Of a stretch of DNA of 40,794 nt, positions 1 to 40,794 are shown piece after piece. The position numbers and the translations under genes are program-made. A model generated the notes under the pieces. The model was not told where the DNA came from. It made no database searches and saw only the letters and a program-made list of their open reading frames with translations. This stretch comes from Bacteroidaceae bacterium. GTDB taxonomy: Bacteria; Bacteroidota; Bacteroidia; Bacteroidales; Bacteroidaceae. Each line of letters starts with the position of its first letter. Positions within the stretch are counted from its first letter, which is position 1. The stretch lies in the NCBI GenBank assembly GCA_017961145.1, contig JAGCXU010000191.1, forward strand, positions 1 to 40,794. Direction: 5' to 3'.

Positions 1-309
1 GCGTACTTGGGGAATTGGGTGGCACCCGAAGAACAGAAGCTTGCTTGGCTGGCTCAATACATTCCTTTGCAATATCTCCAAGAGATACGGGCTTGGTGGA
101 CAGCGCGCCTGAGCCGTTTCGACTACGCTGGTCCAGTCGGCATCGACATGATGTTGGCCCAGGAAGGCATTTGTCCCTGCATCGAAGTCAATTGGCGTTG
201 GACGATGGGGCTCGTCTCCTGCCTTGTTGCAGAACAAGGTCGCTACGGACGAATGGTGGTGGAGTACATCTACGGACACTACTCGGCCGAAGTCGAGGCG
301 TTCAGCTGA
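1..309 (+). CDS. ATP-grasp-like protein, C-terminal fragment
   Basis: The reading frame is open from the first base, so the gene begins outside the window and only about the last 102 residues are present. The segment YAGPVGIDMML followed by CIEVNWRWTMG resembles the end of an ATP-grasp catalytic core. In that fold a Glu-x-Asn (here EVN) binds Mg-ATP close to the C-terminus and a hydrophobic Gly-x-Asp strand precedes it. The substrate cannot be told from this fragment. The next gene starts 43 nt downstream on the same strand, so the two may be co-transcribed. The ATP-grasp call rests on short motif similarity only; another enzyme with a similar strand is possible. Confidence 0.6.
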   Translation, partial: AYLGNWVAPEEQKLAWLAQYIPLQYLQEIRAWWTARLSRFDYAGPVGIDMMLAQEGICPCIEVNWRWTMGLVSCLVAEQGRYGRMVVEYIYGHYSAEVEAFS

Positions 310-352
310 TACAAGAAGAACCAAGCACATTAGACTCAAAACAATTACGAAC

Positions 353-1183
353 ATGAAAAAGAAAGACATCATTTTGCTTTGGACACTGTCATTAGTGCTT
401 TGGTTGGCAATTATGCCGCTGAGAGGTTATCATTTTCAGTGGGGAGTGATTCCTCACAGCATTGCGTTTGCAATCCTGACTTGGTGGGCGTTGAAGAGAT
501 ATGAACCAAGGGCTGGCTTATGGCGTCCTTTGATTCCAATACTGGCACCTTGGCTGTTTGAGTTAGTGGCACGATGCTTTATAAGCGACAATTTATACTC
601 TCTTCCAATAACAGTTATGCCACTATGGGCAGTCATTTCGACGGCTCTCTTCTATCGTTATCGCAAAATCTGGCTTTTGCTATTATGCGCAGTTCTATGG
701 TTGTTTGGCGTAACAGAAGGCTTTAAGCAATGGTTTGAATGGGTTGGTTTTGGCGACAAACCTACGCTTACGGTCAACCTTGCTGACTACGAAGTGGCAG
801 ACAGTACTGGTTCATTCAAGTTATCACAGATTGACTCGGAGTATCTTGTGTTGGATGTTTGGTACAGCCGCTGCGGAGTTTGTCTCAAGGAGATGCCTAA
901 AATAGAGGCTTTACGCAATGAGTACAAGGACAGCAAAAAGGTGGAAGTGATTTCATTGTTCGCCGCACTGATAGAGGGAGAAACCATCAACGACGGTTAT
1001 CGCATTATGAAGGACTTGGGCTGCAGTGTTCCAGTTTATAGCATTGGCAAAGACAGCCCTATATTAAAGGAATGTGACATAGATTCTTATCCTCGCATTC
1101 TGATTCTCGACAAAGACAGGAAAGTGATTTTTAACGGTAGTCTTGAGTTCGCCAAACGAAAACTGAAAAGCATCGGAACATAA
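353..1183 (+). CDS. Membrane protein with C-terminal thioredoxin-like (TlpA/DsbD-type) domain
   Basis: 276 residues from the ATG at 353. The open frame extends upstream to 224, but that extension overlaps the previous gene and lacks a credible start, whereas MKKKD followed directly by a hydrophobic helix is a normal membrane-protein start. About five hydrophobic segments fill residues 7-125. A soluble domain follows (about 140-276) with the sequence VLDVWYSRCGVCLKEMP, giving a C174-x-x-C177 redox pair, and a later SYPRILILDKD strand carrying the cis-Pro that thioredoxins need. By family knowledge this is an envelope thiol-disulfide oxidoreductase with its domain on the periplasmic side. Its partner is unknown. 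The call as thioredoxin fold is secure; the role (cytochrome maturation, reductant supply or repair) is not. Confidence 0.8.
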   Translation: MKKKDIILLWTLSLVLWLAIMPLRGYHFQWGVIPHSIAFAILTWWALKRYEPRAGLWRPLIPILAPWLFELVARCFISDNLYSLPITVMPLWAVISTALFYRYRKIWLLLLCAVLWLFGVTEGFKQWFEWVGFGDKPTLTVNLADYEVADSTGSFKLSQIDSEYLVLDVWYSRCGVCLKEMPKIEALRNEYKDSKKVEVISLFAALIEGETINDGYRIMKDLGCSVPVYSIGKDSPILKECDIDSYPRILILDKDRKVIFNGSLEFAKRKLKSIGT

Positions 1184-1500
1184 TAATCTGGTTAGTCTGC
1201 TTTGTTGCAAACCCGTCTTACACATTTGACAAATTGTCAGATTTCTACCCGTTTTGCTTACACCTACGTTTTTAGCAAACGCCTCAAAATCACTTAAAAT
1301 GGTCTCAGGTATGGTTTTGGTCGTTTTTTCGAAATAATGCGCTTAAATCGAACCTATACTGAGAATCAGGATGTTACAAGACGGCCCGAGAAGAAGAAAA
1401 CGTCAAATTGACAACTGCACCTTACAAAATCGGCCATTTCATCGTGTTTTTGCACACTTTTTTACGTAATTCTTCTGTAAAAGCAACGCAGTTAAATTTC

Positions 1501-1587
1501 AAACGTGGCGTGTTAAGTTGACCAACTTAACGTGGGGCGTTGGCAAACATGGCGTGCTGCGTTTGCAAATTCGACGTATTTCGTGCC
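1501..1587. repeat. 22-bp-period array A (four units)
   Basis: Four units of 23, 21, 22 and 21 nt begin at 1501, 1524, 1545 and 1567. Each starts with AA and ends in TGACC, TTGGC, TTTGC or GTGCC. Cores contain GGCGTG. The 14-mer GGCGTGTTAAGTTG (1507-1520) recurs in reverse complement twice in array B (5771-5784 and 5793-5806), which shows that the arrays are related. The junction AAGTTGACCAACTT is near palindromic. It lies in a gene-free region about 225 nt upstream of the phosphoesterase. Confidence 0.7.
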
Positions 1588-1742
1588 TTTTTTAGCCCTT
1601 TTAAGGAGTGTGCAATAATAGCATAAAGAAAGGGAAACAGCATTTTGTGTGGCAATTTGTAAAGTTCATGATTTGTCGACATAAAGCATCATAGTTACCT
1701 ATATACCCTACCGAAGTATTGCAAATCCGAGAGAACGGACAA

Positions 1743-1774
1743 AAACTTTGAACTTCGGACTTTGAACTTTGAAC
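1743..1774. repeat. Heptamer-type repeat (ACTTTGA/AACTTTG)
   Basis: ACTTTGAACTT is repeated with a period of about 7 nt, partly interrupted by TCGG. Its last copies supply the -33 TTTG of the promoter of the phosphoesterase gene. It resembles the heptamer runs found upstream of other start codons in this window. Confidence 0.6.
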
Positions 1775-1791
1775 TATTTTGCGTATCTTTG
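1761..1791 (+). promoter_or_regulatory. Bacteroidetes promoter for the phosphoesterase gene
   Basis: TTTG at 1761-1764, 19 nt, then TATCTTTG at 1784-1791, matching the Bacteroidetes consensus TTTG-N19-21-TAnnTTTG. Transcription would begin near 1797-1800, leaving a leader of about 15 nt before the ATG at 1812. This supports that ATG over the upstream in-frame start at 1779, which lies within the promoter. Confidence 0.75.
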
Positions 1792-1811
1792 CAGCGCATT
1801 ATATAAATGTT

Positions 1812-3227
1812 ATGAACAGAAGAGAATTCCTGAGGCGCAGTACCGCCCTTGCCGGAGCAGCCTATTTGGGTTCGCCTGCCCTTGCTGAGAAGATTGCCAC
1901 TTTGGGCAATCCCAATCTCGTCATCGGCATTGTGAGCGACATTCATCTTCAAGGTTCAGATACCGCCGCGACGTTCATCCACACCCTCGAATACTTCCGA
2001 AGTCTGGAGGTGGACGGCGTCATCATAGCCGGCGATATGGCCGACAGAGGGCTCCTTCCTGAACTTCAGGTCGTGGCAGACGCTTGGTTCAAGGTCTTTC
2101 CGAAGAACAAAGGCTTGAAAGGCAAAAGGACGGAGCAACTCTTCATCTACGGCAACCACGATGTGGAGGCCTACAGTTGGGGCGGCATCATCAGTAGTGT
2201 CGGAGCAGAAACGGCTAAAGCGCAAGGCATCGGGCTTCAGCGCGAAAAGGCTTGGAAGCAGTGTTTCAAGGAACCATACCAGCCCATCTGGATGAAGACC
2301 ATCAAGGGCTATCACTTCATCGGAGCGCATTGGGAGAACCAGAACCACATCTCAGGACTTGCCGACTTCCTTCAAGAGCGCCATTCCGAGCTGACAGCCG
2401 ACGGGAAGCCATTCTTCTACATTCAACACCCACACCTTAAAGACACCTGCAACTGCGCTTGGGCTTGGGGCAGAGACGACGGCACGGTGACAAAGTTACT
2501 CAGCAATTACCCCAATGCCATCGCGTTTTCCGGGCACTCACACTCGCCTCTCGACGACGACAGAAACCTTTGGCAAGGCAGCTTCACAAGCATCGGAACG
2601 TCGTCGCTCAAGTACCTCTACCCCATGCCGGCACGTGAAAACACCTATCAAGACGATTGGTCGGCCAAACCGCCCTCGCAAATGCCGAAGATGCAGACAT
2701 CGGACGGCAGGCAAGGAATGGTGATGCGCGTCTATGATAATGCCATCACGTTCGAGAAGAGAGAGTTTGTCTATGACGAACCCATCGGCGAGGCTTGGTT
2801 CATGCCTTGGCCCATCTCCCGAGAAGAGCCACTTTCCTTCGAGAAACGCGCCAAGACGGCTCCCATCCCGCAGTTCCCCTCAGGTGCAAAAGCGACTGCA
2901 ACCGTCGGCTCCGGCAAAGACAGATATGGCACGGAGCAGAAGCAGGTCACGGTTCATTTCCCGACGATCCTGAAGAAGAATGCCGGCGTGCGTGCCTTCG
3001 ATTATGAGGTGCAAGTGGAGTACGACTGGCTCGACGTTCGCAACGTTACCACGACTAAGCGCGTCTTCTCGCCTAAGTGCTACCTCGGAGAGAACAAGGA
3101 AGAGGGCGAAGTCGTCTGCGTTTTTGGCGAAAGCGAACTGCCCAAGGACTTTGCTTACCGCTTTGCCGTTCGTCCCTGCAACTGCTTCGGAGGCAAAGGC
3201 AACGCTATCTATACGGATTGGAAATAA
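1812..3227 (+). CDS. Tat-exported calcineurin-like metallophosphoesterase
   Basis: 471 residues. The start at 1812 gives MNRREFLRR, a twin-arginine signal ending near SPALA, so the enzyme is probably folded in the cytoplasm with its metals and exported. The metallophosphoesterase motifs are present in order: SDIHLQ (D43, H45), GDMADRG (about 73), GNHD (about 114-117), a histidine motif QHPH and GHSHS (about 240). A C-terminal all-beta extension of roughly 150 residues (about 320-471) follows, as in purple-acid-phosphatase-like or UDP-sugar hydrolase-like exported enzymes of Bacteroidetes. The substrate is unknown. pyrE starts 31 nt downstream, so the genes may be co-transcribed, although a shared pathway is not evident. 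Confidence 0.88.
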   Translation: MNRREFLRRSTALAGAAYLGSPALAEKIATLGNPNLVIGIVSDIHLQGSDTAATFIHTLEYFRSLEVDGVIIAGDMADRGLLPELQVVADAWFKVFPKNKGLKGKRTEQLFIYGNHDVEAYSWGGIISSVGAETAKAQGIGLQREKAWKQCFKEPYQPIWMKTIKGYHFIGAHWENQNHISGLADFLQERHSELTADGKPFFYIQHPHLKDTCNCAWAWGRDDGTVTKLLSNYPNAIAFSGHSHSPLDDDRNLWQGSFTSIGTSSLKYLYPMPARENTYQDDWSAKPPSQMPKMQTSDGRQGMVMRVYDNAITFEKREFVYDEPIGEAWFMPWPISREEPLSFEKRAKTAPIPQFPSGAKATATVGSGKDRYGTEQKQVTVHFPTILKKNAGVRAFDYEVQVEYDWLDVRNVTTTKRVFSPKCYLGENKEEGEVVCVFGESELPKDFAYRFAVRPCNCFGGKGNAIYTDWK

Positions 3228-3258
3228 CTTATAGAAGTAACATAAACAAGATATCATA

Positions 3259-3891
3259 ATGAACAACGTTGAATCAATCTTTGCAGCAAAGCTGCTCGGC
3301 GTAAAAGCCATCAAGTTACAACCCAGCAATCCCTTCACTTGGGCAAGCGGATGGAAGAGTCCTTTCTATTGCGACAACCGCAAGACACTCTCCTTCCCCG
3401 ACCTGCGAACCTTTGTCAAGGTGGAGCTTACACGACTCGTCATGGAACAATTCCCTGAGGCAGAAGGCGTGGCAGGTGTTGCAACAGGAGCCATTGCTCA
3501 AGGTGCTTTGGTGGCCGACGCACTCTCTCTTCCCTTTGCATACGTTCGTAGTAAGCCAAAGGACCACGGCATGGAGAACCTCATCGAAGGCGAACTAAGG
3601 CCAGGCATGAAGGTCGTGGTGGTAGAGGACCTTATCAGCACAGGCGGCAGCAGTCTCAAAGCTGTCGAGGCTCTCAGGGCAGCAGGATGCGAAGTGGTGG
3701 GAATGGTAGCGTCTTACACTTATGGATTCCCTGTTGCAGAAGAAGCCTTCAAGGCAGCCAATGTCAAACTCCTCACACTCACTAACTACGAAGCCGTCGT
3801 GGCTGAAGCCCTCAAGACGGGTTACATCAAAGAGGAAGACGTTGCCACTCTCAACGAATGGCGCAAGGACCCGGCAAACTGGAACAAATAG
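3259..3891 (+). CDS. pyrE: Orotate phosphoribosyltransferase
   Basis: 210 residues, the usual length. It converts orotate and PRPP to orotidine 5'-monophosphate in de novo pyrimidine synthesis, in the cytoplasm. The PRPP-binding motif VVVVEDLISTGGSS is at about residues 118-131, and the N-terminal region contains FTWASGWKSPFYCDNRK, the orotate/PRPP loop typical of the family. YVRSKPKDHG is the flexible catalytic loop with its Lys residues. It is followed after 10 nt by an SRPBCC protein and then argH, all in the same direction, so an operon is likely. Confidence 0.96.
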   Translation: MNNVESIFAAKLLGVKAIKLQPSNPFTWASGWKSPFYCDNRKTLSFPDLRTFVKVELTRLVMEQFPEAEGVAGVATGAIAQGALVADALSLPFAYVRSKPKDHGMENLIEGELRPGMKVVVVEDLISTGGSSLKAVEALRAAGCEVVGMVASYTYGFPVAEEAFKAANVKLLTLTNYEAVVAEALKTGYIKEEDVATLNEWRKDPANWNK

Positions 3892-3901
3892 TAATTAAGA
3901 G

Positions 3902-4381
3902 ATGACTGAATACAAAAGCGAAGTAAAGAAGATATACGCTCCTATTGGACGCGTTTATGAACGTTTGGCAGACCTCAACAATCTGGCTGTCATACAACAA
4001 GGGCTTGACAATCCCGAAGCGATGGAGCGCATCAAGCAACAAGCTGGCGACAAGGTAACTCCTGAGCAACTGGAGCAAGTTGCAGAGAAGTTGCGTTCGT
4101 TGCAGTTCGACACCGACTCTGTTTCAGGACAGACACCTATTGGAACTGCCACTCTGCGCATCATAGAGCGCGAGCCCGACAAGACCATCAAGTTTGCTGC
4201 CGAAGGAATGCCTGTTGCTGCAAACATGTGGATTCAACTGCTTCCGCAAGGTGAGAACGAGTGTGCAATGCGTCTTACCGTCAAGGCAGACTTGAACTTT
4301 TTCATCCGCCAGATGGTGGGCAAGAAACTCGAGCAAGGCGTGGATGGCCTTGCACAAATGTTAGCAAGTTTACCATATTAA
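3902..4381 (+). CDS. SRPBCC (START-like) family protein
   Basis: 159 residues, no signal peptide or membrane segment. The N-terminal pattern YKSEVKKIYAPIGRVYERLADLNNL is the opening strand and helix of the START/polyketide-cyclase-like fold. Later strands such as GTATLRIIEREPDKTIKFAAEG and a C-terminal helix (VGKKLEQGVDGLAQMLASL) fit the helix-grip fold that closes over a hydrophobic cavity. The ligand is unknown. From memory, a similar gene often follows pyrE in Bacteroidales, which suggests conserved linkage rather than a known pathway role. Spacing is 10 nt after pyrE and 10 nt before argH. Confidence 0.82.
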   Translation: MTEYKSEVKKIYAPIGRVYERLADLNNLAVIQQGLDNPEAMERIKQQAGDKVTPEQLEQVAEKLRSLQFDTDSVSGQTPIGTATLRIIEREPDKTIKFAAEGMPVAANMWIQLLPQGENECAMRLTVKADLNFFIRQMVGKKLEQGVDGLAQMLASLPY

Positions 4382-4391
4382 TACTCTCACA

Positions 4392-5726
4392 ATGGCAAAG
4401 CTTTGGGACAAAGGATATGAGGTGACGGCGGAAATAGAGCGCTTCACCGTAGGCAAGGACCGCGAGATGGACATGTATTTGGCTGAGGCCGACGTACTTG
4501 GCTCGATGGCGCACATCACAATGCTCGAGAGCATCGGTCTCCTCGAGAGGGAAGAGCTCGACATCTTGCTTGCTGAATTGCGAACCATCCTCGCCGAGAT
4601 TCGCGGAGGGAAGTTCCTCATCGAGGAAGGCATCGAGGATGTTCACTCGCAAGTGGAGCTTATGTTGACTCGCCGACTTGGGGATGTGGGCAAGAAGATA
4701 CACTCAGGTCGCAGCCGCAACGACCAAGTACTTGTGGACTTGAAGTTGTTCATCCGCAAGCAATTGCGGCTTGTGGCTGAAGATGTGCGCAGTCTCTTCG
4801 ACGAACTACAGAAGCAAAGCGAGCGATACAAAGACATCTTGATGCCTGGCTACACACATCTGCAAGTGGCGATGCCCAGCAGTTTCGGACTTTGGTTAGG
4901 TGCTTACGCGGAAAGTCTCGTGGACGACCTCGTCTTCCTACAAGCTGCCTATCGCATCACAAACCGCAATCCGCTTGGATCTGCCGCAGGTTATGGCTCC
5001 TCATTCCCCTTGAACAGGACGATGACGACCGAGTTGCTAGGCTTCGATTCGCTCGATTATAATGTCGTCTATGCCCAGATGGGACGCGGCAAGACCGAGA
5101 GAGATGTTGCCTTTGCCCTTGCCGGTATAGCAGGCACAGTCAGCAAACTCGCCTTCGATGCCTGCCTCTACAACAGCCAGAACTTCGGTTTCATCAAGCT
5201 TCCAAAAGAGTGTACGACTGGATCGAGCATCATGCCTCACAAGAAGAACCCCGATGTCTTTGAGTTGACTCGCGCTAAATGTAACAAGCTTCAGGCTCTG
5301 CCTCAACAGGTTACGCTCATTATGAATAACCTGCCAAGCGGCTACTTCCGCGACCTGCAAATCATCAAGGAAGTCTTCCTGCCCGCTTTCGAGGAACTGA
5401 GAGATTGCCTGCAAATGGCAACTTACATCATCGCTCGGCTTGAGGTGAACGAGCACATCCTCGATGATACCCGCTATGACCTTATGTTCTCCGTAGAGGA
5501 AGTCAACCGTCTGGCAAGCGAGGGGATGCCTTTCCGCGATGCCTACAAGAAGGTTGGACTCGACATCGAGGCCGGCAAGTTTGTTCCCAAGAAGGAAGTT
5601 CACCACACTCACGAAGGCAGCATAGGCAACTTATGCACTAAAGAGATTGCTGCCCTCATGCAACAAGTCTGGGATGGTTTTAACTTCGAAAAGGCAGAGG
5701 AGGCGGAGAAGAAATTAGGAGGATAA
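4392..5726 (+). CDS. argH: Argininosuccinate lyase
   Basis: 444 residues. It splits argininosuccinate to arginine and fumarate, the last step of arginine synthesis, as a cytoplasmic tetramer. The fumarase/aspartase superfamily signature GSSIMPHKKNPD is at about residues 277-288, with the catalytic Ser in the flexible loop. Upstream conserved blocks include EDVHSQVE, HSGRSRNDQV and PGYTHLQVAMP, which form the shared active sites. Length is slightly below the roughly 460 of other ArgH proteins, the C-terminus being compact. The gene closes the pyrE operon, and a 22-bp array begins one base after its stop codon. Confidence 0.96.
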   Translation: MAKLWDKGYEVTAEIERFTVGKDREMDMYLAEADVLGSMAHITMLESIGLLEREELDILLAELRTILAEIRGGKFLIEEGIEDVHSQVELMLTRRLGDVGKKIHSGRSRNDQVLVDLKLFIRKQLRLVAEDVRSLFDELQKQSERYKDILMPGYTHLQVAMPSSFGLWLGAYAESLVDDLVFLQAAYRITNRNPLGSAAGYGSSFPLNRTMTTELLGFDSLDYNVVYAQMGRGKTERDVAFALAGIAGTVSKLAFDACLYNSQNFGFIKLPKECTTGSSIMPHKKNPDVFELTRAKCNKLQALPQQVTLIMNNLPSGYFRDLQIIKEVFLPAFEELRDCLQMATYIIARLEVNEHILDDTRYDLMFSVEEVNRLASEGMPFRDAYKKVGLDIEAGKFVPKKEVHHTHEGSIGNLCTKEIAALMQQVWDGFNFEKAEEAEKKLGG

Positions 5727-5814
5727 AAACATGGCACAGTTAAATCGCCAACATAACACGCCTAATTTGCCAACTTAACACGCCTAATTTGCCAACTTAA
5801 CACGCCTAATTTGG
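5727..5814. repeat. 22-bp-period array B (four units)
   Basis: The array begins directly after the argH stop. Units start at 5727 (23 nt), 5750, 5772 (22 nt each) and 5794 (21 nt). The last three are nearly identical, with core TAACACGCCTAATTTG; the first is diverged. In reverse complement the core reads GGCGTGTTAAGTTG as in array A. It occupies most of the gap between argH and the lipoprotein gene at 5838. Confidence 0.8.
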
Positions 5815-5837
5815 AGTTATAACAGCAAGAACATGAA

Positions 5838-6395
5838 ATGAAAAGACTTCTATATTCCATATTACTCATTTTCAACTGTTTGATGCTTGCCAGCTGTAAG
5901 GATGGCGAGGTGAATAACAAGTACTGCAACTTGCCTGCGAGGCTGAACATCGAAAATGTCTTGCAAGCCCCTGTACTCTTTACCTGCTGCGAAAGCATGG
6001 GCGAGTTCTGCTCCATCACAAGCGACGGACAGCGGTTTATCTTTACTGACGCTTCGAATCACACCTCGGCTATCAACATCGTCGGCTTGATTGGATATAG
6101 CGGTTATACACTCGGTTTAAGCGGTTTCATTGTAGGTCGTCTCACCATTCCTGAGATAGGCGAGAGTGACACTCGAGTCGTTTGCTACGACCGAGCCTGC
6201 AGTAATTGCTATCAAAACTACAACATCACAAAGCCTCTTCAGTTGCGCGCTGGCGGCTACGCCAAGTGCAACAGTTGCGGCCGTACCTACAATCTAAACG
6301 ACATTGGCAACATTTCCGACGGCCCCCAAGGTCGTCCCCTCTACCGCTACCGAGTCAGCTATCTCGGACAAACACTTCTCATCTATAACGGATAA
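5838..6395 (+). CDS. Lipoprotein with a Rieske-like C-terminal domain carrying four cysteines
   Basis: 185 residues with a lipobox LASC (lipidated C20), so it is anchored in an envelope membrane. The second half reads like a Rieske domain: VVCYDRACSNC, then AKCNSCGRTYNLNDIG, SDGPQGRPL, and YRYRVSYLGQTLLIY. This last stretch matches the usual Rieske ending of glycine-rich loop, Pro-rich RPL and final strands. The usual CxH/CxxH ligands are replaced by C121-x2-C124 and C144-x2-C147, so the site would bind zinc or a rubredoxin-like iron rather than a 2Fe-2S cluster. The N-terminal half also has C30, C50, C51 and C58. It stands five nt before the next gene. Function is unknown; the fold assignment is my inference from pattern. 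Confidence 0.65.
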   Translation: MKRLLYSILLIFNCLMLASCKDGEVNNKYCNLPARLNIENVLQAPVLFTCCESMGEFCSITSDGQRFIFTDASNHTSAINIVGLIGYSGYTLGLSGFIVGRLTIPEIGESDTRVVCYDRACSNCYQNYNITKPLQLRAGGYAKCNSCGRTYNLNDIGNISDGPQGRPLYRYRVSYLGQTLLIYNG

Positions 6396-6400
6396 CATTC

Positions 6401-6838
6401 ATGAAGAAAATCGTCCTACTATCTATCACTCTGTTTTTAATATTTCCTCTGGTAAAGGCAGAGGAACGCGTTTGGTGTCTGATTACTGATAATGGTGAAA
6501 GTGTGGCAATGAGCGAAGTACTCTGCCTGGCTGCTGCCGACGATGACTCCACTTTTGCTGTTGTACTGACGAACGGCTCGACCATTGGAGGTGTCCGTCG
6601 CGCCCACTTTAACTTAGAGATACCGACAGGCCTGACAAAGCCCAGCATTGTAGTTGCGAAAGACATCCTGCACCTTACGAATGCTCCTGCCGGCAGTACA
6701 ATCAGCATCTACACAATCGATGGGAAACTCATACAGCATACAAAATCTGACGAAGATATTGATGTCAGCTCACTTCCTGCCCACACATACTATATCATCA
6801 AATTAGGACAAACATCCTTCAAGTTCCGCAAGCCATGA
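6401..6838 (+). CDS. Small secreted protein with T9SS-like C-terminal domain
   Basis: 145 residues. A signal peptide (MKKIVLLSITLFLIFPLVKA) is followed by a short strand-rich region and a tail ISIYTIDGKLIQH...YYIIKLGQTSFKFRKP. That tail resembles the beta-sandwich sorting domain of type IX secretion cargo (usually VYDLxGK...GIYIVKV...K). It is similar in layout and C-terminus to the 162-residue protein at 31335, suggesting a small paralogous family. Its stop overlaps the next start as ATGA, so translation is probably coupled to the GH3 enzyme. The role is unknown; a surface adaptor or accessory binding protein is possible. Confidence 0.65.
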   Translation: MKKIVLLSITLFLIFPLVKAEERVWCLITDNGESVAMSEVLCLAAADDDSTFAVVLTNGSTIGGVRRAHFNLEIPTGLTKPSIVVAKDILHLTNAPAGSTISIYTIDGKLIQHTKSDEDIDVSSLPAHTYYIIKLGQTSFKFRKP

Positions 6839-9729
6839 AACTAATCTACACCTTTGCATTCCTATTTTTGCTCTGCTCTACGGCTTCTGCACAAAAGAAA
6901 ACGTTTGCCGTACACTACAATACGATGATTGGCACGAGCACCGACGAGATTCGCTTCTCCCAGAACGGTAACAACGACGAGTGGGCCCCGGGAAGCGTCT
7001 ATTATCCCAACAAGGACCTCTCGCAGATACAATACATCAGCCGCTATTTCCCTTGCCGCGACTTCACCTTCTCTCTCCCCGACCTAGTGATGAAACCGGG
7101 CGAGAAGGCAACCATCGACATCGACTTTGAGCCAGAAGAAACCGTCGTGCGTTATGTCGATAAGTTCATCTACTCATCGAACAGCAACGTTGCCAAGGCC
7201 TTACGACGCGGTGGCTCTCAAATCGAGGTAACGGCCGTATCGGCAGGCTTCTGCACGCTCACGGCAACACACAGCGAGGCAGGGCAGCGCACCATCACCG
7301 TACTTGTGCAGCCCGACGAGGCTTACGTTGACCGCCTCGTTGACTCTTTGCTCAACCTGATGAACGAGGACGAGAAACTCTCGATGGTGGGTGGCACGAA
7401 CTGGTATCATACGAAAAGCGTCGACCGCCTCGACATCCCCGGCATGGAGATGTGCGACGGTCCGCAAGGCGTCGGCTCGGACAATGTCTCGACGGCCTAT
7501 CCGCCTAACCAAGCGCTTGCTGCCACATGGAATCGCCAGATGGCACAGTGCTACGGACGTTCCTTGGCTCGCGACTGCAAGGCTCGTGGCATCAACATCA
7601 TTCTCGGTCCTGCCGTCAACATCTACCGTTCGCCTCTCTGCGGACGCAACTTCGAGTACATGGGCGAGGACCCCTATCTGGCAGGCCAGACAGCTGCCAA
7701 CTATATCCTTGGCGCGCAAAGCGAAGGCGTGGCAACCACCGTCAAGCATTTCCTCGGCAACAACTCCGACTACGACCGCGACCATATCAGCAACGACATG
7801 GACGAGCGGACGCTTCATGAGATATACCTGCCCGCCTTTAAAGCCGCTGTGCAGGAGGGAAAGACGGCTTGTCTGATGACCAGCTACAACCTCGTGAACG
7901 GCATCTATACCACACATAGCCGCGAGTTGCTGACCGACATCTTGCGTAACCGTTGGGGCTACAAAGGCATCGTCATGAGCGACTGGGGCTCCACACACGA
8001 CGGCCTCGCAGCAGCCCAGGCTGGCCTTGACCTCGAGATGGCAAGTGCAGACAACATGACACCAACAAACCTCAGACAATACATCGCGCAAGGAAACCTC
8101 TCGATGGACGACATTGATAATAAGGTGCGACACATCCTCCACGCCATGATAAGCATGGGCTTCCTCGATGGCGACCAGCGGGACAGCACCATTCCGCTCT
8201 TCGACCCCAGAAGCGACTCGACAGCTCTAGACGTTGCTAAAGAGGCAATGGTACTGTTGAAGAACGAGAACAGCCTGCTCCCAATTGACACTTCGAAGGT
8301 AAAGCGCATCGTCGTGACGGGCAAGAACGCCACGGGATATGTGAGCGGTGGCGGTAGCGGCAACGTCAACCCGTGGCACTATGTCAGCACTTTCGACGGT
8401 CTCCGTGCTTTGGGTGACAGCCTTGGCATCGAGGTGGAGTGCAAGGACCGGTACGACCTCTTGCCAGCCATCATGTACACCGATGCTGAGCTCACCGAGC
8501 ATGGCTTCAAGGCGGAATACTTCAACTCGAGTGACCTAAGTGGCTCACCTGTATTGACACAAACAGAGACGAAGATTAACTACATCTGGAGCGCCAAAGG
8601 GCCGGACGTGGAAGGCATCGGCTCGAAGAACTATTCCGTTCGTTGGAGCGGCTACATCAGTGTGCCTGCTACTGCCTCCTATACCTTCACTGCAGGTGGC
8701 GACGACGGCTTCCGTCTCATTATCGACGGCACAACTGTGCTCGACGACTGGACCGCTTCGTCCTACCACAGCAAGACGGCTACGAAGAGCCTTACCAGAG
8801 GCAAGGTGTACAGCATCATCTTTGAGTACTACCAATTGAGCGGCGATGCGATGGTGGACCTGAGTTGGCAAAAGCGTAACGACACAAAGGACTATCTCGC
8901 CGAGTACCTGAAGGACGCCGACCTCGTGGTGGCTTGCATCGGCATGAACTCCAGCATAGAAGGCGAAGGGCACGACCGCAGCTTCAATCTCCCAAGCGAA
9001 GACCAAGAAGTGATGAACTCCATTGCGAAGGCAAAACGTCCCACCGTGACCATCGTCAATGGCGGCGGTGCTGTCGAGATGCAGTCGTGGCAACAGAACA
9101 GCGACGCCATCCTTTGGGCGTTCTATGGCGGACAGCAAGGCGGCACAGCTGTGGCTGACATCCTCTTCGGACGCACCAATCCAAGCGGCCACTTGCCCAT
9201 CACCATCGAGCGTGCTTGGAGCGAGAACCCTTGCTATAACACCTACCACGACCCCGATGGCGACAAGCATGTCCGCTATAGCGAAGGCATCTTCATGGGG
9301 TATCGAGGCTACGACAAGTTGGGACGGCAAGTGCTCTATCCCTTCGGTCACGGCTTGTCGTACACAACCTTCAGCATCGACAACCTTGAGATTGGCGAGC
9401 AACAAGAAGACGGTAGCGTCGAGGTAAGTTGCACGCTGACCAACACGGGCAATCGCGACGGCGCTGGGGTCGTGCAGCTTTATGTCGGACGCCAAGGAGA
9501 GTGCCCTGTCGAGCGCCCAATAAAGGAGCTGCGCGACTTTGCCAAAGTCTATCTTCAGGCAGACGAGTCTCAGCAGGTAACGTTCTCCTTGAAGCCATCT
9601 GCCTTCAGTTACTACGACGTCAACCAGCACGACTTCGTCTATGATGCCGGAGAATATAACATCATGCTCGGGTTCTCTTCGCGAGACATCCAATGCACAA
9701 GTTCCACCACATTAAAGCCATTGCCATGA
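6835..9729 (+). CDS. Secreted GH3 family glycosidase with PA14 insert
   Basis: 964 residues with signal peptide (cleavage near STASA/Q). Residues about 60-155 look like an Ig-like (Big_2-type) domain (VTAVSAGFCTLTATH). The GH3 N-terminal barrel follows (about 165-460) with MCDGPQGVG, EYMGEDPYLAG, VKHFLGNN and IVMSDWGS; D383 in SDWG is the expected nucleophile. The C-terminal GH3 sandwich is interrupted by a PA14 domain (about 556-690; EYFNSSDLSGSP, DDGFRLIIDG). A fibronectin-III-like tail ends the protein (VVQLYVG...KELRDF). PA14-bearing GH3 enzymes usually release glucose or xylose from beta-linked oligosaccharides in the periplasm or at the surface; the exact substrate is not visible. The last codons overlap the next gene as ATGA. 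Confidence 0.93.
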   Translation: MKLIYTFAFLFLLCSTASAQKKTFAVHYNTMIGTSTDEIRFSQNGNNDEWAPGSVYYPNKDLSQIQYISRYFPCRDFTFSLPDLVMKPGEKATIDIDFEPEETVVRYVDKFIYSSNSNVAKALRRGGSQIEVTAVSAGFCTLTATHSEAGQRTITVLVQPDEAYVDRLVDSLLNLMNEDEKLSMVGGTNWYHTKSVDRLDIPGMEMCDGPQGVGSDNVSTAYPPNQALAATWNRQMAQCYGRSLARDCKARGINIILGPAVNIYRSPLCGRNFEYMGEDPYLAGQTAANYILGAQSEGVATTVKHFLGNNSDYDRDHISNDMDERTLHEIYLPAFKAAVQEGKTACLMTSYNLVNGIYTTHSRELLTDILRNRWGYKGIVMSDWGSTHDGLAAAQAGLDLEMASADNMTPTNLRQYIAQGNLSMDDIDNKVRHILHAMISMGFLDGDQRDSTIPLFDPRSDSTALDVAKEAMVLLKNENSLLPIDTSKVKRIVVTGKNATGYVSGGGSGNVNPWHYVSTFDGLRALGDSLGIEVECKDRYDLLPAIMYTDAELTEHGFKAEYFNSSDLSGSPVLTQTETKINYIWSAKGPDVEGIGSKNYSVRWSGYISVPATASYTFTAGGDDGFRLIIDGTTVLDDWTASSYHSKTATKSLTRGKVYSIIFEYYQLSGDAMVDLSWQKRNDTKDYLAEYLKDADLVVACIGMNSSIEGEGHDRSFNLPSEDQEVMNSIAKAKRPTVTIVNGGGAVEMQSWQQNSDAILWAFYGGQQGGTAVADILFGRTNPSGHLPITIERAWSENPCYNTYHDPDGDKHVRYSEGIFMGYRGYDKLGRQVLYPFGHGLSYTTFSIDNLEIGEQQEDGSVEVSCTLTNTGNRDGAGVVQLYVGRQGECPVERPIKELRDFAKVYLQADESQQVTFSLKPSAFSYYDVNQHDFVYDAGEYNIMLGFSSRDIQCTSSTTLKPLP

Positions 9730-11696
9730 AGAAGATAATCATCCTCCCGGCCTTGCTGCTGAGCATTCTCTCAGCAAACGCCATCAATACCAATACTGAC
9801 GGCACTTACCTCATCGCCTCGGCCGAAGACCTTTGCGAGTTCGCGACTTTGGTCAATGCAGGCAATCGCAATGCCAATGCCTTGCTGACGGCAGACATCG
9901 ACATGACGGGCGCCGACTTCACGCCCATCGGCACCAGTTCGGCGAGCTATTGCGGCACTTTCGACGGCGGGGGCTTTGCCATCGACAACCTCACGCTTAC
10001 GCTCACCTCGACCGATGGCGTCGGCATCTTCGCCTACATCGACAATGCCACCATACAGAACCTGACGGCTGGCTCCGGCAACAACATCAAGGGCAAAGCC
10101 TTCGTCGGAGGTTTCGTAGGCGACAAGGTGGGAAGCGGCACGGCCCGCATCGAACGTTGCGGCCACGAAGGAAAAGTGACAGGCAGTGCCCAGAATGCCG
10201 CAGCCTTCGTGGGTTGCGTGCATAGCGGCAGCCTCGTCCTGAGCTATTGTTACAACTCGGGGCGAGTGACGGGCAATCGTGAGTCGGCCATCTTCTGCGG
10301 ATGGTTCAGCGGAAGCAACTCCACCATCTCCTATTGTTACAACAGCGGCACGCTTTCGAGCGGCGTGGACGGCAGCAACTATCTGTGGCGCTCTTCACCC
10401 ACGGCAACTAATGTCTATGATACCTCAGGCCGACAGAATACGAACCGCTTCACTGCCACACAGCGAAAGAGCGGCGCCTTAGCATGGATGCTCAACAGCA
10501 ACTCGCCCGACGGACCATTCCGTCAGAACCTCGACAACGACCTTGCCACCGACGACCATCCCGTCCTCTCACCTGAGCACGGCATCGTCTATGCTTCTGG
10601 CACTCTCAAGTGCGACGGCACGTCGACTACCTCTACGGCAGTCTATTCCAATACCGACAATGCGACCTACCTGCCCCACAGCTTTGCCGACGGCCTGTGC
10701 AGCGTCTGTCTCTTAGTGGACGAGGAGTACATGTACACCGACCTCGAGGGCTACTTCCAGATAGCCACGCCCGAGGCGCTGCGATGGTTTGCTTATTTCG
10801 TCAACACCGTGCCTGGCCATGCTGGCGAGTACTGTCGTATCACGACCGACATCGACATGACGGGTGTCACCTTCCCAGGCATCGGCACCAACGATGTGCC
10901 TTTCTACGGAGAGATTGATGGCGGCAGGAACATCATATCAGGACTTAAGATGAACCGCTCTGGAGAAACTGGTGTCGGACTTGTCAACGTCGGAACTGAC
11001 GGCTTGGAGATTCACGACCTTACCCTCGCCTCGTCGTGTTCCTTCACCGGCTACCGCTACGTCGGAGGCTTTACAGGCAAGGTCTTCGGAGATGATGGCG
11101 GTCGCGTCTTCTTCAGCAATCTCGGCTTCGAGGGGACGGTCAACGTGAACGACAACGGCGGAGGCATCGTGGGATGCGTTCCCAACAACAATTTCACGGC
11201 CTACTTCACGAATTGCTACACTGTAGGCACCGTTAATGGCTCGTTCGACAACGGCGCTCTTTCTGGCTGGTCCTCGTATGCCCGTATCCGAAACTGCTAT
11301 GCTTTGGTCAAGGGCAAAGGCTGGGAAAGCGGCCACGATGTATGTCGCGGCTTTACGCCCCACTTCACAAACAGCTATGCCTGCGGAGCCGCACAAACTG
11401 GTTCTGGCCTGAGCACATTTACAGAAACTGAGATGAAGAACGGCACGCTCCTGAGCAAGCTATGGCCAGACGCTTACCATCAAGAGATAGACCAAGACAG
11501 TCATCCGCTGCTCTCACATTCCATTAGCACCGAAGGTGCCCACGACAATGGGGACATCAATACAAAAGTCACCCTCCTGAAGGAAGGTTGGGAAGGTTCA
11601 CTCCCCATCTACGACCTCAGCGGCCGCCGCATGCCCGAAGGTCCGATGACTAAAGGACTTTACATCGTTGGCGGCAAAAAGCTTCTGATGAAATAA
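9726..11696 (+). CDS. Large repetitive secreted protein with T9SS-type tail
   Basis: 656 residues from the ATG at 9726, which overlaps the GH3 stop (ATGA) and gives a clean signal peptide MKKIIILPALLLSILSANA; the in-frame start at 9693 lies inside the GH3 gene. Two related modules occur, about 19-200 and 332-535. Each begins YLIASAEDL/YFQIATPEAL, continues ITTDIDMTG...F..IGT and Y.G.IDGG, and then has glycine-rich parallel-beta-like rungs (VGGFVG, SYCYNSG, GLUG-like). The C-terminus GSLPIYDLSGRRM...KGLYIVGGKKLLMK is the type IX sorting signature common in Prevotella. It probably acts at the cell surface as an adhesin or polysaccharide-binding partner of the GH3 enzyme; that is inference from the operon. 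Confidence 0.8.
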   Translation: MKKIIILPALLLSILSANAINTNTDGTYLIASAEDLCEFATLVNAGNRNANALLTADIDMTGADFTPIGTSSASYCGTFDGGGFAIDNLTLTLTSTDGVGIFAYIDNATIQNLTAGSGNNIKGKAFVGGFVGDKVGSGTARIERCGHEGKVTGSAQNAAAFVGCVHSGSLVLSYCYNSGRVTGNRESAIFCGWFSGSNSTISYCYNSGTLSSGVDGSNYLWRSSPTATNVYDTSGRQNTNRFTATQRKSGALAWMLNSNSPDGPFRQNLDNDLATDDHPVLSPEHGIVYASGTLKCDGTSTTSTAVYSNTDNATYLPHSFADGLCSVCLLVDEEYMYTDLEGYFQIATPEALRWFAYFVNTVPGHAGEYCRITTDIDMTGVTFPGIGTNDVPFYGEIDGGRNIISGLKMNRSGETGVGLVNVGTDGLEIHDLTLASSCSFTGYRYVGGFTGKVFGDDGGRVFFSNLGFEGTVNVNDNGGGIVGCVPNNNFTAYFTNCYTVGTVNGSFDNGALSGWSSYARIRNCYALVKGKGWESGHDVCRGFTPHFTNSYACGAAQTGSGLSTFTETEMKNGTLLSKLWPDAYHQEIDQDSHPLLSHSISTEGAHDNGDINTKVTLLKEGWEGSLPIYDLSGRRMPEGPMTKGLYIVGGKKLLMK

Positions 11697-11708
11697 GGTG
11701 AGACTTAA

Positions 11709-11796
11709 AACGTCACGTGTCACGTTGGCCATCGTCACGTGTGATGTTGGTCAACTTCACGTGTGATGTTTGCAATCATCACGTGTCGTGTTTGAG
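11709..11796. repeat. 22-bp-period array C (four units)
   Basis: Units start at 11709, 11731, 11753 and 11774 (22, 22, 21, 23 nt). Cores are TCACGTGTGATGTT or close variants, each holding the palindrome CACGTG. The array starts 12 nt after the stop of the repetitive secreted protein. The 15-mer AACTTCACGTGTGAT (11753-11767) recurs exactly in array E at 37784-37798, 26 kb away inside a gene. Confidence 0.8.
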
Positions 11797-11919
11797 AACG
11801 TCCCAGTTACTTTCTATTCAGAAGGCTAAAAACTCAGTTCTTCTCTTACTTAATCCAGACCTTGAGGTTGGTGCCCCAACCTACTTTGCCGACGACAAAC
11901 ATATCGGGGCTAAGATTCC

Positions 11920-14157
11920 CTATTGTACTGTAAGTTTTGCGAAACGGAGCATGAGAACCTTTGTGCCGGCATTCTCGAACTGAACGGTAGCTTTGGCATC
12001 AATGCCTGTGCCTTCCAAAGCTTGCACTACACCACGACCGAAACGCTCGTGAACAACAGAACATCCAATGGTGAGCCGAGGGACATCTTGCCCCATTCTC
12101 GGAGAAGATGTGGGAGACAGTAGACGAGGAACAAACGGCGCTGTCCTTTGAGTTTGAAGCGGCTTCATTCGCTGCTCTATGCGGGGTGAAGAGGAACCAG
12201 AACTTAGTTGAGATGCTTTGAAGAACTGCTGTGGAATCTCCCTTATGAACCTGCTTGGGCGAGAGAACTCCATCTTACCATTGCGGAAACGTGACTTGGC
12301 AAAAGTGAGGACAACTTGACACTCAGCTCTGGTCAAGGCTACATAGAAGAGGCGACGTTCTTCCTCGAGAGATCTCGGCTCCTCTGCCGATAGTTCGCTT
12401 GGGAAGAGTCCTTCCTCCAAACCAGCAATGAAGACGACTGGAAACTCCAGACCTTTAGCAGAATGTATGGTCATCATGTTCACGCAGTCGGCATCTTTCT
12501 CCATCTTGTTGCGGTCCATATCAGTGGCGAGGCTTGCCATTTGCAGGTAATCACTAATGGATGTCCCAAGTCCTTGCTCCTGACCATCTTGCACAAAAGC
12601 CGCGATTCCATCGAGCATTTCCTGCATATTTTCCTGTTTCGAAACATCTTCAGGTTCGTGTCCGCTAAACACATAATCTCGCAATCCGCTCTCCTTTATA
12701 ATCCGTAAAGCGAGAGTGTAAGCATCCTCTTTCTGGGAACTCTGATGGAAGCCATCTATCATCTCACAGAAGTTCTTCAGACGGGTTTGAGTACCTGCTT
12801 TGAGGTCGGAACATGTTCCACCCCTCAGCACATCCCACACAGGTTTATCTGCATTTCTTGCTGCTAAAAAGAGCTTGCCGACAGTTGTATCGCCAATGCC
12901 TCGAGCAGGTTTGTTGATGATGCGCCGCAACGACTCCTCGTCGTAGGGGTTGACTGCGAGACGCAGATAGCATAGCATGTCCTTGATTTCCTCGCGCTGA
13001 TAGAACGAAGTGCCAGCATAAATGTGATAGGGCACACGGCCATAGAGGAAGCTATCCTCTATCTTACGACTCTGCGCGTTAGTACGGTAGAGCACAGCTA
13101 TGCCCTTGTACGGGATACCTGCACGATGGGCTCGCTGCACTTCCCTGAGGATGATGTTGGCCTCGTCGGTGTCGCTGTAGGCTGGGAAGAGTGCGATGGG
13201 GTTGCCCACTTCCTTCTCGCTGAAAACCTGCTTCGTTATCTGCTCACGATTGTTACGGATGAGGCTTCCTGCAGCATTCACAATAGTCTGCGTAGAGCGA
13301 TAGTTACGTTCGAGCTTGAAGAGACGCGTCCCTGTATAGGCTTCTTGAAAATGCAGAATGTTGTCGATGTTGGCACCTCGAAAACTGTAGATGCTCTGTG
13401 CATCGTCTCCCACTACACAGACACGCTGCCGCTGGTTGGTCAGGAGCCAGACAATCTGATGCTGAGCGAAATTAGTATCTTGATACTCATCGACAAGGAC
13501 GAAGTGGAAACGCTCCTGCCAATGTGCCGCCACCTCGGGATTATGCTTGAAGAGAAGCCAAGTGTTCAGAAGCAAGTCGTCGAAGTCCATTGCGTTAGCC
13601 TGCTTCAGGCGCTCCTGATAGCGGTTGTAAACCTCAGGCATTAGGGTACGGTGATAGTAGGAATCGTTCTCGCGGAACTCACGGACAGTATTATAGCCAG
13701 AGGGCAGAATAAGTCTGTTCTTGGCAGCAGAGATACGATTCTGCACAGCACCAGGCTTATAGACCTTATCGTCAAGGTTCATCTCTTTGAGAATGAGCTT
13801 GATAAGACTCAGACTGTCGGCAGTGTCGTAAATGGTATAGTTGGCGTCGAAGCCTAGCCTGTTCCCCTCGATGCGAAGTATCTTGGCAAAGATACTATGG
13901 AAGGTACCCATCCAAAGCAATCCAGCTTTCTCGGAAGAGACAAGCGTCGCAATACGGTCGCGCATCTCCCGGGCAGCTTTATTGGTAAAGGTCAACGCAA
14001 GGATGTTCCACGGTTGCATCCCCTGCTCCAAAAGATATGCTATTTTATAGGTTAGGACACGTGTCTTGCCGCTACCCGCTCCCGCAATGACGAGAGAAGG
14101 AGCATCTATGCAAAGCACCGCTTCGCGCTGACTAGAATTGAGGTCTTCGAGGTTCAT
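11920..14157 (-). CDS. pcrA: UvrD/PcrA-type superfamily 1 DNA helicase
   Basis: 745 residues. It is an ATP-dependent 3'-5' DNA unwinding motor for repair and replication restart. All helicase motifs are present: GAGSGKT (Walker A, K31), DEYQDTN (motif II), QSIYSFRGA (III), YRTNAQSR, TIHSAKGLEFPVVF (V) and EERRLFYVALTRAE (VI). After an unstructured Ser/Pro/Arg-rich linker the C-terminus (GCSVVHERFGRGVVQALEG...LRFAKL) forms the small Tudor-like domain seen in PcrA, which contacts RNA polymerase. Its start overlaps the stop of the upstream membrane protein by the ATGA pattern. UvrD or PcrA cannot be separated by sequence alone; the length fits either. Confidence 0.95.
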   Translation of the reverse strand: MNLEDLNSSQREAVLCIDAPSLVIAGAGSGKTRVLTYKIAYLLEQGMQPWNILALTFTNKAAREMRDRIATLVSSEKAGLLWMGTFHSIFAKILRIEGNRLGFDANYTIYDTADSLSLIKLILKEMNLDDKVYKPGAVQNRISAAKNRLILPSGYNTVREFRENDSYYHRTLMPEVYNRYQERLKQANAMDFDDLLLNTWLLFKHNPEVAAHWQERFHFVLVDEYQDTNFAQHQIVWLLTNQRQRVCVVGDDAQSIYSFRGANIDNILHFQEAYTGTRLFKLERNYRSTQTIVNAAGSLIRNNREQITKQVFSEKEVGNPIALFPAYSDTDEANIILREVQRAHRAGIPYKGIAVLYRTNAQSRKIEDSFLYGRVPYHIYAGTSFYQREEIKDMLCYLRLAVNPYDEESLRRIINKPARGIGDTTVGKLFLAARNADKPVWDVLRGGTCSDLKAGTQTRLKNFCEMIDGFHQSSQKEDAYTLALRIIKESGLRDYVFSGHEPEDVSKQENMQEMLDGIAAFVQDGQEQGLGTSISDYLQMASLATDMDRNKMEKDADCVNMMTIHSAKGLEFPVVFIAGLEEGLFPSELSAEEPRSLEEERRLFYVALTRAECQVVLTFAKSRFRNGKMEFSRPSRFIREIPQQFFKASQLSSGSSSPRIEQRMKPLQTQRTAPFVPRLLSPTSSPRMGQDVPRLTIGCSVVHERFGRGVVQALEGTGIDAKATVQFENAGTKVLMLRFAKLTVQ

Positions 14158-14708
14158 CCTATCATATAATTAATGCACTGCCAACAAAAGGAAAGCACCA
14201 TGGCGAAAGGTATAGCAAGCGGATGATTCCGAATTCCATGAGTAAGCATCTGGGGCCATGGCTCGCGTTTGTTGTGACCATAGCAAAGGCAGAATATGAT
14301 GAACGAAAACCAACCGAGGAAAAGCAATCCGTCGAGCAAAGGACTGCCAGCATAACCACCTGTGATACTAAGCAAAGGACTATCGGGTGCAATTGCAGCA
14401 AACAGGATGGTAAGGAACATGACAGCATAGATGACAAGATAGCGCAAGAAGCGCGGATCGCTAAAAGCTCGTCCAAGCGGAAGGATTCCACTCTCCTTTA
14501 TTACACCTTGCATCATCAGACAACAGAGCGCGAACATCACTAATCGGCTGTGAAGGCAGTCGCTCACATGACGGAAGAGCCAACGAAGACCTTCGTCGTC
14601 GAGGATACTTTTGCAGGGAACCCCCAATGCCGACAAGGCCCACGAAAGGAACGGCAGCAAAACGGCCAGCACCAACAGGATGACAAAGTTACGCTCGTTA
14701 TTGTTCAT
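14154..14708 (-). CDS. Small integral membrane protein
   Basis: 184 residues from the ATG at 14708 (MNNNERNF); an in-frame TTG two codons earlier is less likely. Five or so hydrophobic segments are visible (about 9-30, 55-75, 90-110, 123-145, 163-182). The stretch LDDEGLRWLFRHVSDCL and CCLMMQGVIKESGILPLGRAF vaguely recall the first helices of AbgT-type (aminobenzoyl-glutamate) transporters, but the protein is less than half their length. Its start overlaps the response-regulator gene by 11 nt, and its stop overlaps the helicase start, so the three are tightly coupled. Function is unknown. Confidence 0.65.
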   Translation of the reverse strand: MNNNERNFVILLVLAVLLPFLSWALSALGVPCKSILDDEGLRWLFRHVSDCLHSRLVMFALCCLMMQGVIKESGILPLGRAFSDPRFLRYLVIYAVMFLTILFAAIAPDSPLLSITGGYAGSPLLDGLLFLGWFSFIIFCLCYGHNKREPWPQMLTHGIRNHPLAIPFAMVLSFCWQCINYMIG

Positions 14709-15420
14709 CAGCAACTAGGTTTTCAGGATCGATGATGTGCAACTGAATGGCTCTAACCACAAGTCGGACAGCATTCACGCCACTTCTTTCTCTTTCAGGG
14801 AAGAGTCGGTTGGTAAGATCCACCTGACGCTTCTCAAGGCTTTTCGTACTGAAGGGCATCTGTCGAAGTCCAGCAATCATATCCTTCGTGTAACCGAGAG
14901 CTAAATGACGCAGGAAACGCTCGTCGTACTCGTCAATCTCATACTCCACAAAAGCATCGACAGAAGCTTGTTCCTTACAAACAACCTTGCGGAAACGTGC
15001 CATCACTTTCTCGAGGAAAGGCTCGTTGAATACAAGATGACGGCCATGCATCACTTGTACTATATCATCTCTCTGCAGGAGGTTGCCAGTCTTGAGGATG
15101 ATGCCGTCTGCTCCCGCAGTGAGCACCTCCACCCAAAGGCGTTCGTTAAGGATTTCACCAGTGAAAACAAGAATCTTCATAGACGCATAGCGTGTCCTAA
15201 GTTGTCGGCAGATATCAACGCCAACGGTTGTACTACCACCCAATCCAAGGTCGAGCAGAACGAGGTCGGGCTGACCTTCTCGCATCAGTTTCCAAAAGTC
15301 GGCCTCGCCTGTTGCAGTGCCAATAATCTCTGCCTCAGGCACTTCGGTTTGCAGGATTTGCTGGGTACCCTTGAGTTCCAGTTTGTCGTCCTCGACGATG
15401 ATTACTTTAAATTTATCCAT
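14698..15420 (-). CDS. Response regulator with a C-terminal helix-turn-helix region
   Basis: 240 residues. The receiver domain (1-125) has the acidic pair D11/D12, phospho-acceptor D57 in LVLLDLGLGG, a Thr in VFTGE and the conserved Lys in GIILKTG. The C-terminal part (DERFLRHLALGYTKDMIAGLRQMPFSTKSL) looks like a diverged NarL/LuxR-type HTH. It lies 11 nt downstream of the sensor kinase, so the two form a two-component pair. From memory such regulators carry a DUF5932-type C-terminus in Bacteroidales. Targets are unknown; proximity to the Bat genes is suggestive only. Confidence 0.85.
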   Translation of the reverse strand: MDKFKVIIVEDDKLELKGTQQILQTEVPEAEIIGTATGEADFWKLMREGQPDLVLLDLGLGGSTTVGVDICRQLRTRYASMKILVFTGEILNERLWVEVLTAGADGIILKTGNLLQRDDIVQVMHGRHLVFNEPFLEKVMARFRKVVCKEQASVDAFVEYEIDEYDERFLRHLALGYTKDMIAGLRQMPFSTKSLEKRQVDLTNRLFPERERSGVNAVRLVVRAIQLHIIDPENLVADEQ

Positions 15421-15425
15421 ATCGT

Positions 15426-15454
15426 GTAAGTTTATGAGTTCGTAGGTTTATGAG
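15426..15454. repeat. Short repeat at the kinase/regulator junction
   Basis: On the minus strand ACTCATAAAC occurs twice, separated by CTACGA. It encodes the last residues and stop of the sensor kinase and ends five nt before the ATG of the regulator, so it forms the regulator's translation-initiation region. Confidence 0.65.
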
Positions 15455-18400
15455 TCGACAGGAGTGAGAAAGATATCTTGTAACCCGCCTCTGTATTCTC
15501 TGCAACGAGTCGAAGTCCTGGGTGGCCACAAGCAGTATCATGCTCACGAACTATCTGACGCATAACAAGATACTCCAATCGTTGAGTTTGGGGTGAGAAG
15601 AGGTCAGAGAGTTGCTCATGCGTGAGTGGTTGCCCTGAAACGTGACATACAATATAAGTCATGCTGTCATGCTCCTCAATGTAGAGTGAAGCATCCTCAG
15701 GCACTACTGCAAACATCTGATCAAAAAGCATATGAAGAAGAGTCTCATTTCCCTTTACATAGATTTCTGTCGGATGAGTTTCAATTCCATATATCTTAGA
15801 TGCATACGCAAAAAGGTCTCGTATAGCAAGAGACTGTAAACGTAGAAGTCCTTGATCGGTCTGGCGTTGAGCTTGTTCGTAAAGAAGCATATAGATGTGA
15901 CGGTAATAAGTCACAAGATCGAGGAGAGTGTGCTGTGTCTCTGCATCAACACCTTTTTGCTGCATATCATCAGTCATTTGCTTGATGCGAGAGGGAAAAT
16001 ACATTGTCTCGTGCTTGATGGTACTCAGTGAGTTGTCGAGTATCTGATTCATTACATACAAGCGGTCGTGTTCAAAGCGTTGCTTTTGTGATTTTTCCTT
16101 AAAATCCTCGATGAATTCGTTATTTTCCTGCAACTTTGCCAAAGCAGAAGTGAACTTCTCTTGAAGCTCACATACAGGCTGACGAAGTTGTGGCTGATCA
16201 AGATTGAGAGAAATATCTTTCAACTCATCAACCAAAGTATCTGCATTCTTAGGGAAAGAGTGAAGAACAGAGGAAAGTCGTTGATAAAGATCCTTAAGTG
16301 AAGCACGATGACGAAGACGATGACGCAGGACAACCATATAGAACAGAGCGAGAGAAGCGATGAGTAATAAGACTATCAGAACGTAAAGAACTCGCGAGTC
16401 TTCATTCATTTTCTCAAGTCGCTGACAATCGGATGCAAGCGAAAGGTCTGTACTGAAAAGGCGATGCAAACGAACACACTCGGCATTACTCTGACGATAT
16501 GTTTCCCAGTCTCCAAGAGCCTGAGCTGCAATGGCTTGCTCGTTATAAAGCGACACGAGCAATGATGTATCGATTGGTTCTTCAACTATACTAAGAGCAC
16601 TATCAGCATAATACCATGCATCAACAAATCGGCCCTGCAAATTCGCATTATAAGTGGAATCAAAAAGCTCATAACAACGCTGTGGCATTGGATGAGCAAA
16701 TGAGGTAAATATAAAAACGAACAGCAAAGATAATACCCTTGGCAGACGGAACCAGAAACGACTCCCCTGTCCTTCTTGGCTCTCAACGCCAAAGTCGCAG
16801 ACATTGAAAAGCGATGAAAGTTTCTTATAACTGTTGATGATACCTTTGCAATTCATGATGCCGAAGCCAAAGCCTTTGCTTGCGTTCTTCGTACCAATAC
16901 GACTGGGGTCATACACTTTGCTGGCATTAAGAATTTGTACATCTTCCTGCGAAAGACCAACTCCTGTGTCGCAGACGCTGATTTCCACAAAATCATCGAT
17001 AGAATCGGCCAAAATCGTCACCTTTCCACCTACAGGTGTGAACTTTCGAGCATTATCGACAAGAGTGTTGACCATAAAGAGTGTCAGGGCTTTGTCACCT
17101 TTGACCAGAAAGTCTATCTCAGGCACTTCAAGCAAGAGTTGCTGCTGAGCAAAGGCGTGCTGCTGCATTGAGATAACTCCAAAGATATCTTTGAGTGGGA
17201 AACGAGACACTTGAAGACCGAGCTTTCCCTGTTGCATCTGAATCCACGAAGTGAGTCGATCATTGATAGTCATCATGCCAGTGCATAATTCTTGCACATA
17301 TGAAAGATGTTCCGAGGCATTTTTGCCCATTTCATCGAGCTTTCTAACCTCGGCAATGACTCTGTCCAAATATGGGATAATGGCATAAACGACAGACAAC
17401 TTTGTGCGTTGAAGGATATGTCGCTTTTGCTCATTAAGGATGCGTTGCTGCACGACTTCACACTCTTCCCTGCTCTCTTCTAAGCAATCTTCGCTCTCTT
17501 GCAAAAGCTTTTGAAGCTGGTGTTTTGCTTGCTTGAAGTCGTCGCTGGAACCAATCTCACGCACTTGTCTCTCTGAAGAAAGCGAACGACGTTTGAGCTG
17601 CCTATAGTATAATATGGAAAGAGCAGCTACCAAAACAACGAGCAACAGCAAGAAGAAGAACTGAACTTGCTCGCTATGAACTTCTTGCTTCAGCAGGGCC
17701 TTTCGACTGTCTAACTCTTTATTTTGGCGAGATTCATCAAGCAAGTCGAGATAGATATTACGATGATTGTCGGCACTCAACTTGTCACCAAGGGCGCTAT
17801 AGGTAAGGCTGAGATTCTCATGAATACCTGCTAACCACGGAGTTACCTGGTAAGGCGACCGTCTATAATCAGAAGCGAGATGAAGAGCTTTGCGGAAACT
17901 CTTAAGGGCATCATCATAATGTTCTGCAGTAAAATAAACCTCACCCAATGTCCTCATTGCACAAGCTGTCTGGAAAAGGTCGCGATACTGCTGGAAAAGG
18001 GCAATGGAGTGATGAGACAGAGCTGCTGCAAACTGATATCGAAGAGAAAGTTTACTATCCTTTTGCCATTGTATATGCTCTCCAAAGAGATAGCTGTAGG
18101 CATCTATGCGCTGTTGCTTAAGCCAGTTTGCACGAATCGAGTCGGCAACCATAGCAGAAAGCGACTGCAAGGCATTTGCTTCAAAATATGTGAAATGATT
18201 GGCTTTGGCAAGTGTGTAGACGCGGAAAAGATGATTGAACTCCGTGATAGTCACTTCCTCAGGGGTGCCATCAACCAGTCCTCCGCTACCTAACATATAG
18301 TGATAATAAAGCCATTGTGTCGTATCGGTCTCAAGGTTCACATACTGAGCGGCTTCCTGAATCTCACTTCGAGCTGCGCTATCCTGACCAAGATAATAAT

Positions 18401-18893
18401 AATAGGTAGAAGCTACGATGTGGAGTTCGGTCAAAGCATAATGGAGGCGATGCTTCTGACGCTCAGTAAGATTGCTCTCTTCGGAAAGGATACGACTGAG
18501 ACGTCTTTGGGCACGAAGGCGAGCATCGAAGAAGGACTTGCCTCTACCGATACGTTGCATCACCTTCATCGTAAGTACATCTGCACAAAGTAGTTCAAGC
18601 TGATTGCGACTGAATCCGTAAACATGTTGCAAGAGATGAAGCGTCTGGTCATAACGCATCTGTTGGTAAGCGACATACGCCATGTTGTTAAGAGCCTCAG
18701 CCTTGCCGTCAGGATTCCCTGAAGAACAGGAGTAAGCTTTCTTCGCAGCCTGTAAGGATGCTGAAATATCCGTGTATCGCAGACGATAAGCCAAGTCGTT
18801 GTTCTCCGAAACGACCTTTGCATTCCTTTCACCGACAGAGGAACAAGCGATGAAAAGGGCGATAATGGGGAGAAGGGCGGCTTTGGCTTTCAT
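15432..18893 (-). CDS. Double-module sensor histidine kinase with TPR repeats
   Basis: 1153 residues. Lipobox FIAC (C17) or signal anchor, then TPR-like helices in the envelope (about 30-405) and a transmembrane helix at about 410-430. A coiled coil and HATPase domain follow, with N box NTLVDNARKFTP (about 614), G1 DTGVGL (about 643) and G2 GFGFGIM (about 674). A second signal-like helix (about 723) leads to more TPR-like helices, a third helix at about 845 and a second kinase-like module. That module has a dimerisation helix STIKHETMYFPSR with a candidate phospho-His near 961 but a degenerate ATPase part. It resembles what I recall as DUF5112/DUF5113 kinases of Bacteroidales. The first module keeps the ATP site while the second keeps the histidine. 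It pairs with the downstream regulator. Confidence 0.88.
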   Translation of the reverse strand: MKAKAALLPIIALFIACSSVGERNAKVVSENNDLAYRLRYTDISASLQAAKKAYSCSSGNPDGKAEALNNMAYVAYQQMRYDQTLHLLQHVYGFSRNQLELLCADVLTMKVMQRIGRGKSFFDARLRAQRRLSRILSEESNLTERQKHRLHYALTELHIVASTYYYYLGQDSAARSEIQEAAQYVNLETDTTQWLYYHYMLGSGGLVDGTPEEVTITEFNHLFRVYTLAKANHFTYFEANALQSLSAMVADSIRANWLKQQRIDAYSYLFGEHIQWQKDSKLSLRYQFAAALSHHSIALFQQYRDLFQTACAMRTLGEVYFTAEHYDDALKSFRKALHLASDYRRSPYQVTPWLAGIHENLSLTYSALGDKLSADNHRNIYLDLLDESRQNKELDSRKALLKQEVHSEQVQFFFLLLLVVLVAALSILYYRQLKRRSLSSERQVREIGSSDDFKQAKHQLQKLLQESEDCLEESREECEVVQQRILNEQKRHILQRTKLSVVYAIIPYLDRVIAEVRKLDEMGKNASEHLSYVQELCTGMMTINDRLTSWIQMQQGKLGLQVSRFPLKDIFGVISMQQHAFAQQQLLLEVPEIDFLVKGDKALTLFMVNTLVDNARKFTPVGGKVTILADSIDDFVEISVCDTGVGLSQEDVQILNASKVYDPSRIGTKNASKGFGFGIMNCKGIINSYKKLSSLFNVCDFGVESQEGQGSRFWFRLPRVLSLLFVFIFTSFAHPMPQRCYELFDSTYNANLQGRFVDAWYYADSALSIVEEPIDTSLLVSLYNEQAIAAQALGDWETYRQSNAECVRLHRLFSTDLSLASDCQRLEKMNEDSRVLYVLIVLLLIASLALFYMVVLRHRLRHRASLKDLYQRLSSVLHSFPKNADTLVDELKDISLNLDQPQLRQPVCELQEKFTSALAKLQENNEFIEDFKEKSQKQRFEHDRLYVMNQILDNSLSTIKHETMYFPSRIKQMTDDMQQKGVDAETQHTLLDLVTYYRHIYMLLYEQAQRQTDQGLLRLQSLAIRDLFAYASKIYGIETHPTEIYVKGNETLLHMLFDQMFAVVPEDASLYIEEHDSMTYIVCHVSGQPLTHEQLSDLFSPQTQRLEYLVMRQIVREHDTACGHPGLRLVAENTEAGYKISFSLLSTHKPTNS

Positions 18894-18926
18894 CAGATTT
18901 ATCTTGAGTGCGTGGTTTCTTTTACC

Positions 18927-19682
18927 TTAAATGAGGTCGAATGACTTCTTTGGAATCCAACCTTGTTTACCGTCGGCAATAGTCACTTCGCACCATTCCT
19001 TGAGACTGCTGTCAAGGATTTCAACCTTACTTCCCTCGTGAAGGACGAAGAGGTCGTTACCGTTGTCGGCTGGCGTACTCTTGACTGTAACGGCTGGAGC
19101 AGTAATGATTCCACTTGTATGGACCTGCTTAAACTTCCTTTGTTGCAGGGCACAAATGTTGGCGAGTATGGAGATGAGCAAGAGTAAAATTGCCGATGAA
19201 AAGGCACATTTTCGCACAAAAATGCTGTCGGAAACATAGAAGACAAGCAAGAGAGCTAGCATGAGGACAAAGGAAAGCAAGCCGATAATGGTCCAAGCAC
19301 GCAGGCTAAACCAATTCGTCATGCTACGGAAGTAAGTGAACAAGATGAATTCATGCTGCGGAATTATCTTGTCGATGGTCTTCGTGCGAGCCAGTTCAAG
19401 GTTGAAGAGCACGTCTTTGTTGCTCGGATCGAGTTTTAAAGCGCGCTCGAACCAGAGAACACTATGAGCAATATCGTCGAGACGATAGTAGGCACAGCCA
19501 AGGTTGTAGAAAATCTCCGCATTCGGACTCTGTTCAGCCAACTTGCCATAAAGTTTGACGGCTTTCTCATAATCGCCTTGGACATAAGCCGTATCGGCCA
19601 AAGTCTTCGTTTCGGCAGAACTGGCGGCAAACGTCGAAAGAGAGGAAAGTGCCAGAAAAAGAACAAAAATATACGGTTTCAT
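18927..19682 (-). CDS. batE: BatE-like TPR and SH3 protein
   Basis: 251 residues from the ATG at 19682 ([19 protein letters not shown], a signal peptide); the in-frame start at 19721 overlaps batD and is unlikely. Two or three TPR repeats ([53 protein letters not shown]) lie at about 20-105. Two transmembrane helices follow (about 128-150 and 158-175), then a bacterial SH3-like domain at the end ([24 protein letters not shown]...[14 protein letters not shown]). This is the order described for BatE. It is the last gene of the Bat cluster before the sensor kinase. Its biochemical role in the Bat complex is not established. Confidence 0.88.
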
Positions 19683-19695
19683 CGTGTTTTTCTTA

Positions 19696-21540
19696 TTATT
19701 TATGTGACTTGAGCGAGGCATTCATCCGAGTAATTACATCTGATGCCTGCTGGTAAATCTTCTCTTTAGCAAGGTTAGCATCGGCAGTCGGAGCATATCT
19801 AGCAAACTCGCAATCGCTCAGAACTGCAATGAATGAATCGACAACTTCCTGTTCCACGCCTTTGGATGTGAGCTTCGATATGACATTCTCCTTGTTGAGT
19901 TCATTTGTTGGGAGGGATAACTTATCGCCTGCATAACCGAGCAAAGCACGCATCACCTCGTCGTAGAAAGCGGCATCATCCTTAGTGTGTAAAAGTTTCG
20001 AAGCCTTTTTCAGACGACGAGACGCCACTTTGCCTGCCTTCTTTCCCTTCACGCTCCAAGAGTTCGGATTGAGCTTTTGTTGATGTCTCAACCAAAGGAA
20101 AGCAGCAATGAAAGCGGCAAAGAGTATCAGATAAGTGAGCCAATATGAGGAAGTTCCGAAGAAATCATCCTCGTCTTCGCTGGTGTACTCGCCCAACTTG
20201 ATGAAGCGAATGTCGTTGCTTAGCACGTTAAGATCCTCTTGTTCGCGGGAATAAGCGACGGGTTGCCCTTTTGCTTTTGCAACTGCAAGGTGGAAAGAGT
20301 CGGTTTTGACTGTGTTATAACGCTCCTGTTCGGGGTCGAAATAGCAGAATTCAACCGGTGGAATCGAGAATTTTCCGCCGTGACGAGGAACGACGACATA
20401 GTCGTAAGTGATGTTTCCCTTTGCCCCCGTTGCTGTATTTGTCGTTTTATTGTTCTCTTTGGGGTCATAGACTTCGAAATCTTGAGGGAATCGAATCGTC
20501 GGAGCTTTCATGAGTTTCATGTTACCCTGACCTGATACGACGAGTCGAAGAGTTGCAGCATCGTTGGCATTCACCTGATCGGGAGTCAGAGTGGCAGACA
20601 CCGAGAATTTACCGACAGCTCCCGAGAAGTTGTCGGGTTTTGGCGTTGGGAGGGGCATTACATCAATCTCGACGGCTGGCGCAACGATTTGTTTACGAAC
20701 CATTTGCGAGAGACTTCCGCCACCGAAGAAGATGTCGAAGGGGTCCATCGAGTGGTTCTGCACCTCGACTTGCGTGTCGAAAGTGATGCTGGGAATCTTT
20801 ATCTTGCCCGTCTTCTGCGGGAATACGACATATTGCTTCCAGACGGCTGTGCCGTAGTTTCTGCCGTTGACGCGTTCGTACTTGAGCGACATTTGTGCTG
20901 AACGCTCAAGTTCTTGAACGTGACAACCGTCTATCTGAGGCATATCGCCTGAGATTTGTTGGATGTTCACCAGCGTGTAGAGCTTGTAAGTCAACATCAC
21001 AGCCTCTTGTTCATAAATCTTCTTACGGTTGGCCGTAACGCTCATGTAGAGGTCGCTGCCGCTTATCTGACCGGAGCTGGAAGTGCTCTGTTGCTGACGT
21101 TGCTGGCGAGGATTGCCACCTTGTTGTTGGTTCTGAGGTTGTTGGCTCTGTTGCTGACTGGCTGGCAGCACTTCGATGTTGGCTGTTCCGCTCTTGACCG
21201 CTTTTCCATCGACCTTGATTGTGGCTGCGGGCACCTTGAGAGTTCCCTCGGAAGTAGGTACGACGGTATAGGTGAAGGTTACCGTACTGCTCTGAGTTGT
21301 GCGGCCGTTCACGATCGAGATGTTGCTCGAACGACTGGTGCTGGGACCGTAAAGGACGTTGAAGCCCTCGAAGCTTCCGACCTGGAAGTCTTCGATGTCT
21401 TGCGTGTTGGCCACATAACTGATGCGGATTCTCTGCCCCACTTCGGCTTGAGAGGGAGCCTGAACCTTGAGCGTAACTTGCGAAAAGACAGGACTTAACG
21501 CAAGAATTAGGAATGTGAATATCGTGTAAAGTCTTTTCAT
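19696..21540 (-). CDS. batD: BatD-like protein (oxygen tolerance, BatD family)
   Basis: 614 residues with a signal peptide ([10 protein letters not shown]). The N-terminal half has Ig-like strands typical of BatD ([42 protein letters not shown]). A Gln/Asn-rich linker lies at about 127-165, and a single membrane helix near 473-492 ([17 protein letters not shown]) is followed by a basic cytoplasmic tail with helices. By family knowledge BatD sits in the inner membrane with BatA/BatB and MoxR; the work in Bacteroides fragilis tied it to aerotolerance, and its activity is unknown. It follows the fused batB-batC gene after a gap holding 22-bp array D. Confidence 0.9.
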
Positions 21541-21557
21541 CTTATGGTATCTCTTTC

Positions 21558-21645
21558 AACGTATAGTGTTATGATGGCAAACGTATAGTGCGACGATGGC
21601 AAACGTATAGTGTTACGATTGCGATCATCACGTTTGACGTTTGGC
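21558..21645. repeat. 22-bp-period array D (four units)
   Basis: Units start at 21558, 21579, 21601 and 21623 (21, 22, 22, 23 nt). The first three share AACGTATAGTG, and the fourth changes to ATCATCACGTTTGACGTTTG, close to the fourth unit of array C. It fills most of the gap between the batB-batC stop (21679) and batD start (21540) and would be transcribed within the operon. Confidence 0.8.
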
Positions 21646-21678
21646 AACGACACTGGGGTTGTTTTTTCTCATCCTATT

Positions 21679-23382
21679 TTACCATTGTTTCTGCAACTGT
21701 TTTTGCTGACGTTTTTGCTGTGCTTTCTGAATCTTTTCCTGCGTAGCTTTCTCGTCCTGCATAGCGGCATTCAGCATCTGTTCGGCATTCTCGCGACTCA
21801 TCTGGTCTTGCTGAGGTTGCGGTTGTTGCTGCTCGTCTTTATTGTCTTGTTGCTTTTGTTGCTCTTGTTGTTTCTCCTGTTTCTCGTCTTGACCTTTGTC
21901 GTCTTTCTGCTGATTCTGATTGTCCTGACCACCTTGATTCTTCTTAAGTTGGAAGAGACTCAAGGCGTAGTTGTATCGCGTCTCATCGTTAGTTGGGTCG
22001 TTTCGCAGGGAGTTCCGATAACAGGCGACTGCCTTGTCGAACTGCTTGGCAGCCTGCAAGACGACACCCATATTGTGATAGATCTGAGCCAGACGCGTCT
22101 TGTCCTTCTCCAATCGAGCCGCTGTCTCGTACTCCTTCATGGCATCTTCGGCCTTGTTCTGATAGAGAAGCGCATTTCCGAGGTTGAAGTGTGAGATGGG
22201 ATTCGTGTTATCCTTCTCGATAGCCTTCTGATACTCGACCTGAGCCTTGTCGTAAACGCTGTCACGCATCAAGCGATTGCCTCTTCGAATAAAGTCTCTA
22301 TCGGTTTGAGCCATTGCTGATAGGCTGAAAATCAGCAGGATAAGTGTTGCTACAGGACGTCCTCGACGGAAAAGGTTGCTGAGCCAAGTCGATTTGCTTT
22401 CCCTTTCGAGGAGGAAAACGTCGAGAAGCAGAAGAACAATTCCGATAAGGATGAAGCCCTGGAACTGCTCGTCGTATTCGCTATAAATCTGGCTCTCCAT
22501 CTTGGCTTTGGCGAGTCTGTCAACCTGCTCCGACAGCTTCTTCTGAGCCGAACTGCTATTGTCGACATATATGTAGGAACCATTTCCTGCCGAAGCTATC
22601 TCGCGACACATCTCCTCGCTCAACTTCGAAATGACTGTATTGCCCTCATCATCAATGATATACTGGCCAGTTCCAGGGATGGGAATGGGTGCTCCACCAG
22701 GATTGCCGATACCCAAAACATAGACGCGAACACCTTTTGCTGCAGCTTGTTTCGCAGCCTCAACACCCCTAGCCTCGTTGTCTTCGCCATCCGTTATCAC
22801 GAAGATGGCTCTGGACACATCTTCCTGCTGAGTGAAGCTACGCATCGACAGGTTGATGGCTTCCGCAACATCCGTGCCCTGAACACTCATCATCGAAGGT
22901 GAGATGGTCTCGAGGAACATCTTGGCACTCACGTAATCGCTTGTGATAGGCAATTGCACGAAGGCTTGGCCGGCAAAGACAATCAGGCCGATCTTGTCGT
23001 CCTTCATGCCGTCCACCATGTTGCTGACCATCATCTTCGCCTTTTCCAATCGGTTGGGCTTCACGTCTTCGGCAAGCATGGAGTTGCTGACGTCGAGCGC
23101 GATAATTGCCTCAATTCCCATGCGTTCGCGGGTATCAAGGCGAGTGCCGAACTGCGGACGAGCCAAAGCGACGATGAAAGAAGCCAAGGCAAGCATCGTG
23201 ATCCAGAACTTCACTTCAGGTCTCCAACGCGATACACCGAGAAAGAGTTGCTTGGTCAACTCAGGGTCGCCAAAGCGTTTCACCTGCCTTTTCTTCTTGT
23301 ATATAATATAATAATGTATAGCCGCTAGTGCCACGAGCACTAACAACAAGTATAAATATTGTGGACTTGCAAAGCGAAACAT
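21679..23382 (-). CDS. batB: Fused BatB-BatC: VWA domain plus TPR domain
   Basis: 567 residues. The first part is a BatB: two membrane helices (about 7-27, 58-76), a VWA domain with MIDAS motif DVSNS plus later TDGEDN, and a third helix (about 306-325). At about 340-362 a second hydrophobic stretch PVATLILLIFSLSAMAQ looks like the signal peptide of a separate BatC and has an A-x-A cleavage site. TPR repeats (about 365-480) and a Gln/Lys-rich low-complexity tail then follow, which is how BatC looks. In the Bacteroides genes I remember these are two separate genes, so this is a fusion. VWA and TPR parts would be on the same side of the membrane. Confidence 0.9.
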   Translation of the reverse strand: MFRFASPQYLYLLLVLVALAAIHYYIIYKKKRQVKRFGDPELTKQLFLGVSRWRPEVKFWITMLALASFIVALARPQFGTRLDTRERMGIEAIIALDVSNSMLAEDVKPNRLEKAKMMVSNMVDGMKDDKIGLIVFAGQAFVQLPITSDYVSAKMFLETISPSMMSVQGTDVAEAINLSMRSFTQQEDVSRAIFVITDGEDNEARGVEAAKQAAAKGVRVYVLGIGNPGGAPIPIPGTGQYIIDDEGNTVISKLSEEMCREIASAGNGSYIYVDNSSSAQKKLSEQVDRLAKAKMESQIYSEYDEQFQGFILIGIVLLLLDVFLLERESKSTWLSNLFRRGRPVATLILLIFSLSAMAQTDRDFIRRGNRLMRDSVYDKAQVEYQKAIEKDNTNPISHFNLGNALLYQNKAEDAMKEYETAARLEKDKTRLAQIYHNMGVVLQAAKQFDKAVACYRNSLRNDPTNDETRYNYALSLFQLKKNQGGQDNQNQQKDDKGQDEKQEKQQEQQKQQDNKDEQQQPQPQQDQMSRENAEQMLNAAMQDEKATQEKIQKAQQKRQQKQLQKQW

Positions 23383-23393
23383 CGTGTATATCT

Positions 23394-23415
23394 GCGATTT
23401 AACGATTTACTATTT
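23394..23415. repeat. Heptamer-type repeat before batB
   Basis: On the plus strand CGATTTAACGATTTACTATTT, roughly three 7-nt units. On the minus strand it lies 11 nt before the ATG of the batB-batC gene and just touches the batA stop. Confidence 0.55.
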
Positions 23416-24412
23416 ATGGGATTCTCTTCAATATGGTATTTCTCAACAGGATTTCCAACAAGAGGCAAAGGACGCTGATGAGCAGGAACATTCCGTATGC
23501 TTCGTAGCGTTTGGAATACTGTTTCACGTTCATCTTGGTCTTCTCCAACTTGTCGATTTCCTGATAGACTTCGTGCAACTTCTGGTTGTTCGTAGCGCGA
23601 TAGAACTCGCCATCAGTCTTGCGGGCAATCGTGGCAAGCGTCTTCGTGTCTATTTCAACTGGAATGTTTTGGTATTCTATGCGGCCGCCGACTGGAAAGG
23701 GATAGGGAGCCATGCCGTTTGTGCCTACACCAATCGTATAGACGCGTATGCCGAAACTCTTCGCGATGTCGGCTGCCGTGTTGGGACTTATTTGTCCGCA
23801 GTTGTTGGAGCCGTCCGTGAGCAGGATGATGACCTTGCTCTTCGCCTTGCTGTCCTTGAGTCGCGACAAAGCATTCGCCAGTCCCATGCCTATCGCAGTA
23901 CCGTCTTCGATGAGTCCACGCTGTGCCATATCGACCTTCGTGCTGTTGAGCATGTTCAAGAGAACCGCGTGATCAACGGTCATGGGACATTGCGTGTAAG
24001 CCTCTCCAGCAAAGAGCGTGAGACCGATATTATCGTCTGGACGGCCACTGATGAACTCGAGGGCAACATTCTTCGCTGCCTCTATGCGGTTGGGCTTCAG
24101 GTCTTCTGCGAGCATACTGGTGCTGACGTCCATGCAGAGCATGATGTCTATGCCCTCGGTATGCCTGCTGCTCCAACTGTTCGAGGTCTGCGGTCTTGCC
24201 AAAGCAATAACGGCAAATGTGTAGCAAGCAAGTCTCAAAAGAAGCGGCAAATGCAGTAATCTTTGCCTAAGACTCTTGGGAGCCTTGAACATAGCCTCTG
24301 TGCTGCTGACTCGGATGGAAGGCGTCGAAGCCTTGTGCCTAAACCAATACCATACAAGATAAGGTATCGCGAGGAGCAACAGAAGCAGATATAGTGGGTT
24401 TTCAAATGTCAT
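23414..24412 (-). CDS. batA: BatA-like VWA membrane protein
   Basis: 332 residues. N-terminal helix (MTFENPLYLLLLLLAIPYLVW) and a second helix (about 56-75) precede a VWA domain with MIDAS motif MDVSTSMLAED, a middle Thr and TDGSNN. A C-terminal helix (about 308-326) anchors the end. It is closely similar to BatB in its first 330 residues, so these two probably form a VWA pair as known for BatA/BatB. It is 11 nt downstream of the previous membrane protein. The integrin-like MIDAS site would bind a divalent metal for protein contacts. Confidence 0.92.
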   Translation of the reverse strand: MTFENPLYLLLLLLAIPYLVWYWFRHKASTPSIRVSSTEAMFKAPKSLRQRLLHLPLLLRLACYTFAVIALARPQTSNSWSSRHTEGIDIMLCMDVSTSMLAEDLKPNRIEAAKNVALEFISGRPDDNIGLTLFAGEAYTQCPMTVDHAVLLNMLNSTKVDMAQRGLIEDGTAIGMGLANALSRLKDSKAKSKVIILLTDGSNNCGQISPNTAADIAKSFGIRVYTIGVGTNGMAPYPFPVGGRIEYQNIPVEIDTKTLATIARKTDGEFYRATNNQKLHEVYQEIDKLEKTKMNVKQYSKRYEAYGMFLLISVLCLLLEILLRNTILKRIP

Positions 24413-24423
24413 ATCTCAGTCTT

Positions 24424-25497
24424 TTACATTAGCAAGTCTGCCGAACGCCAAACTATCCAAGCCAGCAAAGCAACAGAGAGAATGCCCAGCACAACCATTG
24501 CCACGCGCATCATCTTCACTTGCGTGAGGCGCTTCTGGTCAGTCTCTTTGATGATTTCAGGCTCTGGTTTCGCATTCGGATCGACTTCTATCTTTGTCTG
24601 GTTAACGTATTCAACGGCCGCAACAAGGTTAGCATCGTTCTCGTTTATGAGTGTGCTCCACTTCGCAAACTTGACGAGGTCGGCCGTTCTAAATATCTCT
24701 CGCAACTCGTCGAGGGCTTCCTGATTGTTCTCCGAAACAAGTCGGTCGATGATTTCCGACGAGGTCATCTCCATCGCATTAAAGCCGTAGCGGTCGCGAA
24801 TGTAGTTTCTGAGCGTATCGGTAAGCAGGGTGTAATACTCCTTGCTATCTTCCTCGGCCCACTTCCTCTCGCTCTTGATGCGCTCTATCTCCGTCATAGC
24901 CACCTGATGAGGAGGCAGCTTCTTCTTCCTTCTGATGAAGCGAACGATGGGTTTTCCATGCTTAACATGATACCAAAGCACAGCGATGCAGGCTAACATC
25001 AGCAACAGCAGGAGGAAACCCAACACGACCATTCGCCACTCTTCCCACATGAAGGGCAGCTCCATGATGTCGTTCGGCGGGAAGAACTGGTCGAGATGTA
25101 GGGTATCGACGTCAACCGTATAGACCTTCAGAGCGAGGCTCTTCGACTCGTAACGGCTGGTATCGACCATTACTTGCATTGGCGGCAGGTAATAGAAAGC
25201 ACTGTCCCAAGCCGTTATCGTATAGGCTTGGCTGACGGTCAGACGTTTGCCATCGTTCAGGACAGCAGTATCTGGACTGCCCACCTCCACGACTTCTACG
25301 TCTGGAATCAGTTCTTGCCCCTTCTTGATGTCAGGCATCGTGAGCTTATGCTTCGCGTCGAAAGTGACAGAAAGCGTGAGGTTCGTCTGCTGACCGATGT
25401 AGAGCTGGAGCGAATCAAGCTTCACATCAACCTGTACTTGAGCCAAAGCTCTAATAAACAATATACTATATACTATAAAAAATAACTGCCTTTTCAC
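24424..25497 (-). CDS. Bat-cluster membrane protein of unknown function
   Basis: About 357 residues from a GTG at 25497 that gives a good signal peptide (VKRQLFFIVYSILFIRALA); an earlier in-frame TTG at 25524 overlaps the preceding gene and is less likely. An Ig-like periplasmic part (LDSLQLYIGQQTNLTLSV) is followed by a helix at about 156-180, a basic stretch RRKKKLPPH and a helical cytoplasmic region (about 190-330). A second hydrophobic helix closes the protein (MVVLGILSVALLAWIVW). This is the position between DUF58 and batA in Bacteroidales clusters. It resembles BatD in layout and may be a small relative; not proven. Confidence 0.78.
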   Translation of the reverse strand: MKRQLFFIVYSILFIRALAQVQVDVKLDSLQLYIGQQTNLTLSVTFDAKHKLTMPDIKKGQELIPDVEVVEVGSPDTAVLNDGKRLTVSQAYTITAWDSAFYYLPPMQVMVDTSRYESKSLALKVYTVDVDTLHLDQFFPPNDIMELPFMWEEWRMVVLGFLLLLLMLACIAVLWYHVKHGKPIVRFIRRKKKLPPHQVAMTEIERIKSERKWAEEDSKEYYTLLTDTLRNYIRDRYGFNAMEMTSSEIIDRLVSENNQEALDELREIFRTADLVKFAKWSTLINENDANLVAAVEYVNQTKIEVDPNAKPEPEIIKETDQKRLTQVKMMRVAMVVLGILSVALLAWIVWRSADLLM

Positions 25498-25507
25498 GCT
25501 TATATCA

Positions 25508-26377
25508 TTATTTACGATTAGCAAAGAGCGCCATTAACACACTCACATAATCCTGGTCTGTTCGAACGCTGACGGCATCGACTTGGCTCCGACTGAAAGT
25601 ATCCTTGAGCCGCTCGCTCTGCTGTTTCCACCATCTTGCCTGCGCATTCCTAACCGCGCTACTGCTTGTATCGATGACTCGCTCTTGCCCCGTCTCGGCA
25701 TCATGCACTTTGAGCAGGCCGATGTTGGGCAGTTCTGCGACGCGTTTATCATAGACTTGTATGGCAACGACATCGTGCTTGTGAGCTGCGATGGAGAGCG
25801 GTTGCAGGAAGGGATGCTGGTCGATGAAGTCGCTCAGCACAAAGGCGATGCATCTCCTCTTGATGGCTCTCGTCAGGTATTCGAGGGCGAAGGCGATGTT
25901 TGTCTGTTCGCTTTCGGGCTTGTAGTCGAGGAGTTCGCGGATGATATACAGAATGTGCTTGCGGCCTTTCTTGGGCGGGATGAACTTCTCAATCTTGTCC
26001 GAGAAGAAGATAACGCCGATCTTGTCGTTATTCTGTATGGCTGAGAAGGCAAGCGTGGCTGCAATCTCGGTCACCATATCCCGCTTAAACTGCTTGAGTG
26101 TGCCAAAGTCGAGACTTCCGCTGACATCAACTAAGAGCATGACCGTCAGCTCGCGTTCTTCTTCGAAGACCTTGACATAAGGCTTGCCGAAGCGAGCTGT
26201 GACGTTCCATTCGATGTCGCGGATGTCGTCGCCGTACTGGTACTCGCGCACTTCGGAGAAAGTCATGCCGCGACCTTTGAAGGCAGAGTGATACTCGCCC
26301 GCAAAGATATTGCTGCTCAGACCTCGAGTCTTAATCTCAATCTGCCTGACCTTCTTTAATATCTCGCTCGTTTCCAC
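25508..26377 (-). CDS. DUF58 family protein
   Basis: 289 residues from a GTG two nt after the moxR stop; no ATG fits. The DUF58 motif FAGEYHSAFKGRGMTFSEVREYQYGDDIRDIEWNVTAR is visible, followed by a VWA-like part with VDVSGSLDFG and RRCIAFVLSDFID. It is soluble with no membrane segment. By family knowledge DUF58 proteins occur with MoxR AAA ATPases and VWA proteins, forming a chaperone-like system. The order moxR, DUF58, BatA supports that here. The direct partner is not known. Confidence 0.9.
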   Translation of the reverse strand: METSEILKKVRQIEIKTRGLSSNIFAGEYHSAFKGRGMTFSEVREYQYGDDIRDIEWNVTARFGKPYVKVFEEERELTVMLLVDVSGSLDFGTLKQFKRDMVTEIAATLAFSAIQNNDKIGVIFFSDKIEKFIPPKKGRKHILYIIRELLDYKPESEQTNIAFALEYLTRAIKRRCIAFVLSDFIDQHPFLQPLSIAAHKHDVVAIQVYDKRVAELPNIGLLKVHDAETGQERVIDTSSSAVRNAQARWWKQQSERLKDTFSRSQVDAVSVRTDQDYVSVLMALFANRK

Positions 26378-26379
26378 AA

Positions 26380-27375
<996 letters not shown>

Positions 27376-27406
27376 ATTATGTTAAGTTTTATTTATATTC
27401 GAGGCA

Positions 27407-27438
27407 CAAAAATACTGCTTACTCTTATATCTGCCAAA
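27407..27438 (-). promoter_or_regulatory. Bacteroidetes promoter of the moxR-bat cluster
   Basis: On the minus strand TTTG (plus strand CAAA 27435-27438), 20 nt, then TATTTTTG (plus strand CAAAAATA 27407-27414). That spacing matches the Bacteroidetes consensus, and the predicted start near 27400 gives a leader of about 25 nt to the moxR ATG at 27375. Confidence 0.75.
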
Positions 27439-27504
27439 CATGAAATGATAAATAAAGTTATAACGATGTTTAATTCTGTTAAATCTGCTTCGTTTGTAAG
27501 AAAC

Positions 27505-28431
27505 TTACTCTATCTTTTCGAGTTCCGGAAGTTTGATTTCCATATCGACTGGAATGTTATCAGGGTCAGGGAAGTCATTGTGCACAATAATGTACTTGGC
27601 AAACTCCTTGTCACCATACTCTTCTCTCGCAATCTTTGCAAGATAATCGCCTGGCTTCATAACGTACGTCTTGAGCGTACCAACTATCTTGTACTCACCG
27701 CCAGGAATCTGAGCGTACTCTACCTTTGGTACAGATTTTTCTTCAATGGGTGTCTCTATCTGCGGCTCGAGTTGTTCTGGAGCAATGTCTGTGGGATTCT
27801 TTGTCAGGGAACGAGCCATGAAATAGACAATCAAGCATAGAAGCAGAATACCTATAATCCATGCAAGAGTCTTCTTCCAATTGCACTTTTTACATTTGCA
27901 TTCGCCCGTTGGCTTGGGTTCATCCTTTGGCTCAGAAACGGGCTTTAGCTTTGACATTGGTTCGGATTCTGGTTCCGACATGGTTTCTTCCTTCGATTCT
28001 GGGACTGGAGAAAATGCACGCACTGGTTCGAGAATAGTTTCAGATTCGCTGTCCTCTTCCTTTAAGAGGGAGTCAGAGGGAGTCCATTCCATTTCTTCAA
28101 CGTTAGTGCCCTCGTTGATAACGACTGCCTGAAAATCGGCAAAAGGTTTGTTAATGAGGTCTTTGAGAGCATTTTCAGGGGCAAAGGAGAGTTTTGTGTG
28201 TCCTGGAATAACGATACGTTCGCCAGTATTGATGTTAACACTCTCGCGGTCGAGCACTTCGATGAGTTTAAATGTACCCAAGCCTTTTATCTTCACAAGT
28301 TTATCGATGGTCACGTTCTGAATAATTGAGTCAAAGAACTCTTTGAGGAACGCTTCAGCATCCCGCTGAGGGATGTCCTTCTTCTGAGCCAATATCTTGG
28401 CAAGTTGCTGGAGGTTTATCTTAGTAGCCAT
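27505..28431 (-). CDS. HU-domain, transmembrane, LysM protein
   Basis: 308 residues. The N-terminal 90 residues form an HU/IHF domain (IKGLGTFKLIEVLDRESVNINTGERIVIPGHTKLSFAP). An acidic Glu/Ser/Pro linker (about 93-178) leads to a basic cysteine pair region (CKCKKCNWKK), a transmembrane helix (about 188-208), and a second linker. The C-terminal LysM-like domain (TYVMKPGDYLAKIAREEYGDKEFAKYIIVHN, about 252-300) would bind peptidoglycan. Positive charge before the helix predicts HU inside and LysM in the periplasm. The gene follows an HU gene after four nt and sits at the end of the ftsY-rimO run. It could tether DNA to the wall. Confidence 0.85.
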   Translation of the reverse strand: MATKINLQQLAKILAQKKDIPQRDAEAFLKEFFDSIIQNVTIDKLVKIKGLGTFKLIEVLDRESVNINTGERIVIPGHTKLSFAPENALKDLINKPFADFQAVVINEGTNVEEMEWTPSDSLLKEEDSESETILEPVRAFSPVPESKEETMSEPESEPMSKLKPVSEPKDEPKPTGECKCKKCNWKKTLAWIIGILLLCLIVYFMARSLTKNPTDIAPEQLEPQIETPIEEKSVPKVEYAQIPGGEYKIVGTLKTYVMKPGDYLAKIAREEYGDKEFAKYIIVHNDFPDPDNIPVDMEIKLPELEKIE

Positions 28432-28435
28432 AGTC

Positions 28436-28708
28436 TTATTTCACTTTTGATTTCAAAGAGGTATTGGGTTTGAAGTTCACAGTCATCTTTGGTGGAATGA
28501 GCATACGTTGCTTGGTAGTTGGATTAACCAAGACACGCTCCAACTTCTTCTTGACTTCAAAGGAGCCAAAACCAGGAATGGTAATCGTGTTTTCCTCCGT
28601 TAACTCACCAATAATGGCAGAAATCGTTGCACTCACCAAAGACGCGGTCTCTCTGCTTCCTAACTTGGTGCGATTCGCCAAGTCGTTAATAAATTCTTTG
28701 TTGTTCAT
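28436..28708 (-). CDS. HU-family DNA-binding protein
   Basis: 90 residues, the standard size. It begins MNNKEFINDLANRTKLGSRET and has the conserved loop GFGSFEVKKKLERVLVNPTTKQRMLIPPKMTVNFKP, the DNA-intercalating arm region, with the Pro of the beta-arm (NPTTK). It bends and compacts DNA in the nucleoid as dimer. Located between rimO (11 nt downstream of its stop) and the HU-LysM gene, so co-transcribed with ftsY and rimO. Which of HU or IHF-like it is cannot be decided. Confidence 0.93.
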   Translation of the reverse strand: MNNKEFINDLANRTKLGSRETASLVSATISAIIGELTEENTITIPGFGSFEVKKKLERVLVNPTTKQRMLIPPKMTVNFKPNTSLKSKVK

Positions 28709-28719
28709 AGTATAATGTC

Positions 28720-30033
28720 TTAATGTGTTAATTCTACAATTTTGCCATAAAGGTCGAATTCATCGGCACTTTCTATCTTAACCTTAGCGAATTGACCCGT
28801 TTGAACTTCTGATGCTGATGCTTTCTTGATTAGCACTTCAGGGTCAACTTCTGGGGAATCAAACTCTGTTCGACCAATGAAGTAGTCTCCCTCCTCGCGA
28901 TCGATGATGACTTTCACCGTCTTACCCACTTTGCTTTGCTGCACTTCTTCACTTATCTGTTGCTGAACGCGCATCAACTTGCTGAGTCGAGCTTGCTTCA
29001 CCTCCTCTGGGATATCATCTTTGTAATGCTCTGCGGCATACGTTCCTTCCTCTTCACTATAGGCAAAGGCGCCCATACGCTCGAACTTTGCCCACTTCAC
29101 AAAGTCAATAAGTTCTTGGAAGTTATCGTCAGTTTCACCGGGGAAGCCAACCATGAGTGTCGTACGAAGATGAATACCTGGCACTTCTTGGCGGATTTTC
29201 TCGATGAAATCGTAGGTTTCTTGCTTTGTGATATGCCTGCGCATTGCCGAGAGTTGACTATCGCTGATGTGCTGCAAGGCGATGTCCAGGTATCTGCATA
29301 CGTTATTGTGACGCTTCATTACTTGCAGGAGTTCCCACGGGAAATGTGCTGGATAGCCATAGTGCAGCCTGATCCATTCCACGCCAGGCACCTGAGCTAT
29401 GCGGTCGATGAGCGGTGCAATCATCTGTTTGCCGTATAGGTCTGTGCCGTAGCCTGTCAACTCCTGTGCAATGACCTGAAATTCCTTGACCCCCTTCGCA
29501 ACCAAGCCCTCAACCTCAGCCACGATTCCCTCGATGGAATGGGACTTTTGCCTGCCTGTAATAATAGGAATGGCACAATAAGCACAATGCCGATTACAGC
29601 CCTCGCTTATCTTCAAGTAAGCATAGTGAGAAGGCGTCGTGAGACGTCGTTCATTGGAGGCTTCCTTGTGATAAGTGCCCTTCAGGTCGGTGATAATCTG
29701 CTCCCAATCGAACTTACCATAGAAGCGGTCCACTTCTGGAAGTTCCATCTTCAACTCCTCGAAGTAGCGCTGAGAAAGGCAACCCATCACGAGAAGTTGT
29801 TTTAGCTTGCCTTGTTCCTTACGTTGGGCAAATTCAAGAATCATGTTGATGCTTTCTTCTTTTGCATCACCGATGAAACCGCAAGTATTTACGATTGCTA
29901 TCTCACCTTTAGGATCTTCGCTGTCGTGCGTCACCTCGAAGCCATTCAACTCTAGCTGATGGATGAGTTTCTCGCTGTCAACAAGGTTCTTGCTACATCC
30001 GAGAGTAATGATATCTATTGTGCGAGACTTCAT
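28720..30033 (-). CDS. rimO: Ribosomal protein S12 methylthiotransferase
   Basis: 437 residues. It adds a methylthio group to an Asp of ribosomal protein S12 using two iron-sulfur clusters and SAM. N-terminal UPF0004 domain (DIITLGCSKNLVDSEKL; C13) and the radical-SAM motif GCNRHCAYC (C146, C150, C153) are visible. The following TRAM domain starts around VIIDREEGDYFIGRTEFDSPEVD. Its ATG overlaps the ftsY stop (ATGA), which matches the common ftsY-rimO arrangement in Bacteroidetes. RimO is preferred over MiaB because of the short C-terminus and the S12-type start ITLGCSKN. Confidence 0.95.
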   Translation of the reverse strand: MKSRTIDIITLGCSKNLVDSEKLIHQLELNGFEVTHDSEDPKGEIAIVNTCGFIGDAKEESINMILEFAQRKEQGKLKQLLVMGCLSQRYFEELKMELPEVDRFYGKFDWEQIITDLKGTYHKEASNERRLTTPSHYAYLKISEGCNRHCAYCAIPIITGRQKSHSIEGIVAEVEGLVAKGVKEFQVIAQELTGYGTDLYGKQMIAPLIDRIAQVPGVEWIRLHYGYPAHFPWELLQVMKRHNNVCRYLDIALQHISDSQLSAMRRHITKQETYDFIEKIRQEVPGIHLRTTLMVGFPGETDDNFQELIDFVKWAKFERMGAFAYSEEEGTYAAEHYKDDIPEEVKQARLSKLMRVQQQISEEVQQSKVGKTVKVIIDREEGDYFIGRTEFDSPEVDPEVLIKKASASEVQTGQFAKVKIESADEFDLYGKIVELTH

Positions 30034-30983
30034 TTCTTGAAGAGCGAATCGACGAATTCTCTGCGATTGAACGGTTGGAGGTCTTCTGCACGTTCACCAA
30101 GGCCAATGTAGCGGACGGGGATCTTGAACTGGTCGCTAATGCCGATGACTACGCCACCTTTGGCACTCCCATCGAGTTTCGTGATAGCCATACTTGTAAC
30201 TTCTGTTGCAGAAGTAAACTGCTTTGCCTGCTCGAAAGCATTCTGTCCAGTACTACCATCCAAGACAAGCATGACATCATGAGGAGCTTCAGGCATAAGC
30301 TTCTGCATCACGCGCTTTATCTTCGAAAGCTCATCCATGAGACCTTTCTTGTTGTGCAGGCGGCCTGCAGTATCAATGAGTACTACGTCTGCGCCATTAG
30401 CCATCGCGCTATTCAAAGTGTCGAAAGCCACACTGGCAGGGTCGCTGCCCATCTTCTGCTTGATGACTGGAACGCCGATTCTCTCGCCCCAAATACTTAT
30501 TTGCTCCACGGCGGCGGCTCGGAAGGTGTCGGCAGCACCAAGGACGACTTTCAATCCAGCCTCCTTGAACTGGTAAGCGAGTTTGCCTATAGTGGTGGTC
30601 TTGCCCACACCATTCACACCCACGACAAGGACAACATACGGCCTTTTGTCGGCAGGGATTTGAAAGCCTTCCGTATCGTCTGTGTTGTTTTCCGTGAGCA
30701 ATTGTGCGATTTCATCGCGAAGAATGTTGTTCAGCTCGTCGGTCGTCACGTACTTGTCGCGCTCCACTCGAGCCTCGATTCGCTTGATGATGTTGAGTGT
30801 AGTATCTACACCAACATCGCTTGTCACAAGGACTTCCTCAAGGTTGTCGAGCACCTCGTCATCCACCTTAGACTTCCCAGCAACGGCTCGCGTCAGTTTA
30901 CCGAAGAAGCTTTCCTTCGTTTTCTCGAGCCCTTGGTCGAGCGTTTCCTTCTTCTCTTTGCTAAAGAAATTAAAGAATCCCAT
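30030..30983 (-). CDS. ftsY: Signal recognition particle receptor FtsY
   Basis: 317 residues. GTPase that docks the signal recognition particle at the inner membrane. N domain (DDEVLDNLEEVLVTSDVGV), G1 GVNGVGKTTT (about 124), DTAGR, and TKLDGSAKGG are present. The N-terminal acidic A domain is very short, as in many Bacteroidetes. Head of the ftsY-rimO-HU-HU/LysM run; promoter at 31010 on the minus strand. Confidence 0.96.
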   Translation of the reverse strand: MGFFNFFSKEKKETLDQGLEKTKESFFGKLTRAVAGKSKVDDEVLDNLEEVLVTSDVGVDTTLNIIKRIEARVERDKYVTTDELNNILRDEIAQLLTENNTDDTEGFQIPADKRPYVVLVVGVNGVGKTTTIGKLAYQFKEAGLKVVLGAADTFRAAAVEQISIWGERIGVPVIKQKMGSDPASVAFDTLNSAMANGADVVLIDTAGRLHNKKGLMDELSKIKRVMQKLMPEAPHDVMLVLDGSTGQNAFEQAKQFTSATEVTSMAITKLDGSAKGGVVIGISDQFKIPVRYIGLGERAEDLQPFNRREFVDSLFKK

Positions 30984-31009
30984 ATCTTTTCATGCTTAGT
31001 ATTCGTGCG

Positions 31010-31078
31010 CAAAGTTAGTAAAAAATGCCCAATCCATCGCAAAAAGAGTGATTTTTTATCTTTTATTAAGAATTGAAC
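31010..31078 (-). promoter_or_regulatory. Promoter element upstream of ftsY, shared with the AraC gene
   Basis: Minus-strand TAACTTTG (31010-31017) matches the -7 consensus; a TTTG lies 22 nt further upstream (31040-31043). The element is about 80% identical over 68 nt to 33737-33802 upstream of the AraC gene, including GCCCAATYCATCGCAAA and GATTTTTTA on the plus strand. Confidence 0.65.
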
Positions 31079-31103
31079 GGTTCAGCAGAGGAAATCTCCC
31101 AAA

Positions 31104-31136
31104 GAGGGTGTATCAAAATAGGCACATCCCCTTTTT
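31104..31136 (+). terminator. Imperfect hairpin with T-run
   Basis: GAGGGTGT pairs imperfectly with ACATCCCC, and six T follow. There is no plus-strand gene just upstream, so it may insulate the divergent genes rather than end a transcript. Confidence 0.35.
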
Positions 31137-31276
31137 TCCTATTTAGTGTAGAGATTTGCACCGAAATCCAAACATACAGCACTATATAAGCTCCGGCTTT
31201 TATCATTTGACGCATTGAATTGTTTTAATGCTCCCTCCTGATAGGTTTTCCATAAAACTCCTTTAATTTTTTCGTG

Positions 31277-31284
31277 TACCTTTG
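31277..31284 (+). promoter_or_regulatory. Promoter -7 box of the secreted pair
   Basis: TACCTTTG followed by GCAGG; the start codon lies 50 nt downstream. A clear TTTG at -33 is missing; the upstream stretch has TTTTC at 31246-31250. Confidence 0.55.
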
Positions 31285-31334
31285 CAGGCAGAAAGTCACA
31301 ACCCATCATATTCATAATCAATAATTAAATCACA

Positions 31335-31823
31335 ATGAACAAAAGAAATTCAAAAAGACTGTTTTCTTCATTAGTCATGCTTCTGCTGTCTTTAGGCATG
31401 CAGGCGCAGGTTATGGAGCCCTGTGTGGTAGTCGAGTTGGCGAATGGCAACAAGTCCGAGTTTCTGCTCTCAACCTTGCCCAGTATCACCTTCGTTGGCA
31501 ACCTGGTGCAGCTGACCGCTTCCGACACACAAGTTTTGTACGATGCAGACATTGTACAGAAGGTTTATCTCTCCGAGACCGTAAACAACGGGACTCGCAT
31601 CACGGCCCCGCAGTCTTCACGCTTCGAGGTTGCAGCCGGCGCTATCAAAGCCAGCGGACTGACTCCTGGCAGCATGATGACGGCCTACACAGCCGACGGG
31701 AAGCTGATAGCCAGCCAGAAGGTCGATGAGAGCGGGGCAGCAAGCCTCTCCATCAGCCTGTCACACAAAGGAGTTATTATCATTAAGACAAAAAATCAAT
31801 CATTTAAATACATCAGAAAATGA
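31335..31823 (+). CDS. Small secreted protein with T9SS-like tail
   Basis: 162 residues with signal peptide ending QAQ. A strand-rich middle (VVVELANGNKSEFLLSTLPSITF) is followed by a tail (MMTAYTADGKLIASQKV...KGVIIIKTKNQSFKYIRK) resembling the C-terminal sorting domain of type IX cargo. It is a relative of the 145-residue protein at 6401. Its stop overlaps the next start by ATGA, so the two are translationally coupled. The function is unknown. Confidence 0.68.
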   Translation: MNKRNSKRLFSSLVMLLLSLGMQAQVMEPCVVVELANGNKSEFLLSTLPSITFVGNLVQLTASDTQVLYDADIVQKVYLSETVNNGTRITAPQSSRFEVAAGAIKASGLTPGSMMTAYTADGKLIASQKVDESGAASLSISLSHKGVIIIKTKNQSFKYIRK

Positions 31824-32557
31824 AAAAGACATTCTTACTCCTGGCATGCATGCTCCTTACGGCAGCCAGCGCAACAGCACAATCTTATTACAGGGTTCAT
31901 AAAGCCGACGGCGAAATTGTGAAGTACGAAGCCAGCGAGGTTTCACACATCGACTTTCAGGTAGTGAAGACGGTGCAACCTGTCGATCTTGGCCTGCCCT
32001 CGGGTACACTATGGTCGCCCGTCAACCTTGGTGCCGAAACCGAAGAGGAATACGGCGAATACTTTGCATGGGCCGAGCCCCAGACAAAAGAACTGTTCAC
32101 GACCAACAACTACGCCTATTATGTAGATGGTAACACCTGGAATGTCATTGACATCGGTACAACCGATATTGCAGGCATGGAAGCATATGATGCTGCTACG
32201 GCCCAATGGGGTAATGGATGGCAGATGCCCACTTTGGAGCAGTTTAATGAACTGATGGAAAAGTGCACAGTGGAATGGGAGACGGTGAACGAGATGAACG
32301 GAAGGCGATTTACCGGTCCCAACGGCAATAGCATCTTCATCCCTGCGGCAGGGCGTCACTATCAGAAAACAATGGATGAAGAATCCAGCAAGCTACTGGA
32401 CAACGGCAACACATACGGCTACTACTGGTCGTCCACACGCTATGAATATAACAACCGCAATGCCGAGACCTTCTATTTCGGCAGCGGTATGATGAAGATG
32501 AACTATTTCGGCCGTGAGGGCGGCCACACCATACGCCCCGTAAAGATGCCGCAATAA
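31820..32557 (+). CDS. FISUMP-type secreted protein
   Basis: 245 residues with signal peptide ending TAQ. A strand typical of Prevotella secreted proteins (YRVHKADGEIVKYEASEVSHIDF) is followed by VDLGLPSGTLWSPVNLGAETEEEYGEYFAWAEP, which marks the Fibrobacter succinogenes major paralogous domain. The end (YGYYWSSTRYEYNNRNAETFYF...HTIRPVK) completes it. These domains are surface-exposed with an unknown ligand. It follows the 162-residue protein directly and faces the AraC gene with only two nt between the stops, so a hairpin within the AraC gene (32615-32642) probably ends the transcript. Confidence 0.85.
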   Translation: MKKTFLLLACMLLTAASATAQSYYRVHKADGEIVKYEASEVSHIDFQVVKTVQPVDLGLPSGTLWSPVNLGAETEEEYGEYFAWAEPQTKELFTTNNYAYYVDGNTWNVIDIGTTDIAGMEAYDAATAQWGNGWQMPTLEQFNELMEKCTVEWETVNEMNGRRFTGPNGNSIFIPAAGRHYQKTMDEESSKLLDNGNTYGYYWSSTRYEYNNRNAETFYFGSGMMKMNYFGREGGHTIRPVKMPQ

Positions 32558-32559
32558 TC

Positions 32560-33642
32560 TCAGGCATTTACCTCCCATCCTTCAGTGTTTTCCGGGAGTA
32601 GTTGCTCTTTTCCGAACTGACTGGGCGTTTGCCCAGTCAGTTTTACAAATGCCCTGCGGAAAGTAGAAATCGAGCTGAAGCCGCTCTCGCTTGCCACATA
32701 TTCCAGTTTGAACTCTGGGTGTTCCTGCATCATGGGAATGCTCATTTTTTCTATGCGCAGCTGGTTCACATAGTCATAGAACGTTTGTCCAAGCACCGTG
32801 CCCAGATAGTTGCTCACATAGGTACGGTTGGTACCCATCGCTTTCGCGAGGTCGTTCAGCGTCAGGTTCTTGTTCAGATAGAGCCGTTCGCTCTCCATGA
32901 GTTGCTCCACACCACCGACGGGCAGGGGAGACTGTTGAACAGCTTTGCCAGCAGAAGCATCGTCGAAGCCATCGTTCCCCAAACCAGCATCAGCATCGGG
33001 CACGATAGGATGGAAGTTCCAGCTATAGTGCAACACGATGAGCCATAGCAGGATGACAGAAGAGTAGTAAATAATGTCGGTCAGTATATGGGCATAGAGC
33101 GAGGTGAAGAGCCAAGCCAGTTGGCTGACAATGACAAAGCCGAACACGGGACGCAACCACGACACATCGATGTTCTCGATGTTCGAGTAGTTGCTCCTTA
33201 CATAGTTCAGGTACTGCCTCATCTTGACGTAGCCGATAATCACAATAGTCCACGCATAGCACCACAAGAACGCCACATAGGCGATGATTACCCTTGGAAT
33301 GGGCCATATCAGATAGGCAAGTGTGAAAGCCGAAAATGGTATGGCCAAAAGTAATAGCCGCTTGAAGGTAGTCCATCCGGGCATAGTCACCTCGAAGACG
33401 AAGATGGTATAGGTGATGGCAGACCAGCCGTCGATGATGAGAATCCAGTTGAGTACATCTTCCCGATACATACTGGGGAAGGTGATGATGATGTCCTTTA
33501 CGTTCCATAAAGCCCAGATGGCCATGATGACACCTACCACCGTCTGAAAGCGTGAGCGTCTTTTATGCCAGAAGAGTATATGAAGAGCGAAGATGGAAAA
33601 AAACGCAGTAGAAACGCCTATCAGGAAAGCAGAGATATTCAT
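32560..33642 (-). CDS. Membrane-bound AraC-type regulator
   Basis: 360 residues from the ATG at 33642 (MNISAFLIGVSTAFF); an in-frame TTG extends to 33714 but gives no recognisable start. Six or seven transmembrane helices fill about 6-215 (GVSTAFFSIFALHILFW; LLLAIPFSAFTLAYLIW; VIIAYVAFLWCYAWTIVII). The AraC HTH domain lies at the end (LNDLAKAMGTNRTYVSNYLGT, and SGFSSISTFRRAFVKLTGQTPSQF). By family knowledge a membrane sensor with an intracellular DNA-binding tail. It is adjacent and convergent to the secreted pair, a candidate target. Confidence 0.88.
   Translation of the reverse strand: MNISAFLIGVSTAFFSIFALHILFWHKRRSRFQTVVGVIMAIWALWNVKDIIITFPSMYREDVLNWILIIDGWSAITYTIFVFEVTMPGWTTFKRLLLLAIPFSAFTLAYLIWPIPRVIIAYVAFLWCYAWTIVIIGYVKMRQYLNYVRSNYSNIENIDVSWLRPVFGFVIVSQLAWLFTSLYAHILTDIIYYSSVILLWLIVLHYSWNFHPIVPDADAGLGNDGFDDASAGKAVQQSPLPVGGVEQLMESERLYLNKNLTLNDLAKAMGTNRTYVSNYLGTVLGQTFYDYVNQLRIEKMSIPMMQEHPEFKLEYVASESGFSSISTFRRAFVKLTGQTPSQFGKEQLLPENTEGWEVNA
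32615..32642 (+). terminator. Perfect 12-bp hairpin ending the secreted pair
   Basis: AACTGACTGGGC, loop GTTT, GCCCAGTCAGTT, then TTA on the plus strand. It lies 58 nt past the stop of the FISUMP gene but inside the AraC coding region on the other strand (LTGQTPSQF). The T-run is short (four T including the stem end). Confidence 0.5.
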
Positions 33643-33736
33643 GTTGTCTATCAACTCTATTTCATTTACTGTTATTTGTAAGGCAGCCGAATATTGAACC
33701 ATCAAATACCACAAGGAATAGTACTGTCAATGAATG

Positions 33737-33802
33737 CAAAGGTAACAAAAAAAGCCCAATTCATCGCAAATAATACCGATTTTTTAGTATTAATTAAGGA
33801 AT
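33737..33802 (-). promoter_or_regulatory. Promoter element of the AraC gene
   Basis: Minus-strand TACCTTTG (plus 33737-33744), with TTTG 22 nt further up (plus CAAA 33767-33770), the same spacing as in the ftsY element. About 80% identical over its length to 31010-31078. Confidence 0.65.
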
Positions 33803-33817
33803 AGGAAACAACAAAAA

Positions 33818-33842
33818 ACTCCTTCGTTTTGCAACGAAGGAG
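33818..33842 (-). terminator. Rho-independent terminator of the M56 gene
   Basis: Stem AGCTCCTTCGTT/AACGAAGGAG, followed on the minus strand by TTTTTTG. It lies 45 nt after the stop of the M56 gene. Confidence 0.75.
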
Positions 33843-33886
33843 CTGTATGGCGCCAAATTATTAACTTCTAAAAACTATAAGCATTG

Positions 33887-35800
33887 TTATTGGGGGCTAT
33901 TCCCTTCCTGACGAGCGCTGAGCCGGAACTGGATGGGCAGGTTGAAGCGGCTGCGGACAATATTACCGTCCTTATCCTTGGCAGGTTCCCACTTCGGCAT
34001 TGCCTTCAAGACACGCACTCCTTCTTCGTAGAGCAGTTCTCCTAAGTCTTGTCCCACTTTGGGCTCCTCTGTGCTCTCAGGATTCTTCTCCTTGTAGGAA
34101 GTCACATCAATCTCCGAGAGTTCCATGCCAGGTCCGCGCAGCTTCTTGATTTCCGTGATACTGCCGTCCTTCTCAACAACGAAGCTTATGATGACGCGAC
34201 CTTGCACACCAAATGATTGACAGAGCTTGGGATAGCGGATATTCGTTGCCAAGAACTTGTAGAGTTCTCCTTCACCGCCTGGATACTTGGCATTCACAGC
34301 AGGAACGTTAAAGATGCTGTCCCCTATGTTGAAGGCTTCCTTGCCATCGACCATTATTTTGGTAACGCTCTTGCCGTTGACTGTTATATTGCCTTCGTCG
34401 TCCATCTTTGCTCCGGGCAGCTTCTTTACGAGATCCTTGAGAACAGGATCGTAAGTTCCTGTCTCCTTGTTATAGACAACATTCTGACTCTCAGGTTCCT
34501 TCGTTTCCTTCTTGGTAGTAATTTCGATGACACCATTGGAACCTTTGCTACCCCACTTGGCGGTGGCGGCTTCCTTCTGAAGCACGGTAATGCTCTCGAC
34601 ATCCTCAACATTGATATTAAGCAGTTTAGTGAGCTGCTCTTCGTGCATTCTTTTGAGGTTGATGTCCTTCATATCCTCAGGAATTTCAAAGATTTTGCCG
34701 TTGAGGACAATCAGAGGACGTTCATCTGTGTCCTGCTTCTTCACATCCTCCGAAGTGACCTCCCCAGTGGGACGCAGCGCTTTATCATTTTGAGCAGCAG
34801 GCGTCTTTTCCTGCTCAAAAGCTTGCAAGTTAGCGGAATTCTCCGTACCTTTGCCCTCGAGTTTGGATACTGTCTCCTCAATTGGAGCGACGAACTTAGG
34901 CGTAGCGAAGGCCGAAAGCGCCAACGCAGCGACTGGGATGACATAGAGCACCTTGCTCCGCATCCACGGATTTGACTTGATTCTTTTCATCATAGTGATA
35001 CGTTTTTTAGTTAAACTATGGTTAAAGCTGTTGGCGAAAGCGTAGGAACCGGAGCCAACGGCTTTTCTTATGAGCAATAATTGATAGCCTTGAGCCGAGA
35101 CGCCCTGCTCGAGGACATAACTGTCGGCCTCGTATTCGTGCACATCACGCAGGCTGATGCCCAGCACGTAACAGAGTGGATTCCACCACTGAAGCATCTG
35201 CACGAGGGTGAGCAGCACGACATCCCACGAATGGCGGCTGCGGATGTGACCCATCTCGTGCAAGATAATCTCCCGGCCTGCCTCGTCGTAGTCCTTCTTG
35301 TTGATGACGATGTTGCGCATCCAACTGAACGGCGCGACATCACCCGAATGGCAATAGATGTGGACATCCTGCTCGTCGCCCTTCCAAAGCACGCCCTGCT
35401 TCAAGCCAAGCTGCAGGCGGCCAATCTGCCAGAGCCTCGTCGCGAGCAGCATCGCCATACCTATTATATATATAAAGGTCAAGAGGTGAAAGAGTGAAAA
35501 AGACCCCTCCAAACCTCCCCTTAAAGGGGAGGCAACGACTTGCACCTCAGGCAGAACGTGAACGGGAATGCCCAACTCGAGCATTTGCAACTGTGCCGCT
35601 TGTACGACTGGCTGGCGGTCGAGCGACATCCAAGGTATGTTGCAGAGCGGCAAGACGAGCGACAGCAACAGGATACCCAGCAGCACCATGCGATTGAAGC
35701 GGAAGAAACTCTCTCGCCTGAGCATCAACATGTAGGGCAAATACAGCAGAGTCAACACGATAGCCGACTTGATGGAGTATAAAAGTAAAGCGGACATCAT
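33887..35800 (-). CDS. M56 (BlaR1-like) peptidase with plug-like and TonB C-terminal domain
   Basis: 637 residues. The M56 part has membrane helices near 9-24, 36-52, 105-122 and 285-303, and the zinc site HEMGH at about 181, with a downstream Glu in VHEYEADSYVLE. After a Lys/Glu-rich linker a short stretch ESITVLQKEAATAKWGSKGSNGVIEITTK resembles the TonB-receptor plug box. The final about 110 residues (ATNIRYPKLCQSFGVQGRVIISFVVEKDGSI) form a TonB C-terminal domain. It is downstream of the BlaI-type repressor with a gap of about 160 nt. By family knowledge the peptidase activates a repressor cleavage cascade; the plug and TonB parts suggest outer-membrane signalling. Confidence 0.88.
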   Translation of the reverse strand: MMSALLLYSIKSAIVLTLLYLPYMLMLRRESFFRFNRMVLLGILLLSLVLPLCNIPWMSLDRQPVVQAAQLQMLELGIPVHVLPEVQVVASPLRGGLEGSFSLFHLLTFIYIIGMAMLLATRLWQIGRLQLGLKQGVLWKGDEQDVHIYCHSGDVAPFSWMRNIVINKKDYDEAGREIILHEMGHIRSRHSWDVVLLTLVQMLQWWNPLCYVLGISLRDVHEYEADSYVLEQGVSAQGYQLLLIRKAVGSGSYAFANSFNHSLTKKRITMMKRIKSNPWMRSKVLYVIPVAALALSAFATPKFVAPIEETVSKLEGKGTENSANLQAFEQEKTPAAQNDKALRPTGEVTSEDVKKQDTDERPLIVLNGKIFEIPEDMKDINLKRMHEEQLTKLLNINVEDVESITVLQKEAATAKWGSKGSNGVIEITTKKETKEPESQNVVYNKETGTYDPVLKDLVKKLPGAKMDDEGNITVNGKSVTKIMVDGKEAFNIGDSIFNVPAVNAKYPGGEGELYKFLATNIRYPKLCQSFGVQGRVIISFVVEKDGSITEIKKLRGPGMELSEIDVTSYKEKNPESTEEPKVGQDLGELLYEEGVRVLKAMPKWEPAKDKDGNIVRSRFNLPIQFRLSARQEGNSPQ

Positions 35801-35805
35801 AGCAT

Positions 35806-35838
35806 TTACAATTTGACGATTTACAATTTACGATTTAA
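35806..35838. repeat. Heptamer-type repeat before the M56 gene
   Basis: ACAATTT and ACGATTT alternate for about 33 nt (plus strand). On the minus strand it ends about five nt before the M56 ATG at 35800. Confidence 0.65.
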
Positions 35839-35866
35839 CGTCTGAAGACATGGATTGCTTTTTCTT

Positions 35867-35948
35867 ACCACGAATTGCACGAATTTCACGAATTGGCTAT
35901 GCCTTTGATATCGACGAATAATTCGAGCAATTCGTGTAATTCGTGGTT
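35867..35948. repeat. CACGAATT inverted repeat
   Basis: The left arm ACCACGAATTGCACGAATTT (35867-35886) continues with CACGAATTGG. The right arm (35913-35948) is its imperfect reverse complement, ending AATTCGTGGTTT. The two could fold into a hairpin in the gap between the BlaI gene and M56. Similar strings are common in Bacteroidetes intergenic regions from memory. Confidence 0.7.
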
Positions 35949-35960
35949 TAATAACATATA

Positions 35961-36350
35961 TCATCTGTTGTTTGGATAATCAACGAGTTTGAGCAGTTCA
36001 TTTACTTCATCGGGCGTGAGGTTTTCCTCCATGACGAAGTAGTTGAGCATCGACTTGACGCTGCCGCCGAAGAAGTTCTTCTTGACCTCTTGCATCGTGC
36101 GTCGTGTGTATTCTGCCCGCGTCACGAGCGGCACATAACGGTGCGTCTTGCCCTGACCCTCCACTTTGTGGAAGTCGAGATAGCCTTTCTCGCAGAGCAC
36201 TTTCAGGTAGGTCGCGACGGTTGTATAGGCAGGTTTCGGCTCTTCGTAGCGTTCGATGACGTCCCACGCACAAGCCGCTCCGTCGATGTCCCACAGGATG
36301 TTCATCACTTCGAACTCAACCTTTGTCAATGTGTTGTCGTTGCGTTTCAT
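35961..36350 (-). CDS. BlaI/MecI/CopY-family repressor
   Basis: 129 residues. Winged-helix DNA-binding part (LTKVEFEVMNILWDIDGAACAWDVIE; PAYTTVATYLKVLCEKGYLDFHKVEGQGKTHRYVPLVTR) and a C-terminal dimerisation helix with FFGGSVKSMLNYFVMEENLTPDEVNELLKLV. It binds as a dimer and is usually cleaved when the cognate M56 sensor is activated. The peptidase gene follows. Upstream there are a repeat of CCAAACGA type and 14-nt direct repeats (36475-36509). Confidence 0.92.
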   Translation of the reverse strand: MKRNDNTLTKVEFEVMNILWDIDGAACAWDVIERYEEPKPAYTTVATYLKVLCEKGYLDFHKVEGQGKTHRYVPLVTRAEYTRRTMQEVKKNFFGGSVKSMLNYFVMEENLTPDEVNELLKLVDYPNNR

Positions 36351-36391
36351 GTTTGGTCGTTTGGGGGGTTAGTCGTTTGGTCGTTTGGGTT
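36351..36391. repeat. 8-nt-period repeat before the BlaI gene
   Basis: GTTTGGTC-type units (GTTTGGTCGTTTGGGG and GTTTGGTCGTTTGGGT) are found directly upstream of the BlaI-type ATG (36350). Confidence 0.6.
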
Positions 36392-36474
36392 TCCGAAGGC
36401 AAAGTAAGGGAGTTTTCTCGAATCTCGCAATGTTTAGATATCGGAAACTTTCGAAATTGGGCGTTTTTTAACGT

Positions 36475-36509
36475 TTATTCTTAGTAATTGAACAGTTATT
36501 CGTAGTAAT
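36475..36509. repeat. 14-nt direct repeats spaced 21 nt
   Basis: TTATTCTTAGTAAT at 36475-36488 and TTATTCGTAGTAAT at 36496-36509; one mismatch and two helical turns apart. It lies about 125 nt upstream of the BlaI-type start and could be a regulatory site. Confidence 0.5.
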
Positions 36510-36524
36510 AGGACGAGACAAAAA

Positions 36525-36555
36525 GTCCCCGACTGGCTTCTCAGCTGGTCGAGGA
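36525..36555 (-). terminator. Terminator of the sigma-factor operon
   Basis: GTCCCCGACTGG and CCAGCTGGTCGAGGAC-type arms pair, and on the minus strand a run of five T follows (GGGGACTTTTTGTC). It is downstream of the secreted protein at 36615. Confidence 0.7.
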
Positions 36556-36614
36556 CATGAAAAGAAAAATACCTTAAAACTTAATGAGAAAATACTTGTT
36601 GCTTGTGTAGTTGC

Positions 36615-37487
36615 TTACTTTTTATGCATTTGCATTAGCAGTTCGCGTGCCTTCTCGAAGTACTTGCGGTCTGCCGCATTCTTGGCTACTTCAATTAAAG
36701 CGTCAATGTCGGCCATTACCTTCTCCCACTTCTCTGTAGAGTCGGGAAGCTGGAAGGCACCAAACTTGACGCCCAGCCTGCAGAGGTCATAGATGCCGAT
36801 TGCTGTAACTTCTGTCGTGTTGTTTCTCCAGTAAAAGTCCTTCAAGCTATTGAAGTTGCGGATGAAAGCGTCGTCGTTCGTCATCTCATTGAAGAACGGA
36901 TTTATTGGGTTGGAAGGGATGCCTGTGCCTATAATGGTAGTCGTCTGTGCCGAAGGTATCTTAGCGTACGTCACGATGTATCGGGCGAAGACATTTCCCT
37001 TGTGGTCTTCCTTCCATTCGAGGGCATAGGCGTAGCGATGCGTCTTGGTGGTGTCGCCAGCATCAAGTATGTTGACGTTGATGTAGTTGCCATATTGTTC
37101 GCCAATAGTGACGTAGCGACTTGGGTCATCACCTATCATCAGGTTGCGCTTGCCTTCATTCTGCGGGTTTCCCGTCGATAAAGTGTTGACACCGTAACAG
37201 TTCGGATTGTAGGTTCCGTTTGCCTCGAATGCTTTAATCATTTCGTCGAGCATGGAACGTTGTTTCTTTGGAAGCGTGAAGGTCATGATGTCGCAGCGCC
37301 ACTTCAAGGGCGTTCCTTCCTTCGTTATGTCGCGTTCCTGACCAAGACTCTTGCTGACTTCCACCTTGTTGTCAATGGTTTGAGAGATGAGACTACTCAT
37401 CCAGGACTCTATGTCCTGCGCTATGACATTTTGTGCGGAAGCGTTCAAACTGACGAGCATCAAGCTCGCAAGGATTAAGTTCTTCAT
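36615..37487 (-). CDS. Secreted protein of unknown function
   Basis: 290 residues with signal peptide ending ASA/QN. No family recognised. The body is a mixture of alpha and beta (LKWRCDIMTFTLPKKQRSMLDEMIKAFEANG; YALEWKEDHKGNVFARYIVTYAKIPS; final helix ADRKYFEKARELLMQMHKK). It lies 20 nt after the anti-sigma gene in the same direction, so it may be an envelope protein controlled by the sigma factor. Followed by a strong terminator. Confidence 0.7.
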   Translation of the reverse strand: MKNLILASLMLVSLNASAQNVIAQDIESWMSSLISQTIDNKVEVSKSLGQERDITKEGTPLKWRCDIMTFTLPKKQRSMLDEMIKAFEANGTYNPNCYGVNTLSTGNPQNEGKRNLMIGDDPSRYVTIGEQYGNYINVNILDAGDTTKTHRYAYALEWKEDHKGNVFARYIVTYAKIPSAQTTTIIGTGIPSNPINPFFNEMTNDDAFIRNFNSLKDFYWRNNTTEVTAIGIYDLCRLGVKFGAFQLPDSTEKWEKVMADIDALIEVAKNAADRKYFEKARELLMQMHKK

Positions 37488-37507
37488 AATTATAACGTAT
37501 TGAATGT

Positions 37508-38161
37508 TTAGAATGAAATGATTTGGTTTGATGTCTCGAGTTCTCTGCCCTCAAGCGTGGCGATGTATGCGCGCAGAGGTTCTGTCTGCTCATGCATCTC
37601 GTAGGCAGTTTGCAAGACTTCCTCGGCAAGGAAGATATCGACGAGCGCCTGCTTTTCGGGTGAGATGACGGGCTCTTCTTCAGGTTGCTCCTCTGCCCTT
37701 TCCGAGGGAGGTGGAGCGACTTCTTGTCCTGTCTCTAAAGACGCAAGCAGAGGTTCCTCAGAACTTAATTCGTCAAGTTGCTCAACTTCACGTGTGATCT
37801 TTGCCAATTTCACGTGTGGTTTTGTCCGAGTTGACACGTGATGTTTTTCAACCTCCTGTGTCAGGCTCTTCGACTCGTCATTAGTCGGCTCTGGTTGAAG
37901 CGTTTGTTGCTTCTCTGGTATTTCAGTATTTTGAGTCACTACAGGCAGTTCTTTCGGCTTGTTCACAAAGAGGAAGAAGCCCACGAGCAAAGTTGCTGCG
38001 ATGCCACTCACCCAGAGAGCCACCGTGCGTTGCTTGTTTCGCCGACGGACTTCTACAGCCTTCAGCACCCTTGCGGCAAAGTCTTCCGAGAGTGGCGGCA
38101 CGTTGGCTGCCTTTCGTTCAAATGCTGCCTTTAGCAGTTTATCCTGTTCCTTTTCCTTCAT
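37508..38161 (-). CDS. Anti-sigma-like membrane protein
   Basis: 217 residues from the ATG at 38161, which follows a good AAAAGGAT ribosome site; an upstream TTG in the repeat is unlikely. The N-terminus (MKEKEQDKLLKAAFERKAA) resembles a short sigma-binding tail, a TM helix lies at 47-66, and the rest is a Glu/Pro-rich periplasmic stretch with a C-terminal helix (KQALVDIFLAEEVLQTAYEMHEQ). It follows the sigma gene after 21 nt, fitting a membrane anti-sigma factor. Residues 105-134 are encoded by 22-bp array E. No known anti-sigma domain is clear, so the role is inferred from context. Confidence 0.7.
   Translation of the reverse strand: MKEKEQDKLLKAAFERKAANVPPLSEDFAARVLKAVEVRRRNKQRTVALWVSGIAATLLVGFFLFVNKPKELPVVTQNTEIPEKQQTLQPEPTNDESKSLTQEVEKHHVSTRTKPHVKLAKITREVEQLDELSSEEPLLASLETGQEVAPPPSERAEEQPEEEPVISPEKQALVDIFLAEEVLQTAYEMHEQTEPLRAYIATLEGRELETSNQIISF
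37762..37849. repeat. 22-bp-period array E inside the anti-sigma gene
   Basis: Four 22-nt units start at 37762, 37784, 37806 and 37828, with cores TCACGTGTGATC, TCACGTGTGGTT and GACACGTGATGT. The first unit is diverged. 22 is not a multiple of 3, so the encoded peptide (about residues 105-134) shows no repeat. No stop codon interrupts the frame. Confidence 0.8.
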
Positions 38162-38162
38162 A

Positions 38163-38198
38163 TCCTTTTCAATTTTCAATCTTCAATCTTCAATTTTC
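38163..38198. repeat. Heptamer-type repeat at the sigma/anti-sigma junction
   Basis: AATTTTC and AATCTTC alternate with 7-nt period. On the minus strand it covers the last codons and stop of the sigma factor (KIED-stop) and ends next to the ribosome site of the anti-sigma gene. Confidence 0.65.
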
Positions 38199-38737
38199 AA
38201 CAACTTCCTCAGTTTCTTCCTGATTCTTTGCAGCCTGCTGGCGAGTGGACCTGCTGCCACATCCATCACCTCGGCTATTTCTGCGAGCGAGCGTTCCTCG
38301 TAATAATGCAGATGCAGAAGCGTCCTTTCCTCTGGGCGCAGGCTGTCGATGGCTTTGTCGAGGAGCATGAGACGTTCGTTTCTTGCTGCCGTCTCCTCCT
38401 CTTCCTGCGCCCACGATGCCCCGTCTGGCGGCCTGTAGCGCTCCTCGTCGAGCGGCATAGAGGCCAGTCCTCGGCTGCGAAGATGATTCAAAGCGGTGTT
38501 GTAGGCGATGCGGCTGAGCCATGTCGTGAACGAAGCTCGCTCGGGGTCGAAGTCGGAGAGATGCGTGAAGGCACGCACAAAGACGTCCTGCGTCAACTCC
38601 TCCACATCGCGAACATCGCTAACCATCTGTGCCACAAGCAGCTGAACCTGACGTCCGTACCTGTCCATCAGGTACTTATATCCGTCGGCTTGCCCGCGCT
38701 GGGCAGCGAGTATCATCTGCTTTTCCTGTTCAGCCAT
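38183..38737 (-). CDS. ECF sigma factor (sigma-70 family)
   Basis: 184 residues from the ATG at 38737 (MAEQEKQM); an in-frame GTG at 38764 is possible but has no strong ribosome site. Region 2 (LMDRYGRQVQLLVAQMVSDVRDVEELTQDVFVRAFTHL) and region 4 (LRPEERTLLHLHYYEERSLAEIAEVMDVAAGPLASRLQRIRKKL) are clear. It redirects RNA polymerase to its own regulon. Next gene encodes the probable anti-sigma. The target promoter is not seen. Confidence 0.92.
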   Translation of the reverse strand: MAEQEKQMILAAQRGQADGYKYLMDRYGRQVQLLVAQMVSDVRDVEELTQDVFVRAFTHLSDFDPERASFTTWLSRIAYNTALNHLRSRGLASMPLDEERYRPPDGASWAQEEEETAARNERLMLLDKAIDSLRPEERTLLHLHYYEERSLAEIAEVMDVAAGPLASRLQRIRKKLRKLLKIED

Positions 38738-38807
38738 AGTTTGTCTTGCCACCCTTATATACACAAGAACAGCAGAAATATGTCGCTAAAAAGAGAAAAA
38801 TTTTTGC

Positions 38808-39434
38808 CTATGCGAGGCGATAACGCGTTTGAGCGCCCTTGCCCTCGCGAACCAGACGACCCTCTCGAACGAGCCGACCCAAGAGTTTTGTCACGCGGTT
38901 TCTGGTCAAGGTCTGTTCGAAAGCGACGGACACATCCTTATGAGTAATGTAGGTTTTGCTGGCAAAGAGTTCGGCGAGGCGTGCCTCGACCTCCGACTCC
39001 TCTGCATTGAACTTCCATCCATACGGCACCTGATCGACCTCGAAGGCACGCACTTCGGCCAGCAATTCGCTGTCAGGACGGAACTGCAGACCTTCCACTC
39101 GGACATCTTTCCCATGATAATTGCCGTCCTTCACCTCGATGTCACCCTTCAAGGAAAGGCGGAAAGTGCCGATTCCGGGCAGCGTGACGGCGTTCCCCTT
39201 CTCCAGTTCATGCACCATCACCCTTTGCAAAGTGCTCAGAGCCGCCATCAGTTCGGCCTTGGGCAACACGGAAGGCAACCTGCCGCTGCTGCTCTGGAAC
39301 TCGATGGCATCCGTCGTCTGCGGGCTTTCCAACAAGACGCGAAGGCTCTCCAAATCAGTCGTTTCACTCACATTCTCCTGCTGCCCTTCGGTGGGAAGAA
39401 CACCGCGCCGGGCAATTGAAAATCTTATAGCCAT
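38808..39434 (-). CDS. HU-like DNA-binding protein with winged-helix tail
   Basis: 208 residues. The first part looks like an HU domain of the large Bacteroidetes type (AIRFSIARRGVL...KAELMAALSTLQRVMVHELEKGNAVTLPGIGTFRLSLKG...VRVEGLQFRPDSEL). The C-terminal 70 residues form a winged helix (KTYITHKDVSVAFEQTLTRNRVTKLLGRLVREGRLVREG). The combination suggests a DNA-bound regulator or structural protein. It has its own promoter (39460-39491) and lies downstream of a repeat array. Third HU-type protein in the window. Confidence 0.82.
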   Translation of the reverse strand: MAIRFSIARRGVLPTEGQQENVSETTDLESLRVLLESPQTTDAIEFQSSSGRLPSVLPKAELMAALSTLQRVMVHELEKGNAVTLPGIGTFRLSLKGDIEVKDGNYHGKDVRVEGLQFRPDSELLAEVRAFEVDQVPYGWKFNAEESEVEARLAELFASKTYITHKDVSVAFEQTLTRNRVTKLLGRLVREGRLVREGKGAQTRYRLA

Positions 39435-39459
39435 AATCGTATCGTTTTGATTTACCCCA

Positions 39460-39491
39460 CAAAATTAGCAAAAATCCCCCATTTCACCAAG
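39460..39491 (-). promoter_or_regulatory. Promoter of the HU-winged-helix gene
   Basis: Minus-strand TAATTTTG (plus CAAAATTA 39460-39467) with a TTG (plus CAAG 39488-39491) 20 nt upstream. Fits the consensus, the -33 is weak (CTTG). Confidence 0.6.
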
Positions 39492-39519
39492 AGTTTTACT
39501 CGAAAAAAACAGTTAAGTT

Positions 39520-39585
39520 GTTTGCTCCTTCATGTAGAAGCAATTACTCCTTCATGTAGGAGCAATCACTCTTACATGAAGGAGC
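39520..39585. repeat. 22-bp-period array F (three units)
   Basis: Three 22-nt units at 39520, 39542 and 39564, with cores CTCCTTCATGTAGAAGC, CTCCTTCATGTAGGAGC and CTCTTACATGAAGGAGC. The third is near the reverse complement of the first two, so the array can fold. Same period and AA start as A-E, but a different core. Confidence 0.7.
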
Positions 39586-39615
39586 AACGATCCAAGCCTG
39601 CCGAATGGCACAAAA

Positions 39616-39648
39616 AAGGCTGCCACATCAAGCGACGTGGCAGCCTTA
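39616..39648 (-). terminator. Terminator of the TlpA-like gene
   Basis: AAGGCTGCCAC / GTGGCAGCCTT stem with a 10-nt loop, followed on the minus strand by TTTTTTG. It lies 11 nt beyond the gene's stop. Confidence 0.8.
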
Positions 39649-39658
39649 GGGAACTGAG

Positions 39659-40794
39659 TTACTGCATCTGCTGCAGTAGTTTGACGAGGTCGTCGAGGTC
39701 GCGCGCATCGATGTCCAGGTCGAGCATGTTGCCGTCGCGGTCGAAGAGCTTGTACGTCGGGAAGGCACGGACATCAAGGTGACGCTCGATGGCGCTCTGC
39801 TGCTCGGACGGCAGATTGTAGTGTGCCACGTTGTCTCCGCTGACGTTGTACTCCTTGATGACGTTTTCCCAAGACTCCTGAGGGCTGCGGTTGGCGAGGT
39901 AGAGGAACGCGATGTCGAAATCTTTCAGTCGCTCATATTCCTCCTGACTATGGGAGAGAGCCTCCTTGCAAGGTCCGCACCAAGTGCCCCAGACGTCGAG
40001 CAGCACGAACTTTCCCTTGTAGGGTTCCAGGAGTTTCCGCAGCAAAGCCTCGCCTTCGGTGAGGTCCTTCACGTCGTCCGACGACTTGAGCACGAGCTTG
40101 TCGAACTCGCGGTTAGCCAGGGCGACGTAGTAGTCGTTCTTCTTCTCAATCATCTCGATGGCGGTGGGGTTGGCTATCATCATCTTCAAGGAGTCGAGCA
40201 CCTCGGGGAGCAGCGAGACGCGGTCGTGCTCGAGCTCTTCATAAACCTGCTGCGTGAGCCAGAGGCTCTTCAGGAACGGCTTGGCACCAAGGGAGTCGAG
40301 GCGGTGCTCCTGGTCCTTCATGCGGGTGAGGAGTGACTTGCCACTAAAGAACTTCTGTACCCTTGGACTGTTGAGAATTTTCTCAACAGCTTGGATGAGG
40401 TCGGCGTTCTTCGTGTTCTCTTCATCGGCGATACGCTCCTTCTCTTCCTCTGTAGAAGCCTGACCGATGCGCTCCTGTGCTGTCTTTATCCACTCTTTCC
40501 AACGGTTCAGGACCTCATGTTCCTCGTCGTTCTCGACTATCTCGCTGAGGTGGTCGAGGTAGTTCATGCTGAAAGTGTAGCTGACCGGCACGACAGCATC
40601 ACCAAGAGAGTCTCGCAGGAACATTTGTGTCTCACGGTGAAGCGTCAAGGGAGACTCGAGCTTCGTCCAGAAGGTGTTGTATGCATATCGGCGTGCAACC
40701 TCGGGGAATCGGCTGTTTTCGCCGCGGAAGCGAGCCTGTCCGAAGTAGAATGCCTGCTGCCAAAGCGTGTTGCCCCGGCGATATTGCCTGTAGC
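39659..40794 (-). CDS. TlpA-like thioredoxin-domain protein, N-terminus outside the window
   Basis: The frame is open to the window edge; the in-frame TTG at 40648 is not a true start because the same frame continues upstream (YRQYRRGNTLWQQAFYFGQ). The visible part has a helical domain (about 250 residues) followed by a C-terminal thioredoxin fold with VLLDVWGTWCGPCKEALSHSQEEY (CGPC) and VRAFPTYKLFDRDGN with the cis-Pro. Such helical-plus-TlpA proteins are common in Bacteroidetes (envelope disulfide reductase). Followed by a terminator. Substrate unknown. Confidence 0.88.
   Translation of the reverse strand, partial: YRQYRRGNTLWQQAFYFGQARFRGENSRFPEVARRYAYNTFWTKLESPLTLHRETQMFLRDSLGDAVVPVSYTFSMNYLDHLSEIVENDEEHEVLNRWKEWIKTAQERIGQASTEEEKERIADEENTKNADLIQAVEKILNSPRVQKFFSGKSLLTRMKDQEHRLDSLGAKPFLKSLWLTQQVYEELEHDRVSLLPEVLDSLKMMIANPTAIEMIEKKNDYYVALANREFDKLVLKSSDDVKDLTEGEALLRKLLEPYKGKFVLLDVWGTWCGPCKEALSHSQEEYERLKDFDIAFLYLANRSPQESWENVIKEYNVSGDNVAHYNLPSEQQSAIERHLDVRAFPTYKLFDRDGNMLDLDIDARDLDDLVKLLQQMQ

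What the first reader, a model, noticed from the sequence alone, without database searches (positions are those of the whole stretch)
1501..39585. Six scattered arrays of 22-bp units, mostly four units (88 bp) each
Arrays at 1501-1587, 5727-5814, 11709-11796, 21558-21645, 37762-37849 and 39520-39585 share a period of 21-23 nt, units beginning with AA and ending near TTTGCC, TTGGC or GC. By my boundaries five are 87-88 bp, i.e. four units, and one is 66 bp. Cores differ between arrays but recur across them (AACTTCACGTGTGAT in C and E, GGCGTGTTAAGTTG in A and B, ATCATCACGT in C and D). Two helical turns per unit and near-constant array size suggest a DNA-binding scaffold (protein in phase on one face) or a mobile miniature element. 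I know no described family of this form.
Basis: partly seen in the sequence, partly recalled or inferred. Interest (0 to 1): 0.88.

Follow-up and report, generated by a model that had tools for sequence, protein, structure and literature searches.

The report
Fixed-pitch 22-bp palindrome arrays
The genome of a Prevotella-like bacterium, like those of its relatives, carries short runs of 22-base mirror-image repeats mostly just after genes; the spacing and mirror symmetry are kept while the letters change almost freely, which none of the repeat families compared here explains.

Summary
Lag-22 self-similarity marks exactly the six reported places, other lags almost none. In 440 kb sampled from this 2.6-Mb genome I count 49 non-coding lag-22 arrays, against at most one at any other lag from 14 to 45 except 44. 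Arrays have mostly 3-5 units. Of 212 neighbouring unit spacings 210 are 22 and 2 are 44, although neighbouring units differ at 6.8 of 22 bases. In the wider sample 115 arrays fall into 39 sequence families with the same pitch and, on average, above-chance dyad symmetry. Several orthologous gaps keep an array while its sequence turns over, partly with paired arm changes; array B is in only 2 of 11. Arrays sit in 20/37 convergent, 27/246 tandem and 2/32 divergent gene pairs. Wobble pairs on sense RNA are not favoured. Tests for REP, BrickBuilt and Rfam membership were not met. Best reading: a DNA-level element selected for pitch and two-fold symmetry rather than sequence, probably an architectural site at gene ends. 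Partner unknown; the array class is well supported, its function is inferred.

The parts
1500..1587 (+). Array A: 4 units of 22 bp (ACGTGT family, degenerate), between a thioredoxin-like and a calcineurin-like phosphoesterase gene
   Evidence: lag 22, 29/44; units at 1500, 1522, 1544; fourth unit read by eye; flanking genes
5726..5813 (-). Array B: 4 units of 22 bp directly after the stop of a Lyase_1 family gene (PurB-like by my reading)
   Evidence: lag 22, 43/44; TRF 97% matches over 5747-5813; the orthologous gap in RUG12173 (L180) holds an unrelated 22-bp array; gene family
11707..11794 (+). Array C: 4 units between a + strand gene and a convergent UvrD-like helicase gene
   Evidence: lag 22, 35/44; units; G036, the only other genome comparable here, has a different array in this gap
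21556..21665 (+). Array D: 5 units between a BatB/BatC-like (VWA and TPR) gene and a BatD gene; the gene-proximal end unit carries CCCCAG
   Evidence: lag 22, 37/44; five units; an array in 8 of 10 genomes by threshold, a weaker one in G035, an empty gap in G013
37760..37847 (.). Array E: 4 degenerate units inside the coding frame 37508-38161 (-)
   Evidence: lag 22, 30/44; at the same codons G012 has a different 22-bp array (40/44), G036 a similar one (29/44), G005 none at lag 22
39522..39587 (-). Array F: 3 units of an unrelated family (TTGCTCCTTCATGTAGGAGCAA type); the whole array is one inverted repeat
   Evidence: lag 22, 38/44; inverted repeat 39522-39587; G012, the only other genome comparable here, has a 3-unit array with both arms changed in a gap of the same length, 224 bp

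Best explanation
The arrays are a class of phase-locked dyad elements. Each is a run of 11-base half-units alternately inverted, so that the DNA has an approximate two-fold axis about every 11 bp and a direct repeat every 22 bp. What is kept is pitch and, on average, dyad symmetry at the DNA level; the bases themselves drift, and whole units are gained or lost. This much is shown by sequence. Inferred: the array is an architectural DNA site in gene 3' flanks, placed where it does not disturb promoters. It would be loaded by a protein, or adopt a structure, that reads symmetry and spacing rather than bases, for example to manage torsion or chromatin at the ends of transcription units. Proteins of the HU/HU-HIG kind, numerous in this genus, are one conceivable partner, on no direct evidence.
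For: Pitch: 210 of 212 neighbouring spacings are 22, 2 are 44, none 21 or 23 (G000 and G008 stretches), against 1147 base differences over 169 neighbouring pairs (G000). In the array D gap, G000 against G008 shows 43 substitutions and no gap, while the array-free gap IGR 21 of the same pair has 56 substitutions and gaps of 11, 1 and 9. Same pitch in 39 families among 115 arrays. Dyads: mean 14.1 of 22 positions palindromic against 11.3 (sd 0.26) with letters shuffled, over 39 families. Arrays fold better than versions in which the bases of every unit were permuted alike, mean z -1.75 (62 arrays) and -1.92 (53 arrays). Arms covary at eight D orthologs: 6.16 of 10 pairs against 5.55, reached by 4 of 2000 shuffles. 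DNA rather than sense RNA: G-U 59 against A-C 84 in 33 tandem arrays of G000/G008, 75 against 96 in 33 others. Placement: convergent 20/37, tandem 27/246, divergent 2/32, Fisher p 1.9e-5 for convergent against divergent; in 27 tandem gaps the median is 25 nt after the upstream stop and 101 nt before the next start.
Against: No binding partner, expression or phenotype data. Within G000 alone the two arms of a unit do not pair better than column make-up gives (5.56 of 10 against 5.52) and pair slightly worse than arms taken from other units of the same array (5.68). 26 of the 39 family representatives do not individually reach p 0.05 for palindromicity, among them the printed member of the main family (p 0.37). 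Missing indels are not unique to arrays: in the array-free gap IGR 16 three pairs show 11 to 30 substitutions and no gap, and the F gap of 224 bp is gap-free outside its 66-bp array too. An array inside a reading frame (E) and arrays missing from most orthologs (B) do not look essential. HU-HIG matches do not track the pattern counts, by eye. Arrays are only weakly oriented relative to genes (73 against 40 units in tandem gaps, 47 against 42 in convergent ones).
Confidence: 0.4

Rival explanations
1. RNA element in 3' untranslated regions: the transcript of the array folds into tandem hairpins or one long hairpin that protects or processes mRNA ends, as proposed for REP elements.
For: Location after stop codons; real unit order folds better than shuffled order, mean z -0.71 (se 0.16, 38 arrays); some arrays are one long inverted repeat.
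Against: G-U pairs are not preferred over A-C on the sense strand; sense and antisense strands fold equally well (p 0.62); exact pitch is not needed for tandem hairpins (inference); no Rfam family in the window at gathering scores.
Confidence: 0.2
2. Unselected minisatellites: hairpin-prone DNA amplified by slippage and kept alike by template switching between units; location reflects tolerance only.
For: Gain and loss of units and of whole arrays, likeness within arrays, unrelated families, presence in a tolerant coding linker; one other array-free gap also lacks small indels in some pairs.
Against: A free process should give many periods, but non-coding DNA of the sample gives 22 (115 arrays) and little else; no +/-1 spacing among 212; one gap keeps its array in 8 of 10 genomes.
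Confidence: 0.22
3. Mobile miniature element (MITE or REPIN-like) spread by a transposase in trans.
For: Hundreds of related unit matches in G000 and patchy counts between species; site-specific presence or absence; slight excess of 2-bp repeats at the edges, 26 of 49 against 369 of 980.
Against: No conserved sequence outside the arrays and no clear excess of longer target duplications; no Y1 transposase match in G000, G008, G005, G012 or G036 (genomes 84-89% complete); sequence-unrelated arrays at the same site.
Confidence: 0.1
4. Operator arrays of a sequence-specific regulator, with half-site AAACGTNAC in this clade.
For: One dominant consensus in G000.
Against: Located after genes and nearly absent between divergent genes; other genomes of the genus hold several unrelated families each (five representatives from G016 stretches alone).
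Confidence: 0.08

Closest known systems
REP / BIME elements (repetitive extragenic palindromes) with RAYT transposases
   Same: Short palindromes in many copies, outside genes, often grouped; counted between convergent, divergent and unidirectional genes (start of abstract, passages and a figure legend of PMC3733652)
   Different: No GTAG or CGTC tag in the outer five bases of 223 units, no Y1 transposase match in G000, contiguous units of fixed pitch, sequence not kept
BrickBuilt MITE of Porphyromonas gingivalis
   Same: Tandem imperfect 23-nt units between genes in a Bacteroidales species; loci differ between strains by whole units (passages of PMC4596501)
   Different: Unit consensus absent from the window; BrickBuilt has leader, tail and terminal inverted repeats like those of IS5-family elements, and up to 22.8 units
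Iterons, and 22-bp transposase end sites (recalled, from no call)
   Same: Tandem sites of about 22 bp on one face of the DNA
   Different: Those are sequence-specific and few per genome; here there are many arrays after ordinary genes
CRISPR arrays (recalled, from no call)
   Same: Tandem short repeats
   Different: No spacers: units are contiguous

Membership tests
REP/BIME | GTAG or CGTC tag at one end of the palindrome | tested here: not met
   0 of 223 G000 units have either tag in the outer 5 bases; anywhere in the unit GTAG occurs in 6 and CGTC in 59; at 98 array edges GTAG/CTAC occurs in 2 and CGTC/GACG in 9
REP/BIME | RAYT (Y1) transposase in the genome | tested here: not met
   No PF01797 match in G000; 13 of 41 genus genomes match at E<=0.001, among the nine with the highest unit-pattern counts only G027 and G035. 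The genomes are incomplete
REP/BIME | Extragenic, mostly 3' of genes, avoiding divergent gaps (feature recalled) | tested here: met
   49 of 53 G000 arrays lie between genes, 3 inside called genes, 1 at a stretch edge; 2 of 32 divergent pairs occupied
BrickBuilt MITE | 23-nt unit consensus AGAYCATARTATCCTCTCRTRTG | tested here: not met
   0 matches with up to 3 mismatches in the window
BrickBuilt MITE | Leader, tail and terminal inverted repeats | tested here: not met
   98 flanks of 60 bases, no column above 0.37 bit
Rfam families | Match at the gathering score | tested here: not met
   0 matches in the window
MITE | Target site duplication | tested here: inconclusive
   Direct repeats at the edges of 3 bp or more: 10 of 49 arrays against 144 of 980 random pairings; of 2 bp or more: 26 of 49 against 369 of 980
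Protein-binding scaffold | A protein bound in phase | not testable with these tools
   no binding data

The most novel reading that the evidence does not exclude
A new class of bacterial DNA element recognised by geometry: arrays of two-fold axes every 11 bp, of free sequence, that a structure-reading architectural protein loads at the 3' ends of genes. Its pitch would be lineage-specific: 22 bp in Prevotella- and Bacteroides-like lineages, perhaps 23 bp in another family (three lag-23 repeats in G047).
Probability: 0.28. Interest if true: 0.87.

Novelty: new variant of a known kind. Interest (0 to 1): 0.72.

Why it matters
Repeat families are normally recognised by sequence. Here the spacing is the conserved trait, so alignment-based annotation may miss many copies. 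A complete isolate genome, Prevotella communis E15-14, carries such arrays, so the question of what enforces an exact 22-bp pitch can be tested directly.

Tried and rejected
RNA hairpin signature: G-U pairs are not preferred and the two strands fold equally. Unit-level covariation within G000: none beyond column make-up, apart from one position pair, 8-15. RAYT or IS200-type transposase as maker: no match in G000 and in seven of the nine genomes with the highest pattern counts. Arrays as replacements for intrinsic terminators: 9 of 20 array-bearing and 6 of 11 array-free convergent gaps carry a terminator-like site by a home-made scan, so no clear difference. Conserved sequence outside arrays: none above 0.37 bit. 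HU-HIG: more matches in the genus than in 11 of 12 genomes of other families, but not tracking arrays. Literature: searches for 22-bp, tandem or palindromic repeats in Prevotella, Bacteroides or Bacteroidales gave nothing relevant in the held open-licence library; search 76 for HU-HIG gave nothing.

Limits: genes were called by a home-made script. The 400 kb of G000 came from contigs listed with pattern hits, so density may be overestimated. The named-genome sample is all from around one gene. The 39 families depend on a single-linkage cut of 16/22. Searches use different array definitions (53 and 49 arrays in G000). One search printed only pairs above 62% identity. In one search the shuffles used at most three members per family, and the D test left out G035 and G013 and anchored G027 differently.
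Full report
WHAT IS THERE. The six arrays are real and stand alone: at 28 of 44 matches, lag 22 gives six clusters at the reported places, and lags 21 and 30 give one each. They belong to a genome-wide set. In the window's own genome (G000, 2.61 Mb in 191 contigs, 86% complete) the loose unit CAANNNNNACGTGTNNNGTTTG has 550 matches with up to two mismatches, against 65 for the reversed control. A position model from 440 kb gives the consensus CAAAC(G/T)T(A/C)ACGTGT(G/T)ACGTTTG. It finds 53 arrays of three or more units: 13 of three, 16 of four, 20 of five, 3 of six and 1 of seven. The unit is an imperfect palindrome and so is the junction of two units, so an array is a chain of 11-base half-units alternately inverted.

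PITCH. Neighbouring model hits in the G000 and G008 stretches lie 22 bases apart in 210 of 212 cases and 44 in 2; no 21 or 23 occurs. Yet neighbouring units differ at a mean of 6.79 of 22 bases, 1147 differences over 169 pairs in G000. In the gap that holds array D, the 19 pairs of species above 62% identity show 12 to 49 substitutions; gaps are absent or 22 bp, with a single base in comparisons with G036 (where 22 becomes 21) and a further 103-base gap in the one with G035. The array-free gap IGR 21 usually has two or three gaps of assorted sizes. Against this, the array-free gap IGR 16 has three pairs with 11 to 30 substitutions and no gap, and the F gap (85 substitutions, 224 bp) is gap-free also outside its 66-bp array. 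The non-coding part of all stretches, with simple sequence removed and at least 30 of 44 matches, gives lag-22 arrays: 49 in G000, 13 in G008, 39 in other genomes of the genus, 14 in named Bacteroidota loci around one gene, and 0 in 256 kb of other families. Other lags from 14 to 45 reach at most 3, except 44 (the double) and 42 (7, named loci only). A further 233 kb of other families and 68 kb of genome G047 gave no lag-22 array; G047 gave three lag-23 repeats, at least one clearly palindromic.

SEQUENCE IS FREE. The 115 arrays fall into 39 families at 16 of 22 identity: one of 72, five of two and 33 singletons; unrelated background is 10, with a 99th percentile of 13. Over the 39 families the mean number of palindromic positions is 14.1 of 22, against 11.3 (sd 0.26, maximum 12.2 of 300) for shuffled letters. 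Individually, 13 of the 39 representatives reach p 0.05 or less and 26 do not; the printed member of the main family is among the 26 (12 positions, p 0.37), while its 72 members average 14.6.

ORTHOLOGOUS SITES. The gap of array D (BatB/C-like to BatD) holds a lag-22 array in 8 of 10 genomes, a weaker one in G035, and is empty (38 bp) in G013. It is exactly 138 bp in five of them although the units differ. Across eight of these arrays the arms pair better than with right arms permuted among genomes: 6.16 against 5.55 of 10, 4 of 2000 shuffles, with 23 compensatory cells and 115 non-pairing cells of 320. At array F, G000 and G012 (the only two comparable) have the same gap length and three units each; TTG-CTCC...GGAG-CAA has become TTG-CACA...TGTG-CAA. 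At array C, G000 and G036 (the only two comparable) have different arrays. At array B only G000 and RUG12173 (L180) of 11 have arrays, with unrelated sequences. Array A had no comparable genome. Array E lies in a coding linker; G012 has a different 22-bp array at the same codons (40/44), G036 a similar one (29/44), and G005 none at lag 22. Since 22 is not a multiple of three, the pitch there is unlikely to be selected through a protein repeat.

PLACE. Of the 53 G000 arrays, 49 lie between two called genes, 3 inside genes and 1 at a stretch edge. Of adjacent gene pairs, 20 of 37 convergent, 27 of 246 tandem and 2 of 32 divergent hold an array. Fisher p is 1.9e-5 for convergent against divergent. 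For gaps of 60 bp or more without the array, p is 0.019 for tandem against divergent. In the 27 tandem gaps the median distance is 25 nt to the upstream stop and 101 nt to the next start. Array edges favour AAAAC outside-in (first base A in 36 of 98 edges) while internal units start with C (277 of 328).

DNA OR RNA. If sense RNA hairpins were selected, G-U pairs should outnumber A-C. They do not: 55 against 72; 59 against 84 and 75 against 96 in two sets of 33 arrays, the first overlapping. Strands fold equally well (p 0.62). Higher-order symmetry is present: real unit order folds better than shuffled order (mean z -0.71, se 0.16, 38 arrays; -0.77, 49 arrays extended by a unit on each side), and several arrays are one long inverted repeat. 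Within G000, however, the two arms of a unit pair no better than column make-up gives, and slightly worse than arms from other units of the array. I read this as selection on DNA symmetry of the array as a whole; an RNA role in some arrays is not excluded.

WHO HAS IT. Nearest named relatives by the lyase (PurB-like) protein are rumen assemblies (RGIG6885 94%, RUG12173 92%). Among named loci, 34 Prevotella/Bacteroides-like ones (484 kb) hold 14 arrays and 46 others (659 kb) hold one (my grouping by record title, with one joint gene model, counts 14 in all). The complete genome of Prevotella communis E15-14 carries units around CACTCGAGTG (21 exact pattern matches, control 0) and GAGTTAACTC; an unbiased 60 kb of it holds one array. 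This argues against an assembly artefact and gives an isolate for tests.

WHAT IT IS NOT. No REP tag at unit ends and no Y1 transposase match in G000; no BrickBuilt unit in the window and no leader or tail; no Rfam match in the window. For BrickBuilt (PMC4596501) and the REP survey (PMC3733652) I saw search listings, starts of abstracts and found passages only; for PMC5771137 the listing and found passages.

MECHANISM. Shown: pitch, average dyad symmetry, sequence turnover, whole-unit change, 3' placement. Inferred: selection acts on geometry of DNA at gene ends, through a structure-reading protein or a DNA structure. Not shown: any partner or effect. Unselected slippage is the main rival on origin; the single period and the missing spacing changes speak against it.

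Noticed in passing
window 38811-39434 (-): HU-HIG family DNA-binding gene next to array F. The model has 2-19 matches in each of 19 genomes of the genus, against 1-4 in 11 of 12 genomes of other families and 12 in G047; it also rings in E. coli, so ordinary HU relatives are counted in.
   Followed up: partly
L285:2376-2482, L286:283-349, L287:2987-3055 (genome G047, another family): Three lag-23 repeats, at least the first clearly palindromic (CACGCAGCGTG type); perhaps a lineage with 23-bp pitch, the unit length of BrickBuilt.
   Followed up: partly
relatives' gene gaps IGR 4, 16, 18: Other dispersed insertions: AATTCATAATTCATAATTC-type runs and CCCCCTTTAGGGGGAG-type palindromes; the IGR 4 stretch is the same in G020 and L180.
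   Followed up: no
gap IGR 20 (window 27376-27504) in G024 and G012: A long outer stem (AAAACATCTACTGCC...GGCAGTAGATGTTTT) encloses a short 22-bp repeat; the two species' gaps differ by one 22-base and one single-base gap.
   Followed up: no
G000 array ends: End units often carry CTGCAG, CCCCAG or CTAG in place of the ACGT core of inner units (by eye).
   Followed up: partly
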